NCBI GenBank assembly: GCA_016789955.1
Contig: JAEUPB010000018.1
Location: 62,001 to 126,000 of the forward strand
DNA length: 64,000 nucleotides
Source: Rubrivivax sp.
GTDB taxonomy: Bacteria > Pseudomonadota > Gammaproteobacteria > Burkholderiales > Burkholderiaceae_C
Direction: 5' to 3'
Shown: in pieces, positions 1-64,000 of the stretch
Layout: each line of letters starts with the position of its first letter
Numbering within the stretch: the stretch's first letter is position 1
Position numbers and translations under genes: made by a program
The notes under the pieces: generated by a model
The model's database searches: none
What the model saw: the letters and a program-made list of their open reading frames with translations, nothing else
What the model was told of the DNA's origin: nothing

Positions 1-64
1 CTCTCGATGCAAACGCTTGTCGCTGAAGAAGGCGCAGGCTGCTTTCCGGGCGCCGGCCTTCGCC

Positions 65-70
65 GACACT
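65..70 (+). promoter_or_regulatory. -10-like hexamer GACACT next to the lyase start
   Basis: GACACT lies 8 nt before the ATG at 79. The same arrangement recurs before many starts in this window. Transcription starting 6-9 nt downstream would begin at or near the start codon. No good -35 box is visible. Confidence 0.3.
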
Positions 71-78
71 CGCGGCCC

Positions 79-927
79 ATGCCGCCCCACCCGATGCGCA
101 GCAAGCTGTTCGTGCCCGGCGAGCGCGACGACCTCTACCGCAAGGCGCTGGCCACCGCGGCCGACCAGGTGGCGCTGGACCTGGAGGACGCCGTGCCCGC
201 GGCGCGCAAGCCCCGCGCCCGCGAGTGCGTGCGCGCCTTCCTGCAGGGCGCGGTGGCGCGCGAGCAGGCGTCTCGTCTGATCGTGCGGGCGAACGCCGTC
301 GGCAGCGCGGACTTTCGAGACGACCTGGCCGTGTTCACCGGTGGCGCGCCGGTGGCGGTCGCGCTGCCCAAGGTCGAGTCCGCCGCCGACGTGCAGGCCG
401 CGCTCGCAGCCCTCGACCACGTGCGCGGAGACGACGTGACGCGGCTGCTCTGCACCATCGAGACCCCGCGCGGCCTGCGCCAGGCACACGAGATCGCCGG
501 TGCCAGCCCGCGCGTGGCGGGCCTGCAGCTCGGCCTCGTCGACCTGTTCGCCCAGGCCGGCATCGACCGCGGCGACGCGGCGGCGGTGCACGCGGCGATG
601 TACGCGCTGGCGATGGCCGCGGCCGAGCACGGCGTGCCGGTGTTCGACTCCGCCTACCCGCCGCTGCACGACGAAGCCGGGTTTCGCGCCGAGGCGCTGC
701 GGGCGCGGGCACTGGGCTACGCCGGCAAGAGCTGCATCCATCCGCGACAGGTGCCGTGGGCGAACGAGGTGTTCATGCCCGGCGCGGAGGAACTGGCGCG
801 CGCACGGCGGATCGTCGATGCCGCCGCGCACCATGGCGGCGCCGTGTTCGAGCTCGATGGGGCGATGGTCGACAAGCCGATCGTCGAGCGCGCGCAGCGG
901 CTGCTGGCGCGCGGTGGCACCGCATGA
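79..927 (+). CDS. CitE/HpcH-type acyl-CoA lyase
   Basis: Predicted 282-residue member of the HpcH/HpaI aldolase, citrate lyase beta-subunit family, which cleaves or condenses hydroxyacyl-CoA esters such as malyl-CoA or citramalyl-CoA in the cytoplasm. It opens with the family's RSKLFVPG motif and has DLEDAVP at residues 34-40, the IETPRG strand, an LGLVDLF segment and a C-terminal GKSCIHPRQ motif. I start it at the ATG at 79; an upstream in-frame ATG at 7 adds residues unlike the family, and the ATG at 94 is also possible. The stop overlaps the start of the next gene (ATGA). A class III CoA transferase closes the same gene chain, so the pair could activate and cleave an organic acid. The exact substrate is unknown. 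Confidence 0.85.
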   Translation: MPPHPMRSKLFVPGERDDLYRKALATAADQVALDLEDAVPAARKPRARECVRAFLQGAVAREQASRLIVRANAVGSADFRDDLAVFTGGAPVAVALPKVESAADVQAALAALDHVRGDDVTRLLCTIETPRGLRQAHEIAGASPRVAGLQLGLVDLFAQAGIDRGDAAAVHAAMYALAMAAAEHGVPVFDSAYPPLHDEAGFRAEALRARALGYAGKSCIHPRQVPWANEVFMPGAEELARARRIVDAAAHHGGAVFELDGAMVDKPIVERAQRLLARGGTA

Positions 928-3359
928 CGCGCGGGGCGGCCGCCTTGGACTTGCGCGCGACAGCCCGGGCGCTGCTGCTGTGCCTGGTCTGGGTGGCGGC
1001 GCTGTTCGGGCCAGTCCTGCAGCCGGCCCGGGCCGAGACGCTCGCCCGCGTGCAGCAGGCCGCACTGCCCGCGCCGGTGGGGCCGGTGGCGTGGCTGGTG
1101 TCGTCCGGCGGCACGCTGCTGGCCGGTGACGGCGCGAAGGGCTGGCAGCTCGACGCCGAAGGGCGGCGCTGGACCCCGCTGCCGTGGTCGCTGCCGGCCG
1201 GCATGACAGGCGTGCTCGGCGGATCGGATGCCGCCTACCTGCTGGCCGGCGACGCCGCGAGCCCGGGGCGCGCCACCCGGCTGTGGCGCGTCTCTCCGGA
1301 AGGCCTGCAAGCCCAGCCCGACCTGCCGCGCCCGCTGCGCGACGTGCAGGGCAGCGTGGCCGGCGCCGTGGTGATGATCACCGGCCTCGACGACGAAAGC
1401 CGCCCGCGCGTGTACCGGCTGGCTGCGGGCCAGTGGGCGGAACGGCCGGCCTGGCCGTCGACTGCCGGCGCGGCCCCGGCCTCGGCGCTGTTCGAACAGG
1501 GCGGCGCGCTGTACGCCGTGCTGCCCGGCCCTCGGGCCGAACAGAGGGCCGACCAGATCTGGCGCTGGCTGCCCGCCGAAGGCTGGCGCCTGCGCAGTGC
1601 GGCACCGGGCCGCGTGCTGCCCGGCTCGGGCCGGGTCACGGGGCAGGCCCACCTCGCGTTCGCCCTGGCGCCGCCCGCGGGCGCGGCGTCGGTTCGATGG
1701 ATGACCTGGCAATCGATCACCAACGCCTGGGCACCGCTGGCCGAGCTGCCTGCGAGCGCCGGCACGGGCAGCGTCACGCCGTGGCGGCGCGGCATCGCCT
1801 GGGTCGCCGCCGGCGGGGCCGCACCCGTGCAGATCGAGACGGCAGAGATCGAGCCCGGCCGCCACCTGCTGAAGGGCCTCGACTGGGGCGTGATCGTCAT
1901 CTACCTGGCGGCGATGATGGCCATCGGCGGCTGGTTCTACCTGCGCGAGAAGCGCCAGTCGACGGCCGACTTCTTCGTCGGCGGACGCTCGATCCCGTTC
2001 TGGGCGGCAGGCATCAGCCTGTACGCCACCAACACCAGCTCGATCAGCTACATCGCGATCCCGGCCAAGGCCTTCGAGACCAACTGGACGTACATGACGA
2101 ACAACCTGGTCGCCGTGTGCGGCCTGATGTTCGTCGCCGCGTGGGTGGTGCCGCTGCTGCGGCGGCTCGACCTGATGTCGGTGTTCCAGTACCTCGAGCT
2201 GCGTTTCCACCCGGCCATCCGCACGCTGGCCAGCGCGCTGTGCGTGCTGGTGCAGATCGGCAGCCGGCTGTCGGTGGTGCTGTACCTGCCGGCTCTGGCG
2301 ATCGCCACGATCACGGGGCTGGATGTGGTGTGGAGCGTGCTGCTGATGGGCGGCTTCACGATCGCCTACACGGCACTGGGCGGCATGAAGGCGGTGATCT
2401 GGACCGACGTCGCGCAGCTCGTCGTGATGGCCGGCGGCGCGTTCTTCGCGATCGGCTTCATCGTCTGGCACCTCGACGGCGGCTGGGCCACCTTCGCCGC
2501 GGAGGCGGCGGCGGCCGACAAGACGAAGCTGTTCGACTTCAGCTTCGACCTCACCAAGGCCACCGTCTGGGGCTTCATCTTCCTGGTGCTGTTCGACGTG
2601 GTGCTGACGTTCCCGAAGGACCAGGTGCTGATGCAGCGCGTGCTGTCGACGTCGTCGGATCGCGAGGCCGGCCGCTCGATCTGGGCCTTCGCGGCCATCA
2701 TGATCCCCGGCGGCTTCGTCTTCTACGGCATCGGCACCGCGCTGTACGCGTACTACCGCGCGCACCCCGAGCGCATGGACCCGACGCTGTCGATCGATGC
2801 CACCTTCCCGCTGTTCATCGCCGCCGAACTGCCCGCGGGCCTCACCGGCCTGATCATCGCCGGCATCTTCGCGGCCGCGATGTCGACGCTGTCGTCGATC
2901 ATCAACAGCGTGGCCACGCTGATCTCGGTGGACTTCTACGAGAAGCTGGTGCGCGAACCCGACCCGCAGACCAGCGTGCGCGTGGCCGAGTGGATGTCGG
3001 TGGCCGTCGGGCTGGTGGGCATCGGCGCGGCGCTGGTGCTGTCGCGCTTCGACATCCGCTCGCTGTTCGACGTGTCGATCGAGCTGGCCGGGCTGCTCGG
3101 CGGCGGCTTCGCGGGCGCCTACACGCTGGGCATGTTCACGCGTCGCGCCAACTCGGCCGGCGTGGCGATCGGCATCGGTTCGGCGATCGTGCTGACGACG
3201 GTGGCGTGGTCGATGGACCTCGTGCACCCGTACTTCTACCTGGCGATCTCGATCCTGCTGTGCATCGTGATCGGCTACGTCGCCAGCCTCGCGTTCCCGG
3301 CGCCGACACGGTCGCTGAAGGGGCTCACGATCCACCGGCAGGATCGCGTCGACGGCTGA
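924..3359 (+). CDS. Sodium:solute symporter with N-terminal periplasmic propeller domain
   Basis: 811-residue fusion. Residues 1-34 look like a signal peptide or anchor. Residues about 35-300 are a W/G-rich kelch-like region resembling the cyclically permuted mutarotase (NanM-type) domains found on some SSS transporters. From about residue 313 the chain is a normal-length SSS permease with many membrane helices, including the FFVGGRSIPFWAAG and NTSSISYIAIP segments typical of the family. Such permeases use a sodium gradient to import sugars, sialic acids or organic acids. The propeller would sit in the periplasm and might present the right anomer or bind the ligand. The ATG overlaps the lyase stop, so the two are probably co-translated. 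Substrate is not readable from sequence. The transporter call is firm; the mutarotase-like role is inference. Confidence 0.87.
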   Translation: MTRGAAALDLRATARALLLCLVWVAALFGPVLQPARAETLARVQQAALPAPVGPVAWLVSSGGTLLAGDGAKGWQLDAEGRRWTPLPWSLPAGMTGVLGGSDAAYLLAGDAASPGRATRLWRVSPEGLQAQPDLPRPLRDVQGSVAGAVVMITGLDDESRPRVYRLAAGQWAERPAWPSTAGAAPASALFEQGGALYAVLPGPRAEQRADQIWRWLPAEGWRLRSAAPGRVLPGSGRVTGQAHLAFALAPPAGAASVRWMTWQSITNAWAPLAELPASAGTGSVTPWRRGIAWVAAGGAAPVQIETAEIEPGRHLLKGLDWGVIVIYLAAMMAIGGWFYLREKRQSTADFFVGGRSIPFWAAGISLYATNTSSISYIAIPAKAFETNWTYMTNNLVAVCGLMFVAAWVVPLLRRLDLMSVFQYLELRFHPAIRTLASALCVLVQIGSRLSVVLYLPALAIATITGLDVVWSVLLMGGFTIAYTALGGMKAVIWTDVAQLVVMAGGAFFAIGFIVWHLDGGWATFAAEAAAADKTKLFDFSFDLTKATVWGFIFLVLFDVVLTFPKDQVLMQRVLSTSSDREAGRSIWAFAAIMIPGGFVFYGIGTALYAYYRAHPERMDPTLSIDATFPLFIAAELPAGLTGLIIAGIFAAAMSTLSSIINSVATLISVDFYEKLVREPDPQTSVRVAEWMSVAVGLVGIGAALVLSRFDIRSLFDVSIELAGLLGGGFAGAYTLGMFTRRANSAGVAIGIGSAIVLTTVAWSMDLVHPYFYLAISILLCIVIGYVASLAFPAPTRSLKGLTIHRQDRVDG

Positions 3360-3381
3360 CCGGCCCGGCCCGTCGGGGCCT

Positions 3382-3387
3382 CAGAAT
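3382..3387 (+). promoter_or_regulatory. -10-like hexamer CAGAAT next to LysR start
   Basis: CAGAAT ends 6 nt before the GTG at 3394, with no clear Shine-Dalgarno sequence in the gap. It fits the recurrent short-leader arrangement seen elsewhere in the window. Confidence 0.35.
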
Positions 3388-3393
3388 CGTCGC

Positions 3394-4278
3394 GTGGAGA
3401 CCCAGTTCCTGCAGACCTTCGTCACGGTGGCCGACCTCGGCTCGATGGCCGCCGCCGCGCGGCGCCTGAACATCACGCCGGCCGCCGTGGCGCAGCAGCT
3501 GCACGCGCTGGAGCGCGAGATCGGCGCGCCGCTGGTGGCGCGCGCCGGGCGCACCGTGTGCATCACCGGCGCCGGCTCGCGCATCCTGCGCCACGCGCGC
3601 GAGCTGCTGCGCGGCGTCTCCGACCTGTCGGCGCTGGCGGCCGACGAGCCCGAGGCCGGCGAGCTGCGGCTGGGTGCCGGCACCAATGCGCTCACCGGCA
3701 TGCTGCCCGACGTGCTGGCGCGCATGGTCGAGCGCTTCCCGGCGATCAAGGTGTTCGTGCAGCCGGGCTACTCGCCGGAGCTGTACCGCGCGGTGGAAGG
3801 CGGCGAGCTCGACGCGGCGCTGGTGCTGCAGGCTCCGTTCGCGCTGCCCAAGACCTGCGACTGGCTGCTGCTGCGCGAGGAGCCGCTGGTGGTGCTGGCG
3901 CCCGAGCGCCTGGCGCACCGCGACCCGCACGAGCTGCTGGCCACCGAGCCGCTGATCCGCTATGACCGCCAGCAGTGGGGCGGCCGGCTGGCCGAGCAGT
4001 ACCTGCGGCTGGCCGGCATCGTGCCGCGCGAGCGCTTCGAGCTGAACGCGCTCAACGCCATCGCGGTGATGGTCGACCGCGGCCTGGGCGTCTCGCTGGT
4101 GCCCGACTGGCTGCGGCCGTGGCCCGAGGGGCTGCGCCTCGCACGGCTGCCGTTGCCGATGCCGTTCGAGCCGCGCCGCATGGGCGTGGTGTGGTCGCGC
4201 GCCACGGTGCGTGCGCGTCTCGTCGAGGCCTTCGTCGAGGCCTGCGGCGAGACGGTCGGGGCAAGCAAGAAAACGTAG
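3394..4278 (+). CDS. LysR-family transcriptional regulator
   Basis: 294 residues from a GTG start. The N-terminal winged HTH (about residues 1-60) has the usual layout, with AAARRLNITPAAVAQQLHALE as the helix-turn-helix. A periplasmic-binding-fold effector domain follows to the C-terminus. LysR proteins are usually tetrameric and respond to a small-molecule inducer. It sits on the same strand, inside the gene chain it may control, between the symporter and the TonB receptor, rather than in the usual divergent position. This suggests it is both a member and a regulator of the cluster. Effector unknown. Confidence 0.9.
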   Translation: METQFLQTFVTVADLGSMAAAARRLNITPAAVAQQLHALEREIGAPLVARAGRTVCITGAGSRILRHARELLRGVSDLSALAADEPEAGELRLGAGTNALTGMLPDVLARMVERFPAIKVFVQPGYSPELYRAVEGGELDAALVLQAPFALPKTCDWLLLREEPLVVLAPERLAHRDPHELLATEPLIRYDRQQWGGRLAEQYLRLAGIVPRERFELNALNAIAVMVDRGLGVSLVPDWLRPWPEGLRLARLPLPMPFEPRRMGVVWSRATVRARLVEAFVEACGETVGASKKT

Positions 4279-4291
4279 CCGCAGAAGATAT

Positions 4292-4313
4292 CGCCGCGCG
4301 GTTCTTCGCGGCG
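4292..4313 (+). terminator. Stem-loop between LysR gene and TonB receptor gene
   Basis: A perfect 7-bp inverted repeat (CGCCGCG / CGCGGCG) with an 8-nt loop follows the LysR stop at 4278. There is no T-run after it, so it could be a weak or Rho-assisted terminator, or a leader structure of the receptor mRNA. Confidence 0.35.
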
Positions 4314-4414
4314 GCGCCTTGCGGAAGACTCCGGCGGCAGCAGCCTCGGGCTGCCCGCCGCCGCGCGGGCGTGCCCCGGGCCGGTCCGACCCCAGCCACC
4401 ACGAGAAGAGCACC

Positions 4415-6529
4415 ATGAGACAACTGACGGTCCCCACCCTGGCCCTGGCAGCCGCCGCGCAGGCGGCACTCGCCCAGACCGCACCGGCCGACGACCCCAA
4501 CCGCGAGCAGACGGTCACCATCACCACCGGCACGCGCACGGCCAAGGCCGTCGACAAGATCCCCGGCGCCATCACCGTGGTCGGCAAGGAGGAGGTGGCG
4601 CACACGCTGGCCATCACCGAAGACGCCACCGCCGTGCTGGCACGCTCGGTGCCCGGCTATGCCGAGGCGTCGCAGGCGATGAGCAACACCGGCGAGAACC
4701 TGCGCGGCCGCATCGCTCTGCGCCTGTTCGACGGCGTGCCGCAGGGTTCGCCGCTGCGTGAAGGCACGCGCAACGCGACCTTCACCGACATGGGCGTGAT
4801 CGGCCGCATCGAGGTGATCAACGGCCCCTCGGCCTCCGAAGGCATCGGCGCGGCCGGCGGCATCATCAACTACATCTCCCGGGCGCCCGCGAAGCGCGGC
4901 GACGAGTTCCAGCTCGTCACCCGCTACACCTCGCAGTTCGAGCCCGACAGCGCCGGCTGGAAGGTGGGCTTCACCTACGCCCACAAGGAAGACAAGTGGG
5001 ACCTGATCGCCTCGATCTCGCACGTCGACCGCGGCATGACCTACGACGCCAACGGCCGCGCCATCGGCCTGAACACCAGTGGCTCGGTGGCCGACTCGCG
5101 CGCCAACAACATCTTCCTGAAGGGCGGCTGGAACCTGAGCGACGGCGAGCGCGTGCAGGCCTCGTTCGCCAGCTTCAAGATCACCGGCAAGGGCAACTAC
5201 ATCCTCGTCGACGGTGACCGCGCCACGGGCGTCACCAACACGTCGATCCGCGGCCGGCCGCTGGACGGCAAGACCGAGATCAACGACTTCCAGCAGGCCC
5301 AGGTGTCGTACGACAACGGCAACGTCTTCGGCGGCCAGCTGAGCCTGAACGTCTACATGGCCGACCAGGCGATGCGCTACCCGGCCGAGGACGGCGCCGA
5401 CCGCCAGGACCCGCTGATCAAGCCGCTGGGCACGCTGGTCGACCAGAGCGAGGTGCGCGCCAAGAAGCAGGGCCTGCGCAGCGCGTGGTCCAAGCAGGAC
5501 CTGGGCGGCGTGAAGGGCCTGGAGCTGCGCACCGGCGTCGACCTCGTGCGCGACGAGGTCGACCAGCGCCTGGCGCTGACCGATCGGCTCTGGGTGCCGC
5601 CGATGATCTACAAGAGCGTGGCTCCGTATGCGCAGTTCTCGTACGAGACCGGGCCGCTGACGCTGTCCGGCGGCCTGCGCCGCGAGGACGGCGAGCTGCA
5701 CGTGGACGACTACACCACCACCTACTTCCGCAACCGCGTGTTCGTGCAGGGGGGCACCTTGTCGTACACGGCCACGCTGCCCAACGTCGGCGCGGTGCTG
5801 AAGCTGCCGGCGGGCTGGAGCGCCTTCGCCTCGTACGGCAAGGGCTTCACGCTGCCCAACGTCGGCATCCCGCTGCGCAACATCAACTACCCGGGCCAGT
5901 CGGTGGCAGGCATCCTCGACCTGCAGGCCGTGATCGTGAAGAACAAGGAGATCGGCGCCAGCTGGAAGGGCAAGATGGGCTCGTTCAGCACGTCGTACTA
6001 CGACACCAAGTCCGATCTCGGGCAGTCGCTGTCGATCGACCCGGTGACCAACGACTTCCTGCTGAACCGGCTGCCCGTGCGCATCAAGGGCCTGGAGATG
6101 CAGGGCGAGCTGAACATCTCCCGCGCGTGGCGCGCCACGGCGCTCTACTCGCGCACGCTGGGCAAGACGGTGTTCACCGCCGGCGGGCCGCTCGACCGAC
6201 AGATGGGCGTGCTCGACGTCAACCCCGACAAGATCGGCGCGTCGGCCACGTGGAAGGCGACGCCGGCGCTCGACATGACGCTGGGCGTGACGCAGCTGCG
6301 CTCGCGCGACCTGAACGTCGGCCGCTCCAGCGAGGAGCACACCAAGGGCTATGCGCTGTGGGACTTCAGCGCCAACTACGACATGGGCCGCCACGGCAAG
6401 CTGACGCTGGGCGTCGAGAACCTCGCCGACAAGTTCTACATCCTGAGCTGGTCGCAGCTGCCGGGCTTCCGCAACTACTGGGCCGGGCGCGGCCGTGTGG
6501 TGTCGGTGAGCCACACGCTGACGTTCTGA
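4415..6529 (+). CDS. TonB-dependent outer-membrane receptor
   Basis: 704 residues. A signal peptide ends near the LAQT segment at about residue 21. A TonB-box-like QTVTITTGT stretch follows, then the plug domain (about residues 45-160, with IGRIEVINGPSASEGIGAAGGIINYI) and a beta-barrel that ends in the aromatic-terminated strand SVSHTLTF typical of outer-membrane proteins. It would import a ligand too large for porins, energised by TonB-ExbBD. The start has GAGAAG upstream. The plug has siderophore-receptor features, but the surrounding sugar-type genes suggest a carbohydrate-related ligand. That link is contextual only. Confidence 0.9.
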   Translation: MRQLTVPTLALAAAAQAALAQTAPADDPNREQTVTITTGTRTAKAVDKIPGAITVVGKEEVAHTLAITEDATAVLARSVPGYAEASQAMSNTGENLRGRIALRLFDGVPQGSPLREGTRNATFTDMGVIGRIEVINGPSASEGIGAAGGIINYISRAPAKRGDEFQLVTRYTSQFEPDSAGWKVGFTYAHKEDKWDLIASISHVDRGMTYDANGRAIGLNTSGSVADSRANNIFLKGGWNLSDGERVQASFASFKITGKGNYILVDGDRATGVTNTSIRGRPLDGKTEINDFQQAQVSYDNGNVFGGQLSLNVYMADQAMRYPAEDGADRQDPLIKPLGTLVDQSEVRAKKQGLRSAWSKQDLGGVKGLELRTGVDLVRDEVDQRLALTDRLWVPPMIYKSVAPYAQFSYETGPLTLSGGLRREDGELHVDDYTTTYFRNRVFVQGGTLSYTATLPNVGAVLKLPAGWSAFASYGKGFTLPNVGIPLRNINYPGQSVAGILDLQAVIVKNKEIGASWKGKMGSFSTSYYDTKSDLGQSLSIDPVTNDFLLNRLPVRIKGLEMQGELNISRAWRATALYSRTLGKTVFTAGGPLDRQMGVLDVNPDKIGASATWKATPALDMTLGVTQLRSRDLNVGRSSEEHTKGYALWDFSANYDMGRHGKLTLGVENLADKFYILSWSQLPGFRNYWAGRGRVVSVSHTLTF

Positions 6530-6550
6530 CGGCACGCTCCGGGAGTCGAG

Positions 6551-7792
6551 GTGCGGCGGTGGGCAGGCTGCGCCGCGGCGCTCGGGGTGTTCGCGGCGGC
6601 CGGCGCGCTGGCGCAGCCTGCCGCGTGCGCACGGTTCACCGAGGCCATCGATGCTGTCGTCTCGCGTGACGGCTACCTCGGCGCGGTGGCGTATGCGGTG
6701 CAGCGCGGGCAGCCGGTGGTGACGCTCGTCGCCGGCTGGCGCGACCTGGCCCGCCGCGATGCCATGCAGACCGATGCGATCTTCCGTCTGTACTCGATGA
6801 CCAAGCCGATGGTGTCCGCCGTGGCGATGCGGCTCGTGGAGCAGGGGCGACTCGAGCTCGATGCGCCGGTCGCGCGCTGGCTGCCGGCCTACGCAAGCCT
6901 GCAGGTGATGGAAGCCGACGGGCGGTTGCGCGCGCCGCTGCGGCCGCTGACCGTGCGGCACCTGCTCACGCACCAGGGCGGCTTCGCCGTCGATGCGGCA
7001 TCGCCGAAAGCGGTGCGCGAACGGCTCGAACATGCCGAGCCGTGGAAGGCCGCCGACCTCGCGGGCTATGCCGACAGGGTGGCGCAGGCGCCGCTGGCCA
7101 CCGACCCGGGCACGCGGCACGCCTACGACGGTGTGCACACCGAGGTGCTGTCGCGCGTGCTGGAGGTGGCTTCGGGGCTGCCGATGGCCCGGCTGATGTC
7201 CGAGCAGATGCTGGAGCCACTGAGGCTGCGCGACACGGGCTTCGAGGTGCCGGCGGCCCGGCGGGCGCGGGTGGTCGACCTGACTTCGCGGCGCCGCGGT
7301 GCCGAGCGCGCTGGCGAGGCCGGTGGTCTGGCCATCGCCGGCACCCGCTCGGCGCAAGAACCCGGCGCCTCCTTGAACGCCTACGCCAGCGGTGCCGGTG
7401 GCCTGTACGGCACCGCCGCCGACTACGGGCGCTTCTGCACCGCGCTCGCGGCCGGGCCGTGGCTGTCGGAGCGCTCCCGGACGGAGATGTACACCAACCA
7501 GCTGCCCGGCCCGCTGCCGGGGCGGCCGGGCGAAGGCTACGGGTTCGGAGGCGCGGTCGGCCTCGGTGGCGCTGACGACCCGCCGCCAGCGCGCGCCGGC
7601 CTCTACGGCTGGACCGGCGCCGCGTCGACCTACTTCGTGCTCGACGTGCCCCGGCAGCGCTGCATGATGCTCCTCATGCAACACCTGCACGATGACGCCC
7701 CGGGCGACCTGCCCAAGATCTGGCCGCGGCTGCGGCCGCTCCTGATGCATGCGGCCGCCGAGGCCACCGCGGAGGCGCCATGCCGGCGATGA
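6551..7792 (+). CDS. Secreted serine hydrolase (class C beta-lactamase/esterase family)
   Basis: 413 residues from GTG at 6551, with a signal peptide ending near GALAQPAA. The catalytic SxxK motif is SMTK at residues 82-85. The surrounding LTVRHLLTHQGG and late GGLYGTAADYGRF segments are typical of the class C beta-lactamase/transpeptidase-like (EstB-type) family. Likely a periplasmic esterase or amidase rather than a resistance enzyme. It might remove acyl or ester decorations from the cluster's substrate. It overlaps the kinase gene by 13 nt and follows the receptor gene by 21 nt. The family call is strong; the substrate is unknown. Confidence 0.85.
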   Translation: MRRWAGCAAALGVFAAAGALAQPAACARFTEAIDAVVSRDGYLGAVAYAVQRGQPVVTLVAGWRDLARRDAMQTDAIFRLYSMTKPMVSAVAMRLVEQGRLELDAPVARWLPAYASLQVMEADGRLRAPLRPLTVRHLLTHQGGFAVDAASPKAVRERLEHAEPWKAADLAGYADRVAQAPLATDPGTRHAYDGVHTEVLSRVLEVASGLPMARLMSEQMLEPLRLRDTGFEVPAARRARVVDLTSRRRGAERAGEAGGLAIAGTRSAQEPGASLNAYASGAGGLYGTAADYGRFCTALAAGPWLSERSRTEMYTNQLPGPLPGRPGEGYGFGGAVGLGGADDPPPARAGLYGWTGAASTYFVLDVPRQRCMMLLMQHLHDDAPGDLPKIWPRLRPLLMHAAAEATAEAPCRR

Positions 7793-8673
7793 CCGACGTG
7801 CTCGTCGCCGGCTCGGCGAACCTCGATCTCGTCGTGCGCACGGCGCGGCTGCCCGCCCCTGGCGAGACCGTGCTCGGCCGCGACTTCGCCGCCCACCCCG
7901 GTGGCAAGGGCGCCAACCAGGCCGTGGCCTGTGCCCGCGCCGGCGGAGCGCCGACGCGCATGCTGCTGGCGTTGGGCGACGACGCGAATGCGGCCGTGCT
8001 CGAAGCCTCGCTCGCCACGGCCGGCGTGCGGCAGCACGTCGTGCGCGCGGCCGACGTGGCCACCGGCGTGGCGCTGATCGGCGTGGCCGACGACGGCGAG
8101 AACAGCATCGTGGTCGCCTCGGGCGCCAACATGGCGCTGCGCCCCGAGCACCTGCCGCCGATGGACGGCGTCGGCCACCTGCTGATGCAGCTGGAGTCGC
8201 CGCTGGAGAGCGTGGCCGCGTGGGCGCGGCAGGCGCGCGCGGCCGGCGTGACGGTGGTGCTGAACGCCGCGCCGGCGACGGCGTTGCCCGAAGGCTTCCT
8301 CGCGGACGTGGACGTGCTCGTGGTCAATGAGGTGGAGTTGGCCCAGCTCAGCCCGGGCGGTGGCGACGTCGAAGCGGCGATGCGCCGGCTGGGCGTGCCG
8401 GTCGTCATCGCCACGCTGGGCGTGCAGGGCTGCGTGGCGCTCACGCCGCAGGGAGTGGTGCGGCAGCCGGCGTACGCCGTGACGGTGGTCGACACCACCG
8501 CCGCGGGCGACACGTTCTGCGGCGCCCTGGTCGCCGCACTGGCGCGGCGGCGGTCGTGGCCCGAGGCGCTGCGCCGGGCGAGCGCCGCCGCGGCGCTGGC
8601 CTGCACGCGGGCCGGCGCGCAATCGAGCATCCCGACGCAGGCCGAGGTCGATCGCCTCGTGGAGGGCGCGTGA
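7780..8673 (+). CDS. PfkB/ribokinase-family sugar kinase
   Basis: 297-residue carbohydrate kinase, close in layout to ribokinase. It has the N-terminal GSANLDLV motif, the GGKGANQA sugar-binding/lid motif at residues 41-48, and the C-terminal DTTAAGDTFCG anion hole with catalytic Asp at about 244. It would phosphorylate a pentose or nucleoside-like sugar with ATP in the cytoplasm. GGAGG lies just upstream. The gene overlaps the preceding hydrolase gene by 13 nt and the following gene by 1 nt (TGATG). In this cluster it probably handles the sugar released by the glycosidase-like proteins. Ribokinase is the nearest name, but ribose specificity is not proven. Confidence 0.85.
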   Translation: MPAMTDVLVAGSANLDLVVRTARLPAPGETVLGRDFAAHPGGKGANQAVACARAGGAPTRMLLALGDDANAAVLEASLATAGVRQHVVRAADVATGVALIGVADDGENSIVVASGANMALRPEHLPPMDGVGHLLMQLESPLESVAAWARQARAAGVTVVLNAAPATALPEGFLADVDVLVVNEVELAQLSPGGGDVEAAMRRLGVPVVIATLGVQGCVALTPQGVVRQPAYAVTVVDTTAAGDTFCGALVAALARRRSWPEALRRASAAAALACTRAGAQSSIPTQAEVDRLVEGA

Positions 8674-10880
8674 TGGACGGAGGCCGCATGAACGATCCGG
8701 TTCCGCCCGCGGAACGCGACGGTCCGCCGGCGCATGCCCCGGGCCAGGGCCGCACGAGCAACGTCCACTTCTCGCACGTCACCACCGGCCGCTGGCTGCC
8801 ACCGCCGGGCAAGGCCCCAGGCTGGCCGTTCGCCGAGATCGGGCACTGGCAGATCGACGCCCAGGCCGCCGCCGAGGACTGGCTCACGGGTCTGCGCGAG
8901 TGGCGCCGCGAGCATCGCTCGCGCCTGGGCTGGGACGACAGCGCGTACCGCCGGCCCGACCTGCAGTGGGCGCAGCGGAACATCGTGCACGTGCAGACGA
9001 TGGTCGAGGACCGCTACTTCTACGATCCCGAGAGCGGCCGCTACACGGTCGACCGCTACCTCGACGACCTCGAGCGGCGCTACGGTGGCGTCGACAGCGT
9101 GCTGGTCTGGTACGCCTACCCGAACATCGGCATCGACGAGCGCAACCAGTTCGACCTGGCGCGCTCGCTGCCGGGCGGGGTCCAGGGCCTGCGCGGCGCG
9201 GTGGCCGACTTCCACCGCCGCGGCGTGCGCGTGTTCCTGCCAGCCAAGCCGTGGGACCACGGCACGCGCGACGAAGGCCGGCCCGAGTGGGAGGCGATGG
9301 CCGAACTGGTGCGCGCCACCGGCGCCGACGGCATCAACGGCGACACCTACAACGGCGTGCCGCGCGCGTTCTACGACGCCTGCGACTCGCTCGGCTGCCC
9401 GGTGGTGCTGGAACCCGAGTCGACGATCTCCTCCGAAGAACAGCTCATGTGGAACGTGCAGAGCTGGACGAAGAAGGTGCCGGCTGATCTGGTGCCCGTG
9501 GTGCCGAAGTGGAAGTGGGTCGAGCCGCGGCACATGATCCACATCGAGAACCGCTGGGGCCGCGACCGCCGGCACGACCTGCAGAACCTGTGCTTCAACG
9601 GCATCGGCTACAACGCGTGGGAGAACGTGTGGGGCATCTGGAACGGCCTCGTCGAGCGCGACGCCGAGGTGCTGCGCCGCCTGGCGACGATCTTCCGCGC
9701 CTGCGCGCCGCTGCTGGTCAGCGCCGGCTGGGCGCCGTATGCGCCGACGCTGCAGCGGCACGTCTACGCAAGCCGCTTCCCCGGTGACGACGGCCGCGTG
9801 CTGCACACGCTGGTCAACCGCGTCGAGTCCGACCTCGACGGCGAGCAGCTCGTGCTGCCGCATCCCGCCGGGGCGCGCTACGTCGACCTGTGGCACGGCC
9901 GCGAGCTGGTGCCGCGCGTCGATGGCGGCTGCGCCTGGCTCTCGTTCCCCATCGAGGCTCTCGGCTACGGCGCCGTGCTGACGCTCGCGCCCGGCGCCGC
10001 GATGCCCGAGCTGCCCGAGCTGCTGCAACGGCTCTCGGCAATGGCCGCGCGGCCGCTGGCGAGCCTGTCGACCGCGTGGCGTTCGCTGCCGCAGACGATG
10101 GTGACGATCGCGCCGACCGCGCCTCGTTCCGAGGCGCCTGAAGGCATGGTGACGATCCCGGGCGGGCCGTACGACTTCGTGGTCGGCGGCGTCGAGATCG
10201 AAGGCCAGCTGTGGGATGGTGTGGATGTGCAGTACCCGTGGGAGCCGAGCGCGCGGCGCTTCCACCGCCACCGCCTCGACGTGCCCACGTTCCACATCGA
10301 TCGCACGCCGGTCACCAACGCGCAGTTCCAGCGTTTCGTGCAGCAGAGCCGCTACGTGCCGCAGGACGCCGGCAACTACCTGCGCCACTGGGTCGACGGC
10401 GCGCCGCCGGCCGGCTGGGATCACAAGCCGGTGACCTGGGTGTCGCTGGAGGACGCGCGGGCCTATGCCGCGTGGGCCGGCAAGCGGCTGCCGCACGAGT
10501 GGGAGTGGCAGCTCGCGGCGCAGGGCCGCGATGGGCGCTTGTACCCGTGGGGCTCCACGTGGGACGGCCACGCCGTGCCGCCCACGCAGCGCGGCCGCAC
10601 GGCGCCGGTGCCGGCCGACGTGGGTTGCCTTCCGCGCGGCGCCAGCCCGTACGGCGTGCTCGACCTCGTCGGCCATGTGTGGCAGTGGACCGACGAGTAC
10701 CGCGACGAACACACCCGCGCCGCGGTGCTGCGCGGCGGCAGCGCCTACCTGCCGCAGACCTCGCACTGGTACTTCCCGCAGGCGCAGCGGCTGGACCAGC
10801 ACGGCAAGTACCTGCTGATGGCGCCTGGCAAGGACCGCTCGGGCTGCATCGGCTTCCGCTGCGTGGTGGACGCGGGATGA
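8673..10880 (+). CDS. Glycosidase-like protein fused to formylglycine-enzyme-like (SUMF1) domain
   Basis: 735 residues from ATG at 8673 (GGAGGG upstream); an in-frame ATG at 8688 is also possible. Residues 1 to about 480 form an unfamiliar domain with features of a TIM-barrel glycoside hydrolase: many aromatics, VWYAYPNIGIDERNQ, an RVFLPAKPWDHGT strand and ADGINGDTYNG. From about residue 490 (MVTIPGGPYDF) it is a FGE-sulfatase/SUMF1 domain with the PVTNAQFQRF, GKRLPHEWEWQLAA and LDLVGHVWQWTDEY signatures. The cysteine pair of true formylglycine enzymes is missing: the RGGSAYLPQ segment has no Cys. It is therefore unlikely to mature sulfatases and may be a binding or catalytic module with another job. 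No signal peptide is visible. Function unknown. Confidence 0.7.
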   Translation: MDGGRMNDPVPPAERDGPPAHAPGQGRTSNVHFSHVTTGRWLPPPGKAPGWPFAEIGHWQIDAQAAAEDWLTGLREWRREHRSRLGWDDSAYRRPDLQWAQRNIVHVQTMVEDRYFYDPESGRYTVDRYLDDLERRYGGVDSVLVWYAYPNIGIDERNQFDLARSLPGGVQGLRGAVADFHRRGVRVFLPAKPWDHGTRDEGRPEWEAMAELVRATGADGINGDTYNGVPRAFYDACDSLGCPVVLEPESTISSEEQLMWNVQSWTKKVPADLVPVVPKWKWVEPRHMIHIENRWGRDRRHDLQNLCFNGIGYNAWENVWGIWNGLVERDAEVLRRLATIFRACAPLLVSAGWAPYAPTLQRHVYASRFPGDDGRVLHTLVNRVESDLDGEQLVLPHPAGARYVDLWHGRELVPRVDGGCAWLSFPIEALGYGAVLTLAPGAAMPELPELLQRLSAMAARPLASLSTAWRSLPQTMVTIAPTAPRSEAPEGMVTIPGGPYDFVVGGVEIEGQLWDGVDVQYPWEPSARRFHRHRLDVPTFHIDRTPVTNAQFQRFVQQSRYVPQDAGNYLRHWVDGAPPAGWDHKPVTWVSLEDARAYAAWAGKRLPHEWEWQLAAQGRDGRLYPWGSTWDGHAVPPTQRGRTAPVPADVGCLPRGASPYGVLDLVGHVWQWTDEYRDEHTRAAVLRGGSAYLPQTSHWYFPQAQRLDQHGKYLLMAPGKDRSGCIGFRCVVDAG

Positions 10881-13708
10881 TGCTCGCGCGGGCCGTGGTC
10901 GCGTGCGGGCTCGGGCTCGCCTTCGGGCTCGCGCTCGTGCTCGGGCCCGGCGGCGCGGCAAGGGCCGCCGCGGCGCCCGCGCCCACGCGGATCGCGCTGA
11001 TTGGCGGCACCAGCACCGAAGCGCCCGGACGGCACGAGTACGCCGCCGGCATCGAGCGGCTCGCGGCGTTGTTGCAGGCCTGGTCGCGCGGCCGTGGCGG
11101 GCGGCCGCTGCAGGTGGATCGCTACCCGGGCGGCTGGCCCGACGACGAGCGGGTGCTGCGCCACGTGCGCACGCTCGTGCTGTACGCCGACGGCGAGGCC
11201 CGTCACCCGCTGCGCGACGCGGGGCGCCGTCGCGTGTTCGACGAGCTGATGCGTCGCGGCGCGGGCTTCGTCGCGCTGCACCAGGCATCGACGGTACCGG
11301 CCGACGGCGATGCGATCGGGCTGCAGGCCGCGCTGGGCGGCGCGCGCATCGGCTTCCACGACCGCACCACCGAGCACGCGACGCTGGAGCCGGCCTCGGC
11401 CGCGCACCCGGTGCTGCGCGGCGTGCGCCCGTACGCGCATCGCGACGAGTTCTATCCGACGCTGCGCTACGCCGCGCAGGGCGTCCTGCCGGTGATCTCG
11501 GCGACGCTGCACGTGCAGGTGCGGGAGGGGCGATCGGTGGTCGAAGACCTGCCCGAGCGCGCCACGGTGGCCTGGGCCTACGAACGGCCCGGCGGCGGCC
11601 GGTCGTTCGGCTACACCGGCGCCCACTACGCCGAGGCGTTCGACGAGCCGATGCTGCGCCGGCTGCTGCTCAACGCGATGCTGTGGACCGCCGACCTCGA
11701 GCCGCCCGCCGCCGACGACGTGGCGGCCGTGGGTGCGACGGCGGCTGCGGCGATGCGGCCCCGCGCCGCGGCGCGATCGTCGGCCTCCCCCGACGACGTG
11801 ACGACCTTCCATCGTGACGCTCTGCGCAGCGGGTGGAACCGCCGCGAGACGGTGCTGACACCCGCGGCCGTCTCCGGCGGGGGCTTCGGGCCGACGTGGT
11901 CGTCGCCGCCGCTGGCCGGCGACGATGCGCAGCCCGCGCGGCTGTATGCATCGCCGCTGTACGTCGAGCGGCTCGCCGTCACCGCCGGGCCGCACCGCGG
12001 CGAGACCTACGCCGCCGTGCTCGCCGCCAGCAGCAACGGCGAGGTGGTGGCGGTGAACGCGGCGCGCGCGGGCGACCTCGCGCCGGGCCGGATCCTGTGG
12101 CGCACGCGGCTGGCGCCTCCGTGCAGGCTGCAGCCCGCGCCGCTCGACGGCGTGGCCACCGGGGTGCTGAGCACGCCGGTCATCGACGTGCCGCGCCAGC
12201 GCCTCTACGTCACGCACTGCGATCCGCACCAGCGCTGGCAGGCCTGGGCGCTGGACCTGGGCAGCGGGGCCGTCCTGCCCGGCTGGCCGGTGCGCCTCGA
12301 CGAGGCGGCCCTGAACGCCGCCAACCGCAATGCCGGCCCCGCGCCGGTGCCGCCGCGGCGGCGATTCGACTTCCGCGTGCAGCGCGGCGCGCTGAACCTG
12401 AGCCCGGACGGCCGCCGGCTCTACGTCGTGTTCGGCGAGACCGAGACGGGCTGGCTGGTGTCGGTGGACACCGAGCGCGCGCGCATCGCCAGTGCATTCG
12501 CGGTGGCGGCGATGCCGCACCGCGGCAGTGGGGGCCTCTGGGGCGCGGGCGGGCCGGCGGTGGACGACGACGGCCATGTGCACGTGGTCACCGGCACCGG
12601 ATTCGAGGGCTACAAGGACCAGCCGCACGACTGGACGCAATCGCTGCTGAAGCTGGCCGACGATGCGCGCGACGGGTTGCGGCTGGCGGGCACGTACACG
12701 CCGTTCAACCATTGCTCGACCGCCGCTGCGGACATCGACCTCGGTTCGGGCGGCGCGATGCTGCTGCCGACGCCTGGCCCGAGGCTCCTGGTGATCGGCG
12801 GCAAGCAGGGCAATGCCTACCTGCTCGATCGCGATCGTCTGCCGGGCAGGCTCGACCGCCGGCCGCCGTGCAGCGACGACCCGACGACCGATGGCTCGCT
12901 GCTGCCACCCGAACCCCAGCCGCACTTCGGCCGGCGCGGCCCGCTGAACGTGTTCGGCCCGTACTCGGAGCGCGATGCGGCACTCGACCTGGCGCGTGCG
13001 CGTTCGGTGCCGGCAGCGTTCCGCGGTGACGACGACCGGTGGTCGATCTACCTGACGGGCAACACGCGCGCTGCGCCGGGGTCGGCGGTGGCCGTGCCTC
13101 CCTCGCTGGTGCGGCTGACGGTGGACGAGTCCGGTGTCGCTCCGCACCTGCGCGTGGAGCGCGCGCAGCCCGACGCCGTCTTCGGAAATCCCGGCTCGCC
13201 TCTGGTCAGCAGCAACGGGCCGCGCGACGCCATCGTGTGGGTGCTGGACGAGAACGCGCCGCGGTCGGCGGCGCTCGCCGGCGCGCGGCCGCCCGCGCCG
13301 GTGCTGCACGCGTACGACGCGCTGACGCTGGCACCGCTGTGGCGCAGCGAACCCGGCGCCCTGCGCACCAGCGGCAAGTACAACGAGCCGCTGGTGGTGC
13401 GCGGGCAGGTGATCGTCGGCACCGATCGCCTGCAGGCCTTCGGGCTCGGTGCCGCCGCGCCGGGCGCGCGACGCCTGCAGCCCTTGCCGGCCGGCGCCGG
13501 CGCGGCCGAGATCTACGCCGCACGCTGCGCCACGTGCCACGAGCAGGCGCAGGGCAACGTGCCGCCGCGCTCGTTGATCGCGCAGCACCCTGTCGAACGC
13601 ATCGCGGCGGCACTGGGGACGGGTGCGATGCGGGTGCACGCCGAAGGTCTCGAGGGTGCCCAGATCGATGCGCTGGCGCGGTTCCTGCGGGAGGGCGCGG
13701 CACGATGA
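10877..13708 (+). CDS. Secreted ThuA-like / PQQ-type propeller / cytochrome c fusion
   Basis: 943 residues with an N-terminal signal peptide (GLGLAFGLALVLG core). Residues about 38-280 are a ThuA-like (trehalose utilisation, class I amidotransferase-fold) domain with RIALIGGTS, GFVALHQAS and the EFYPTLRY region. Residues about 310-855 form a quinoprotein-type beta-propeller with repeated W-x-G and LYVxxG blades. Residues about 875-943 are a mono-heme cytochrome c domain with CATCH at 884-888. The likely role is a periplasmic quinohemoprotein that oxidises a sugar or polyol and passes electrons to the respiratory chain. ThuA-type domains are linked to 3-keto-sugar metabolism. It overlaps both neighbours by 4 nt. 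Domain order is clear; the reaction is inference. Confidence 0.75.
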   Translation: MMLARAVVACGLGLAFGLALVLGPGGAARAAAAPAPTRIALIGGTSTEAPGRHEYAAGIERLAALLQAWSRGRGGRPLQVDRYPGGWPDDERVLRHVRTLVLYADGEARHPLRDAGRRRVFDELMRRGAGFVALHQASTVPADGDAIGLQAALGGARIGFHDRTTEHATLEPASAAHPVLRGVRPYAHRDEFYPTLRYAAQGVLPVISATLHVQVREGRSVVEDLPERATVAWAYERPGGGRSFGYTGAHYAEAFDEPMLRRLLLNAMLWTADLEPPAADDVAAVGATAAAAMRPRAAARSSASPDDVTTFHRDALRSGWNRRETVLTPAAVSGGGFGPTWSSPPLAGDDAQPARLYASPLYVERLAVTAGPHRGETYAAVLAASSNGEVVAVNAARAGDLAPGRILWRTRLAPPCRLQPAPLDGVATGVLSTPVIDVPRQRLYVTHCDPHQRWQAWALDLGSGAVLPGWPVRLDEAALNAANRNAGPAPVPPRRRFDFRVQRGALNLSPDGRRLYVVFGETETGWLVSVDTERARIASAFAVAAMPHRGSGGLWGAGGPAVDDDGHVHVVTGTGFEGYKDQPHDWTQSLLKLADDARDGLRLAGTYTPFNHCSTAAADIDLGSGGAMLLPTPGPRLLVIGGKQGNAYLLDRDRLPGRLDRRPPCSDDPTTDGSLLPPEPQPHFGRRGPLNVFGPYSERDAALDLARARSVPAAFRGDDDRWSIYLTGNTRAAPGSAVAVPPSLVRLTVDESGVAPHLRVERAQPDAVFGNPGSPLVSSNGPRDAIVWVLDENAPRSAALAGARPPAPVLHAYDALTLAPLWRSEPGALRTSGKYNEPLVVRGQVIVGTDRLQAFGLGAAAPGARRLQPLPAGAGAAEIYAARCATCHEQAQGNVPPRSLIAQHPVERIAAALGTGAMRVHAEGLEGAQIDALARFLREGAAR

Positions 13709-15564
13709 ACGGCTGCACCGTGCGGGTCGGCGGGCTGCTCGGCGAGGCGATCGCGGCGAGCCGCCGCGGGCGTCTGTCGCGCTTCATCGTCGACGAGACC
13801 TCGCCCGCGGTGCAGCTCTTCGCTCCCGCGCAGCGCGATGGGCACACCGCTGGCGACTGGTACGGCGAGCACGCGGGCAAGTGGCTGCAGGCCGCGGCCC
13901 GCGCTGCGGCGCACGACGGCGATGCGGCGCTGCGCGAGCGCGTGCGGCGCGTGGCGCGCTTCCTCGTCGCGCAGCAGCAGCCCGATGGGTATCTCGGCAC
14001 CTACGCCGCCAGCCATCGCTTCATGCAGCCCGCGCCACCGGCGCCAGCGCTGCGCGCCTGGGACGGCGCCCCCTCGCGCCGCACCTGGGACCTGTGGGTG
14101 CACGCCTGCCTGCTGCTCGGGCTGCTGGAGGTGCATCGGCACTGGCCCGACGATGCGCTGCGGGCGGCCGCGTGCCGCATCGGCGACCTCTGCGACCGCG
14201 TGCTGCGGACGGGCGACCCGGGTCGTCCACCGATCGACGTCCTGACGCTCGGCAACCACCACGGCCTCTCGGCGACCGTGCTGCTCGACGCCATCGCGCA
14301 GCTGCATGCCGACATCGGCGAGCCGCACCATCTCGCGCTGGCCGAGCACCTGGCGTCGCGCATCGATGCGCTGCCCGAGCCGGCGCTGCTGCAGCGGCTC
14401 GCCGCCGGAGCCGACGCATCGGAGATCGCCACCGGCAAGGCCTACCAGCTGCTGTGGAACGCCGTGGGCCTGGCGAAGCTGCAGCGGCTCACCGGCCGGG
14501 CCGACCTGCTCGCCGCGTTGCAGGCCTTGTGGCGCAACGTGCACGAGCACCACCTGACGCTCGGCGGTGGCCCCTGGGGCGGCGTGGCGCACCGCTCGCG
14601 CGAGGTGTTCAACGCGCGGGGCACGTTCAGCCCGCACGGCTACGTCGAGACCTGCTCGACGATGGCGTGGATCCTGCTGAACCGCGAGCTCCTCGCGATC
14701 ACCGGCGCGGCGGTGCATGCCGATGCGATCGAGCAGGCGCTGTGGAACGACCTGCTCGGCGCGATGGCGCCCGACGGCGAGGACTGGTGCTACTACGTGT
14801 TCCCCAACGGCCGCCGTGCGCACACGACCGCCTGGCGCTGCTGCAAGTCCAGTGGCGCGATGGCACTGGAGGAGATCGCGCCGCTGGTGGCCACGCTCGA
14901 CGAGCGCGACGATGGGGACGTGCTGAGCTGGCACCTGCACGGGCCGGCCACCGTGCGGGCTGGCGACGCAGTGATCGAGCAGCGGGGCCGCTACCCAGTC
15001 GATGGCCGGCTGACCTTCCACGTACATGCGGCGAGCACCGCACGGCCGCTGCACCTGCGGCTGCGCGTGCCCGCCTGGGCCGACGGCGCCACGCTCGAGG
15101 GCGCGCCCTGCGCCGCCGGAGGGTACGTCGACGTGGGCCGGCCGCTGCGGGCCGGCGACGAGGTGCGGCTCATCCTGCCGATGCCGCCGCGGCTGCACCG
15201 GCGCAGCCAGCGCAACGTGCAGGAGTCGGTGGCACCCGACGGAGCGCCGGTGCGGCAGGAGGTGCTGCGGCAGGACTGGGCTGCGCTGACGCGCGGACCG
15301 CTGGTCTATGCGACCGGGCTCGTCGACGGCTACAAGACCGGCGAGACGGTGCTGCTGCCCGAGTCCGGTGATCCGATCGAGACGCTGACGTGCGCCGGCG
15401 GCGATGGCGCCCCCACGCTGCGGCTGCACCCGTTGCGGCGCGCGCCGATCGACCTCGTGCCGTACTACCGCGCCGGCTCCCGCACGCACGGCGCGTGGCG
15501 GCTGACCTGGCTCGCGCTCGCGCCCGACGCCGCCGCACCGTGGACCGAGGAGGGCTCGCCGTGA
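13705..15564 (+). CDS. GH127-like glycoside hydrolase (DUF1680 family)
   Basis: 619 residues, close to the usual length of GH127 beta-L-arabinofuranosidases. The metal/catalytic constellation of that family is present: Glu315 and Cys317 in the ETC motif, then Cys379-Cys380 in WRCCK, with Cys379 in the place of the nucleophile. The (alpha/alpha)6-barrel region (about 1-430) has QQQPDGYLGTY and RTWDLWVHACLLLGLLE, and a beta-sandwich tail follows. No signal peptide is seen, so it probably acts in the cytoplasm on an imported oligosaccharide or glycoside. The ATG overlaps the preceding stop (ATGA), and its own stop overlaps the CoA transferase start. Arabinofuranosidase is the best guess, but specificity varies in this family. 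Confidence 0.78.
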   Translation: MNGCTVRVGGLLGEAIAASRRGRLSRFIVDETSPAVQLFAPAQRDGHTAGDWYGEHAGKWLQAAARAAAHDGDAALRERVRRVARFLVAQQQPDGYLGTYAASHRFMQPAPPAPALRAWDGAPSRRTWDLWVHACLLLGLLEVHRHWPDDALRAAACRIGDLCDRVLRTGDPGRPPIDVLTLGNHHGLSATVLLDAIAQLHADIGEPHHLALAEHLASRIDALPEPALLQRLAAGADASEIATGKAYQLLWNAVGLAKLQRLTGRADLLAALQALWRNVHEHHLTLGGGPWGGVAHRSREVFNARGTFSPHGYVETCSTMAWILLNRELLAITGAAVHADAIEQALWNDLLGAMAPDGEDWCYYVFPNGRRAHTTAWRCCKSSGAMALEEIAPLVATLDERDDGDVLSWHLHGPATVRAGDAVIEQRGRYPVDGRLTFHVHAASTARPLHLRLRVPAWADGATLEGAPCAAGGYVDVGRPLRAGDEVRLILPMPPRLHRRSQRNVQESVAPDGAPVRQEVLRQDWAALTRGPLVYATGLVDGYKTGETVLLPESGDPIETLTCAGGDGAPTLRLHPLRRAPIDLVPYYRAGSRTHGAWRLTWLALAPDAAAPWTEEGSP

Positions 15565-16703
15565 ACAACACCGCGCCGCCGGCAGCGGGCCCGCTCGGCG
15601 GCATCGCCGTGCTCGACCTGAGCGCCTACATCGCCGGGCCGTATGGCTGCGCGCTGCTGGCCGACCAGGGCGCCGACGTGCTGAAGATCGAGCCGCCCGA
15701 TGGCGACAACCTGCGCAAGTACCCGTCGACGCTGGCGAGCGAGAGCCGTGCCTTCGTCGGCGTGAACCGCGGCAAGCGCGGCATCACGCTGGACCTGAAG
15801 TCGCCCGCCGGGCTGGCCACGCTGCTGCGCCTCGTGCAGCAGGCCGACGTGCTGGTGCACAACTTCCGCCCCAGCGTGCCGCGGCGACTGGGCATCGCCT
15901 TCGAGCAGCTGCAGGCGCTCAACCCGCGCCTCGTCTACTGCTCCGTCACCGGCTACGGCGAGAACGGGCCGATGCGCGACAAGGCCGGCTACGACCAGGT
16001 GCTGCAGACGATGACCGGCATGTGCACGCTGCAGGGCAAGCGCGGCGGCGCGCCGGAGGTCATCTACGGCTCGGTGGTCGACTACTACGCCGCGGCGCTG
16101 GTGGCCGCCGGCGTGTCCTCGGCGCTGTACGAGCGCGAGAAGAGCGGCCTGGGCCAGCATGTCGGCATCTCGCTACTGGCCAGTGCGCTGACGATGCAAT
16201 CCGCGCGGCTGGTGTGGGCCGACGGCGAGCCGCGCGACGTGTGGCGCGACATGCGTTCCGGCGGCATCACGGGGCTGCACCCGACGCGCGACGGCTGGCT
16301 GTACCTGTCGGCCAACACGCCGCGCTTCTGGTCGGCGCTGTGCACGCTGGCCGGGCTGCCGGAGCTGCTGGCCGATCCACGCTACGCCACCGTGCGGCTG
16401 CGCGCCGAGCATGCCGACGAGCTGCTGCCGCGGCTGCACGCGGCGCTGGCCCAGCGCTCCGCCGACGAGTGGGAACAGTGCTTCGGCGACGAGGTGCCTT
16501 GCGCGATGGCGCGCCGCGTGGAGGACATGTTCGAGCATCCGCAGGTGGTCGCCGAAGGCATGGTCGGCGAGTTCGAGCATCCGCTGCTCGGCCGCTACCA
16601 GGGCGTGACGCACCCGATCAAGTTCAGCCGCACGCCGGGGCCGGTGCCGCGTGCGGCACCGGCGCTGGGCGAGCACAACGGCGAGCTGGACGCGGGCGGC
16701 TGA
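15561..16703 (+). CDS. Class III (CaiB/BaiF) CoA transferase
   Basis: 380 residues from a GTG that overlaps the glycosidase stop. Family features are the N-terminal GGIAVLDLSAYIAGP, ADVLKIEPP, the GKRGITLDLKS loop and the AGYDQVLQTMTG segment carrying the likely catalytic aspartate. These enzymes move CoA between carboxylic acids through an aspartyl-CoA thioester. With the CitE-like lyase at the other end of the chain it could form a two-step activation and cleavage route, like the succinyl-CoA:malate or itaconate/citramalate routes known elsewhere. The acid it uses is unknown. It is the last gene of the cluster and converges on the malic enzyme gene. Confidence 0.87.
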   Translation: MNNTAPPAAGPLGGIAVLDLSAYIAGPYGCALLADQGADVLKIEPPDGDNLRKYPSTLASESRAFVGVNRGKRGITLDLKSPAGLATLLRLVQQADVLVHNFRPSVPRRLGIAFEQLQALNPRLVYCSVTGYGENGPMRDKAGYDQVLQTMTGMCTLQGKRGGAPEVIYGSVVDYYAAALVAAGVSSALYEREKSGLGQHVGISLLASALTMQSARLVWADGEPRDVWRDMRSGGITGLHPTRDGWLYLSANTPRFWSALCTLAGLPELLADPRYATVRLRAEHADELLPRLHAALAQRSADEWEQCFGDEVPCAMARRVEDMFEHPQVVAEGMVGEFEHPLLGRYQGVTHPIKFSRTPGPVPRAAPALGEHNGELDAGG

Positions 16704-16711
16704 GCGCCGCC
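16695..16711. terminator. Stem-loop between converging CoA transferase and malic enzyme genes
   Basis: GGCGGC / GCCGCC with a 5-nt loop spans the CoA transferase stop codon and lies 10 nt past the malic enzyme stop. It could end transcription from either side. No T-run on either strand. Confidence 0.35.
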
Positions 16712-16720
16712 TGGGTCCGG

Positions 16721-19018
16721 TTACGCCACCACGTGGTCCGCCACCGCCAGCGCCGTCATGTTGACGACGCGGCGCACTGTGGCCGAGGGCGTCAGGATGT
16801 GCACCGGCAGCGCCGCGCCGAGCAGGATCGGCCCGACCGTGACGCCGTGGCCGCCGGTCATCTTCAGCACGTTGAACAGGATGTTCGCGGCGTCGATGTT
16901 GGGCAGCACGAGCAGGTTCGCGCTGCCGCTGAGGGTGCTGTCGGGCAGGTAGGCGGCACGCACCGACTCCGAGAGCGCCGCGTCGCCGTGCATCTCGCCG
17001 TCGCAGGGGATGTGCGGCGCGCGCTGCACGAACAGGTCGCGCGCGGCGCGCATGCGGCGCGCCGAGGCGCGCGCCGACGAACCGAACACCGAGTGCGAGA
17101 GGAACGCGACCTTCGGCGGCATGCCGAAGCGCTGCACCTCGGCGGCGGCCATCAGCGCGATGTCGGCCAGGTCTTCGGCGCTCGGCTCCTCGTTGACGAA
17201 GGTGTCGGCGATGAACAGCGTATGCTCGTCCAGCAGCACGGCGTTCATCGTGGCGAAGGTGCGCGCGCCGGGCTTCAGGCCGATCACGCCCTTGATGTGC
17301 TCGAGGTGCGCGTCGTAGCGGCCGACGAGGCCGGTCAGCAGGCCCTGCGCCTCGCCGCGCTTGACCATCAGCGCGCCGATCAGCGTGTTCGAGCGGCGCA
17401 CCGCGGCCTTGGCGGCCTCGGGCGTCACGCCCTCGCGGCCCATCAGCTTGTGGTACTGCTCCCAGTAGCTGCGGAAGCGGCTGTCGTTCTCGGGGTCGAC
17501 GAGCTCGAAATCGCGCCCGGCCTCCAGCCGCAGGCCGGCACGCTCGATGCGCATCTTGATCACGCCGGGCCGGCCGATCAGGATCGGCTGCGCCAGGCCT
17601 TCCTCGCGCACCACCTGCACCGCGCGCAGCACGCGCTCGTCCTCGCCCTCGGCGTAGACGATGCGCGCCGGGTGCGCGCGCGCGGTGGCGAACACCGGGC
17701 GCATCACCATGCCGGTCTGGTAGACGAAGCGGCCCAGCGACTGCCTGTAGGCGTCGTGGTCGGTGATCGGCCGCGTGGCGACGCCCGATTCGGCCGCGGC
17801 GCGCGCCACCGCCGGTGCGATGCGCAGGATGAGCCGCGCGTCGAAGGGCTTGGGGATGATGTAGTCGGGGCCGAAGGTCAGTTCCTGCCCCGGGTAGGCC
17901 GCCGCCACTTCCGACGGCGTCTCGGTCTTGGCCAGATCGGCAATCTCGCGCACGCACGCGAGCTTCATGCTCTCGGTGATCTTCGTGGCACCGCAATCGA
18001 GCGCGCCGCGGAAGATGTACGGGAAGCACAGGACGTTGTTGACCTGGTTGGCGTAATCGCTGCGCCCGGTGGCCACGATGCAGTCGGGACGCGCGGCCTT
18101 GGCCAGCTCGGGCCGGATCTCGGGCTCTGGGTTGGCGAGCGCCAGGATGATGGGCTTGTCGGCCATGGTCTTGACCATCTCGCCGGAGAGCACGCCGGCG
18201 GCCGAGCAGCCGAGGAACACGTCGGCGCCCTTGACCACGTCGGCCAGCGTGCGCGCCTCGGTGCGCTGGCAGTAGCGCAGCTTGCTCTCGTCGATCTTCG
18301 CGAAGTCCTCGCGGCCCTCGCGCACCACGCCGCGGGAGTCGACCATGTAGATGTGCTCGCGCTTCACGCCCAGGCCCACCATCACGTCGAGGCAGGCGAT
18401 CGCCGCGGCGCCGGCGCCCGACACGGCGACCTTGACCTCGCCGATGCGTTTGCCCACCAGTTCCAGGCCGTTCAGCAGCGCCGCCGCGCTGATGATCGCG
18501 GTGCCGTGCTGGTCGTCATGGAACACCGGGATGTTCATGCGCTCGCGCAGCTTGCGCTCGATGTAGAAGCACTCGGGCGCCTTGATGTCCTCGAGGTTCA
18601 CCCCGCCGAGCGTCGGCTCCAGCGCCGCGATGATGTCGACCAGCTTGTCGGGGTCGCGCTCGGCCAGCTCGATGTCGAACACGTCGATGCCGGCGAACTT
18701 CTTGAACAGGCAGCCCTTGCCTTCCATCACCGGCTTGCCGGCCAGCGGCCCGATGTCGCCCAGGCCCAGCACCGCGGTGCCGTTGGTGACCACGCCGACG
18801 AGGTTGCCGCGCGACGTGTACTCGGCCGCGAGGTGCGGTTCCTGCTCGATCGCCAGGCAGGCATACGCCACGCCGGGCGAGTAGGCGAGCGACAGGTCGC
18901 GCTGGTTCGACAGCGGCTTGGTCGGCGTGACCGAGATCTTCCCGCGCGACGGGCTGCGGTGGTATTCGAGGGCGGCCTCGCGCAGCGCCTGTTCGGCGGC
19001 GGACAGCGTCTTGTCCAT
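16721..19018 (-). CDS. maeB: NADP-dependent malic enzyme with phosphotransacetylase-like tail
   Basis: 765 residues, the length of the long MaeB type. The N-terminal half has the malic enzyme core: [51 protein letters not shown] and the NADP-binding [11 protein letters not shown] motif. The C-terminal part (from about residue 440) resembles phosphate acetyltransferase; in MaeB it is regulatory and binds acetyl-CoA rather than catalysing transfer. The enzyme oxidatively decarboxylates malate to pyruvate and makes NADPH. GGAGA lies upstream. It follows pgk on the same strand after a gap that holds a hairpin. Very secure. Confidence 0.95.
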
Positions 19019-19100
19019 GCTTGTCTCCGGGGCAGGATGGTCGACGCCCGAGCGTACGCCCGTTTCCGGGCCGTCACCTATCGGGAAACCTTCAGTCCCG

Positions 19101-19118
19101 GCGCGCCCCGCGGCGCGC
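19101..19118 (-). terminator. Stem-loop downstream of pgk
   Basis: Perfect 7-bp stem (GCGCGCC / GGCGCGC) with a 4-nt loop, starting 5 nt after the pgk stop codon. It lacks a U-tract but its position suits transcription termination or mRNA 3' end protection. Confidence 0.45.
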
Positions 19119-19123
19119 GAGCA

Positions 19124-20329
19124 TCAGCCGGCCGCGCGCTTCTCCAGGATCTCGAACGCCGGCAGCGTCTTGCCCTCGAGCACCTCGAGGAAGGCGCCGC
19201 CGCCGGTGGAGATGTAGCCGACGTCGCCTTCGATGCCGTACTTGGCGATGGCCGCCAGCGTGTCGCCGCCGCCGGCGATGGAGAACCCGGGACTCTCCGC
19301 GATGGCCCGCGCGATCGCCTCGGTGCCGTGCGAGAACGCGTCGAACTCGAACACGCCCACCGGGCCGTTCCAGACGATGGTGCCGGCGCCCTTCAGCTGC
19401 TCGGCCAGCCGGGCCGCGGTCTGCGGGCCGATGTCGAGGATCATCTCGTCGGCCGCCACGTCGGCCACGGCCTTCACGGTGGCCGTGGCGTCGGCCTTGA
19501 ACTCGCGCGCCACCACCACGTCGGTGGGGATGGGCACCTCCGCGCCGCGCGCCTTCATCGTCTCGATCACCGTGCGCGCGTCGGCCAGCAGGTCGGGCTC
19601 GGCCAGGCTCTTGCCGATCGGCAGCCCAGCAGCGAGCAGGAAGGTGTTGGCGATGCCGCCACCGACGATCAGGCCGTCGACCTTCGAGGCCAGGCTCTGC
19701 AGGATCGTGAGCTTCGTCGAGACCTTGCTGCCGGCGACGATGGCCACCAGCGGCCGCTTCGGCTGCGCCAGCGCCTTCGTCAGCGCGTCGATCTCGGCCG
19801 CCAGCAGCGGGCCGGCGCAGGCCACGGCGGCGTGTTGCGCGATGCCGTAGGTGCTGGCCTCGGCACGGTGCGCGGTGCCGAAGGCGTCGTGCACGAAGAC
19901 GTCGCACAGCGCCGCCATCTGGCGCGCCAGCGCCTCGTTGTTCTTCTTCTCGCCCTTGTTGAGCCGGCAGTTCTCGAGCATCACCAGCTGCCCGGGCTGC
20001 ACAGCCACCCCGCCGGTCCAGTTGGAGACCAGCGGCACGCCCGCGGCCCAGGCGCCGCCGAGCAGTTCGCCCAGGCGCGCGGCCACCGGGGCCAGCGTGT
20101 CCTCGGGCTTGAACTCGCCCTCGGTGGGCCTGCCCAGGTGCGAGGTGACCATCACCGCCGCGCCGGCGTCCAGCGCCATGCGGATGCACGGCAGCGACGC
20201 GCGGATGCGGGTGTCGTCGGTGATGCGGCCGCTGTCGTCCTGCGGCACGTTGAGGTCGGCGCGGATGAAGACGCGGCGGCCGGCGACGCGGCCGGCGGCG
20301 ATCAGGTCGGCGAAGCGCAGGATGTTCAT
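19124..20329 (-). CDS. pgk: Phosphoglycerate kinase
   Basis: 401 residues, normal length. Signatures in order: RADLNVP near the N-terminus, TSHLGRP, the substrate-binding arginine loop in [27 protein letters not shown], the DIGPQTA nucleotide loop, [10 protein letters not shown], and GGGDTLAAI near the end. It converts 1,3-bisphosphoglycerate and ADP to 3-phosphoglycerate and ATP. It lies 14 nt after azlD and a -10-like GACACT sits in that gap, so it may be transcribed both with azlCD and alone. Certain call. Confidence 0.97.
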
Positions 20330-20335
20330 GCCGTG

Positions 20336-20341
20336 AGTGTC
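20336..20341 (-). promoter_or_regulatory. -10-like hexamer GACACT next to pgk start
   Basis: On the minus strand GACACT ends 6 nt before the pgk ATG and overlaps the azlD-pgk gap. It may give pgk its own short-leader transcript. Confidence 0.3.
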
Positions 20342-20343
20342 GC

Positions 20344-20673
20344 TCACCAGCCCAGGCCCAGCCGCAGCGCCGCCATCACCGCGCCGCCGCAGACGATGGT
20401 GCCGAGGATGCCGCGGCGCCAGAACCACCAGGCCGCGCCGGCCGCCGCCGCGTACAGGCGCGCGTCGCGCCAGGTGCCGATCAGCTGGCCCTGCGTCATC
20501 ACGAGGTCGGGCGCGACCACGGCCACCAGCGCGGCCAGCGGCGCGTAGCGCAGCCCCTGCTGCAGCCAGCGCGGGATCGGGATCTCGCGTTCGGGCAGCA
20601 CGAAGAAGCCGCGCGTGAGCAGCGTGATCACCGCCAGGCCGGCGATGGCGATCGAGGTGTGCCAGGTGTCCAT
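20344..20673 (-). CDS. azlD: AzlD-family branched-chain amino acid exporter subunit
   Basis: 109 residues with three or four hydrophobic helices and the family's [11 protein letters not shown] motif near residue 20. AzlD is the small partner of AzlC; the pair exports branched-chain amino acids, as in BrnFE. It lies 3 nt downstream of azlC, so the two are co-translated. The next gene on the strand is pgk. Confidence 0.88.
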
Positions 20674-20676
20674 CCT

Positions 20677-21402
20677 TCAGGTGCGGTCGTCGGCGGGCAG
20701 GGCCGGTCGTGCGGTGTGGCGGTCGACGAGCAGGCCGGCCGTGACGGCCGCGGCGATGGCCACGACGATGTTCAGCTTCAACGGCAGCGCATAGGCCGCC
20801 ACCGCGGCAGCCCCGGCCACGCCGGCGGCGATCCACGACGCACGGTCCACCAGCAGCGAGCAGGTCAGCCCCAGCAGCGCCAGCGTGCCGGCGAAGCCCA
20901 GCCCCCAGTGCAGCGGGATGCTGCCGGCCAGCAGCAGCCCGGCGATCGACGCCACGTGCCACGAGCCGGCGTTCACCGCGATGCCGCCCCACACGTAGGG
21001 CAGCTGCTCCGGCGCCGGCACGGGCTCGGGGAATCGGCGCATGAAGAGCACGAAGCTCAGGTCGGCCGTCAGGTAGGACAGCAGCGCGCGCCGGGCCCGC
21101 GGATATGGCCGCCAGTAAGGCCGCCACTGCGCGCTGAAGATGACGAAGCGCAGGTTCACGCAGGCTGCGGTGGCCCACACCACCCACAGCGGCGCGCCGC
21201 TGATGAGCAGCGGCAGCACGGCGAGCTGCGCGCTCGCGGCGAACACGACCAGCGACATGAACAGCGCCAGCCCGAAGGGCAGGCCGCTCTGGATCATCGC
21301 GACGCCGGTCACGAGGCCCCAGGCGGCGATGCCGGGGGCGACCGACAGCATGTCGGTGGCGCCGCGCCGGAACTCCGGATGGCGCCAGGGAGGCAAGGAC
21401 AT
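20677..21402 (-). CDS. azlC: AzlC-family branched-chain amino acid exporter subunit
   Basis: 241 residues from ATG at 21402. A start 14 codons earlier is open, but the -10-like GACAAT 8 nt before 21402 favours the shorter form. The AzlC pattern is present: [22 protein letters not shown] at the start, [22 protein letters not shown] and repeated hydrophobic helices throughout. It is the large subunit of the AzlCD inner-membrane exporter for leucine, isoleucine and valine, or analogues. azlD follows 3 nt later. Confidence 0.9.
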
Positions 21403-21410
21403 CGGCGGGC

Positions 21411-21416
21411 ATTGTC
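21411..21416 (-). promoter_or_regulatory. -10-like hexamer GACAAT next to azlC start
   Basis: GACAAT on the minus strand, 8 nt before the azlC ATG, with no Shine-Dalgarno in between. Fits the recurrent short-leader arrangement. Confidence 0.35.
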
Positions 21417-21481
21417 GCAGCCCGCCTGCGCGGCGCCAGGTCACGAACAGCCGGTCGTGCCGGCCGTCGGGACCCGCGGCG

Positions 21482-22252
21482 TCACTCCTTGCGGATGGTG
21501 CCGCTGCCCATCACCGTGCTGCGCACGGTGGCGGCGTTGCCGCGGTACTTCACGTCGCCGCTGCCGGCCACCGTGGCGCTGAGCGACTTGTTGGCGGTGA
21601 CCTTCGCATCGCCGCTGCCGGCGATGGAGACCGTCACGTCGTCGGCCACCAGCTCGGTGAGCACGGCGTCGCCGCTGCCGGCGATGCTCAGCTTCACCTG
21701 GCGCGCCGCACCGTCGCCGCGCACGTTGCCGCTGCCGGCGATGCTCACCTCCAGCGCATCGGCCTGCAGCGCCTTCAGCGCGACGTCGCCGCTGCCGGCA
21801 ACGGAGAACTTCAGCAGCGGTGTCTTCAGGCCGTCGATGCGGATCTCGCCAGCCCCGGAACTGGCCACGGCGCTGAGCTTGACCACGTCGACCGAGACCT
21901 TGATCGGCGTGCGCGTGGACACCGACTCGCCCTTCTTCATGCGCACCTTCAGCGTGCGGCCTTCGACCATCGTCTCGATCAGCGGGAGCACGTTGTCATC
22001 CGCAGAGATGCTCACGGCTTCGCGCGCGGCCTGGCGCACCTCCAGCGTCATCGAGCCGTTGATCGCGATGCCGTCGAAGTCGACGACGTTGCGGGTCTCC
22101 GTGGCGACCGTGCCGGAGCCGCGCGTGGCGGCATCGGCCTGCGGCGCGGCGATGGCCAGCCCGATCGACAGCACGAGCGGCGGCAGCAGGGCGGCCATCC
22201 GACCGATCAGCGAGGCGGCTTGAGGCAGGGGGGCGGCGATGGAGAGGGACAT
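21482..22252 (-). CDS. DUF2807 (GIN-domain) secreted beta-helix protein
   Basis: 256 residues with an N-terminal hydrophobic segment and a likely cleavage after QADA at about residue 41. The mature part is a DUF2807 domain: short strands separated by the repeated turn (V/I)AGSGD, seen about seven times at spacings of 18-22 residues, which predicts a right-handed beta-helix. DUF2807 proteins are putative auto-transporter adhesins or surface binding proteins; no biochemical role is established. It stands between azlC and a small lipoprotein gene on the same strand. Family call secure, function unknown. Confidence 0.82.
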   Translation of the reverse strand: MSLSIAAPLPQAASLIGRMAALLPPLVLSIGLAIAAPQADAATRGSGTVATETRNVVDFDGIAINGSMTLEVRQAAREAVSISADDNVLPLIETMVEGRTLKVRMKKGESVSTRTPIKVSVDVVKLSAVASSGAGEIRIDGLKTPLLKFSVAGSGDVALKALQADALEVSIAGSGNVRGDGAARQVKLSIAGSGDAVLTELVADDVTVSIAGSGDAKVTANKSLSATVAGSGDVKYRGNAATVRSTVMGSGTIRKE

Positions 22253-22395
22253 GGCGGGGACTCCGGCTTCGATGGCTGCGCATGGTGCGCGGCATCTCCG
22301 GTGCCTGCCAGCAGGTTGCGACGCGTTGCGCGTGGCGGCGACGAACCGTGCGTCGCGGAAGGCGGCACGGTCGGGTTCCGCCGGCCCGCGGGCGC

Positions 22396-22770
22396 TCAGC
22401 CCTTCTTGTGCTTGTCCGCGGCCTTGCCGGCCTTGGGCGCGGGGCCGTGCTCGTCGCCGGAAGCTTCTTCGTCGCTTTCGCCGGCTTTCGCTGACGACGG
22501 CACGCCCTGCGGCGTGACCGGCTCGATCTTGTTCTCGCGCATGTAGTCGTTCATCTCGCGCCAGCCGGCGAAGACGGCGGCCTTGTCGGCCTTGCGGTTC
22601 ATCTGGTAGCAGTCCTCGAGCGCGCGGGCCGCGTGGCGGCAGGCGCCGCCGATGGCCTTGCCCTCGGCCTCGCGCCGGGCGTTCTCCGCCGCCGGCGACT
22701 CGATGCCGAGCTGGTCGCAGCCGGCCAGCCAGACGGCAGCAGCGAGCAGGGGCAGCACGAGACGTGGCAT
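22396..22770 (-). CDS. Small hypothetical lipoprotein
   Basis: 124 residues with a lipobox VWLAGC and lipidated Cys18, so it is probably anchored in a membrane facing the periplasm. The middle holds two cysteines (in GGACRHA and LEDCYQM) in a helical segment, which may form a disulfide; the tail is Lys/Glu-rich and probably disordered. I do not recognise a family beyond lipoprotein. A -10-like GATAAC lies 6 nt before the ATG. It sits just downstream of fmt on the same strand. Confidence 0.72.
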   Translation of the reverse strand: MPRLVLPLLAAAVWLAGCDQLGIESPAAENARREAEGKAIGGACRHAARALEDCYQMNRKADKAAVFAGWREMNDYMRENKIEPVTPQGVPSSAKAGESDEEASGDEHGPAPKAGKAADKHKKG

Positions 22771-22776
22771 GCCGTC

Positions 22777-22782
22777 GTTATC
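22777..22782 (-). promoter_or_regulatory. -10-like hexamer GATAAC next to lipoprotein start
   Basis: GATAAC on the minus strand ends 6 nt before the ATG at 22770. Weak -10 match; one of the recurrent short-leader sites. Confidence 0.25.
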
Positions 22783-22816
22783 GGCCCGGCTGGCCGCGGA
22801 CTTGAGCGCCGATCCG

Positions 22817-23779
22817 TCAGCCCAGGCGCGTTCCCGGAGCGACCTCGCGCGAGCGCAGAAATGCGCGGATGTCCAGCCGCCGGCCGCCGGCGGGTTGCAC
22901 CTCGAGCAGCGCCAGCGGGCCGTCCCCGCACGCCACCGCCAACCCGCCTTCCGACGAGGGCAGCACGGTGCCGGGAGCCGCGGCGACGCCCGGGTCGGCA
23001 TCCCCCAGCGGCCGCGCCCGCCAGACCTTGAGCACCGCACCGTCGAGCGTGGTCTGGGCACCCGGGAACGGGTCGAAGGCGCGGATCCGGCGCTCGATCT
23101 CGGCGGCCGGCCGCGACCAGTCGATGCGCGCTTCGGCCTTGTCGATCTTGTGGGCGTAGGTGATGCCTGCCTGGGGCTGCGCCTGCGGCGCCAGGCGGCC
23201 TTCGGCGGCGAGCTGCAGCGCCTGCACCACGAGGCGGCCGCCGAGGGCGGCGAGGCGATCGTGCAGCGTGCCGGTGGTCTCGTCGGCGGCGAGATCGACG
23301 CTCTCGGCGAGCAGCATCGGCCCGGTGTCCAGCCCCGCGTCCATCTGCATGATGGTGATGCCGGAGCGGGCGTCGCCGGCCTCCACGGCGCGGTGGATGG
23401 GCGCTGCGCCGCGCCACCGTGGGAGCAGCGAGGCGTGCACGTTGATGCAGCCCAGCCGCGGCAGCACCAGCACCCAGGGCGGCAGCAGCAGGCCGTAGGC
23501 GGCCACGATCATCACGTCGGGGGCTGCGCGCTCCAGAGCGGCTCTTGCCTCGCGCGCGTCGTCCGGGAAGCGGCCGTCCAGCTTCAGGCTGCGCGGCTGC
23601 GCGACCGCCAGGCCGTGTTCCAGCGCCCAGGCCTTCACCGGCGACGCCTGCAGCTTCAGGCCGCGGCCGGCGGGCCGGTCGGGTTGCGTCAACACGAGCA
23701 CGATGTCGTGCCCTGCCGAATGGAGCGCCTCGAGCGAGGCGCGAGCGAACTCCGGCGTGCCGGCGAAGACGACCTTCAC
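22817..23779 (-). CDS. fmt: Methionyl-tRNA formyltransferase
   Basis: 320 residues from a GTG start, normal length. It has the N-terminal [10 protein letters not shown] strand, the formyl-folate site with [15 protein letters not shown], and [17 protein letters not shown], all diagnostic of Fmt, plus the C-terminal tRNA-binding beta-barrel. It formylates initiator Met-tRNA using 10-formyl-tetrahydrofolate. It lies 22 nt downstream of def, the partner that later removes the formyl group, in the standard def-fmt order. Confidence 0.96.
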
Positions 23780-23801
23780 GCAGCGCTCCGGTGCCGTGGC
23801 G

Positions 23802-24317
23802 TCACGCGGCCTTCTGGGCCTCGCGGGCGCGCTTGAGCAGCCGCGTGCGGATGCGGTCGCGCTTCAAGGCGCTCAGGTACTCGACGAACACCTTGCCGAC
23901 GAGGTGGTCCATCTCGTGCTGCACGCACACCGCGGTCAGCCCTTCGGCATCCATCTCGAAGGTGTCGCCGTCGCGGTTCAGCGCGCGTACCGTCACCTGA
24001 GCGTGGCGGGTGACCTTGTCGTAGATGGCCGGCACCGAGAGGCAGCCCTCCTCGGTGACCACCAGTTCCTCGCCGCGGCGCACGATCTCGGGGTTGATCA
24101 GCACGAGCGGCCGGTCGCGCGATTCGGAGGTGTCCATCACGATCACGCGCTCGTGCACGTCGACCTGGGTGGCCGCCAGCCCGACGCCTTCGGCGGCGTA
24201 CATGGTCTCCAGCATGTCCGCCACCAGGCGGCGGATGCGCTCGTCGACCGCCGCCACGGGCGCCGCCACGCGGTGCAGGCGGGGATCGGGATAGTGCAGG
24301 ATGGTCAGCTGGGGCAT
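23802..24317 (-). CDS. def: Peptide deformylase
   Basis: 171 residues from the ATG at 24317, which gives the usual [11 protein letters not shown] start; a start 24 codons earlier is open but unsupported. All three metal-site motifs are present: GVGLAATQ at 44-51, EGCLS, and QHEMDH. The enzyme removes the N-formyl group from nascent proteins using Fe2+ (or Zn2+). It is first in the def-fmt pair and is divergent from the LysM gene, with a 204-nt shared upstream region. Confidence 0.96.
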
Positions 24318-24409
24318 CGAGGCGTGCGTCTGGGTGGCGCTTCCGGCATTCGTGCAGCAAGCTCGCAACCGGTCGAAACAAGCCGCCACTTTCGTTGCGG
24401 CATCAAGGG

Positions 24410-24437
24410 TTTACGGGCAGAATCTGCGGGACAGTAT
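24410..24437 (+). promoter_or_regulatory. Possible sigma70 promoter for LysM-dprA genes
   Basis: TTTACG and CAGTAT are separated by 16 nt in the relatively AT-rich space between def and the LysM gene. Each matches consensus only partly. If real, it gives a leader of about 75 nt. Confidence 0.3.
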
Positions 24438-24521
24438 GAAGAATGCCGGGCGCGTTTTTCGAAACCCGGATTGTCGCATCGAGGGCGATGGCCGTGCCAC
24501 CGCCGGGAGACTGGAAGCCGC

Positions 24522-25688
24522 ATGAAGCCCCTGCACCGCCGCGCGACCCTCGCTGCCGGGTACGCACTCCTGACGCTCGGGCTCTCCGGCGCGGCCTTGG
24601 CGCAGCCCAACTTCCCGGTGTCGCCGCAGCAGCGCAGCACCGCGCAGCAGGTGGCCCAGGCCGGCGTGCCTCTGTCCGAACTGGCTCCCAACGCGCCCGA
24701 CTCGCACACCGTGCAGCGCGGCGACACGCTGTGGGACATCTCCAAGCTGTTCCTCAAGAGCCCCTGGCGCTGGCCGGAGCTCTGGGGCATGAACCTCGAG
24801 CAGATCCGCAACCCGCACCTCATCTACCCGGGGCAGGTGCTGGTGCTCGAGAAGTCGGGCGGCCGCGCCCGGCTGCGCGTGGGGCAACCGGCCGGCGAGG
24901 CACCGCCGTCGAACACCGTGAAGTTGTCGCCGCGCGTGCGGGAGCAGCTGCTCGAGAACGGCGCCATCGCGTCGATCCCGCTGCACCTGATCGGCCCGTT
25001 CCTGAACGAGGCGGTGGTCTTCAACGCCGGCGAGATGGACGAGTCGCCCCGCATCGTCGCCACCCAGGAAGGCCGCGTGATGGCCTCGCGTGGCGAGACC
25101 GCGTACGTGCGCGGCGACCTCAAGGGCGCGCGTGACTTCCGCGTGTTCCGCGCGCCGCAGCCGCTGCTCGATCCCGACACCAAGGAGGTGCTGGGCTTCG
25201 AGGGCGTCTATGTCGGCACGGCGCAACACGTGCGCGACGGCCAGGGCCGTCCCGGCGCCGGCAGCGCCGTGGTGCCGGTGCCGTCGACCTTCTCGGTCAG
25301 CAGCACCAAGCTCGAAGCGGGCGTGGGCGACCGGCTTTCGCCGGTGCCGCAGCGCGAGTTCGCGGCCTACGTGCCGCACGCGCCGAACAAGGCGCTCGGC
25401 GGGCGCATCATCTCCGTCTACGGAGAGGCGCTGGTCGCCGGTCAGAACCACATCGTCTCGCTGAACCGTGGCGCGCGCGATGGCGTCGAGCGCGGGCATG
25501 TGCTGGCGCTTTGGCGGGCCGGCCAGTTGACGGTGGACACCACGACGACACCGAAGTCCGCGATCCAACTGCCCGACGAACGGCACGGCCTGCTGTTCGT
25601 GTTCCGCGTCTTCGACCGCGTGTCCTACGCGCTCGTGCTGCAGGTGCAGGAGCCGGTGCAGGCCGGCGACCGCTTCACCCAACCCTGA
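24522..25688 (+). CDS. Secreted LysM-domain protein
   Basis: 388 residues. A signal peptide ends at about ALAQPNF. One LysM peptidoglycan-binding domain lies at about residues 62-110, with HTVQRGDTLWDISKLFL at its start and LIYPGQVLVL at its end. The long remainder has no domain I can name; proteins of this layout are common next to dprA in Burkholderiales. It is probably a periplasmic wall-binding protein. dprA follows after 52 nt. Confidence 0.87.
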   Translation: MKPLHRRATLAAGYALLTLGLSGAALAQPNFPVSPQQRSTAQQVAQAGVPLSELAPNAPDSHTVQRGDTLWDISKLFLKSPWRWPELWGMNLEQIRNPHLIYPGQVLVLEKSGGRARLRVGQPAGEAPPSNTVKLSPRVREQLLENGAIASIPLHLIGPFLNEAVVFNAGEMDESPRIVATQEGRVMASRGETAYVRGDLKGARDFRVFRAPQPLLDPDTKEVLGFEGVYVGTAQHVRDGQGRPGAGSAVVPVPSTFSVSSTKLEAGVGDRLSPVPQREFAAYVPHAPNKALGGRIISVYGEALVAGQNHIVSLNRGARDGVERGHVLALWRAGQLTVDTTTTPKSAIQLPDERHGLLFVFRVFDRVSYALVLQVQEPVQAGDRFTQP

Positions 25689-25691
25689 TCG

Positions 25692-25713
25692 GCAACCGCG
25701 GCTTCGCGGCTGC
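25692..25713 (+). terminator. Weak stem-loop after the LysM gene
   Basis: An imperfect 9-bp stem (GCA-A-CCGCG / CGCGG-C-TGC, one mismatch) with a 4-nt loop starts 4 nt after the stop. No T-run. It may be only a pause site before dprA. Confidence 0.25.
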
Positions 25714-25740
25714 CAGTAGCCTTCATCGGCGCAGCGGGCC

Positions 25741-26859
25741 GTGATCGAGTTCGACGAGTTCGCGGCCTGGTTCCGGATGCTGGAGACGCAGGGAGTCGGC
25801 CGAGACACGGCGCGTCGCCTGCTCGCGGCGCTGGGCGGCCCGGAGGATGTGCTGTCTGCGCCCGCCGCTGCCTTGAAGGAACTGGCCAGCCCGCGCGTGG
25901 CCGCGGCGCTGGGTCGCGTTCCCGAGACGTTCGACGCCCGGCTGCAGGCGGTGCGCGACTGGTGGCGTGGCGGCCAGGACCGCCATGTGACAGCCCTCGG
26001 TGACGCCGACTACCCGGCGACGCTGCTGGAGACGGCGGACCCGCCGCTCGTGCTCTACCTCTGCGGCGACCCCACGGCGCTCGCGGCCGAGGCGGTGGCC
26101 ATCGTCGGCAGCCGCCGGGCGACACCGCAGGGGCTGGCCAACGCGAAGCACTTCGCGCGCGTGCTCGGCGATGCGGGGCAGGTGGTCGTGTCGGGCCTGG
26201 CGCTGGGCATCGATGCCGCGGCGCACGAAGGGGCGCTGCTGGGCACGGGGCGCACGGTGGCCGTGGTCGGCTGCGGGCTCGACGAGGTGTACCCGCGCCG
26301 CCACCAGGCGCTGGCGGCACGCATCGAGGCCCGCGGGGCGCTGGTCAGCGAGTACGCGCCGGGCACGCCCGCGCTGGCCGAGCACTTCCCGCAGCGCAAC
26401 CGCATCATCGCGGGCCTGGCCCGCGGCACGCTGGTGGTGGAGGCGGCCCTGCAGTCGGGCTCGCTGATCACCGCGCGCCTGGCCAGCGAGTGCGGCCGCG
26501 AGGTCTACGCGCTGCCGGGTTCGATCCACGCCGAGCAGTCGCGCGGCTGCCATGCGTTGCTGCGCCAGGGCGCGATGCTGGTGGAGACGCCGCAGGACAT
26601 CCTCGACGACCTCGCGCCGATGCGCCCACGAGCCTCAACCCGCCCGGCCGCCGGCACGGACGCGCCGGTGCCGGAAGAGCGCATCGTCGACGACGCCTTG
26701 CTGCGCGCGCTGGGCACCGACATCCTTACCCTCGACCAGCTGCTGGACCGCACCGGCTGGCCCGTGGGCGACCTGCAGGCCCGCATGCTGGAACACGAGC
26801 TGTCGGGGTGTGTGGCGAGGTTGCCCGGGGGGCGGTTCCAGCGCATCCATCGGGCGTGA
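25741..26859 (+). CDS. dprA: DNA-processing protein DprA
   Basis: 372 residues from a GTG start. A SAM-like N-terminal region is followed by the Rossmann core with VAIVGSRRATPQG, VSGLALGIDAAAHEGAL, VVGCGLDEVYPRRH, FPQRNRIIAGLA and TLVVEAALQSGSLITA, all typical of DprA. The C-terminal winged-helix region (ILTLDQLLDRTGW) is present. DprA loads RecA on incoming single-stranded DNA in natural transformation. It stands in the usual neighbourhood with the LysM gene before it and smg after it. Confidence 0.95.
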   Translation: MIEFDEFAAWFRMLETQGVGRDTARRLLAALGGPEDVLSAPAAALKELASPRVAAALGRVPETFDARLQAVRDWWRGGQDRHVTALGDADYPATLLETADPPLVLYLCGDPTALAAEAVAIVGSRRATPQGLANAKHFARVLGDAGQVVVSGLALGIDAAAHEGALLGTGRTVAVVGCGLDEVYPRRHQALAARIEARGALVSEYAPGTPALAEHFPQRNRIIAGLARGTLVVEAALQSGSLITARLASECGREVYALPGSIHAEQSRGCHALLRQGAMLVETPQDILDDLAPMRPRASTRPAAGTDAPVPEERIVDDALLRALGTDILTLDQLLDRTGWPVGDLQARMLEHELSGCVARLPGGRFQRIHRA

Positions 26860-26910
26860 TGGCCGTGACGCGCTGCGCGCCGCCGCCGGCTGCGGGGCAG
26901 GCCGCTCGGG

Positions 26911-26916
26911 TATGAT
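26911..26916 (+). promoter_or_regulatory. -10 hexamer TATGAT next to smg start
   Basis: TATGAT (5 of 6 consensus) ends 7 nt before the ATG at 26924. It supports that ATG over the in-frame ATGs at 26912 and 26915, which lie inside the hexamer. Confidence 0.4.
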
Positions 26917-26923
26917 GGTTTTC

Positions 26924-27376
26924 ATGTTCGACGTGCTGGTCTATCTCTACGAGAACTACTGGCGCCCCGACGCCTGTCCCGACCACGACCAGCTGCAGCG
27001 CAAGCTCACCGCCGTGGGCTTCGAGACCGAAGAGATCTCCGAGGCGCTGAAGTGGCTGGACGGGCTCGCCCGCGGCTCGCAGTCGGCCGAAGCGCCCGTC
27101 GCCGCCGACAGCATGCGCGTCTACAGCGAGGTCGAACTCGATGTGCTGGGGGTCGACTCGATCGGCTTCATCGCGTTCCTCGAATCCGCCGGCGTGTTGC
27201 CACCGCCGATGCGCGAGATGGTCGTCGACCGTGCGCTGGCCGTCGGCAACGGCCCCGTCGATCTCGACGACCTGAAGGTCATCGTGCTGATGGTCTTCTG
27301 GAGCCTGGGCGAGGAGCCCGACGCGCTGATCCTCGACGAGCTGTTCGTCGCGCCCGAAGAACGCGTGGTGCATTGA
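26924..27376 (+). CDS. smg: Smg family protein (DUF494)
   Basis: 150 residues starting MFDVLVYLYENY, the usual Smg N-terminus. The whole length matches DUF494: a helical acidic protein with QLQRKLTAVGFE, SEVELDVLGVDSIGFIAFLE and a C-terminal WSLGEEPDALILDELF. Its function is not established. In Burkholderiales it normally follows dprA and is often next to topA. Here it is followed by a converging gene instead, so topA is not in the expected place. Confidence 0.9.
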   Translation: MFDVLVYLYENYWRPDACPDHDQLQRKLTAVGFETEEISEALKWLDGLARGSQSAEAPVAADSMRVYSEVELDVLGVDSIGFIAFLESAGVLPPPMREMVVDRALAVGNGPVDLDDLKVIVLMVFWSLGEEPDALILDELFVAPEERVVH

Positions 27377-27379
27377 CCC

Positions 27380-27400
27380 GCGCGCGGGCCGACCGCGCGC
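27380..27400. terminator. Strong stem-loop between converging smg and tctC-like genes
   Basis: A perfect 8-bp stem (GCGCGCGG / CCGCGCGC) with a 5-nt loop fills most of the 28-nt gap between two converging stop codons. It is a good candidate for a two-way terminator despite lacking T-runs. Confidence 0.5.
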
Positions 27401-27404
27401 ACCG

Positions 27405-28391
27405 TCAATCGACCTTGGCCCCGGAGGCCTTCACCACCTGCGCCCACTTGCGCGTCTCGGCATCGATGACACGCGCGAACTCGGCGGGCGTGTTGCCGCT
27501 CGCGATGGCGCCTTGCGACGCCAGCCGCTCCTTCAGCGCAGCGGTACCCAGCGCGCGAGCCGATTCCTGCTGCAGCCGGTTGACCACCTCGGCCGGCGTG
27601 CCGGCGGGGGCCAGCAATCCAAACCATGAGCTCGCCTCATAGCCCTTGAGTGCCGGCCCGCCGGCCTCGGCCACCGTCGGCAGGTCGGGCACGGCCGACG
27701 AGCGCGTCGCGCTGGTCACCGCCAGCGCCTTGAGCTTGCCGGACTTGATGTGCGGCAGCGCCGAGGGCAGGTTGTCGAACATCACGTCCATGCTGCCGCC
27801 CATCAGGTCGATCAGCGCCGGCCCGGAACCGCGATAGGGGATGTGGACCATGAACGTGCCGGTCATCGTCTTGAACAGCTCGCCCGCCAGGTGGATCGAC
27901 GTGCCGTTGCCCGAGCTGGCCATGTTCAGCCGCCCCGGCTGGGCCTTCAGCGCGCGCACGAAGTCGGGCACCGACTGGATGGCCAGGCGCTGCGCCGTCG
28001 CCGGGTTCATCACGAGCACGTTGGGCACGCCGGCCACCAGCGTCACCGGCGCGTAGTCCTTGATCGGGTCGTACGGCAGCTTCGGGTAGAGCGACACGTT
28101 GATCGCATGCGTGCCCACGGTGCCCATCAGCAGCGTGTAGCCGTCTGCCGGCGCCTTGGCGACTTCGGCGGCGCCGGTGTTGCCGCCGGCGCCGGGCTTG
28201 TTGTCGACGACGACCGGTTGCCCGAGCGCCCGCTGCAGTTCGGGGGCCAGGGCACGGGCGAGGATGTCGGTGGTGCCGCCGGCCGCGAAGGGCACGACGA
28301 TGCGCACGGGCTTGGCGGGCCAGGCACCCTGGCTCCAGGCGCGGGCGGCGGGAAGCAGCAGGCCGGCGGTCAGCAGGTCGCGTCGTTGCAT
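27405..28391 (-). CDS. Bug/TctC-family periplasmic solute-binding protein
   Basis: 328 residues with an N-terminal signal ([18 protein letters not shown]). The family motifs are present: [38 protein letters not shown] and the later [16 protein letters not shown]. These are the binding components of tripartite tricarboxylate transporters, taking citrate-like acids, nicotinate, aromatic acids and others. No TctA or TctB genes are near, which is usual for the many orphan Bug proteins of Burkholderiales. It is the last of a same-strand run after yejBEF and a TonB receptor. Ligand unknown. Confidence 0.92.
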
Positions 28392-28459
28392 GCGGGTTCC
28401 TCTCGGGGTGTCACCCGGGAGTGTGCCCCAGTGCGGTGCGAAGCCGAGCCGGTGCGCGC

Positions 28460-30748
28460 CTACAGCTTCAGTTCGAGGCTGATGCGGAAGTTCACGTACG
28501 TGCGGCTGGTCGAGACCTGCCGCTGTCGCGTGGTGTCCAGGTCGAACACGCTGCTCGTCACGTAGTCGGCGGCATTCAGGTTCGTGACGTTCAGCCGCAG
28601 CTGCGCCGTGGGGTCGAAGACCCACAGCGCGTAGACATCGAGCTGGTGCTTGACCGGCGTCGTCAGCGCCTGGATCTCGGAGACCTGCGTCCTGTACGAC
28701 GGGGTCAGGTTCAGGTTGCCGCCGAGCGTGAGCGGCGTGCCGCGAATGCGGTAGTCCAGGCCCAGGTTGGCGGTGCCGGGGGGCTGCTGGTCGAGCCGGT
28801 TGTCGGGCCCGGGAACCTGGTCCACGCGCGAACGGAACGCGCTCACGTTGCTGCGCACCTCGATGCGCGGCGCGTCGGTGATCAGCTGGTCGAGCCGGAA
28901 CTTGGCCTCCAGCTCGATGCCCGCCGTGCTCGCGCGGCCGACGTTCTCGGGCCGCGACACCCAGCGCTCGGCCTTCGCAGGGTAGTCCACCGGCCTTTGC
29001 AGCGACGTGACCGTGCGGATGTAGTCGGTCAGCCGCCGCACGAACACGTTTGCGCTGAGCACACCGCCTTCGGCGAGGTAGCGTTCGACGGCCACGTCGA
29101 TGCCCGTGGCCAGCTCAGGCCTCAACCCGGCATTGCCGACCCGGTCCGGGCTGGTGGCGTCGTTGGTCTGCGTCAGGTCGCTGTAGCGCGACGAGTACGA
29201 CGGCCGCGCGATCAGGTTGTTCAGCGTCGGCGACTTGTAGCTGCGCGTGAGGCTGATGCGGATCTGGTCGCGCTGCTTCGGATCGGGCTTGTAGAGGAAG
29301 TGCACCAGCGGCGTCGTGACGCGGCTGCTGTTGGTCGGCCGCGTGCCGTCGGGGTTCTCGCCACGGGTGCGGATCGACTCCGTGCGCAGCCCGGCGTGCA
29401 TCGACCAGTTCGGGCTCAGCGTCCACTCGTCCTGCGCATAGAGGGCGAGCCGTTGCACGACGGCGGTGAAGTCGTCGTCGTCGCTGCCCACCTTCACGCC
29501 GTTGGACAGCGTGATGCGCTCCTCGTCGCGATGTTGGCGCTCGGCCTCCCAGCCGCCGACGAAGGTGTGGTCGGCGCCGCTGCCCAGCAGGCGCGAGAGC
29601 TTGCCGTTGAGGTTGAGGTTGTGCTCGCGGCTGTCGCTGGTGACGCGCTCGGTCCGCGTCTCCAGGCCCTGCAGCAGTTCGTGGCGCAACGACTCGCTGC
29701 CGCCGCGGTTGGCGTTGGCGTGCCCGCCGAGCTCGAGCCGCCAGTCGTCGGGCAGGCGCCGGCGCCACTGCAGGTTCAGCCGCGCGGTCACGCTGTGGTT
29801 GTCGCTGTTGCTGTAGCCGCTGTCGTAGCCCGGCGGCCGCGCCCGCGTGGCTTCGGTGATGTCGAAGCGCGTGTGAGACTCGCCCCGGGTCGCGAACAGG
29901 CCGGGGCTCAGCATCAGCATGTCGCCGCCGTCGCCGCGCCACTGCAGCCGGGCGTTCAGGTTCAGGCCGGCACGGCTGAACACAGTTTCGGCGCGGTAGC
30001 TCTCGCGGCCGAGCACGGCCCCGGTGTCGGGGTCCTCGTCGGTGGTCGTGCCACTGGACACCGGCCGCCCATGCGGGAAGAAGGTCCCGGCCGTCAGGTT
30101 GTAGATGAAGTTGTCGCGGCTGTCGTTGTGGGTCCAGAACAGGCCCGGTGTGGCCTTGCCGTTCTCGATGCCGACGCCGGCGCGCACGTCGTTGAGCCGG
30201 GCCCTGAAGGCCTCGCGCAGCACGATGTTGATGGTGCCGCCGATGGCCCGTGCGCCGGTCTCCGCCGTGGGCGCGCGGAAGATCTCGATGCGCTCGAGCT
30301 GCTCGGGCGTGAGCTGGTCCAGCGAAAAGCCCGCGGGGGCTCGTTGGCCGTCGACGAGGATCTGCGTGTAGCCGGCACCCAGGCCGCGCATGCGGGGCGG
30401 CCCGCCGCGCCCCGGCGGCCCGGACGTGGTGACGCCCGGCAGACGCTTCAGCACCTCGGAGACGCTGCTGTCGCCGAAGCGCTCGATCTCCTCGCGGCCG
30501 ATGACGATCTTCGCGGCGGTGGACAGCCGGCGCTGGTCGGCGTCGCTCTCGCGCCCGCCGGTGATCTCCACGCGCTGCGACGGCGGTGCGACCGGGGGGC
30601 GCGCGCCGCGCGGCGCGGATGCCGCCGACGCGGGGGCGGAGGCGGCGGCGGCCGGCGCGGGAGCGGTGGGGGTGGTCTGCGCGACGGCGCAGCTCGAGAA
30701 CACGGCGGCGAGCACGAGGCCGCCGCTCCACGGGTGATCGGGCTTCAC
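28460..30748 (-). CDS. TonB-dependent outer-membrane receptor downstream of yejF
   Basis: About 762 residues. I prefer the GTG at 30748, because a -10-like GACAAT ends 7 nt before it and overlaps the ATG at 30757; the ATG would add three residues. After a signal peptide ([14 protein letters not shown]) there is an Ala/Pro-rich linker, then a plug domain with [21 protein letters not shown], the ILVDGQRAP loop and [14 protein letters not shown], and a long barrel. It follows yejF by 112 nt on the same strand, so it could supply the outer-membrane step for the Yej peptide importer. Ligand unknown. Confidence 0.88.
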
Positions 30749-30755
30749 CGGCCCC

Positions 30756-30761
30756 ATTGTC
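30756..30761 (-). promoter_or_regulatory. -10-like hexamer GACAAT next to TonB receptor start
   Basis: GACAAT on the minus strand ends 7 nt before the GTG at 30748. It also overlaps the alternative ATG, which argues for the GTG start. Confidence 0.35.
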
Positions 30762-30860
30762 GCGGCGAGCACCGGAAGTTTCGTTGCGCGTGGGTGAAGC
30801 CGGGTCTGGCGGCCGTCCCGCCCGGCGGAACCCGATGCAATTCGGCGCCGCCGCGCGTCG

Positions 30861-32522
30861 TCAGGCCGCCGCGCGGTAGCCGCGCGGGATCGCCGCCAGC
30901 AACCGTTTCGTGTACTCCTCGCGCGGGGCGGCGAGGATCTCCTGCGCCGCGGCACGCTCGACCACCACGCCGTCCTTCATCACGAGCACCTCGTCGCTGA
31001 TGAAGCGCACCACGGCCAGGTCGTGGCTGATGAAGACGTAGGAGAGGCCCAGCTCGTCCTGCAGGTCCTTCAGCAGGTTCAGCACTTGCGCCTGCACCGA
31101 CACGTCGAGCGCCGAGACCGCCTCGTCGAGCACCAGCACCTCGGGCTCCAGCGTGAGGCAGCGCGCGATGGCCACGCGCTGGCGCTGGCCGCCGCTGAAC
31201 TCGTGCGGGTACTTGGCGAAGGCGCGGCCGTCGAGCCCCACCTTCTCGAGCAGCGCGCGGGCCCGCTGCTCGCGTTCAGCGGTGTTGTTGCCGATGCCGT
31301 GGATGGTCATCGGCTCCACCAGCGTCTGCCCGATCGTGAAGCGCGGGTTGAGGCTGGCGTAGGGGTTCTGGAACACGATCTGGATGCGCCGGCGCAGCAC
31401 CTGGCGCTCGCGGTCGTCGAGCTCGAGCAGGTCGCGCCCGTCGAAGATCACCCGGCCGCCCGTGGGCTCGTGCAGCCGCAGCAGCGTCAGGCCCATCGTC
31501 GTCTTGCCAGACCCCGACTCGCCCACCACCCCCAGCGTGTGCCCGAGTCGCAGCTGGAAGCTCACGTCGTGCACGGCCTTGAACTCGCGCTTGCCGAACA
31601 GGCCCTGCCGCAGCCAGAAGCTCTTGGCCAGCGAGCGGACTTCGAGCACCACCGGCGCCTGCGGGTCCTTGGGCTTGGCGGTCTGCTGGGCGGCGCGGCC
31701 GGCGATGTGGTCGTCGATCACCATCAGGCGCGCCGGGTTGCCTTCGAGGCTCGGGCGGCAGGCGATCAGGGCCTTGGTGTAGTCGTCCTTCGGCGCGGCG
31801 AAGATCTGCGCCACCGGGCCCTGCTCGCGCACGATGCCGTGGCGCATCACCACCACCTGGCGCGCGATCTCGCCGACCAGGCCGAGATCGTGGCTGATGA
31901 ACAGCACGCTCATGCGGTGGCTGGCCTGCAGCTTGGCCAGCAGCTCGATGATCTGCCGCTGGATCGTCACGTCCAGCGCGGTCGTGGGCTCATCCGCGAT
32001 CAGCAGCTTGGGCTCGCACGACAGCGCCATCGCGATCATCACGCGCTGCTGCTGGCCGCCGGACATCTCATGCGGATAGGACTTCAGCCGCCGCGTCGGC
32101 TCGGGGATGCCGACTTCGTTCAGCAGCCCCTCGGCCCGCTCCATCGCCGCCCGGCGCGACAGCTTCATGTGCTTCATCAGCGGCTCGACGAGCTGGTCGC
32201 CGACGCTGAAGACCGGGTTCAGCGAGCCCATCGGGTCCTGGAACACGCAGGCGATGTCCTTGCCGCGCAGCGCCTGCAGCTCGGCGAGGGAGGCCTGCAG
32301 CAGGTCGCGGCCCTGCCACAGCACGCGGCCCTGCCGGACCGCGTTGTCGGGCAGCAGGTTGAGGATGGACATCGCCGTCACGCTCTTGCCCGAGCCCGAC
32401 TCGCCGACCAGCGCGATGGTGCTGTTCTCGGGCACGTCGAAGCTGATGCCCTTGACCGCCTCGGCGACCTGGCCCTTGCCCATGCGGAACGAGACCCGCA
32501 GGTCCTGGATACTCAAGAGCAT
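30861..32522 (-). CDS. yejF: YejF-type double ATP-binding protein of a peptide ABC importer
   Basis: 553 residues containing two complete ABC ATPase domains in one chain, as in E. coli YejF. Each has a Walker A (GESGSGKSV near residue 40; GESGSGKTT in the second half), Q-loop ([22 protein letters not shown]), signature (SGGQQQR; SGGQRQR) and Walker B ([17 protein letters not shown]). It powers import through YejB and YejE. It lies 6 nt downstream of yejE. In known systems YejABEF imports peptides, including microcin C in enteric bacteria. Confidence 0.94.
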
Positions 32523-32528
32523 GACGGG

Positions 32529-33602
32529 TTACTCCAGGCCGCGAAGTTTCGGGTCGAGCGCATCGCGCAACGCATCGGCCGCCAGCGAGAACGCGGTGAC
32601 GAACACCGCCATGAAGACCGTCGCGGCGGCCAGCTGCCACCAGTAGCCCAGGATCAGCTCGCTCTGCGCCTCGGCGAGCATCGTGCCCCAGCTCACCTGG
32701 TCCACCGGCACGCCCAGGCCCAGGTACGACAGGATCACCTCGGCCTTGATGAAGCCCACCACCAGCAGCGACATGCGTACCAGGATCACGTGGCTGACGT
32801 TGGGCAGGATGTGGCGGAACATGCGGCTGCCGGCCGACGCGCCGATGGCCTCGGCGGCACGTACGTACTCGCGGCCCGAGTGCTTGATGAACTCGGCGCG
32901 CACCTGCCGGTACATGCCGGCCCACCCGGTGAGGCCCAGGATCAGCACGACGTTGGTGACGCCGCGCTGGTTCAGCGCCGCGGCGATGGCGAAGATCAGC
33001 AGGATGTTCGGGATCGCCTCGATGACGTTGTAGAGCCACTCGAGGAAGTCGCCGACCTTGCCGCCGAAGAAGCCGCCGGCCGCGCCCAGCAACGTGCCCA
33101 GCGTCGTGGCGACGATGGCCGCCAGCACGCCGACGAACACCGACACCTGTGTGCCCTTGATGGCCTTGTCGAGCACGTCGCGGCCGAGGCGATCGCCGCC
33201 CATCGGCAGCGTCTGCGCCTTGGGGCGCTCCTCGGTCTGGAACTTCTTGGCGCGCTCTTCCCACTCCTTGTAGCGGGGGGCGAGCGGGTCGATGTCCGAC
33301 AGGTCGACGTTCGGCCCCTTGGGTGATTCGATCGCACCGGCGGCCTGCGGCGGCGCCGGGCCGAGCAGCGTCGGCTGCGCATTGGGCACACCGACCTCGC
33401 GCTGCCAGTCCTTGGCCACCAGGCCGAGCGACGCGAGCAGGATCAGCAGCAGGAAGGCCACCACCACCACCAGCGACCACAACCCGACGCGATCACCGCG
33501 GAAGCGCCGCCACGCGGCATGCCAGACGCCTTCGCTCTTCTGCTGCGCGTCGTCGAGCGACGACGCGGACGGCGGGAGGACCGCGCTGCCCGGCGCGCTC
33601 AC
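32529..33602 (-). CDS. yejE: YejE-type peptide ABC importer permease
   Basis: 357 residues from a GTG that overlaps the yejB stop by 4 nt. A long N-terminal helix (GLWSLVVVVAFLLLILLASL) is followed by a hydrophilic loop of about 100 residues containing LPMGGDRLGRDVL. Five helices with the BPD_transp_1 EAA-type loop (EYVRAAEAIGASAGSRMFRHILPN) come next. This is the usual YejE/OppC layout. It pairs with YejB in the inner membrane. Confidence 0.93.
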   Translation of the reverse strand: MSAPGSAVLPPSASSLDDAQQKSEGVWHAAWRRFRGDRVGLWSLVVVVAFLLLILLASLGLVAKDWQREVGVPNAQPTLLGPAPPQAAGAIESPKGPNVDLSDIDPLAPRYKEWEERAKKFQTEERPKAQTLPMGGDRLGRDVLDKAIKGTQVSVFVGVLAAIVATTLGTLLGAAGGFFGGKVGDFLEWLYNVIEAIPNILLIFAIAAALNQRGVTNVVLILGLTGWAGMYRQVRAEFIKHSGREYVRAAEAIGASAGSRMFRHILPNVSHVILVRMSLLVVGFIKAEVILSYLGLGVPVDQVSWGTMLAEAQSELILGYWWQLAAATVFMAVFVTAFSLAADALRDALDPKLRGLE

Positions 33603-34537
33603 TTGAGCACCACCCGCGGGTCGACGACCTTGTACATGATGTCGGTGGCGAGGTTGATCAGCATCGTCAGCACGGCCAGGTAGATGGTCACCGCCTGGAT
33701 CACGGGGTAGTCGCTGCGGTTCACCGCCAGCAGCACCTCGCGGCCCAGGCCGGGGATCGAGAAGAACACCTCGATCAGGAACGACCCGACGAAGATGCCG
33801 GGCAGCTGCAGGCCGATGTTCGTGAGGATCGGAATCATCGCGTTGCGCAGCACGTGCTTGAAGAGCACGGTGCCCTCGTTCATGCCCTTGGCGCGCGCGG
33901 TGCGCACGTAGTCCTGGCCGAGTTCGTCGAGGAAGAAGCTGCGGTACAGCCGCGTCTGCGGCGCCACGCCCACCATCACGGCCAGCAGCACCGGCAGCGG
34001 CACGTAGGTGACGAGGTTGGTGACGAGGCTGTCGCTCCAGCCCTGCACCGGGAACCAACCGAGCTGGAAGCCGAACACGTACTGGCCGACGATGACGTAG
34101 ACGAGGAAGCTGATCGACAGCGCGATCGTCGTCACCACCATGATGGCGCGGTCGGTGAGCGAGCCGCGGCGATACGCCACCCACATCGCGATCGGCAGCG
34201 CCAGCAGCACGTCGAGCACGAGGATCGGCGTCATTACCGTCAGCGTGGCCGGCAGCCGCGTGGCGAAGAGGTTGCCCACCCCCTCGTTGGTGGCCCAGCT
34301 CTTGCCCCAGTCGAAGCTGAGGATCTGCTTGACGAAGATCCACAGCTGCACCCACCAGGGCTCGTTCAGGCCGAGCTGCTGGCGGATGGCCTCGATCTGT
34401 TCGGGTGTGGCGTTGAGGCCGCCGAGGATTTCGGCAGGGTCGCCGCCGAAGTACTTGAAGAGCACGAACACCAGCAGCACGACCCCGATCAGCGTGGGGA
34501 TCATCTGCCAGAGGCGCCGGATGAGGTAGGCCGTCAT
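33599..34537 (-). CDS. yejB: YejB-type peptide ABC importer permease
   Basis: 312 residues, OppB/YejB layout: an N-terminal YLIRRLWQMIPTLIGVVLLVF helix, a periplasmic domain, then the permease core with the EAA loop DYVRTARAKGMNEGTVLFKHVLRNA and a final helix before DPRVVLK. It is the first gene of yejB-yejE-yejF on this strand. The binding-protein genes are divergent across a 165-nt gap, which should hold promoters for both sides, although I see no clear boxes there. Confidence 0.93.
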   Translation of the reverse strand: MTAYLIRRLWQMIPTLIGVVLLVFVLFKYFGGDPAEILGGLNATPEQIEAIRQQLGLNEPWWVQLWIFVKQILSFDWGKSWATNEGVGNLFATRLPATLTVMTPILVLDVLLALPIAMWVAYRRGSLTDRAIMVVTTIALSISFLVYVIVGQYVFGFQLGWFPVQGWSDSLVTNLVTYVPLPVLLAVMVGVAPQTRLYRSFFLDELGQDYVRTARAKGMNEGTVLFKHVLRNAMIPILTNIGLQLPGIFVGSFLIEVFFSIPGLGREVLLAVNRSDYPVIQAVTIYLAVLTMLINLATDIMYKVVDPRVVLK

Positions 34538-34702
34538 CGTGGCCCCGGAAATGGACGAAGGCGCGAGTGTAGGGCGGTGTACCCGTGGTCGCGGGGCGTG
34601 GATTCCCCCGAGACGGGCGGGCCGTCATTGGGTTTGTGCGACTGCGCGCCGCGCCGCGCCGCACTAGACTCGCGCGCTTTCACGATCGACGGGGTTCCCG
34701 CC

Positions 34703-36535
34703 GTGAAACGACTGATCCTGCTGGCCCTTGCAGGCTGGCTCGCGGCCGGCGCCACGCTGGCCCAGGCCCCGACGGCCGCGGCCACGGCGCCGCCCGGCGG
34801 CGAGAAGGTGCTGCGCTACGCCTTTCCGGTGGCCGAGACCACGTTCGACCCGGCGCAGGTCACCGACCTGTACTCGTCGACGCTGCTCAACACCATCTTC
34901 GAGGCGCCGTACGAGTACGCCTACCTTGCCGAGCCGACCTACATCCGGCCGATGACCGCCGCGGCGATGCCCGAGGTCTCGGCGGACTACCGCACGACCA
35001 CGATCCGCATCAAGCCGGGCATCCACTTCGCCGACGACCCGGTCTTTCAGGGTCGCAAGCGCGAGCTGGTGGCGCAGGACTACGTGTATGCGATCAAGCG
35101 CCACTACGACCCGCGCTGGAAGAGCGGCCGGCTGTACCTGCTCGAGAACCTGAAGCTCCTCGGCCTGTCGGAACTGCGCAAGGAGCTGATCGCCGCGAAG
35201 AAGCCGTTCGACTACGACCGCGAGGTCGAGGGGCTGAAGGCCCTCGACCGCTACACGCTGCAGATCCGCACCGCGGAGCCGCAGCCGCGCCTGCTGCACC
35301 AGCTCGCGCAGTCGGCTGTGGTCGGTGCCGTGGCGCGCGAGGTGGTGGAGCACTACGGCGACCGCATCGGCGACCACCCGGTGGGCACCGGCGCGTTCCG
35401 CCTCGCGGAGTGGAAGCGCAGCTCTCGCATCACGCTGGCGCGCAACACGAACTATCGCGAGAACCTCTACGACGAGAAGCCGGTGGTCGGCGACGAGACG
35501 TTGAAGGCGCAGGTGCGGGCGTTGAAGGGTCGCCGGCTGCCGATGGTCGACAAGGTCGTGATCTCGATCATCGAGGAGGTGCAGCCGCGCTGGCTGTCGT
35601 TCCTCAACGAGGAGCACGACCTGATCGAGAACGTGCCGGCCGAGTTCAGCGGCGTCGCGTTCCCGAACAACCAGCTCGCGCCCAATCTGAGGAAGCGCGG
35701 CGTACAGATGCAGCGCTACGCCCGCGCCGACCTGTCGATGAGCTACTTCGGCATGGAGAACCCGGTCGTGGGAGGCTACGAGCCGCACAAGATCGCACTG
35801 CGTCGCGCCATCTCGCTGGCCGTGGACCTGGAACGCGAGATCCGCCTCGTGCGACGCGGCCAGGCGATACCGGCGCAAGGCCTGATCGGCCCGCGCACCT
35901 ACGGCTACGACGCGGCGTTCAAGAGCGAGATGAGCGACCACGACCTGGCACGTGCCAAGGCGCTGCTCGACCTGCACGGCTACGTCGACCGCGATGGCGA
36001 CGGCTGGCGCGACCAGCCCGACGGCAAGCCGCTGGAGCTGGAGTACGCCACGCAGCCCGAGCAGCAGAGCCGCCAGCTCGTCGAGCAATGGCAGCGCAAC
36101 ATGGACGCGCTGAAGATCCGGATCCGCTTCAAGGTGGCCAAGTGGCCCGAGAACCTGAAGGCTTCGCGAGCCGGCCGGCTGATGATGTGGGGCGTCGGCT
36201 GGAACGCCGGTGAGCCCGACGGCGACACCTTCCTCGCCATCGCCTACGGCCCGAACAAGGGACAGTCCAACCACTCGCGCTTCGACCTGCCCGAGTACAA
36301 CCGGCTGTACGAGGCGCAGCGCATGCTGCCCGACGGCCCCGAGCGGCAGGCGCTGATGGCCCAGGCGCAGAAGCTGGCGGTGGCCTACATGCCGATCAAG
36401 TCGCACGTGCACCGGGTCTGGACCGACCTCGCCTACCCGTGGGTGAAGGGCTACTACCGCAACCTCTTCGTGAACGGCTTCTACCGCTACGTGGATGTCG
36501 ACAACGCCGAGCTGAACAAGGGGCAGCAGCCATGA
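34703..36535 (+). CDS. YejA-like periplasmic peptide-binding protein, copy 1
   Basis: 610 residues from GTG at 34703, with a signal peptide (LILLALAGWLAAGATLAQ). It is a family 5 extracellular solute-binding protein: VLRYAFPVAETTFDPAQ at the start, HPVGTGAFRLAEWKRSS in the middle and HVHRVWTDLAYPWVKGY near the end. It delivers oligopeptides to YejBE. Its stop overlaps the ATG of a second, clearly related copy. The pair is divergent from yejBEF, an arrangement fitting one importer with two binding proteins. Confidence 0.92.
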   Translation: MKRLILLALAGWLAAGATLAQAPTAAATAPPGGEKVLRYAFPVAETTFDPAQVTDLYSSTLLNTIFEAPYEYAYLAEPTYIRPMTAAAMPEVSADYRTTTIRIKPGIHFADDPVFQGRKRELVAQDYVYAIKRHYDPRWKSGRLYLLENLKLLGLSELRKELIAAKKPFDYDREVEGLKALDRYTLQIRTAEPQPRLLHQLAQSAVVGAVAREVVEHYGDRIGDHPVGTGAFRLAEWKRSSRITLARNTNYRENLYDEKPVVGDETLKAQVRALKGRRLPMVDKVVISIIEEVQPRWLSFLNEEHDLIENVPAEFSGVAFPNNQLAPNLRKRGVQMQRYARADLSMSYFGMENPVVGGYEPHKIALRRAISLAVDLEREIRLVRRGQAIPAQGLIGPRTYGYDAAFKSEMSDHDLARAKALLDLHGYVDRDGDGWRDQPDGKPLELEYATQPEQQSRQLVEQWQRNMDALKIRIRFKVAKWPENLKASRAGRLMMWGVGWNAGEPDGDTFLAIAYGPNKGQSNHSRFDLPEYNRLYEAQRMLPDGPERQALMAQAQKLAVAYMPIKSHVHRVWTDLAYPWVKGYYRNLFVNGFYRYVDVDNAELNKGQQP

Positions 36536-38352
36536 CGATGAAGCGTCGCGACACGCTGGCACTCGGGGCGGCCGCGCTGCTGCCGGCCGGCGTGCACGCC
36601 GGCGGCACCGGCACCGAGGTGCAGGGCAAGAAGGTGCTGCGCTACGCCTTTCCCACCGCCGAGACGGGTTTCGATCCGGCGCAGATCAACGACCTCTACT
36701 CGCGCACCGTCACGCCGCACGTCTTCGAAGGGCTGTACCAGTACGACCCGCTGTCGCGGCCGGCCAAGGTGCGGCCGCAGACGGCCGTGGGCATGCCCGA
36801 GGTCTCCGACGACTTCAAGACGTGGGTCGTCAAGGTCCGGCCCGGCATCTACTTCGCCGACGACGAGGCCTTCAAGGGCCAGAAGCGCGAGCTGGTCGCG
36901 GCCGACTACGTCTACTCGTTCAAGCGCTTCGCCGATCCGGCCTACAAGTCGCCGGCGTGGACGTTCTTCGCCGACTTCGAGTTCGAGGGCCTGGCCGAAC
37001 TGCGCAAGGCCGCGCTCGACTCGAAGAAGCCGTTCGACTACGACAAGCCCATCGAGGGCTTGAAAGCGCTGGATCGCTACACGATCCAGTTCAAGCTCGG
37101 TTCGCCGCGGCCGCGATTCATCGGGACGCTGGCCGGAGGAGACCTGGTCGGCGCGATGGCCCGCGAGGTGGTGGAGTACTACGGCGACAAGATCCCCGCG
37201 CACCCGGTGGGGACCGGGCCGTTCCGGCTGGTGCAGTGGCGGCGCAGCTCGTTCATCGCGCTCGAACGCAACCCGACCTTCCGCGAGGTGCGCTACGACG
37301 CCGATCCAGAGCCCGGCGATGCCGAAGCGCAGGCCATCCTGCGGCGGCTCAAGGGCCGCCTGCTGCCGATGATCGATCGCGTCGAGATCTCGATCGTCGA
37401 GGAGCAGCAGCCGCGCTACCTGACCTTCCTGCAGGAACGCGCCGACCTGCTCGAGGGCGTGCCGGCCGACTACGTCGACCAGGCGATGCCCGGTGGCCGG
37501 CTGGCACCGAACCTGAGGAAGCGCGGCATCCAGGGTTACCGCATGGTGCGGCTGGACCAGGCCTACACGATCTTCAACATGGAGGATCCACTGGTCGGCG
37601 GCTACACGCCCGAGAAGGTGGCGCTACGGCGCGCCATCGGGCTGGCCATCGATCTGGAGACGGAGATCCGGCGCGTGCGCAAGGGGCAGGCGATTCCGGC
37701 GCAGTCGGCCGTCGTGCCCAACACCTGGGCTTACGACGCGGCGTTCAAGAGCGAGATGAGCGAGTTCAACCTGGCCCGTGCCAAGGGGTTGCTCGATCTG
37801 TACGGCTACGTCGACCGCGACGGCGACGGCTGGCGCGAGATGCCCGACGGCTCGCCGCTCGTGCTGCGCAAGAACACCCAGCCCGACGGGCTGCAGCGGC
37901 AACTTGACGACCTGTGGCGGCGAGACATGAAGGCGCTGGGCGTCCGCATCGAATTCATCCCTCAGAAATGGCCGGAGAACCTCAAGGCCGCGCGGTCCGG
38001 GAAATTCATGATGTGGGGCGTGGGCGGGCTGTCGGCCGACGGGGACGGCCAGGGCGGCTTGCAGAAGTACCACGGCAAGCAGGTCGGCGGGCAGAACATG
38101 GCGCGGTTCAAGAACCCGCGCATGGACGAGATCTACGAAAAACTGAGCACGATGCCGGATTCGCCTGAACGAAGGGCGCTGTTCCGTGAAGCCAATCGCA
38201 TCGCTGCGGCCTACATGCCGTACAAGATGCATGTCCACCGCGTCGTCACGGATCTGGCGATGCCGTGGGTCATCGGATACCGACGCCCGCTCTTCTGGCA
38301 GGACTACTGGCAATATCTCGACATCGACGGATCGCTGCTGCCAGGCGCCTGA
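36532..38352 (+). CDS. YejA-like periplasmic peptide-binding protein, copy 2
   Basis: 606 residues with a signal peptide (MKRRDTLALGAAALLPAGVHA). It aligns with copy 1 over its whole length: VLRYAFPTAETGFDPAQI, KKPFDYDKPIEGLKALDRYT and KSEMSEFNLARAKGLLDLYGYVD are near-identical to the equivalent stretches. It is therefore a tandem duplicate that has diverged, most visibly around GVGGLSADGDGQGG, where copy 1 has GVGWNAGEPDGDT. That difference near the domain interface could change ligand choice. It overlaps copy 1 by 4 nt. Confidence 0.92.
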   Translation: MTMKRRDTLALGAAALLPAGVHAGGTGTEVQGKKVLRYAFPTAETGFDPAQINDLYSRTVTPHVFEGLYQYDPLSRPAKVRPQTAVGMPEVSDDFKTWVVKVRPGIYFADDEAFKGQKRELVAADYVYSFKRFADPAYKSPAWTFFADFEFEGLAELRKAALDSKKPFDYDKPIEGLKALDRYTIQFKLGSPRPRFIGTLAGGDLVGAMAREVVEYYGDKIPAHPVGTGPFRLVQWRRSSFIALERNPTFREVRYDADPEPGDAEAQAILRRLKGRLLPMIDRVEISIVEEQQPRYLTFLQERADLLEGVPADYVDQAMPGGRLAPNLRKRGIQGYRMVRLDQAYTIFNMEDPLVGGYTPEKVALRRAIGLAIDLETEIRRVRKGQAIPAQSAVVPNTWAYDAAFKSEMSEFNLARAKGLLDLYGYVDRDGDGWREMPDGSPLVLRKNTQPDGLQRQLDDLWRRDMKALGVRIEFIPQKWPENLKAARSGKFMMWGVGGLSADGDGQGGLQKYHGKQVGGQNMARFKNPRMDEIYEKLSTMPDSPERRALFREANRIAAAYMPYKMHVHRVVTDLAMPWVIGYRRPLFWQDYWQYLDIDGSLLPGA

Positions 38353-38359
38353 GCACCAA

Positions 38360-38388
38360 TTCACGGTCGATACATCGGTTTACACAAT
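38360..38388 (+). promoter_or_regulatory. Possible sigma70 promoter upstream of FeeM-like gene
   Basis: TTCACG and CACAAT are spaced 17 nt in the AT-richer gap before the acyltransferase gene. Each matches consensus at 4 of 6 positions. It would give a leader of about 140 nt carrying the hairpin at 38410-38426. Confidence 0.35.
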
Positions 38389-38409
38389 GCTGGCTACGGT
38401 GTCTCCCTT

Positions 38410-38426
38410 CCCCCTCAAACAGGGGG
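38410..38426 (+). promoter_or_regulatory. C-tract/G-tract hairpin in the leader of the FeeM-like gene
   Basis: CCCCCT / AGGGGG with loop CAAAC, 110 nt before the ATG at 38537. Further G and C runs follow (G to 38428 and CCCCCT again near 38475), and the second C-run could pair with the same G-run. Two mutually exclusive structures are thus possible. It may be a terminator of the binding-protein genes or a regulatory leader. Confidence 0.35.
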
Positions 38427-38536
38427 GGTCTGTTAACTCTGGATACAGCCGCCGGCACGTGTGTCGGCGAGACTCCCCCTAACTTGGAAATGCAGGTCCC
38501 GCCCGGTGTGTTCGCGGCATCGGCGTGGAGATTCCC

Positions 38537-39307
38537 ATGATCACCAACACCATCATCGCGGCGCCGATGGATCCCCGGTACAAGCCGGTCGCGATGCTCG
38601 TGGAGCAGCCGCGGATCGATCTGCTGCCTGACGGTGCGCCGCTGCCGCGTCAGTTCAAGATCAAGTCCGCCGACACGTTCGTGCGGCGCAGTTCGGCCAA
38701 TCTGCTGTTGCGTGCCCGCTACGCGTGGCGCGGCTACCAGACCATCGGCCTTCCCAGCGACCAGAGCGCCAACCGCATCACGCTCACCGCGTGCGAGCTC
38801 GACTCGACGATCGGCACGATCACCATCGGCCTCGACGGTCCTGAAGGCCTGGCCACCGAAGACGTGTTCGCCGACCAGATGACTGCCATGCGCGCGCAGG
38901 GCCGGCGCATCGTCGAGTTCACCAAGCTGGCGATCGATCCGATCTCCGGTACCAAGCGCGTGCTGGCGGCGCTGTTCCATGTCGCCTACATCGTGGCGCA
39001 CCGCATCCGCGGCTACGACACGCTGGTGATGGAAGTCAATCCGCGCCACGTGCGCTACTACGAGCGCATGCTGGGCGCCAAGGTCGTCGGTGAGCCGAGG
39101 CTCAACAAGAGCGTGAACGCGCCGTCGGTGTTGCTGACGATCGACTTCGAATACATCCGCGATCAGATCGGCGAATTCGCCGGCCAGCCCGAGCGAGCGG
39201 CCACCGAGCGGTCGCTGTACCCGTTCGCCTTCACGCTTTCCGAAGAGGCCGGGATCATCACCAAACTGATGGCCGCGCACCGGCCGCCCTCGGCCGCGCT
39301 GAACTAG
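38537..39307 (+). CDS. FeeM-like N-acyl amino acid synthase / GNAT acyltransferase
   Basis: 256 residues from ATG at 38537 (GGAG 6 nt upstream); a GTG at 38525 is open. It resembles the FeeM-type branch of the GNAT fold, which uses acyl-ACP to make long-chain N-acyl amino acids and is common near exosortase loci. Supporting stretches are FKIKSADTFVRRSSANLLLRARY, ITLTACELDSTIGTITIG, the EFTKLAIDP strand, and DTLVMEVNPRHVRYYERMLG near the C-terminal half. No exosortase or PEP-CTERM genes are visible nearby. The product and the amino acid used are unknown. Confidence 0.7.
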   Translation: MITNTIIAAPMDPRYKPVAMLVEQPRIDLLPDGAPLPRQFKIKSADTFVRRSSANLLLRARYAWRGYQTIGLPSDQSANRITLTACELDSTIGTITIGLDGPEGLATEDVFADQMTAMRAQGRRIVEFTKLAIDPISGTKRVLAALFHVAYIVAHRIRGYDTLVMEVNPRHVRYYERMLGAKVVGEPRLNKSVNAPSVLLTIDFEYIRDQIGEFAGQPERAATERSLYPFAFTLSEEAGIITKLMAAHRPPSAALN

Positions 39308-39340
39308 CGCCCGACGTCGCGCGCGTGCGCGGAGCCGACC

Positions 39341-39358
39341 ACCCGCGTGCGCGCGGGT
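39341..39358. terminator. Stem-loop between FeeM-like gene and MFS gene
   Basis: Perfect 7-bp stem (ACCCGCG / CGCGGGT) with a 4-nt loop, 33 nt after the acyltransferase stop and just before the next gene's -10-like site. No T-run. Confidence 0.4.
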
Positions 39359-39375
39359 CACCTGCACGGCGATCC

Positions 39376-39381
39376 TAGAAT
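39376..39381 (+). promoter_or_regulatory. -10 hexamer TAGAAT next to MFS start
   Basis: TAGAAT (5 of 6 consensus) ends 7 nt before the ATG at 39389, with no Shine-Dalgarno in the gap. One of the clearest short-leader sites in the window. Confidence 0.45.
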
Positions 39382-39388
39382 TCGACCG

Positions 39389-40978
39389 ATGCTCGCCCCG
39401 GCCGGCCTCTGGCGGCTCGTCATCGTCACGCTGCTGGGCTTCGCGTCCGGTTTGCCGTTGGCCCTCACCGGGCAGGCCATGCAGGCCTGGCTCACCACGG
39501 CCGGCCTCGATCTCGCGGCGATCGGCTTCCTCAGCCTGGTCGGTGTGCCCTACACCTTCAAGTTCCTTTGGGCGCCGCTGATGGACCGGTTCGACGTCCC
39601 CGGCTGGGGGCGCCGGCGGGGCTGGCTGGTGGTCACGCAGGCGCTGCTGGCCGTCACGCTGATGGCGCTGGCCGGCACCTCGCCTTCCGAGGCGCTGCGG
39701 GCCTACGCGCTGCTCGCGGTGACGGTGGCCTTCCTGTCGGCGTCGCAGGACGTGGTGATCGATGCCTACCGCACCGACCTGCTGCCGTCGGCCGAGCGCG
39801 GCATGGGGGCCTCGCTGAACGTGATGGGCTATCGCCTCGCGATGATCCTGTCGGGCGGTATCGCGCTGATCTGGACCGACCCGCGCCAGGGCGGTGGATG
39901 GTCGTGGCCGGAGGTGTATCGCCTGATGGGCTGGATCATGGCCGGTTCGGCCGTGGTGTCGGCCTTGCTGCTGCCGCGCGTGGTGCCGCCGCCAACCGCA
40001 CCGACCGCATCGGCCGCATCCGCCAGCACTGGCAGCGGGCGCCAGGACGTGTTCGGCTTCGCGGCGGTGTTGGTCGCCGTCGCGCTGGGATACGGGCTCA
40101 CCGACCGCTACGGCGGCGCGTTGGCCTCCGCCGCGCTGTCGCCGTGGCTCGACGGCAGCACGCTGCCGCCGGCGCTCAAGCAGAGGTGGATCGATCTGGC
40201 GACGCTGCTGCTGGGGATGGCGTTCACCGTGCCCCTGGTGGCCTGGACGGCCCGTGCCGCGCGATTCCGCACGCTGCTGTCGGGCCTGCACAGCTACTTC
40301 GGGCAACCGGGCGCGGTGGCGTTCCTCGTGTTCATCGTTCTCTACAAGCTCGGCGACGCCTTTGCAGGCGCGCTGATGACGCCGTTCCTGCTGAAGAGCA
40401 TGGCCTATGCCTCGGCCGAGGTCGGCGTGGTGAACAAGGTGTTCGGGCTGTGGCTGACGATCGGCGGCGCTCTGCTCGGCGGCGTGCTGATGCTGCGCAT
40501 CGGGCTGTGGCGAGCGCTGATGGCCTTCGGCGTGCTTCAGCTGCTGAGCAACCTCGGCTTCTGGTGGCTGGCCGCCGGCGGCAAGGGCGCCCTGCCCGGC
40601 CTCGTGATCCCGGCGTTCGACTGGGGCTTCGTGCAGCTCGCGCAGCCGACGCCGGTCGACGGCTCGCTGCTGGCCGTGGTGGCGTTCGAGAACCTGTCCG
40701 GCGGCATGGGCACGGCGGCCTTCCTCGCGTTCATGATGAGCCTGTGCAACCAGCGCTACACGGCCACGCAGTTCGCGTTGCTGTCGGCCTTCGCGTCGAT
40801 CGGGCGCGTGTGGGTCGGCCCGGTGGCGGGCGTGGTGGCCGAGAGCATCGGCTGGCCCGTGTTCTTCGTCGCGAGCACGCTGCTGGCCGCGCCGGCGCTG
40901 CTGCTGCTGTGGATGCTGCGCCGGCCGGTGGGTGCGCTGGAGGCCGACGGTGGGGCGACCGGGGCAGCTGACGACTGA
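39389..40978 (+). CDS. ampG: AmpG-family MFS transporter
   Basis: 529 residues with about 12-14 hydrophobic helices. The AmpG signature is clear: GFASGLPLALTGQAMQAWL at the start, FKFLWAPLMDRF, and SASQDVVIDAYRTDLL in helix 4-5. AmpG carries anhydro-muropeptides from the periplasm into the cytoplasm for wall recycling. An M48 protease gene follows, and a second, shorter AmpG-like gene lies 3 kb away at 43858-45156. This copy is the better AmpG candidate by length and motifs. Confidence 0.87.
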   Translation: MLAPAGLWRLVIVTLLGFASGLPLALTGQAMQAWLTTAGLDLAAIGFLSLVGVPYTFKFLWAPLMDRFDVPGWGRRRGWLVVTQALLAVTLMALAGTSPSEALRAYALLAVTVAFLSASQDVVIDAYRTDLLPSAERGMGASLNVMGYRLAMILSGGIALIWTDPRQGGGWSWPEVYRLMGWIMAGSAVVSALLLPRVVPPPTAPTASAASASTGSGRQDVFGFAAVLVAVALGYGLTDRYGGALASAALSPWLDGSTLPPALKQRWIDLATLLLGMAFTVPLVAWTARAARFRTLLSGLHSYFGQPGAVAFLVFIVLYKLGDAFAGALMTPFLLKSMAYASAEVGVVNKVFGLWLTIGGALLGGVLMLRIGLWRALMAFGVLQLLSNLGFWWLAAGGKGALPGLVIPAFDWGFVQLAQPTPVDGSLLAVVAFENLSGGMGTAAFLAFMMSLCNQRYTATQFALLSAFASIGRVWVGPVAGVVAESIGWPVFFVASTLLAAPALLLLWMLRRPVGALEADGGATGAADD

Positions 40979-41031
40979 CTGAGCCGCTCCCGGGTATGCT
41001 GCCGCCGCGCGCACGAGCAAGGAGCTGGACC

Positions 41032-41922
41032 ATGCGGGGCTGGGGATCGGGTTGCACCTGTGCAGACCACCGGAGGCGGCTGTTCACCGGCGCGCTGCTG
41101 GGGGTAGGCCTGGGCGCGGCGCTGCCGGCGGCGGCGACCATCCCGGAGTGCAAGCGCTCCGGCTTCACCAAGGCCGTGTCGGCGGACCAAGTGGAGGCCG
41201 GCGCCTCGCAGCAGTACCGGCAGATGCTGCAGAAGGCCGGCAGCGAACGCGCACTCGCGCCCGCCGATCATCCGCAGCTCCAGCGCCTGCGATACATCGC
41301 CGAACGCATCATTCCGTTCACACCCGAGTGCAACGAGCGGGCGCGCCAGTGGCGCTGGGAGGTGAACCTGATCGGCCAGCGCACGATCAATGCGTTCTGC
41401 ATGCCGGGCGGCAAGATCGCCTTCTACTACGGCATCCTCGCCGAGCTGCAGCTCGACGACGACGAGGTCGCGATGATCATGGGCCACGAGGCCGCGCACG
41501 CCCTGCTCGAGCATGCCCGCGAGCAGATGGGCAAGAACGTCGTCACCACCGGCTTTCTGCGGCTCGGGGCCGCGGCGCTCGGACTCGGCCAGCTCGGGGA
41601 CATGGGGGCGCAGATCGGCGCCCAGCTGCTGCAGCTGAAATACAGCCGCGACGACGAGACCGAAGCCGACCAGCTCGGCCTGCTGATGGCGGCCAAGGCC
41701 GGCTACGACCCTCGCAAGGGCGTGTCGCTGTGGCAGAAGATGAGTGCCGCGGGCGGCGGTGCGCCGCCGGCGATGCTGTCGACGCACCCCTCCGGCCCGC
41801 AGCGCATCCAGGACATCCAGGGCCGCCTGCCCGTCGTGCTGCCGCAGTGGGAGGGGGCGGCCAAGCCGCCGCGCCGCTTCAACCCGCCGGACAAGCTGCC
41901 ACCGGCCAAGCCGCGCGGGTAG
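41032..41922 (+). CDS. M48-family metalloprotease (secreted)
   Basis: 296 residues from ATG at 41032, chosen because AAGGAG sits 7 nt upstream; an earlier ATG at 40996 lacks this. A twin-Arg-like DHRRRLFTGALLGVG segment precedes the hydrophobic signal region. The zinc site is GHEAAHALLEHAREQ (HExxH), with the third ligand in DETEADQLGLLMAAKAGYDP. These periplasmic proteases, such as BepA and LoiP, help outer-membrane protein quality control. The C-terminus is Pro/Lys-rich. It converges on the Crp-family gene with 8 nt between stops. Confidence 0.88.
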   Translation: MRGWGSGCTCADHRRRLFTGALLGVGLGAALPAAATIPECKRSGFTKAVSADQVEAGASQQYRQMLQKAGSERALAPADHPQLQRLRYIAERIIPFTPECNERARQWRWEVNLIGQRTINAFCMPGGKIAFYYGILAELQLDDDEVAMIMGHEAAHALLEHAREQMGKNVVTTGFLRLGAAALGLGQLGDMGAQIGAQLLQLKYSRDDETEADQLGLLMAAKAGYDPRKGVSLWQKMSAAGGGAPPAMLSTHPSGPQRIQDIQGRLPVVLPQWEGAAKPPRRFNPPDKLPPAKPRG

Positions 41923-41930
41923 ATCGCTCC

Positions 41931-42587
41931 CTACCAGCGCATCGGCAGCGGGCCGGGCAGCAACCAGCCGTTGCCGTCGACGACCACGTGCCCGCCGCGC
42001 ACCAGGTCCTTCATCACGCGGCTCACCATCTCGCGCGTGCAGCCGATGCGGTTGGCGATCTCCTGGTGCGTCGGTCGATCGTCGATCGCGCGCGCATCGC
42101 CGAGCGGCCGCGTCGCCAGCGCATCCAGCAGTAGCTTCAGCCGCCCGTACACGTCGTTGAGGGCGAGCTGCTGCGCGGTGAGCGTGGCCGCACGTGCGCG
42201 CCGGATCACCTTGGCCAGCAGCTCGAACGCGAACGCCGGCCGTTCGGCGATGAATGCCTGCAGCGCGCTGCGCCCGATCACCGAGCAGACGGTCGTTTCC
42301 AGCGTGATCACGCTGGCCGAGCGCGGCCCGCCGTCGAGGCTCATCTCGCCGAGGTACTCGCCGGCGCCGTAGGTACCGTAGGTGATCTCGCGGCCGTTGG
42401 CCGGGTTCACCGAGTAGGCGCGCAGCCGGCCGCTGACGATGGCGAACAGGGTGTCGCCGGTGTCACCTTCCTGGATGAGCAGCGTGCCCTTCTTGTAGCG
42501 ACGCTGGTCGCCGCGCGACACCAGCGCGAGCAGGTCGCCGGAGAACGGTGCTGCGGGCTCGGGCAACGGATCGACACGACGCGGCAT
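41931..42587 (-). CDS. Crp/Fnr-family transcriptional regulator
   Basis: 218 residues. The N-terminal cyclic-nucleotide-binding-type barrel (LLIQEGDTGDTLFAIVSGRLRAY, GEYLGEMSLDGGPRSAS) is followed by a dimerisation helix and a C-terminal winged HTH with THQEIANRIGCTREMVSRVMKDL. There is no N-terminal cysteine cluster, so it is not an oxygen-sensing FNR. The GEMSLxxGxxRSAS stretch resembles a cAMP-binding loop, so a nucleotide ligand is possible. A -10-like TACGAT lies 6 nt before the ATG. Confidence 0.9.
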   Translation of the reverse strand: MPRRVDPLPEPAAPFSGDLLALVSRGDQRRYKKGTLLIQEGDTGDTLFAIVSGRLRAYSVNPANGREITYGTYGAGEYLGEMSLDGGPRSASVITLETTVCSVIGRSALQAFIAERPAFAFELLAKVIRRARAATLTAQQLALNDVYGRLKLLLDALATRPLGDARAIDDRPTHQEIANRIGCTREMVSRVMKDLVRGGHVVVDGNGWLLPGPLPMRW

Positions 42588-42593
42588 CGATGC

Positions 42594-42599
42594 ATCGTA
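42594..42599 (-). promoter_or_regulatory. -10-like hexamer TACGAT next to Crp-family start
   Basis: TACGAT on the minus strand ends 6 nt before the ATG at 42587. Fits the short-leader pattern. Confidence 0.4.
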
Positions 42600-42641
42600 T
42601 CCGCCCCCCGCCCGCGGTGCCGCGGGCGCCCGCCCGAATGT

Positions 42642-43280
42642 TCAGGCCGCCAGGCGCAGTGTGCTCACCATCGGCGGCAGCACCGACACCTGCCGCACCA
42701 GCTCGCGGATGCTCGCGGCGCCGGTCTTGGCGCGGATGTGGCCGATCTGCGTGCGCACGGTGGCCAGGCCCACGCCGTGATGCTCCGCCACGGCACGCGG
42801 GTCGAGGCCGTCGCACAGCGCTTCGAGCACGCGCGACTCCGCCGGCGTCAGCCCGTGGCTGCGCGCGTAGCACTGCACGGCCAGGTGGCCGCACATCTGC
42901 TGCTTGCCCAGCACCACCAGCGTGGCCTGTCCGCCGTCGCCCGACGCCGGGGCGAGCGGGATGACCGCCACGCTCACCCTGCGGCCCGCCGCGCCGAGGG
43001 TCACCAGGCGGCGCAGGCCTCGTCGCGCGCCGGCCAGCGCCTCGCTCAATGGCGCGCTGTCGCAGGCCGCCCTCGTGCGCAGCTCGCGCCCGGCCAGCTG
43101 CAGCGCCTCCCCGCCCTCCAGCTCGCTGCGGGCCGCATGGTTGGCATGCACCACGCAGCCGTCATCGTCGAGCAGCAGCAGCCCGTAGTCGATCTCGTCC
43201 AGCGCCAGCGCAAGGCAGCGTGCGACCGCCGCCGTGGAACCGCCGCCGCGCGCCGCTTCGAGTCCTTCCAGGTTCACCAT
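42642..43280 (-). CDS. PAS-like domain plus LuxR-type HTH regulator
   Basis: 212 residues from ATG at 43280, chosen because AAGGGGAG lies 4 nt upstream; the ATG at 43301 has its GGAGG directly adjacent. Residues about 20-130 form a PAS-like sensor (YGLLLLDDDGCVVHANHAA). Residues about 145-205 are a LuxR/GerE HTH: HGLTPAESRVLEALCDGL and VGLATVRTQIGHIRAKTG. There is no receiver domain or kinase next to it. A PAS-only relative is encoded immediately upstream on the same strand. The signal is unknown. Confidence 0.85.
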   Translation of the reverse strand: MVNLEGLEAARGGGSTAAVARCLALALDEIDYGLLLLDDDGCVVHANHAARSELEGGEALQLAGRELRTRAACDSAPLSEALAGARRGLRRLVTLGAAGRRVSVAVIPLAPASGDGGQATLVVLGKQQMCGHLAVQCYARSHGLTPAESRVLEALCDGLDPRAVAEHHGVGLATVRTQIGHIRAKTGAASIRELVRQVSVLPPMVSTLRLAA

Positions 43281-43386
43281 GACACTCCCCTTGACGGTCA
43301 TCCTCCGGTGAGAGGACGTGGACGTGACCTTAGGGGGCCGACCCTTTCGTTGGAAGCAATTGATTCGCAGCGGTCCGGTGAAGTAG

Positions 43387-43755
43387 TTACGTCCCCGGCA
43401 GCTGCACCCACAGCAGTGCGCGGTCGTCGTCCCCTTCCACCGTGACGATGACCGCCTCGTCTCCCGCTGTGGCGGCGGGCCATCGGGCTGGGCGGCGCGA
43501 ACCGGCCGCACGCGCACACGCCGCGCACCACGGGGCCTCCCGCGCCGGATCGGCGGCCTGAACGCGCGGGCCGCGCAGCCGCAGCACGTCGCCCCGCCGC
43601 AGGCGGGCTGCCCCCGCCGAGTTGGCGTACAGCAGCGTGCGGTCGGGGCGCAGCAGCAGCAGCGGCACCGGCAGCGCCCCGGCCACGGCCTCGATCCACG
43701 GCAGCAACCCGGGAGGCGCGTGCAGGGGGATCACATTGCGCCGCCGTCCGGTCAT
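43387..43755 (-). CDS. Short PAS-like protein without an output domain
   Basis: 122 residues from ATG at 43755 (an earlier ATG at 43797 is open). It repeats the sensor layout of the neighbouring LuxR protein: LLLLRPDRTLLYANSAGAARLRRGDVLRLRG corresponds in order and spacing to that protein's PAS segment. It then ends without an HTH. It also has a CAAC motif (APWCAACARAA), which could bind metal or form a disulfide. It is either a remnant of a duplicated regulator or a free-standing modulator of its neighbour. Coding is plausible, but support is weaker than for other genes. Confidence 0.55.
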   Translation of the reverse strand: MTGRRRNVIPLHAPPGLLPWIEAVAGALPVPLLLLRPDRTLLYANSAGAARLRRGDVLRLRGPRVQAADPAREAPWCAACARAAGSRRPARWPAATAGDEAVIVTVEGDDDRALLWVQLPGT

Positions 43756-43830
43756 GAGCGACCATAGGCGCGGCCCGCGCGATCGGGCATCCCGCACCGG
43801 GTGGATGACGCCTCCGATCGGTGCTTCGAT

Positions 43831-43849
43831 CCCCCGTCGACCTTGGGGG
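43831..43849 (-). terminator. C/G-run stem-loop after the AmpG-like gene
   Basis: CCCCC / GGGGG with a 9-nt loop, 9 nt past the stop of the minus-strand MFS gene. Five-bp stem with extra G on one side. Possible terminator; it also resembles the short C-run/G-run repeats found between Burkholderiales genes. Confidence 0.35.
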
Positions 43850-43857
43850 GCAGCGGT

Positions 43858-45156
43858 TCAGGCGGTGCGGCGCCCGAACGCCGGGTCGATGCGCAGCAAC
43901 CCAACGGCGATGAACGACGGCACCGTGGCGATGCACACCCAGACGAAGAACGACAGGTAGCCGAGCTGTGCCTGCAGCCAACCGGCCCACATGCCAGGGA
44001 GCATCATGCCCAGCGCCATGAAGCCGGTGCACATCGCGTAGTGCGCCGTCTTGTGCGGGTTGTTGCCGTCGGGGCCGGCGGCCACCATCAGCATCGCCAC
44101 CATGTAGGCCGTGAAGCCGAACCCGTAGCCGAACTGCTCCAGCGCCACCGCGGCACTGATCAGCGCCAGACCTTCCGGCTGCGTCGCGGCGAGTGCCACG
44201 AACACCGTGTTGGGCAGGTGCATGGCCACCACCAGCGGCCACAGCGTGCGCTTGAGTCCGTGCACTGCGATGACCCAGCCGCCGAGCAGGCCGCCCACCG
44301 TCAGCGCGGCCACGCCCACCGTGCCGTAGGCGATGCCCACCTCCTGCGTCCTCAGGCCCAGGCCTCCGGCCGCGCGGGCATCCAGCAGGAACGGCGGCAC
44401 CAGCTTGAGCAGCTGCGCCTCGGCGAACCGGTACAGCAGCAGGAACGCGAGGATGCGCACGATGTCGCGCTGCCGGAAGAAGGCCGCGAATACCGACAGG
44501 AACGCGCGCGCCGCGGCTCCCGCCCCGCCCGCCGGCATCGGGGCGGGCCGATCCTCCGGAGGCCGCGGCAGCGCCACGGCGTGCCAGGCGCCCAGCAGCA
44601 CGAAGGCCGCGGCCATCGTCGCGAACACCACCAGCCAGCCCTGTGCCGGGCTGCCCAGCCGGTCGGTGGCCAGGCCCGCGAGCACCACCAGGCCGCCTTG
44701 CCCGGCGATGCTGGCCAGCCGGTAGCACGTGCTGCGCACGCCGACGAACGCGGCCTGGCTCTTCTCCGGCAGCGCCAGCATGTAGTAGCCGTCGGCGGCG
44801 ATGTCGTGCGTGGCGCTGGCGAACGCCATGAGCCAGAACAGGGCGAGCGTGACCCGGAATGCATCGGAAGCGGGCAGCGCCAGTGCAATCGCCGCCAGCG
44901 ATGCACCGATCACGAACTGCAGCAGCACGATCCAGCGCCTCTTGGTGCCCAGCAGGTCGACCAGCGGACCCCACAGCGGCTTGATCACCCACGGCAGGTA
45001 GAGCCAGCTCGTGTACAGCGCGATCGTCGTGTTGTCGATGCCGAGGTTCTTGTAGAGCACCACCGACAGCGTCATCACCGCCACGTACGGAAGGCCCTGC
45101 CCGAAGTACAGCGTGGGGATCCATCGCCACGGATGACGCATCCCGGGCTTGCTCAT
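43858..45156 (-). CDS. AmpG-like MFS transporter, shorter paralogue
   Basis: 432 residues with 12 predicted helices. It shows the AmpG/PAT-type pattern YFGQGLPYVAVMTLS, WVIKPLWGPLVDLLGTKRRWIVL and SATHDIAADGYYMLAL. It is about 100 residues shorter than the other AmpG-like protein at 39389-40978. It is divergent from the TonB receptor gene at 45261, with 104 nt between, so it could provide the inner-membrane step for whatever that receptor takes up. Substrate unknown; muropeptides or peptides are plausible. Confidence 0.82.
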   Translation of the reverse strand: MSKPGMRHPWRWIPTLYFGQGLPYVAVMTLSVVLYKNLGIDNTTIALYTSWLYLPWVIKPLWGPLVDLLGTKRRWIVLLQFVIGASLAAIALALPASDAFRVTLALFWLMAFASATHDIAADGYYMLALPEKSQAAFVGVRSTCYRLASIAGQGGLVVLAGLATDRLGSPAQGWLVVFATMAAAFVLLGAWHAVALPRPPEDRPAPMPAGGAGAAARAFLSVFAAFFRQRDIVRILAFLLLYRFAEAQLLKLVPPFLLDARAAGGLGLRTQEVGIAYGTVGVAALTVGGLLGGWVIAVHGLKRTLWPLVVAMHLPNTVFVALAATQPEGLALISAAVALEQFGYGFGFTAYMVAMLMVAAGPDGNNPHKTAHYAMCTGFMALGMMLPGMWAGWLQAQLGYLSFFVWVCIATVPSFIAVGLLRIDPAFGRRTA

Positions 45157-45260
45157 GGCCCGAACAGTCTCACGCGGACAACACCCCGTTGGTTTTCACG
45201 GATGCCCGCTCGCCGCGACGAGGCGCCACACTTCGAGAGCAACCGCAACGAGGGAACGAC

Positions 45261-48116
45261 ATGAAGTTGACGAGGATAGTGCAGGGGCTCGCCCTGGCCG
45301 GGCTGGCATCGGCCGCGCTCGCGCAGACGGGCGAGCAGCGCATCACCATCACCGGTTCCAGCATCAAGCGCATCGCCACCGAGGGCGCGCTGCCGGTGCA
45401 GGTGATCACCCGCAGCGACCTGGAGCGCGAGGGCATCACCAGCGCCGAGCAGGTGGTGATGCTGCTGTCGACCAACGGCAACGGCCTCGACAACCTGGCC
45501 AGCAATGCCGACGTGGTCGGCGGTGCCCAGCGCGGCAACAACGGCGCCACCAGTGCCAACCTGCGCGGCCAGGGCGCCAACGCCACGCTGATCCTGCTGA
45601 ACGGCCGGCGCGTCGCGGCGCACGGCCTGAACGGCGGTGTCGTCGACCTGAACCAGATCCCGATGACGGCGATCGAGCGCATCGAGATCCTGAAGGATGG
45701 CGCCAGCGCGATCTACGGCACCGACGCCATCGGTGGCGTCATCAACTTCATCCTTCGCACCAACTTCACCGGCCTGCGTGCGCAGGCCATCGCCGACGTC
45801 ACCGAGGCCGGCGGCGGCAACGTCTTCCGCGGTTCGATCGTCGGCGGCTTCGGCGACCTCGACCGTGACGGCTTCAACATCCTGGGCACCATCGCCTACG
45901 CCGACGCCAAGGCGCTGCGCGGTGACCAGCGCGACTTCGTCAACACCTTCCAGCCCAACCGTGGCCTGAGCGTCGACACCCGCGGCACGCCGCACGCGAC
46001 CATCTTCCCGCTGGCCGGCACGTTGTTTCCCGCCGCTGCCAACACGCCGTTCGTTCCCGGCAGCACGACCGTCCGCGCGTCGGGGGGCATCAACATCCTC
46101 GACCTGCCAGGCGGTGCGGGTTGCGGCGCGATCCCCGGCCAGGCGCCTTACGACGAAAAGCTGTGGAACTCGCCCACTGCGGCGTTGGCCTGCGCCTGGG
46201 ACACCGGGCGCGCAGCGGTGCTGCAGCAGCCGATCACCAACCTGAACTTCGTGCTGCGCGGCGTGGCGAAGTTCGGGCAGCACCAGCTGTCGGCGGAGGC
46301 GACCGGGTCGCACGCCGAATCGGCCAAGCGCTTCTCGAACGCGCAGATCTCCCCCAACACCACCACCCAGCAGCTGCGGTTCCCGCGCAACGCCGATTCG
46401 CAGGCCGCCTACGACACCGTCTTCAACGCGCTGCTGGCTGCGTTCCCCGGCCAGGTCCTCGAATCCCAGCGCGGCCAGTCGCTGTCGTACCGCTGGCGGT
46501 GCATCGAGTGCGGCCCGCGCGAACTGACGACCGAGGTCGACACGCAACGCCTGTTCGTCGGCATGGAGGGGCCCCTCTTCGGTTGGGACTACCGCATCGG
46601 CGCCTCGCAGGCCACCAGCGAGGCCAAGTCGACGCTGGGCAGCGGCTACTACTACCGCGGCACCACCGCCACCGGCGCGCTGGACGGCACGCCGGGCCTG
46701 ATCCCGGCACTGAACAGCGGCAAGATCAACGTCTTCCTGATGCCGGGGCAGACGCAGAGCGCCGCCGGCCTGGCCGCGCTGGAGGCCGCGTCGGCGCGCG
46801 GCGTCGTGCTGTACGGCGGCAAGTTCACGATGCAGCAGGTCGACGCCTCGGTGTCGGGGCCGCTGTTCAAGCTGCCGGCCGGCGATGCCATGGCCGCGGT
46901 CGGCCTGGACCTGCGCACCGAGAAGTACAAGTTCAACGGCGACGAGCGGCCCATCGACCAGCGGCCGGTGATCCTTCTGGCGCCGTTCGACGATCCGAAC
47001 GCCCTGTCCGGGGTCAAGCGCGACGTCAAGGCGGTCTACGCCGAACTGCTGCTGCCCATCACCAAGACCCTCGAGGGGACGCTGGCGGTGCGGCGTGACG
47101 AGTACGACGGCTTCGGCGGCACCACCAACCCGAAGGTCTCGGGCTTGTGGAAGCCGAGCAGCCAGTTCCTGTTGCGCGGTTCGTACAGCACCGGTTTCCG
47201 GGTGCCGACCTTCAACCAGCTCTACAACCCGGCCACCGACTCGGCCTCCGGCGTTGACCGCGTCGATCCGGCCACCTGCCCGACGCTGATCGTCGACCCG
47301 ACCAAGGCGGGCTGCGGCGTGGTGCGACCCAACACGGTCAACGGCGGCAAGCTCGACCTCGGACCCGAGGAGGCCAAGATGTGGTCGGCCGGCTTCATCT
47401 ACGAGCCCTTCCCCAGCCTGAGCATCGGCATCGATTGGTGGCGCATCAACCGCGAAGGCACGATCCAGGTGCTCGGCGTCGAGACGCTGTATCGCAACTA
47501 CGCGCTGTTCCCCGAGCGCTTCATCCGCGACCCCAGTGGCGTTCTGGCGTTCATCGACAACCGCTGGGTGAATGCCGGCGAGACCCAGACCGAGGGGCTG
47601 GAGGTCGCGCTGCGCGGCGGGTTCGACGCCATGGGCGCACGCTGGACGGCCGGCCTGGACGGCACCTACCTGCTGAAGAAGCGCTCGCGTGTCATCGCCA
47701 GTGCGCCGTTCGGCCCGAGCGAGATCGGTCAGTTCAGTTTTGCCGGCGACCTCGGCCTGCGCTGGAAGCACTATGCATTCCTGACCTACAAGCGCGGCGA
47801 CTGGAGCGGCACGCTGAGCCAGACCTACCGCAGCGGCTACAACGACCAGGTGCTGCCGGGCGTGGCGACCGGCCTGGTCACGCCGCCGGACTGGAACCCG
47901 AAGGTGAAGGCCTACACCACGTACAACCTGTCGGCCACGTGGACGGGCCTCAAGAACTTCACGATCACCGGCCTGATCAAGAACGTGCTCGACAAGGACC
48001 CGCCGTTCGCGATCACGTACAGCAGCGACTTCGGGTCCGGCAGTTCGTGGGAGCCGCGCGTGGCGGATCCCCGCGGCCGCGCGTTCGTGCTGAACGTCGA
48101 GTACAAGTTCTTCTGA
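45261..48116 (+). CDS. Large TonB-dependent outer-membrane receptor
   Basis: 951 residues from ATG at 45261 (GAGGGA upstream). The signal peptide ends near SAALAQTG. A TonB-box-like ITITGSSIKR is followed by the plug (LILLNGRRVAAHGLNGG, IERIEILKDGASAIYGTDAIGGVINFI) and a long barrel ending NVEYKFF. Six extracellular-loop cysteines fall in close pairs (AGCGAI/ALACAW, WRCIECG, ATCP/AGCGV), suggesting disulfide-braced loops. The next three genes encode hydrolases that follow with almost no gap, so the receptor likely feeds them a peptide-like ligand. Confidence 0.92.
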   Translation: MKLTRIVQGLALAGLASAALAQTGEQRITITGSSIKRIATEGALPVQVITRSDLEREGITSAEQVVMLLSTNGNGLDNLASNADVVGGAQRGNNGATSANLRGQGANATLILLNGRRVAAHGLNGGVVDLNQIPMTAIERIEILKDGASAIYGTDAIGGVINFILRTNFTGLRAQAIADVTEAGGGNVFRGSIVGGFGDLDRDGFNILGTIAYADAKALRGDQRDFVNTFQPNRGLSVDTRGTPHATIFPLAGTLFPAAANTPFVPGSTTVRASGGINILDLPGGAGCGAIPGQAPYDEKLWNSPTAALACAWDTGRAAVLQQPITNLNFVLRGVAKFGQHQLSAEATGSHAESAKRFSNAQISPNTTTQQLRFPRNADSQAAYDTVFNALLAAFPGQVLESQRGQSLSYRWRCIECGPRELTTEVDTQRLFVGMEGPLFGWDYRIGASQATSEAKSTLGSGYYYRGTTATGALDGTPGLIPALNSGKINVFLMPGQTQSAAGLAALEAASARGVVLYGGKFTMQQVDASVSGPLFKLPAGDAMAAVGLDLRTEKYKFNGDERPIDQRPVILLAPFDDPNALSGVKRDVKAVYAELLLPITKTLEGTLAVRRDEYDGFGGTTNPKVSGLWKPSSQFLLRGSYSTGFRVPTFNQLYNPATDSASGVDRVDPATCPTLIVDPTKAGCGVVRPNTVNGGKLDLGPEEAKMWSAGFIYEPFPSLSIGIDWWRINREGTIQVLGVETLYRNYALFPERFIRDPSGVLAFIDNRWVNAGETQTEGLEVALRGGFDAMGARWTAGLDGTYLLKKRSRVIASAPFGPSEIGQFSFAGDLGLRWKHYAFLTYKRGDWSGTLSQTYRSGYNDQVLPGVATGLVTPPDWNPKVKAYTTYNLSATWTGLKNFTITGLIKNVLDKDPPFAITYSSDFGSGSSWEPRVADPRGRAFVLNVEYKFF

Positions 48117-49177
48117 CCCACGACGAACTCGCCGACGTCCTGCTGCGCGCCGTGCGCGCGCAGGACTTCGGCGCGACGGCCGATTCGTACGAAGGCGGGC
48201 GCCCGGTCCGCCACTTCCCGAGCATCGACCTGGCCGTGGCGGCGTTCCCGCGCGGCCGGGCTCCGGTGTGGGCCAACGTGCTGTTCTCGCGCGAGCACCC
48301 GCGGGGCTTCGCCGCGGCCATCGACGCCCACGCCGGGCCGGTCACCAACGTGCTGTTCCACGCCGACGTGCGCGATGCGCAGGGCGCGTCGATCGCCTGG
48401 CTGCCGCGGTCGGACTGGTCGCGCATCGCGTGGAAGCAGCTGTTCGGGCCAGGCCCCAACCGGGTCGTGGCGCCCTATCCCGCGTCGTTGCTGAAGCTGA
48501 TGGTCGCGGTGGGCGTGGGCATGGGGGTGGACGGAGGCCTCACGCCCTGGCCCGAGGCGGCCATGAAGGCGATGATCACCGTGAGCGACAACGACGCCAC
48601 CACCGAGCTGGTGGCGCTGTTGCACCGGCTCGACCTCCTCGAGCCGCTGCATGCGCGGCTGCAGGCCTGCGGGCTGCCGACGCTGCAGCTGCGCGGCACG
48701 CGGGCCGACGGCGGCTGGGGCAATGCGGCCGGGGCGGGCGTCGGCATGATCCAGATGACGGCTTGGGACAGCGCGCGGCTCGTGTGGCTGCTGGACCCCG
48801 CGGCACCACGGCCCCCGTGGCTGCACGGCGGGCCGGCGCTGCTGAGCGCGCAGAGTCGCGACCGCATCCACGGCTGGATGGCGGCGCAGGAGCTGCACGA
48901 GATCCTGTCGTCGCAGCGGCTGAAGGACGTGCCCGGCTGGGTGCCCGGCATCCCCGACGACGTGCACTTCGCCCACAAGACCGGCAACACCGAGAACTAC
49001 GCGTCCGATGCCGGCATCGCCCGTGCCCGGCCGCCGGGGAGGCGGCACTACATCGTGGCCGTGCTCAGCAACCTCGGCAGCCGCTACCGCCCGCACGAGC
49101 GCTGCGCCACCACGTGGCGGCTGCCGGCGCTCGGCGCGGCCATCGACGCGGCGCTCGCGCCCTGGCTCGAAGCATGA
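48113..49177 (+). CDS. Class A beta-lactamase-type serine hydrolase without signal peptide
   Basis: The reading frame has no ATG near its start. I place it at CTG 48113, which overlaps the receptor stop, because the residues from LTHDELADVLL on look like real protein; the first GTG alternative is 48152 and another is 48047. About 354 residues. The class A motifs are all present: SLLK at 125-128, SDN at 158-160, KTG at 289-291. A Glu166-type ExxLN omega loop is not obvious, so it is more likely a peptidase, esterase or amidase than a resistance enzyme. No signal peptide is visible. It overlaps the S66 peptidase gene by 4 nt. Confidence 0.78.
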   Translation: MTHDELADVLLRAVRAQDFGATADSYEGGRPVRHFPSIDLAVAAFPRGRAPVWANVLFSREHPRGFAAAIDAHAGPVTNVLFHADVRDAQGASIAWLPRSDWSRIAWKQLFGPGPNRVVAPYPASLLKLMVAVGVGMGVDGGLTPWPEAAMKAMITVSDNDATTELVALLHRLDLLEPLHARLQACGLPTLQLRGTRADGGWGNAAGAGVGMIQMTAWDSARLVWLLDPAAPRPPWLHGGPALLSAQSRDRIHGWMAAQELHEILSSQRLKDVPGWVPGIPDDVHFAHKTGNTENYASDAGIARARPPGRRHYIVAVLSNLGSRYRPHERCATTWRLPALGAAIDAALAPWLEA

Positions 49178-50103
49178 CCGTTCCCGCCTTTCCCACGCTG
49201 CGCGAAGGCGACCTCGTCGGCATCGTGGCGCCCGCCGGGCCGTCGGATCCGGACCGCGTGGCGCTCGTCGGGCCGCTGCTGGCGAAACAAGGCCTGCGCA
49301 CGCGCCTGTACCCGACGTGCCATCGCCGCGAGGGCTTCCTCGCCGGCACCGACGACGAACGCCTGGCCGACCTGCACGCGGCCTGGGTCGACCCCGAGGT
49401 GCGCCTCGTGTGGTGCCTGCGCGGCGGCTACGGCAGCGGCCGGCTGCTCGATCGGCTCGACGCCGGCCTCGCGCGGCAGCAGCCGAAGCTGCTCGTGGGC
49501 TACAGCGACATCACCGCCTTGCACGCGTGGCTGTGCCATGCCGGCCTGCCGAGCCTGCACGCGCCGATGCCGGGCTCCGACCTCGTGCGCGAAGGTCGCG
49601 AAGCCGATGCCGCGGCGCTGTTCGAGATGCTGCGCGTCGGCCTGCGCGCCGGCCATGCATGGCGGCCCGAACGGGCGGCCACCGGGCTGCACCGCGACGG
49701 CGTCGCCGAAGGCCTGGTCGTCGGCGGCAACCTGAGCCTCGTGGCCTCGCTGATGGGCACTCCCTGGGCGTGGCCCACGCAGGGCGCGATCCTGTTCCTC
49801 GAGGACATCAACGAGGAGCCCTACCGCGTCGACCGCTACCTGCTGCAGCTGCGCCTGGCCGGCGTGCTCGATGCCGCCGCCGGCTTCCTGATCGGCAGCT
49901 TCTCCGAACAGGCCTCGCCCGACGACGTGCTCGCGCACTACCTGCTGCCCACCGGCAAGCCGGTGCTCGGGGGCTGGCCGACCGGCCACGGGACGCCGAA
50001 CCGGCCGCTGCCGATGGGTGTGCGCGCGCGGCTGGACGCCGGCGCCGGCGAGCTGACGCTGCTGGAAGACCTGATCCGCCCGACAGCGCACGGCGATTCC
50101 TAG
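49174..50103 (+). CDS. ldcA: S66-family LD-carboxypeptidase
   Basis: 309 residues, normal for the family. The catalytic triad is visible: Ser111 in GYSDIT, Glu210 in LFLEDINEEPY and His272 in TGHGTPNRPLPMG. The VWCLRGGYGSGRLLDRLD stretch is also typical. LdcA trims the terminal D-Ala from recycled murein tetrapeptides in the cytoplasm; the related MccF cleaves microcin C-like acyl-adenylates. The ATG overlaps the preceding stop, and the M14 gene follows after 9 nt. Murein recycling is the default guess, but the context allows other peptides. Confidence 0.9.
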   Translation: MTVPAFPTLREGDLVGIVAPAGPSDPDRVALVGPLLAKQGLRTRLYPTCHRREGFLAGTDDERLADLHAAWVDPEVRLVWCLRGGYGSGRLLDRLDAGLARQQPKLLVGYSDITALHAWLCHAGLPSLHAPMPGSDLVREGREADAAALFEMLRVGLRAGHAWRPERAATGLHRDGVAEGLVVGGNLSLVASLMGTPWAWPTQGAILFLEDINEEPYRVDRYLLQLRLAGVLDAAAGFLIGSFSEQASPDDVLAHYLLPTGKPVLGGWPTGHGTPNRPLPMGVRARLDAGAGELTLLEDLIRPTAHGDS

Positions 50104-50106
50104 AAT
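50101..50106 (+). promoter_or_regulatory. -10 hexamer TAGAAT next to M14 gene start
   Basis: TAGAAT overlaps the ldcA stop codon and ends 6 nt before the ATG at 50113. It could give the downstream gene its own short-leader transcript. Confidence 0.4.
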
Positions 50107-50112
50107 CGCGGC

Positions 50113-51096
50113 ATGCACGCCAAATCGGCCACGGCGCACCTGCAGGCGCACCAGTACCGCGGCTTCGCGCCGGGCACCCGGCTCATCGTCACCGGGGCCG
50201 TGCACGGCAACGAGACCTGCGGCACGCGGGCCATCGAGCGTGTCATCGATGAACTGGCCCGCGGCGAGTTGCGCATCGTGCGTGGCCAGGTCACGTTCGT
50301 GCCGGTCTGCAACCCGCTCGCCTACTCGAAAGGCACGCGCATCGGCGACCGCAACCTGAACCGGCGCCTGCAGCCCACGGCCATGCCGGTGCAGTACGAG
50401 GACCACGTGGCCAACGTGCTGTGCCCGTGGCTGGCCGAGCACGACGCGCTGCTGGACCTGCACTCGTTCCGCAGCCCCGGGCAGCCTTTCGTGCTGCGTG
50501 GCCCGGAGGACAACGCGGGCACGCTGGAGCCGTTCGCCCGTGCGGCCGAGGAGAGCGCGCTGGTCGCGCACCTGGGCGTGCAGCGCGTCGTCGAGGGCTG
50601 GATGTCGTCCTACGCGGGCGGGGTGCAGCGGCGCCGCGAGCGGCTGGCTGCCGCGGGCCGCAGCCACGCGGCGGCGATCGAGGACCCGAGCTACGGCATC
50701 GGCACCACCGAGTACATGCGCAGCCGAGGCGGCTATGCCGTCACGCTCGAATGCGGGCAGCACGAGGACCCGCAGGCGCCGGGCGTGGCGTACCACGCGA
50801 TCCGGCAGACGCTGGCATTGCTCGGCCTGGTCGACGAGCGGGCGCAGCCGCCGCGCGGTCCCTTCGAGTGCCTGCGCCTGGTGACGGTGGTCGACCGCAT
50901 GCACGAGGGTGACCGCTTCGTGAAGACCTGGACCAGCTTCGACGCGCTGGCCGAAGGCGAGCTGATCGCGCTGCGCCACGACGGCACCGAGGTGCGCGCG
51001 CCGCAACCCGGCCGCATCGTGTTCCCCGATGTCGGCGCCGTGCCCGGGCACGAGTGGTTCTACCTTGCCGAGACGAGCCCTCGCTCGCCGATCTGA
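50113..51096 (+). CDS. M14-type deacylase/carboxypeptidase (succinylglutamate desuccinylase/aspartoacylase family)
   Basis: 327 residues. The zinc site is complete: His31 and Glu34 in GAVHGNETCG, then His117 in LLDLHSFR; the catalytic Glu is Glu213 in VTLECGQHE. A C-terminal beta domain (PQPGRIVFPDVGAVPG) matches AstE/aspartoacylase proteins. Such enzymes remove acyl groups from amino acids or act as carboxypeptidases. No arginine-succinyltransferase (ast) genes are nearby, so classic AstE work is unlikely. It is third in the hydrolase run after the TonB receptor. Confidence 0.88.
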   Translation: MHAKSATAHLQAHQYRGFAPGTRLIVTGAVHGNETCGTRAIERVIDELARGELRIVRGQVTFVPVCNPLAYSKGTRIGDRNLNRRLQPTAMPVQYEDHVANVLCPWLAEHDALLDLHSFRSPGQPFVLRGPEDNAGTLEPFARAAEESALVAHLGVQRVVEGWMSSYAGGVQRRRERLAAAGRSHAAAIEDPSYGIGTTEYMRSRGGYAVTLECGQHEDPQAPGVAYHAIRQTLALLGLVDERAQPPRGPFECLRLVTVVDRMHEGDRFVKTWTSFDALAEGELIALRHDGTEVRAPQPGRIVFPDVGAVPGHEWFYLAETSPRSPI

Positions 51097-51103
51097 ATCA
51101 GCC

Positions 51104-51616
51104 ATGAGCCGCTTCCCTCTCCCCGCGATCGCACTGGCGCTGGCGCTCCTGCTGGCCGGCTGCAGCCTCGGACGCAGCCTGCAGGCCGGGCAAGCCGAGG
51201 CCGAGGTGCTGCAGCGCTTGGGCACGCCGACCGCGCGCTACCCGATGGCCGACGGCCGCGTGCGGCTGGAGTACGCCACCGGCCCGATGGGCCGCGAGAC
51301 CTGGATGGTCGACCTCGACGCGCAAGGCCGCGTGTCGCAGTTCTTCCAGGCGCTCGAGGACTCGCGGCTGCAGGCTTTCCAGGCTCTAGCCCCGGGCCTG
51401 TCGATCGACGAGCTGCTGCGCACGCTGGGCCGGCCGGCCGAGGTTCGGCAGGTGGCGCGCGTGGCCGGCCGGCCCGGCCAGGTGTGGGCCTGGCGCTACC
51501 CGACGCCGGAGTGCCAGTGGTACGAGGTGTCGATCGACGCCGACCGCCGCGTCGTCGACGCCGGCTTCGCCATCGATCCGCGTTGCGACACGCGCGGCGA
51601 TGGCGATCGTTCGTGA
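51104..51616 (+). CDS. BamE/SmpA-like outer-membrane lipoprotein
   Basis: 170 residues with signal peptide and lipobox LLAGC (Cys20). Two repeats of a BamE/OmlA-type fold are suggested by AEAEVLQRLGTPTARYPM and SIDELLRTLGRPAEVRQV, each followed by short strands. This implies a periplasmic helper of outer-membrane assembly or a related binding lipoprotein. It follows the M14 gene by 7 nt, and its stop overlaps the long form of the next ORF. Family assignment is reasonable; function in this cluster is unknown. Confidence 0.78.
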   Translation: MSRFPLPAIALALALLLAGCSLGRSLQAGQAEAEVLQRLGTPTARYPMADGRVRLEYATGPMGRETWMVDLDAQGRVSQFFQALEDSRLQAFQALAPGLSIDELLRTLGRPAEVRQVARVAGRPGQVWAWRYPTPECQWYEVSIDADRRVVDAGFAIDPRCDTRGDGDRS

Positions 51617-51632
51617 CACGAGGATCCACCCG

Positions 51633-51983
51633 ATGCAGGCCCGCACGATCTACGGCATCCCGAACTGCGACACCGTCAAGCGCGCGCGTGCCTGGCTCGC
51701 CGAGCACGGCCACGAGGCTGTGTTCCACGACTACAAGAAGCAGGGCGTGCCGGCCGCGAGGCTGCAGGCGTGGATGGCCGCGCACGGCTGGGAGCGGCTC
51801 GTCAACCGGCAGGGCACCGCGTGGCGCAAGCTCGACGATGCGACCCGGGTCGCGGTGGTGGATGCCGCGTCGGCGCAGGCGCTGCTCATCGCGCAGCCCA
51901 GCGTCATCAAGCGCCCGGTGATCGAGTGGGACAACGGCGTCGTGACCGTGGGATTCGCCGCCGACTTCAGCCCGCCGGCGTAG
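51633..51983 (+). CDS. Spx/ArsC-family (YffB-like) reductase-fold protein
   Basis: 116 residues from ATG at 51633 (GAGGA 8 nt upstream); an ATG at 51600 overlapping the previous gene is open but less likely, since YffB proteins are 115-120 residues. It starts TIYGIPNCDTVKRARAWL, with the single Cys of the ArsC/YffB thioredoxin-like fold, and contains FHDYKKQGVP and IKRPVIEWDNG. YffB-type proteins may be glutathione-dependent reductases; the role is not settled. Confidence 0.88.
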   Translation: MQARTIYGIPNCDTVKRARAWLAEHGHEAVFHDYKKQGVPAARLQAWMAAHGWERLVNRQGTAWRKLDDATRVAVVDAASAQALLIAQPSVIKRPVIEWDNGVVTVGFAADFSPPA

Positions 51984-52010
51984 CGAGCGGGCCCTCCCTG
52001 CGCGAGAGGC

Positions 52011-52721
52011 TCAGACGGCCGGCAGCGCGTGCAGCCAGTCGAGCAACAGCCGGTTGATCTCGCGCGGCCGCTCCATCGTCAGCAGATGCCCGCAGCGCTC
52101 GACGATCTCGAGCCTGGCGTGAGGCACCGCCGCCGCCACCTCGTGCGCGCACGCCACCGGCGCGAGCAGGTCGGCGTCGCCATGCGCCACCAGCAACGGG
52201 CTGCGCAGCGCCGGCAGCCGCGGCCGCAGGTCGGCGCGTGCCATCACGGCGCGGTTCTGCCGCACCAGCGCCGCGGGGCCGGCGCGCCGCATCATCGCGA
52301 GGTACTCGGCGATCAGCGTGGCGCGATCGTCGGCCTCGGGGTGGAATGCGAACGCGGTGTTGGCCAGCAGCACTTCGTCCATGCGCCCCGCTTCGAACAG
52401 CGCGCAGGCCTCGGTGCGCAGGCGGACCAGCTCGTCGGTGTCGGCGCGCGCCGAGCTGCCGAGCAGCGCCACGGCGCACACGCGGTGGGGCTGCTGCAGC
52501 GCGGCCTCGAGCGCGATCATGCCGCCCATCGAGCTGCCCACCAGCACGAGCGGCCGCGGCGTATGCTCGGTCAGCAGCGCGGCGGCCATCGCGGGCAGCG
52601 TGTCGTGGCGGAAGTGCACGTCGGTCACCGTGGCGCGGTGGTGCGGTGCCAGCGCGTCGAGCTGGTGGCGATACAGGCCCTGGTCGCAGGCCAGACCCGG
52701 CAACAAGATCACGTCGTGCAT
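52011..52721 (-). CDS. Alpha/beta-fold hydrolase
   Basis: 236 residues from ATG at 52721; a longer 250-residue form is open, but the -10-like CACACT 6 nt before this ATG favours it. It has the oxyanion-side start VILLPGLACDQGLY, nucleophile elbow GSSMGG, acid AHGDADLLAP and catalytic His in ERCGHLLTMERP, the order of an alpha/beta hydrolase. Substrate cannot be read. It is divergent from the phosphatase gene with 41 nt between starts. Confidence 0.87.
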   Translation of the reverse strand: MHDVILLPGLACDQGLYRHQLDALAPHHRATVTDVHFRHDTLPAMAAALLTEHTPRPLVLVGSSMGGMIALEAALQQPHRVCAVALLGSSARADTDELVRLRTEACALFEAGRMDEVLLANTAFAFHPEADDRATLIAEYLAMMRRAGPAALVRQNRAVMARADLRPRLPALRSPLLVAHGDADLLAPVACAHEVAAAVPHARLEIVERCGHLLTMERPREINRLLLDWLHALPAV

Positions 52722-52727
52722 CGGCGC

Positions 52728-52733
52728 AGTGTG
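52728..52733 (-). promoter_or_regulatory. -10-like hexamer CACACT next to hydrolase start
   Basis: CACACT on the minus strand, 6 nt before the ATG at 52721. Weak match on its own; listed because spacing repeats the pattern. Confidence 0.25.
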
Positions 52734-52762
52734 CCAGCGCGGCCTCATACTCGATCGCTCCA

Positions 52763-53407
52763 ATGACCGAGTTCATCTTCATCCGCCACGGCGAGACCGA
52801 CTGGAACCGGCAGCAGCGCTTCCAGGGCCAGATCGACGTGCCGCTGAACGAGGCCGGGCACCTGCAGGCGGCGCGGCTGGCCGAGCGGCTCGCCGCCGAA
52901 AGGGCCGACGTGCTGGTGTGCAGCGATCTGCTGCGCGCGCGCCAAACCGCCGAGCCGCTGGCCGACGCCTGGGCGATGGAGGCGGCCGCCGACGCCGGCC
53001 TGCGCGAGCAGTCCTTCGGCGTGCTCGACGGGCTGGACGTGCCGACCATCAAGCAGCGCCACCCCGACCTGTGGGCGCTGTGGCTCGAGCAGCGTGCCGA
53101 CTTCCAGCTGCCCGGCGGCGAGAGCCTGCAGCAGTTCCATCGCCGCGTGCTGGCCGCGACGGGGGCGCTGGCCGAGCGCCATGCGGGCGCGCGCATCGCG
53201 GTGGTGACGCACGGCGGCGTGCTGGACATGCTGTGGCGCACCGCCAAGGCCTTGCCGCTGGATGGCCTGCGTGCCTGCGAGATTCCCAACGCCGGCATCA
53301 ACCGGCTCGCGTGGCGCGGCAGCCGCTGGACGATCGAGCGCTGGGCCGACGCCGAGCACCTGCAGGGCCTGCCCGACCAGGCCTGCACCGCGGCCGGCGA
53401 GCGCTGA
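52763..53407 (+). CDS. Histidine phosphatase-family protein (GpmB/phosphoglycerate mutase-like)
   Basis: 214 residues. It begins EFIFIRHGETDWN, carrying the catalytic RHGE, and has the second active-site histidine in AVVTHGGVLDM. The FQGQIDVPLNEAG and SDLLRARQTAEPL stretches match small dPGM-like phosphatases. It probably hydrolyses a phosphate ester; whether it acts as a mutase is doubtful. It precedes ftsK by 72 nt. Confidence 0.9.
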   Translation: MTEFIFIRHGETDWNRQQRFQGQIDVPLNEAGHLQAARLAERLAAERADVLVCSDLLRARQTAEPLADAWAMEAAADAGLREQSFGVLDGLDVPTIKQRHPDLWALWLEQRADFQLPGGESLQQFHRRVLAATGALAERHAGARIAVVTHGGVLDMLWRTAKALPLDGLRACEIPNAGINRLAWRGSRWTIERWADAEHLQGLPDQACTAAGER

Positions 53408-53467
53408 AGACCCCCGCGAGCGGCTGACAAGACTGGCGAGCGACGCTCGGCGCGGCGGGTGCTGACC

Positions 53468-53473
53468 GACAAT
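53468..53473 (+). promoter_or_regulatory. -10-like hexamer GACAAT next to ftsK start
   Basis: GACAAT ends 6 nt before the ATG at 53480 and supports that start over the GTG at 53459, which lies upstream of it. Confidence 0.4.
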
Positions 53474-53479
53474 GCGTCG

Positions 53480-55816
53480 ATGACCTTTCCCCTCGGATCG
53501 CTGGGCGGTGCGCCCGGATCTGCCGCCGGCGCTGCGCCTGGGGCTGCGCCGCCCCGCCGCCCGCGCTGGCGCCACCAGTTGATGTTGATCGCCGGGGGCC
53601 TGGCCTGGCTGCTGCTGCTGCTGGCGATGCTCACGCACGACGGCGCCGACGCCGCGTTCACGACCTCGGGCACGGGCGAGACGTTGCACAACAAGGCGGG
53701 CCTGGCCGGTGCGCGGGTGTCGGACCTGCTGTACTTCCTGTTCGGCTTCTCCGCCTGGTGGCTGCTGCCTGTTGCGGCGCGCGCCTGGCTGGCGTCGCTC
53801 GCCGACCTGCTGCGCGGAGATGCCGAGCCGCCACCGGCACCGTTGCCGAAGTGGATGTTCTGGCTCGGGCTGGTGCTGTTGCTGGCCTCGAGCACGGCGC
53901 TGGAATGGACGCGGCTGTACCGCTGGGAGGCGGCGTTGCCGGGGCACGCAGGTGGCGTCGTCGGGCATGCGCTGGGGCCGTGGTCGATGCAGTGGCTGGG
54001 CTTCGCCGGCTCGGGCGTGCTGTGGATCGCGCTGCTGGTCGTCGGCTCGGCGCTGGCGCTGCGGTTCTCGTGGGCGCGCGCGGCCGATGCCATCGGCACC
54101 TGGATCGACGGCCTGCGCGAGCGCCGCGCCGAGAGCAAGGAGCGGGAGCAGGACCTGTTGCTCGGCGCGCAAGCCCAGCGCGAGCGCGAGCAGGTGCTGG
54201 CCGACGAGCAGCGTGAGATCAGCGAGCACTTGCCGATCGTCATCGAGCCGCCGGTGGTGGAGGTGCCCAAGTCGGAGCGCGTGGCCAAGGAACGGCAGAA
54301 GCCGCTCTTCGCCGAACTCGTCGACACGCGGCTGCCGCAGGTCGACCTGCTCGATGCCGCCCCGGGCCGCCAGGAGAGCCTGTCGGCGGAGTCGCTGGAG
54401 ATGACCAGCCGGCTGATCGAGAAGAAGCTCAAGGACTTCGGCGTCGACGTGCGCGTGGTGGCCGCCTCGCCGGGGCCGGTGATCACGCGCTACGAGATCG
54501 AGCCGGCCACCGGCGTGAAGGGATCGCAGGTCGTGGGCCTGGCCAAGGACCTGGCACGCTCGCTGTCGCTGGTGTCGATCCGCGTCGTCGAGGTGGTGCC
54601 GGGCAAGAACTACATGGCGCTGGAGCTGCCCAACGCGCGCCGGCAGACGATCAAGCTCGCCGAGATCCTCGGCAGCGCGGTCTACAACGACGCCGCGTCG
54701 CTGCTCACGCTGGGCCTGGGCAAGGACATCGTCGGCAACCCGGTGGTGGCCGACCTCGCGAAGATGCCGCACCTGCTGGTGGCCGGCACCACCGGCGCGG
54801 GCAAGAGCGTGGGCATCAATGCGATGATCCTGTCGCTGCTCTACAAGGCCGAGGCGCGCGACGTGCGCCTGATCCTGATCGACCCGAAGATGCTCGAGAT
54901 GAGCGTCTACGAGGGCATCCCGCACCTGCTGTGCCCGGTGGTCACCGACATGAAGCAGGCCGCCAACGCGCTGAACTGGTGCGTGGGCGAGATGGAGCGG
55001 CGCTACAAGCTGATGAGCAAGCTCGGCGTGCGCAACCTCGCCGGCTACAACAAGAAGATCGCCGAGGCCACCGAGCGCGGCGAGCCCATCGGGAACCCGT
55101 TCAGCCTCACGCCCGAGGCGCCCGAGCCGCTGGAGCGGCTGCCGTACGTGGTGGTGGTGATCGACGAACTCGCCGACCTGATGATGGTGGTGGGCAAGAA
55201 GATCGAGGAGCTGATCGCGCGGCTGGCGCAGAAGGCGCGCGCCTCGGGCCTGCATCTCGTGTTGGCCACGCAGCGGCCCAGCGTCGACGTGATCACCGGC
55301 CTCATCAAGGCCAACATCCCCACGCGCATCGCGTTCCAGGTGTCGAGCAAGATCGACAGCCGCACGATCCTCGACCAGCAAGGCGCCGAGGCGCTGCTCG
55401 GGCAGGGCGACATGCTGCAGCTGGCCCCCGGCACCGGCGTGCCGGTGCGCGTGCACGGCGCCTTCGTCAGCGACGAGGAGGTCCACCGCGTTGTGGAGTA
55501 CCTGCGTTCGCAGGGCGAACCCAACTACATCGAAGGCCTGCTCGAAGGTGGCACCCTGGACGGCGACGACGATGCCGCGCTCATCGGCGGCGAGGCCGGC
55601 GGCAACGGCAGCGGCGAGTCCGACTCGCTGTACGACCAGGCCGTGGCCGTGGTGCTGCAGCACCGGCGCGCGTCGATCTCGCTGGTGCAGCGCCACCTGC
55701 GCATCGGCTACAACCGCGCCGCGCGGCTGCTCGAGCAGATGGAGAAGTCGGGCCTCGTCTCGGCGATGGCCACCAACGGCAACCGGGACATCCTGATCCC
55801 CAAGCGCGACGAATGA
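53480..55816 (+). CDS. ftsK: DNA translocase FtsK
   Basis: 778 residues, the normal size for a beta-proteobacterial FtsK. Four membrane helices lie in the first 210 residues. A charged linker ([11 protein letters not shown]) follows, then the motor with [11 protein letters not shown] (Walker A, about residue 436), [12 protein letters not shown] (Walker B) and [15 protein letters not shown]. The C-terminal gamma winged helix ([22 protein letters not shown]) that reads KOPS is intact. FtsK pumps DNA at the septum and activates XerCD. lolA overlaps its stop by 4 nt. Confidence 0.96.
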
Positions 55817-56436
55817 CGACCTCGAATCGAAGGGCCTGGCTCGCGGCGGCGCTGCTGGCGCTGGCCGCCGGCGCGGCGCAGGCCGACGCCGCCGACACGC
55901 TGCGCGAGTTCGTGCGCGACGTGAAGAGCGGCCAGGCCGCCTTCACGCAGGTCGTCACCTCGCCCGACGGGGCGAAACGCAAGACCAGCAGCGGCAGCTT
56001 CGAGTTCCAGCGGCCGAACCGCTTTCGCTTCAGCTACACCAAGCCCTTCGAGCAGGCCATCGTGGCCGACGGCCAGAAGGTCTGGATCTACGATGCCGAC
56101 CTGAACCAGGCCAGCTCACGCAAGCTGTCCGCGGCGATCGGCAGCACGCCGGCGGCACTGCTGGCCGGCGGCTCGCTCGACGAGGACTTCGTGCTGAAGG
56201 CCGATGCGTCGAAGGACGGCCTCGACTGGGTGCTGACCACGCCGAAGGCCAAGGACGGCCCGTTCCGCACGATGCGGGTGGGCTTCCGCGGCAAGACGCT
56301 CGCCGCGGTGGAGATCACCGACAGCTTCGGCCAGCAGTCGGCGTTGACGTTCCAGGAGTTCACAGCCAACCCGAAGCTGCCCGACGAGCGCTTCCGCTTC
56401 GTGCCGCCCAAGGGAGCCGACGTCATCGAACAGTGA
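55813..56436 (+). CDS. lolA: Outer-membrane lipoprotein carrier protein LolA
   Basis: 207 residues with a signal peptide ending near AAQADA. The LolA fold is marked by [46 protein letters not shown] and the late [15 protein letters not shown]. LolA ferries lipoproteins across the periplasm from LolCDE to LolB. It is co-translated with ftsK. In related genomes rarA comes next; here a Bug-type gene lies between. Confidence 0.95.
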
Positions 56437-56498
56437 CAAGCCGCACGCCGCGCGGCCGTGCGCGCATGCGCAGAGGCAACCCGACGGGTCCGGATCGG

Positions 56499-56504
56499 TA
56501 CGAT
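56499..56504 (+). promoter_or_regulatory. -10-like hexamer TACGAT upstream of Bug-type gene
   Basis: TACGAT ends 9 nt before the GTG at 56514. It supports the shorter start for the binding protein gene. Confidence 0.35.
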
Positions 56505-56513
56505 GCCGCCGTC

Positions 56514-57563
56514 GTGCAGTCCGGACGCCCCGGCCCTCGCGGGCCCGCTGTTCCCCGAAGCCCGGCCGCCGTGCTGGCCACGGTGGCGAGCTGCGTCGGC
56601 CTCGCCACGGCCGCGCCAGCCGGACAGGCGCAGGGCTGGGAGCCGACGCAGCCGATCGTCATCGTCGTGCCCGCGGGCACGGGCGGCGGCGCCGACCAGA
56701 TGGCGCGGCTGCTCCAGTCGCTGGCGGCCAAGCATCAGCTGACGAAGCAGCCGATCCAGGTCGTCAACAAGCCGGGCAACTCGGGTGCCGAGGGCATGCT
56801 CGACGTCAAGCAGTCGGCCGGTGATGCGCACAAGCTGCTGATCTCGCTGTCCAGCGTGTTCACCACCCCGCTGGCGACCAAGGTCGACTTCTCGTGGCGC
56901 GACGTGACGCCGGTGGCGATGCTGGCGCTCGACCAGTTCGTGCTCTGGGTGAATGCCAGGACGCCTTACCAGACCGCCGGCGAGCTGCTCACCGCGGTGC
57001 GCGAACGGCCGCCCGAGGCGTTCACGTTGGGCGGCACCGGCAGCAAGCAGGAAGACCAGCTGATCAGCGTGCTGGTCGAGACGGCCGCGGCGCGCCGCAT
57101 CCGCTACATGCCACTGAAGGGCGGCGGCGACGTGGCCCGGGCGTTGGCCGCCGGCGAGGTCGACCTCACCGTGAACAACCCGATCGAGGCCGAGGCGCTG
57201 TGGCGCGAGGGCAAGCTGCGCCCGCTGTGCGTATTCGACGGCCGCCGCCTGGAGTACACCGCGAAGCTGGCCCACGGCCGTTCGTGGAGCGAGATCCCCA
57301 CCTGCATGGCGCAGGGCATCCCGGCGCAGTACCTGATGCTGCGCGGCCTGTTCGCCGCGCCGGGCGTCACGCCGGCGCAGGTGGGCTGGTACGTCAAGCT
57401 GCTGGACCGCATCGCCGAGCTGCCCGAGTGGCGCGACTTCATGGCGCAGGGCGCCTACCGGCAGACGCGGCTGTCGGGCAAGGCCTACGTCGAGTGGCTC
57501 GAGAAGGCCGAGAGCTTCCACCGCGTGCTGATGCGCGAGAGCAGGCTCACGGCCGCACCCTGA
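56514..57563 (+). CDS. Bug/TctC-like periplasmic solute-binding protein
   Basis: 349 residues from GTG at 56514, which gives a signal-peptide-like N-terminus (AVLATVASCVGLATAAPAGQAQG). The longer GTG start at 56433, overlapping the lolA stop, is also open. Motifs are IVIVVPAGTGGGADQ, VVNKPGNSGAEG, LGGTGSKQEDQ and the TVNNPIEAEALW stretch. It is a more distant member of the tripartite tricarboxylate binding-protein family than the one at 27405. No transporter genes lie next to it; it splits the usual lolA-rarA pair. Ligand unknown. Confidence 0.85.
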   Translation: MQSGRPGPRGPAVPRSPAAVLATVASCVGLATAAPAGQAQGWEPTQPIVIVVPAGTGGGADQMARLLQSLAAKHQLTKQPIQVVNKPGNSGAEGMLDVKQSAGDAHKLLISLSSVFTTPLATKVDFSWRDVTPVAMLALDQFVLWVNARTPYQTAGELLTAVRERPPEAFTLGGTGSKQEDQLISVLVETAAARRIRYMPLKGGGDVARALAAGEVDLTVNNPIEAEALWREGKLRPLCVFDGRRLEYTAKLAHGRSWSEIPTCMAQGIPAQYLMLRGLFAAPGVTPAQVGWYVKLLDRIAELPEWRDFMAQGAYRQTRLSGKAYVEWLEKAESFHRVLMRESRLTAAP

Positions 57564-57587
57564 GCGGCGCAGCTGCGGGCCGGGCGC

Positions 57588-57593
57588 GACAAT
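57588..57593 (+). promoter_or_regulatory. -10-like hexamer GACAAT upstream of rarA
   Basis: GACAAT ends 9 nt before the ATG at 57603 with no Shine-Dalgarno in between. Confidence 0.35.
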
Positions 57594-57602
57594 CCGCCGC
57601 CC

Positions 57603-58976
57603 ATGCCTGACCAGGACTCGCTGTTCGAGACAGACGACGCGCCGCCGCGGGCGGCGCCCTCCGCATCGGCCGCCGACGCGCCGCTGGCCGAGCGGCTGCG
57701 CCCGACATCCCTCGACGACGTCATCGGCCAGCAGCACCTGCTCGGCCCCGGTCAGCCGCTGCGCAGCGCGGCCGATGCCGGCCGGCTGCACTCGATGATC
57801 CTGTGGGGTCCGCCGGGCACCGGCAAGACGACGCTGGCGCGCATCCTGGCCGGCCGCATGGATGCCGAACTGGTGGTGCTCTCGGCTGTGCTCGCCGGCG
57901 TGAAGGACATCCGCGACGCGGTGGAGCAGGCGCAGCTGCAGCGCCGCCGCGGCCGCCGCACCATCGTCTTCGTCGACGAGGTGCACCGCTTCAACAAGGC
58001 GCAGCAGGACGCCTTCCTGCCGCACGTCGAGTCGGGGCTGTTCACCTTCATCGGCGCCACCACCGAGAACCCGTCGTTCGAGGTCAACTCGGCGCTGCTG
58101 TCGCGCGCCACGGTGCACGTGCTGCACCCGCTGGCCGACGACGAGATGGCGCAACTCGTCGAGCGCGCGCGCGTGGCCACGCAGGCGCCGCCGTTCACGC
58201 CGCAGGCGCTGCAGCAGCTGGTCGCGTGGGCCGACGGCGATGCGCGCCGGCTGCTGAACACCGTGGAGCGGCTGGCGGTGGAAGGCGGTGAGGTCATCGA
58301 CGAGGCCGCGCTCACGCGGACGCTGGGCGAGATGCTGCGCCGCTACGACAAGGGCGGCGACCAGTTCTACGACGCCATCAGCGCGCTGCACAAGAGCGTG
58401 CGCGGATCCGACCCCGACGCGGCGCTGTACTGGCTCGTGCGCATGCTCGACGGCGGCGCCGACCCGCGCTACGTCTGCCGGCGCATGATCCGCATGGCCA
58501 CCGAGGACATCGGCCTGGCCGACCCGCGCGCGCTGCGCATCACGCTGGACGCCGCCGAGGTCTACGAGCGGCTCGGCTCGCCCGAGGGCGAGCTGGCGAT
58601 CGCCGAGGCCATCCTCTACCTCGCGGTGGCGCCCAAGTCCAACGCCGCGTACGTGGCCTACGGCGCCGCGCGCAGCCACGTCAAGCAGGACATCACGCGC
58701 CCGGTGCCCATGCGGCTGCGCAACGCACCGACGAAACTGATGAAACAGCTCGGCGCCGGCAGCGGCTACCGCTACGCGCACGACGAGGCGGGCGGCTTCG
58801 CCGCCGGCGAACGCTACCTGCCCGACGGCATGGCCGACGTCACCTTCTACGAGCCGACCCCGCGTGGCCTCGAGGGTCGCATCGGTGAGAAGCTCGCCGA
58901 GTTGCGCCGCGCCAATGCCGCTGCCCGCGACGGGGGCGACCCGACGACCCTGGCGCCGCCCGCGCCGTCGGAGTAG
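57603..58976 (+). CDS. rarA: Replication-associated recombination protein RarA (MgsA)
   Basis: 457 residues. AAA+ ATPase with LAERLRPTSLDDVIGQQHLLG, Walker A GPPGTGKTT at 69-77, Walker B IVFVDEVHRF, sensor I GATTENPSFEV and sensor II ARRLLNT. The C-terminal tetramer domain (FYDAISALHKSVRGSDPDAALYW, VPMRLRNAPTKLMK) is complete. RarA acts at stalled replication forks. A Bug-type gene replaces lolA as its immediate neighbour. Confidence 0.96.
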   Translation: MPDQDSLFETDDAPPRAAPSASAADAPLAERLRPTSLDDVIGQQHLLGPGQPLRSAADAGRLHSMILWGPPGTGKTTLARILAGRMDAELVVLSAVLAGVKDIRDAVEQAQLQRRRGRRTIVFVDEVHRFNKAQQDAFLPHVESGLFTFIGATTENPSFEVNSALLSRATVHVLHPLADDEMAQLVERARVATQAPPFTPQALQQLVAWADGDARRLLNTVERLAVEGGEVIDEAALTRTLGEMLRRYDKGGDQFYDAISALHKSVRGSDPDAALYWLVRMLDGGADPRYVCRRMIRMATEDIGLADPRALRITLDAAEVYERLGSPEGELAIAEAILYLAVAPKSNAAYVAYGAARSHVKQDITRPVPMRLRNAPTKLMKQLGAGSGYRYAHDEAGGFAAGERYLPDGMADVTFYEPTPRGLEGRIGEKLAELRRANAAARDGGDPTTLAPPAPSE

Positions 58977-59020
58977 AAAGCGACCCCCGGCCCTGCGGAG
59001 GGCCGCGAAGGGGTGGCCTC

Positions 59021-59503
59021 GTGGCGCCGACGCGCATCGAACTGCTGCAGCGCATGCCGGTCTTCGGCGCGATCGGCGAGGCGGCGCTCGACTTCATCGT
59101 CAGCCGCGCCCGCGTCGTGGAGGTCGCCGCCGGGGACGCGTTCTTCCGCCAGGGCGACGCACCGCAGGGCATGTACGTGCTGGAGGCGGGGCGCGCCGAG
59201 GCGCACAAGGTGCACGGCGATGCGACGCGCGTGATCGGCCGCTTCGCGCCCGGCGACTGCTTCGGCGAGATGGCGCTGCTCGACCTGCACCCGCGCAGCG
59301 CCACCGTCGTGGCCGTCGAGCCCTGCCGCGCACTGGCCATCGGCCCCGACGACCTGTACGCGCTGTACCGCCACGACCTGGAGTCGTTCGCGCTGATCCA
59401 GATGAACCTGGCGCGCGAGATGAGCCGCCGGCTGCGCATCACCGACGAACTGCTGTTCCGGCTCGACGCCGGAGCGGCCGGGAGCATCCGGCCGCGCGCG
59501 TGA
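59021..59503 (+). CDS. Stand-alone cyclic-nucleotide-binding domain protein
   Basis: 160 residues from GTG at 59021. The chain is a single CNBD barrel: ELLQRMPVFGAIGEAALDFIV, FFRQGDAPQGMYVLEAGRAEAH, and GDCFGEMALLDLHPRSATVVA, where the GEMALL...RSAT loop is close to the phosphate-binding cassette. A short helix follows and there is no HTH or enzymatic domain, so it is not a Crp regulator. It may act as a regulatory subunit or cNMP sensor for another protein. It converges on the Lrp gene with 7 nt between. Confidence 0.8.
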   Translation: MAPTRIELLQRMPVFGAIGEAALDFIVSRARVVEVAAGDAFFRQGDAPQGMYVLEAGRAEAHKVHGDATRVIGRFAPGDCFGEMALLDLHPRSATVVAVEPCRALAIGPDDLYALYRHDLESFALIQMNLAREMSRRLRITDELLFRLDAGAAGSIRPRA

Positions 59504-59510
59504 GCGGCCC

Positions 59511-59987
59511 TCAGCCGATCGCGCCCGCGTCCCGCCGCGCCACGCGGCGCAGCGCGAAGTGGGTGTGGATGCGCGCGACGTGCGGCAGCGTCGTCAGCTG
59601 CTTGCGGTGCAGCCGCTCGTAGTCGGCCGAATCGGCCACCGCCACCCGCAGCAGGTAGTCGTACTCGCCAGCCATCAGGTGGCACTCGAGGATCTCGGGA
59701 TTCGCCGCGACGGCCCGCTCGAAGGCGTCGAGCATCGCCTCGCTCTGGCCGGCCAGCGTGATCTCGATGAACACCGTCTCGCCGCGGCCGAACGCGGCCG
59801 GGCTGAGCCGGGCACCGTAGCCCTCGATGACGCCGCTGCGCTCGAGCCGCTGCACGCGGCGCAGGCAGGCCGACTGCGACAGGCCGACGTGCTCCGCCAG
59901 CGCGGTGTTGCTGATGCGCCCGTCGGACGCGAGATGGCCCAGCAACTTGTGGTCGATGCGGTCGAGTTCAGCGGTGACTCTGGCCAT
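59511..59987 (-). CDS. Lrp/AsnC-family regulator
   Basis: 158 residues. The N-terminal HTH (DHKLLGHLASDGRISNTALAEHVGLSQSACLRRVQRLE) and the C-terminal RAM ligand domain (ECHLMAGEYDYLLRVAVAD) are both intact. Divergent from alanine dehydrogenase, a classic pairing in which the regulator senses alanine or another amino acid and activates ald. The 146-nt space between holds candidate sites. Confidence 0.92.
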   Translation of the reverse strand: MARVTAELDRIDHKLLGHLASDGRISNTALAEHVGLSQSACLRRVQRLERSGVIEGYGARLSPAAFGRGETVFIEITLAGQSEAMLDAFERAVAANPEILECHLMAGEYDYLLRVAVADSADYERLHRKQLTTLPHVARIHTHFALRRVARRDAGAIG

Positions 59988-59991
59988 GTGC

Positions 59992-60035
59992 GCAATTCTG
60001 GAGCACGAAGAGGTGAACTAGCGGCAGATTCTTGC
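59992..60035. promoter_or_regulatory. Possible Lrp-type operators between lrp-like gene and ald
   Basis: Two related elements, GCAATTCTG at 59992-60000 and the inverted-repeat-like GCAGATTCTTGC at 60024-60035, begin 32 nt apart, about three helical turns. Both share a GCA-n-ATTCT core resembling Lrp half-sites. On the minus strand the first contains the -10-like CAGAAT (59995-60000), 7 nt before the regulator's ATG, so binding could repress its own gene. Confidence 0.35.
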
Positions 60036-60133
60036 GTGAAGCGAGGGTTTCGGAGGGCCGAACTTCGCAGCCTCTGCGGCGCCGTCGGCGGCACGATGCC
60101 GGCTGTCGACAGGGCTACCCACAGGAGCAGACC

Positions 60134-61255
60134 ATGCGCATCGGCGTCCCGAAGGAAATCAAGCCGCAAGAGAACCGCGCCGGCCTCACGCCGCCCGCGG
60201 TGCACGAACTGGTCGCGCACGGGCACGAGGTGCTGGTGCAGAGCGGCACCGGCCTGGGGATCGGCTGCGACGACACACAGTACGCGTCGGCCGGCGCACG
60301 CATCCTGCCCGATGCCGCGGCGGTGTTCGATGCGGCCGAGATGATCGTGAAGGTGAAGGAGCCGCAGCCCGCCGAGTGCCGCATGCTGCGCCGCGGCCAG
60401 GTGCTCTTCACCTACCTGCACCTGGCGCCCGATCCGGTGCAGACGCACGGACTGATCGAGTCGGGTTGCACCGCGATCGCCTACGAGACGATCACCGACG
60501 CGCGCGGCCAGCTGCCGCTGCTGGCGCCGATGAGCGAGGTCGCCGGGCGCATGGCCGTGCAGGTCGGCGCGGTCTCGCTGCAGAAGGTCAACGGCGGCCG
60601 CGGCGTGCTGCTCGGCGGCGTGCCGGGCGTGACGCCGGGGCGCGTGGCGATCCTCGGCGGCGGGGTGGTGGGCACCCACGCGGCGAAGATGGCCGTGGGG
60701 CTGGGCGCCGAGGTCACCATCCTCGACCGCTCGCTGCCCCGACTGCGCCAGCTCGACGACCTCTTCGGCGGCCGCGTGCGGCTGCTGTTCGCGTCGGCGC
60801 ACGAGGTCGAGCACGCGGCGCTGGCGGCCGATCTCGTGATCGGCGCCGTGCTGGTGCCCGGCGCGGCGGCGCCGAAGCTGCTGACGCGCGCGCAGATCGC
60901 CCGCATGCAACCGGGCTCGGTGCTGGTCGACGTCGCCATCGACCAGGGCGGATGCTTCGAGACCTCGCGCGCGACGACCCATGCCGAGCCGACCTACGTC
61001 GTCGACGGCGTCGTGCACTACTGCGTGGCGAACATGCCCGGCGGTGTGGCGCGCACGTCGACCTGGGCCCTGAACAACGCGACGCTGCCGTTCACGCTGG
61101 CATTGGCCGGCAAGGGCTGGCGGCAGGCATGCCTCGACGATCCGCACCTGCGCGCAGGCCTCAACGTGCATGACGGCCGCATCACGTACCGTGCGGTCGC
61201 CGAGAGCCTGGGCATGCCCTGGATGCCCGTAGCCGAGGCGCTCGGCCTTGGCTAG
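60134..61255 (+). CDS. ald: Alanine dehydrogenase
   Basis: 373 residues, normal length (AGGAG 6 nt upstream). It starts [20 protein letters not shown], with the substrate-binding lysine in MIVKVKEPQ, catalytic His in FTYLHLAPD, and the NAD-binding [22 protein letters not shown]. It interconverts alanine and pyruvate plus ammonia. It is divergent from an Lrp-family gene that probably controls it. Very secure. Confidence 0.95.
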
Positions 61256-61292
61256 GGTGTAAGCCCACCCCCGGTGCGTCGGGGAAGCTCCA

Positions 61293-61298
61293 TAGAAT
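61293..61298 (+). promoter_or_regulatory. -10 hexamer TAGAAT upstream of livH
   Basis: TAGAAT in the short AT-rich patch after ald. Transcription would start near 61305 and give a leader of about 85 nt opening with the hairpin at 61302-61320. No good -35 is seen. Confidence 0.35.
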
Positions 61299-61301
61299 TT
61301 T

Positions 61302-61320
61302 CCTCGGCGGCTCGCCGAGG
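61302..61320 (+). other. Strong hairpin at the likely 5' end of the liv mRNA
   Basis: Perfect 8-bp stem (CCTCGGCG / CGCCGAGG) with a 3-nt loop between ald and livH. It is preceded, not followed, by a T-run, so it does not look like an ald terminator. It could protect the 5' end of the liv transcript or pause RNA polymerase. Confidence 0.45.
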
Positions 61321-61388
61321 CACGCGACTTGCAAGACCCGGGCGGCGGGCGGCTTCGAGCCGGCTCGATCCGGCACGAAAGGCCTTCG

Positions 61389-62312
61389 ATGGAAATCTTC
61401 TTCCAGCAGATCATCAACGGTCTCGTGCTGGGCAGCATGTATGCGCTCGTCGCGCTGGGCTACACGATGGTGTACGGCATCATCAACCTCATCAACTTCG
61501 CCCATGGCGAGGTGCTGATGGTCGGCGCCCTCACGTCGTGGACGGTGGTCAGCGTGCTGGCCGATTCGGGCATGCCGGGCTGGCTGCTGATGCTGATCTC
61601 GCTGGTCTGCGCGATCGTGATCTGCGCGGCGCTCAACTTCACGATCGAGAAGCTCGCCTACCGGCCGCTGCGCAGCGCGCCGCGGCTGGCGCCGCTGATC
61701 ACTGCGATGGGCATGAGCCTGCTGCTGCAGACGCTGGCGATGATCATCTGGAAGCCCAACCCCAAGCCCTACCCGATCCTCCTGCCCAGCGACCCGATCG
61801 ACCTCGGCGGCCCCGTGATCAGCGTGGTGCAGATCCTGATCCTGGGCATCACCGCCGTCGTGCTGGCGGGCCTGATGTACCTGGTCAACCGGACCAAGCT
61901 CGGCCGCGCGATGCGCGCCACCGCCGAGAACCCGCGCGTGGCTGCGCTGATGGGCGTACGGCCCGACATGGTGATCTCGGCCACCTTCATCATCGGCGCG
62001 ATGCTCGCCGCGGTGGCCGGCGTGATGTGGGCGGCCAACTACGGCACCGTGCAGCATTCGATGGGCTTCCTGCCGGGGCTGAAGGCCTTCACCGCCGCGG
62101 TGCTGGGCGGCATCGGCAACCTCGGCGGCGCGGTAGTGGGCGGCATCCTGCTGGGCATCGTCGAGGCGCTGGGGGCCGGCTACCTCGGCGCGCTCACCGG
62201 CGGCGTGCTGGGCAGCCACTACGCCGACATCTTCGCCTTCGTCACGCTGATCCTCGTGCTGACGCTGCGCCCCTCGGGCCTGCTCGGCGAGCGCGTGGCC
62301 GACCGGGCCTGA
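61389..62312 (+). CDS. livH: Branched-chain amino acid ABC importer permease LivH
   Basis: 307 residues from ATG at 61389 (AAGG 6 nt upstream); an earlier in-frame ATG at 61329 has no support. About eight helices with YALVALGYTMVYGIINLINFAHGE at the start and the EAA-type FLPGLKAFTAAVLGGIGNLGGAVVGG loop near the end mark LivH. It forms the inner-membrane channel with LivM for leucine-type or related amide substrates. Confidence 0.94.
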   Translation: MEIFFQQIINGLVLGSMYALVALGYTMVYGIINLINFAHGEVLMVGALTSWTVVSVLADSGMPGWLLMLISLVCAIVICAALNFTIEKLAYRPLRSAPRLAPLITAMGMSLLLQTLAMIIWKPNPKPYPILLPSDPIDLGGPVISVVQILILGITAVVLAGLMYLVNRTKLGRAMRATAENPRVAALMGVRPDMVISATFIIGAMLAAVAGVMWAANYGTVQHSMGFLPGLKAFTAAVLGGIGNLGGAVVGGILLGIVEALGAGYLGALTGGVLGSHYADIFAFVTLILVLTLRPSGLLGERVADRA

Positions 62313-62330
62313 CGACGAGGCGTCCGGACC

Positions 62331-63413
62331 ATGAAGAACAAGATCGTCATCTTTGCCGTCGCGGCGGTGCTGCTGTTCGCGCTGCCGCTCTTCGCGCAGC
62401 AGTTCGGCCAGGGCTACGTCCGCATCATCGCGCTGGCGCTGCTGTACGTGCTGCTGGCGCTGGGCCTGAACATCGTGGTGGGCTATGCCGGTCTGCTGGA
62501 CCTCGGCTTCGTCGCCTTCTACGCGGTGGGTGCGTACATGTACGCGCTGATGGCCAGCCCGCACCTGTTCGAGAACTTCCCGTGGATCGCTTCGGCGCTG
62601 CCCAACGGGCTGCACACGCCGATCTGGCTCGTCGTGCCGCTGGCGGCGCTGCTGGCGGCGGTGGCCGGCGTGCTGCTGGGCACGCCGGTGCTCAAGCTGC
62701 GCGGCGACTACCTGGCGATCGTCACGCTGGGTTTCGGCGAGATCATCCGCGTGTTCATGAACAACCTCGAGCACCCGGTGAACATCACCAACGGGCCGCG
62801 CGGGCTGGACCGCATCGACTCGATGCGGATCTTCGGGCTGGACTTCGGCAAGAAGCTCGTGATCGGCGACTTCACGATCCCGTCGGTGACGATGTACTGC
62901 TGGCTGTTCCTGGTGCTGGTGTTCGCCAGCGTGCTGATCTGCCACCGGCTGGAACAGTCGCGCATCGGTCGCGCGTGGATGGCGATCCGCGAGGACGAGA
63001 TCGCCGCCAAGGCGATGGGCATCAACACGCGCAACATGAAGCTGCTCGCGTTCGGCATGGGCGCCAGCTTCGGCGGCGTGTCGGGTGCGATGTTCGCGGC
63101 CTTCCAGGGCTTCGTCTCGCCGGAGTCGTTCAGCCTGATGGAGAGCGTGATGATCGTGGCGATGGTCGTGCTCGGCGGCATGGGCCACATCCCCGGCGTG
63201 ATCCTCGGCGCGGTGATGCTGGCGGCGCTGCCGGAGGTGCTGCGCTACGTGGCCGGCGACATCCAGAACATGTCCGGCGGGCGCATCGACGCATCGATCC
63301 TGCGCCAGCTGCTGATCGCGCTGGCGATGATCATCATCATGCTGCTGCGCCCGCGCGGCCTGTGGCCGGCGCGCGAGCACGGCAAGGCGGCGCCGTCGCC
63401 GGTGAAGGCCTGA
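62331..63413 (+). CDS. livM: Branched-chain amino acid ABC importer permease LivM
   Basis: 360 residues, 19 nt after livH. The LivM layout is clear: ALGLNIVVGYAGLLDLGFVAFYAVGAY, GDYLAIVTLGFGEIIRVFMNNL, and the coupling loop GRAWMAIREDEIAAKAMGINTRNMKLLAFGMGASFGG. It is followed by an inserted repeat that separates it from livG. Confidence 0.94.
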   Translation: MKNKIVIFAVAAVLLFALPLFAQQFGQGYVRIIALALLYVLLALGLNIVVGYAGLLDLGFVAFYAVGAYMYALMASPHLFENFPWIASALPNGLHTPIWLVVPLAALLAAVAGVLLGTPVLKLRGDYLAIVTLGFGEIIRVFMNNLEHPVNITNGPRGLDRIDSMRIFGLDFGKKLVIGDFTIPSVTMYCWLFLVLVFASVLICHRLEQSRIGRAWMAIREDEIAAKAMGINTRNMKLLAFGMGASFGGVSGAMFAAFQGFVSPESFSLMESVMIVAMVVLGGMGHIPGVILGAVMLAALPEVLRYVAGDIQNMSGGRIDASILRQLLIALAMIIIMLLRPRGLWPAREHGKAAPSPVKA

Positions 63414-63499
63414 CATGAAGGTACCCCCACGCTCACGTCGTTCGCTGCCCCCCGCGGGGGCTGTCAGGCCCTTCGGAACGGCCGGGCGGTCCTGACATG
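63409..63499 (+). repeat. REP-like intergenic element flanked by 9-bp direct repeats
   Basis: The 9-mer CCTGACATG occurs at 63409-63417 (livM stop) and again at 63491-63499 (livG start). Between them is a 73-nt element with an ACCCCCACGCTCACG motif, then a perfect hairpin GCCCCC-CGC-GGGGGC at 63447-63461. From memory, similar short C-rich hairpin repeats are common between genes in Comamonadaceae and relatives. Removing the element and one 9-mer would restore a tight livM-livG junction (TGACATG), so it looks like an insertion with a target duplication. Confidence 0.6.
63415..63495 (+). CDS. 26-codon ORF created by the repeat element
   Basis: ATG at 63415, inside the first 9-bp repeat, reads in frame through the element to TGA at 63493-63495, 1 nt before the livG ATG. 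The predicted peptide is Arg/Pro/Gly-rich and looks like no protein. It may simply let ribosomes pass from livM to livG and keep coupling, or it may be chance. Confidence 0.2.
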   Translation: MKVPPRSRRSLPPAGAVRPFGTAGRS

Positions 63500-64000
63500 G
63501 CCTCCACCGTCCTCAACGTCCAGGGTGTGTCCAAGCGCTTCGGCGGGTTGCAGGCGCTCTCCGACGTCGGCATCGCGATCCAGGTCGGGCAGGTGTACGG
63601 GCTGATCGGCCCCAACGGCGCCGGCAAGACCACCTTCTTCAATGTCATCACCGGCCTCTATACGCCTGATGGAGGCAGCTTCGAGCTCGGCGGCAAACCC
63701 TACAAGCCCAGCGCCGTGCACGAGGTGGCCAAGGCCGGCATCGCGCGCACCTTCCAGAACATCCGCCTGTTCGCCGAGATGACGGCGCTCGAGAACGTGA
63801 TGGTCGGCCGCCACGTTCGCACGCAGTCGGGGCTGGTCGGGGCGGTGTTCCGCACCGCCGGCTTCAAGGCCGAGGAAGCCGCGATCACCGCGCGCGCACA
63901 CGAACTGCTCGACTACGTGGGCATCGGCAAGTACGCCGACTACAAGGCGCGCACGCTGTCGTACGGCGACCAGCGGCGGCTGGAGATCGCGCGTGCGCTG
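63497..64000 (+). CDS. livG: Branched-chain amino acid ABC importer ATPase LivG (cut by window end)
   Basis: The first 168 codons are visible and the gene runs off the window. Walker A GPNGAGKTTFF, Q-loop FQNIRLFAEMTALENVMVG, and SYGDQRRLEIARAL as signature motif identify LivG. It would power LivHM together with LivF, which should follow. The start is the ATG in the second 9-bp repeat; a good Shine-Dalgarno is not evident, perhaps because the repeat element displaced the original upstream sequence. Confidence 0.93.
   Translation, partial: MASTVLNVQGVSKRFGGLQALSDVGIAIQVGQVYGLIGPNGAGKTTFFNVITGLYTPDGGSFELGGKPYKPSAVHEVAKAGIARTFQNIRLFAEMTALENVMVGRHVRTQSGLVGAVFRTAGFKAEEAAITARAHELLDYVGIGKYADYKARTLSYGDQRRLEIARAL

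What the first reader, a model, noticed from the sequence alone, without database searches (positions are those of the whole stretch)
79..16703. Undescribed-looking catabolic gene chain combining TonB uptake, quinohemoprotein oxidation, GH127, kinase and CoA-dependent cleavage
Ten same-strand genes, mostly overlapping, bring together families rarely seen in one operon: CitE-like lyase, propeller-fused SSS symporter, LysR, TonB receptor, class C hydrolase, ribokinase-type kinase, glycosidase-like/SUMF1 fusion, ThuA/PQQ/cytochrome c fusion, GH127-like enzyme and CaiB transferase. This covers outer-membrane uptake, periplasmic oxidation, sodium-driven import, glycoside cleavage, phosphorylation and CoA activation. 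It suggests a complete route for an oxidised or decorated glycoside. The pathway is inference; the gene order is seen.
Basis: partly seen in the sequence, partly recalled or inferred. Interest (0 to 1): 0.72.

Follow-up and report, generated by a model that had tools for sequence, protein, structure and literature searches.

The report
Widespread acyl-glycoside catabolic operon
A chain of about ten genes that most likely lets soil and plant-associated bacteria take in a sugar compound carrying an acid side group and eat both halves; the same gene order recurs in distantly related bacteria and I found no description of it.

Summary
The ten same-strand genes at 79-16703 are real and form one unit. 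Of the 80 best relatives (kept from 396), 51 keep the order CitE-SSS-LysR-TonB-serine hydrolase-PfkB-GH/FGE-(ThuA fusion)-GH127-CaiB, mostly Lysobacterales, some Burkholderiales; Sphingomonas has a rearranged version. A shared DNA box lies before TonB and CitE and, in about half the loci, before CaiB. A weight matrix built without the window has its two best sites of 64 kb before the window's TonB and CitE genes. CitE and CaiB are one fused protein in one genome. The serine hydrolase is replaced by other esterase families in some relatives. Best reading: uptake of an acyl-glycoside, ester cleavage, deglycosylation, sugar phosphorylation, and CoA activation plus lyase cleavage of a released hydroxy-dicarboxylate (perhaps 3-hydroxy-3-methylglutarate or citramalate: inference). 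The SUMF1 fusion carries a TIM-barrel domain with no Pfam family and invariant acidic residues at candidate catalytic positions. New variant of a known kind; substrate untested.

The parts
2..32 (+). putative regulatory box upstream of the CitE-like gene
   Evidence: second-best site of the 64 kb for a matrix built from relatives without the window: 1.8 bits, third best -3.0
79..927 (+). CitE/HpcH-HpaI-type C-C lyase; best solved matches 3qll (citrate lyase) and 8khl (probable acyl-CoA lyase)
   Evidence: PF03328 136.8 bits; below the RipC/Ccl equivalog cut-off, 160.6 vs 375
924..3359 (+). sodium:solute symporter with an N-terminal extension of about 310 aa that begins with a hydrophobic stretch
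   Evidence: PF00474; nearest solved symporter 5nv9, E 4.9e-78; extension has no Pfam match
3394..4278 (+). LysR-type regulator
   Evidence: PF00126 and PF03466
4261..4291 (+). putative regulatory box at the LysR-TonB junction (overlaps the end of the LysR gene)
   Evidence: best site of the 64 kb, 23.6 bits, matrix without the window
4415..6529 (+). TonB-dependent receptor
   Evidence: PF00593 and PF07715
6551..7792 (+). exported-looking PF00144 serine hydrolase, best solved matches are esterases; YSMTKP motif
   Evidence: class C beta-lactamase models shown are all far below cut-off
7789..8673 (+). ribokinase-type PfkB sugar kinase (alternative start 7780)
   Evidence: PF00294; TIGR02152 267.1 bits vs cut-off 299.65
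8688..10880 (+). glycosidase-like TIM barrel plus beta domain, no Pfam family, fused to a SUMF1/FGE-like domain (alternative start 8673)
   Evidence: PF03781 on the C-terminal part only; model of 450 residues of the N-terminal part pLDDT 86.1, pTM 0.90; Foldseek
10877..13708 (+). ThuA domain, large middle region without a Pfam match, C-terminal cytochrome c CxxCH; accessory gene
   Evidence: in 10 of 80 loci
13705..15564 (+). GH127-type glycosidase, ETC and CC motifs kept
   Evidence: PF07944 134.2 bits
15561..16703 (+). family III (CaiB/BaiF) CoA-transferase, GTG start
   Evidence: PF02515 399.3 bits

Best explanation
The chain is one LysR-controlled catabolic operon for an acylated glycoside. 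The TonB receptor brings the compound through the outer membrane. An exported esterase (PF00144 here, other esterase families in some relatives) removes an acyl group, and the symporter carries sugar-containing and/or acid products inward. Two cytoplasmic glycosidase-like proteins (GH127 and the new TIM-barrel/SUMF1 fusion) release the sugar, and a ribokinase-type kinase phosphorylates it. The released acid is activated by the CaiB CoA-transferase and split by the CitE-like lyase to acetyl-CoA plus a keto acid or acetoacetate. The acid is therefore most likely a 3-hydroxy-dicarboxylate such as 3-hydroxy-3-methylglutarate or citramalate. Shown: gene order, conservation, shared DNA box, CitE-CaiB fusion, esterase replacement, conserved motifs. 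Inferred: regulation by this LysR, cell location, order of steps, identity of acid and sugar. I put about 0.65 on an acyl-glycoside and about 0.3 on those two acids.
For: Order kept in 51 of 80 loci: 46 without and 5 with the ThuA gene. GH-FGE and GH127 occur in the same 4 of 81 congeners, own genome included. CitE and CaiB are one open frame in G721, and a CitE-CaiB pair also sits close together in G005 beside an isochorismatase-fold and a polysaccharide-deacetylase-fold protein, in a genome without the GH-FGE gene. Of the 11 loci without the PF00144 hydrolase, 4 (L037, L042, L044, L062) have a PF00756 esterase (Pfam run on 3 of the 4); G325 has a PF00135 esterase between GH127 and CaiB. DNA box: above 0 bits upstream of TonB in 75 of 77 (circular, the matrix comes from there), of CitE in 54 of 61 and of CaiB in 38 of 77, versus 10 elsewhere in 3,328,578 positions, 6 of these still in a long LysR-TonB interval. 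An exact pattern hit 12 places in 9 of 24 genomes, each within about 10 kb of the GH-FGE gene (coordinates compared); 0 in the 6 genomes without that gene; 0 for the reversed control. [quoted passage not shown] its section headings name (S)-citramalyl-CoA and (R)-HMG-CoA lyase activity. GH127 ETC and CC motifs in 73 of 73 relatives of over 550 aa.
Against: No substrate evidence. CitE is below the RipC/Ccl cut-off and CaiB below the succinate-glutarate transferase cut-off. PfkB is not found in 10 of 80 loci; 2 of these are contig fragments but 8 are complete there, with gaps of 69-232 bases where it should be. Five loci (L048, L104, L105, L110, L113) show no relative of the PF00144, PF00756 or PF00135 proteins, and the PF00135 replacement was found in G325 only, in none of the 80. 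9 of the 18 GH-FGE carriers tested lack the exact DNA pattern, this genome included. The CitE family is common: 47 of 81 congeners have a relative. The fusion was seen in one unnamed assembly. The 80 loci are the best of 396, so biased to close relatives, and only 4 of the 51 (L068, L073, L080, L095) bear a Burkholderiales name.
Confidence: 0.5

Rival explanations
1. A plant cell-wall or glycoprotein arabinoside system in which GH127 releases an L-arabinofuranose-type sugar, and the CoA pair handles an acid from the sugar's own breakdown rather than an ester group.
For: GH127 motifs; ribokinase-type kinase; a transaldolase-like relative in 16 of 80 loci; the GH-FGE homologue of Spirosoma sits with GH28, GH36 and SusC/SusD genes; five loci show no relative of the three esterases.
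Against: No arabinose isomerase, epimerase or ribulokinase family in the ten genes. A CitE-CaiB pair recurs without the GH-FGE gene. The esterase slot is filled by other esterase families in several relatives.
Confidence: 0.15
2. A detoxification or piracy route for a glycosylated natural product, siderophore-like or toxin-like, rather than a food route.
For: The TonB receptor scores best with siderophore-type and heme-type receptor models although below cut-off; patchy presence, 4 of 81 congeners, and a copy of five of the genes on a mobilizable Sphingopyxis plasmid.
Against: Kinase, symporter, CoA-transferase and C-C lyase point to carbon recovery. Receptor scores below cut-off do not define substrate.
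Confidence: 0.15
3. One reading: periplasmic oxidation of the glycoside by a quinohemoprotein is the central step.
For: ThuA and cytochrome c domains in one protein; CxxCH and a C-terminal Met invariant in 9 of 9; weak PQQ_2 match in 2 of 9 members; ThuA also in the Spirosoma cluster.
Against: No PQQ domain in the window protein at E <= 1; no solved quinoprotein matched up to E 1; gene present in only 10 of 80 loci.
Confidence: 0.06
4. An itaconate or simple dicarboxylate pathway that happens to lie beside sugar genes.
For: CaiB plus CitE-like enzymes resemble two of the three enzymes of itaconate degradation (PMC12290011, abstract).
Against: No hydratase-family gene among the ten; the whole order is conserved with the glycosidases in 51 of 80.
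Confidence: 0.05

Closest known systems
TonB-linked carbohydrate utilisation loci of Xanthomonas (recalled) and SusC/SusD polysaccharide utilisation loci (recalled)
   Same: outer-membrane TonB receptor, regulator, inner-membrane transporter and glycosidases in one locus
   Different: no SusC/SusD pair in the ten genes, plus esterase, CoA-transferase and C-C lyase
Itaconate degradation cluster (CoA transferase, itaconyl-CoA hydratase, (S)-citramalyl-CoA lyase; PMC12290011, abstract and section list seen)
   Same: CoA-transferase plus CitE-type lyase
   Different: no hydratase; both enzymes below the curated equivalog cut-offs tested; embedded in a glycoside operon
Rv2498c, bifunctional citramalyl-CoA / (R)-HMG-CoA lyase (PMC6689899, abstract, start of introduction and section list seen)
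   Same: same lyase family, matched by the window protein (6aq4 and related entries; that these are Rv2498c is recalled)
   Different: leucine and itaconate catabolism, no glycosidases
GH127 beta-L-arabinofuranosidases, PDB 3wkw and 4qjy
   Same: catalytic domain, ETC and CC motifs
   Different: distant (67-80 bits), substrate unknown
Fumonisin catabolic cluster of Sphingopyxis (recalled, nothing read)
   Same: TonB receptor plus esterase that frees a polycarboxylic acid from an ester
   Different: no glycosidases; other acid

Membership tests
GH127 glycosidase | catalytic domain above Pfam cut-off | tested here: met
   PF07944 134.2 bits vs 24.9
GH127 glycosidase | zinc-cysteine active-site motifs (ETC, CC: positions recalled; a zinc-coordinated cysteine is named in the start of the abstract of PMC10728902, listing) | tested here: met
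   73 of 73 relatives; window sequence
GH127 glycosidase | beta-L-arabinofuranosidase activity | not testable with these tools
   needs enzyme assay
RipC/Ccl citramalyl-CoA lyase | curated equivalog score | tested here: not met
   160.6 vs 375 bits
Succinate-glutarate CoA-transferase | curated equivalog score | tested here: not met
   226.4 vs 750 bits
Family III CoA-transferase | PF02515 domain and conserved Asp segment GYDQV (Asp role recalled) | tested here: met
   399.3 bits; 72 of 72 relatives
Itaconate degradation cluster | itaconyl-CoA hydratase gene in the cluster | tested here: not met
   no such domain among Pfam matches of the ten genes
Sulfatase-activating FGE | FGE domain | tested here: met
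   PF03781 122.1 bits
Sulfatase-activating FGE | active-site cysteine pair after RGGS (spacing recalled) | tested here: not met
   positions S+3 (Q/R/L/K/V) and S+8 (H) hold no Cys in 20 of 20
Quinohemoprotein dehydrogenase | PQQ-binding propeller domain | tested here: inconclusive
   none in window protein, weak PQQ_2 in 2 of 9 members
Quinohemoprotein dehydrogenase | cytochrome c CxxCH | tested here: met
   C884, C887, H888 invariant in 9 of 9
Ribokinase (RbsK) | curated equivalog score | tested here: not met
   267.1 vs 299.65 bits; PfkB family itself met
Class C beta-lactamase | curated score | tested here: not met
   all class C models among the 25 of 29 families shown are far below cut-off, e.g. 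27.3 vs 415

The most novel reading that the evidence does not exclude
An undescribed pathway that consumes both halves of an acyl-glycoside: the sugar through a new glycosidase family (TIM barrel fused to a non-catalytic SUMF1 fold) plus GH127 and a kinase, and a branched hydroxy-dicarboxylate (3-hydroxy-3-methylglutarate or citramalate) through a dedicated CoA-transferase/CitE pair, all under one LysR box.
Probability: 0.3. Interest if true: 0.78.

Novelty: new variant of a known kind. Interest (0 to 1): 0.6.

Why it matters
It gives a testable role to a gene set that recurs across proteobacterial orders and whose members carry only general labels in the two public plasmid records seen (for instance 'SUMF1/EgtB/PvdO family nonheme iron enzyme'). 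It points to a glycosidase-like family with no Pfam model and to an ester-bound hydroxy-acid as a carbon source, and it supplies a DNA box as a ready test of co-regulation.

Tried and rejected
Searched solved structures with the ThuA fusion profile for a quinoprotein: only cytochrome-type matches to the C-terminus, the best at E 0.012. Considered that the SUMF1 domain activates a sulfatase: rejected as the general role because the cysteine pair is absent in 20 of 20 and a relative of the G016 sulfatase-like protein lies in only 1 of 80 loci, which is G016's own record. Considered class C beta-lactamase: rejected on curated scores. Considered itaconate catabolism: rejected for lack of a hydratase. 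The first structure model (20 sequences, pLDDT 57.8; Foldseek on it) was too poor; the N-terminal part alone with 64 sequences gave pLDDT 86.1. Foldseek finds alpha-amylase-type (GH13) and GH27 folds at TM about 0.5, so no GH clan is assigned. Literature searches with GH127, SUMF1, CaiB, citrate lyase, ThuA, ribokinase, citramalyl-CoA lyase and related terms listed no paper on this cluster that I recognised; four of them found nothing at all. Only open-licence papers are held, and of those searches only listings and starts of abstracts were seen. Searches were background searches on the lyase and GH127. Samples of the phylum and the order found few carriers, own genome included: 4 of 398 and 2 of 300.

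Full report
Observation. The window is G000:C28:62001-126000. The ten genes exist at the stated places and strand. Five of nine junctions overlap by 4 bases. The unit is bounded by genes on the other strand on both sides, so the chain is complete in the window.

Conservation. The GH-FGE protein was used as probe. Relatives of its N-terminal part at E <= 1e-10 exist in 4 of 81 genomes of the genus, own included; GH127 relatives at E <= 1e-20 occur in the same 4 of 81. A scan of named genomes gave 396 stretches encoding a relative, of which the best 80 were kept: by record title mostly Lysobacterales (Pseudoxanthomonas, Lysobacter, Luteimonas, Stenotrophomonas, Dyella, Rhodanobacter and others), then Burkholderiales (Aquabacterium, Roseateles, Pelomonas, Paucibacter, Rubrivivax), Sphingomonas and some unclassified MAGs. 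By tblastn (at least 35% identity), 46 of 80 have exactly CitE-SSS-LysR-TonB-hydrolase-PfkB-GHFGE-GH127-CaiB on one strand and 5 more add the ThuA fusion, together 51; 8 lack PfkB and ThuA only; several of the rest are cut by contig or flank ends. Of the 51, four (L068, L073, L080, L095) have a Burkholderiales name. Two Sphingomonas loci have LysR-SSS-CitE divergent from TonB-PfkB-GHFGE-GH127-CaiB. In the genus of G385 (contig length equal to L047, Pseudoxanthomonas beigongshangi) 26 of 38 genomes have the GH-like domain, in the genus of G194 (contig length equal to L096, Stenotrophomonas sp. SY1) 21 of 91. Wide samples are poor: 4 of 398 in the phylum and 2 of 300 in the order, own included. 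A mobilizable Sphingopyxis plasmid carries TonB-ribokinase-GHFGE-GH127-CoA transferase. A Bacteroidota plasmid (Spirosoma) carries a 34% identical, nearly full-length GH-FGE homologue in a locus with GH28, GH36, ThuA and SusC/SusD genes, with no GH127 among the listed features. Patchy presence suggests horizontal transfer (inference; no tree was built).

Linkage evidence. In G721 CitE and CaiB are one open frame, residues 1-275 and 284-654, at 53-59% and 67-72% identity to the reference proteins; an assembly error cannot be excluded. That locus has a LacI-type gene by reading and no LysR match among its called genes. In G005, a congener without the GH-FGE gene, a CitE relative (52%) and a CaiB relative (68%) lie close together with an isochorismatase-fold and a polysaccharide-deacetylase-fold protein. 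So the pair behaves as a module, and in both settings it sits beside hydrolases that could free a dicarboxylic acid (inference). Eleven of 80 loci lack a PF00144 relative. In four of them (L037, L042, L044, L062, all Burkholderiales) a PF00756 esterase relative lies between LysR and TonB (Pfam confirmed for three). Two (L109, L111) are contig fragments. Five (L048, L104, L105, L110, L113) show no relative of any of the three esterases; L048 and L105 are also cut. In G325 (unnamed, same phylum, laid out as in Sphingomonas) a PF00135 carboxylesterase lies between GH127 and CaiB; no relative of it was found in the 80 loci. The window hydrolase matches esterases best in the PDB and has YSMTKP; 62 of 64 relatives keep a YSM[ST]K motif. 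PfkB is absent from 8 otherwise complete loci, where hydrolase and GH-FGE matches are 69-232 bases apart, so a kinase in the locus is not essential everywhere.

Regulatory box. A 31-base matrix was made from 34 distinct sites (59 of 62 loci with a LysR-TonB gap); the window was not used. In the window the two best positions on both strands are 4261 (23.6 bits, before TonB) and 2 (1.8 bits, before CitE); the third is -3.0, mean -69.5, sd 13.2. Across the 80 loci a site above 0 lies upstream of TonB in 75 of 77 (circular), of CitE in 54 of 61 and of CaiB in 38 of 77, and 10 elsewhere among 3,328,578 positions; 6 of those 10 are still in an extended LysR-TonB interval. In the window GH127 and CaiB overlap, so no separate CaiB box is expected. 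An exact pattern over 24 whole genomes gave 12 matches in 9 genomes, each within about 10 kb of the GH-FGE gene, 0 in the 6 genomes without the gene, and 0 for the backward control; but 9 of 18 carriers, this genome included, had none. That this LysR binds the box is inference.

Proteins. CitE-like: best PDB matches 3qll, 8khl, 9nzb, 1sgj; RipC/Ccl 160.6 bits, below the 375 cut-off, citE 164.9, also below. CaiB: best PDB matches are 10uh, named formyl-CoA transferase, and 9br6, named succinate-hydroxymethylglutarate CoA-transferase; NCBIfam succinate-glutarate transferase 226 bits, below the cut-off. GH127: PF07944; the ETC and CC motifs, recalled as parts of the zinc-cysteine site, are in 73 of 73 relatives. 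Symporter: nearest solved protein 5nv9 (recalled as the sialic-acid transporter SiaT). Kinase: nearest solved proteins are ribokinases, but it is below the ribokinase cut-off. GH-FGE: no Pfam family on the first 508 residues at E <= 1. The AlphaFold model of 450 residues has pLDDT 86.1 and pTM 0.90: alternating strands and helices of a barrel followed by a beta domain. Foldseek best hits are GH13-type and GH27 enzymes, TM about 0.5, 9-13% identity, a fold-level likeness only. D192, E217, E260 and E285 of the model are invariant in 64 of 64. In the Spirosoma alignment the equivalents of D192, E217 and E285 are kept, E260 is not. D192 follows strand 188-191 and E217 ends strand 213-217; which strands these are in the barrel, and that GH13 holds nucleophile and acid/base at the ends of its fourth and fifth strands, is my reading and recall. 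The SUMF1 domain lacks the FGE cysteines, so it is unlikely to make formylglycine. ThuA fusion: ThuA and CxxCH cytochrome present, PQQ domain not detected in the window protein. A crude hydrophobicity measure is highest for the N-termini of the symporter, ThuA and hydrolase proteins and lowest for GH-FGE; it does not separate CaiB or GH127 well, and its TonB entry used a late start. No signal-peptide program was available, so cell locations are inferred.

Mechanism and limits. I commit to an acyl-glycoside operon: uptake, ester hydrolysis, import, deglycosylation, phosphorylation, CoA activation, C-C cleavage. The absence of a hydratase argues for an acid that already carries the 3-hydroxyl. 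Citramalate and 3-hydroxy-3-methylglutarate fit because a CitE-like enzyme, Rv2498c, is reported to act on both CoA esters (PMC6689899, abstract, start of introduction and section list seen). The itaconate comparison rests on the abstract of PMC12290011. Nothing here shows the substrate.

Novelty. Eight literature searches listed no paper on this cluster that I recognised. The kind (TonB-linked catabolic operon) is known; the combination, its conservation and the barrel family without a Pfam model make it a new variant.

Noticed in passing
L024 19131-20000 continuing into L025 1-1380 (- strand, G016): The G016 copy of the operon has an extra sulfatase-like gene with a CSPTR segment (named by reading, motif recalled) between LysR and the symporter; a relative is in 1 of 80 named loci, G016's own record L036.
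   Followed up: partly
L144 8333-12776 (G005): A CitE-CaiB pair with an isochorismatase-fold hydrolase, a polysaccharide-deacetylase-fold protein and a short-chain dehydrogenase: perhaps a cyclic imide or amide route to a dicarboxylate (inference).
   Followed up: partly
L141 19863-22037: Spirosoma plasmid locus where the GH-FGE homologue sits with GH28, GH36, ThuA, two Gfo/Idh/MocA oxidoreductases and SusC/SusD, so the protein is not confined to this operon.
   Followed up: partly
L065, L069, L072, L075, L079, L085, L089, L092, L094, L096, L097, L099, L101, L102, L103, L106: A transaldolase-like gene (named from its sequence) occurs in 16 of 80 loci, in 14 called directly after CaiB on the same strand, which would fit a pentose product.
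   Followed up: no
window 34703-38352: Two tandem genes for family 5 extracellular solute-binding proteins, PF00496, about 610 aa each.
   Followed up: no
L089, L092, L097, L103: Four Stenotrophomonas loci have two TonB matches after LysR and a strong box (35-40 bits) downstream of LysR: a possible receptor duplication.
   Followed up: no
   Followed up: no
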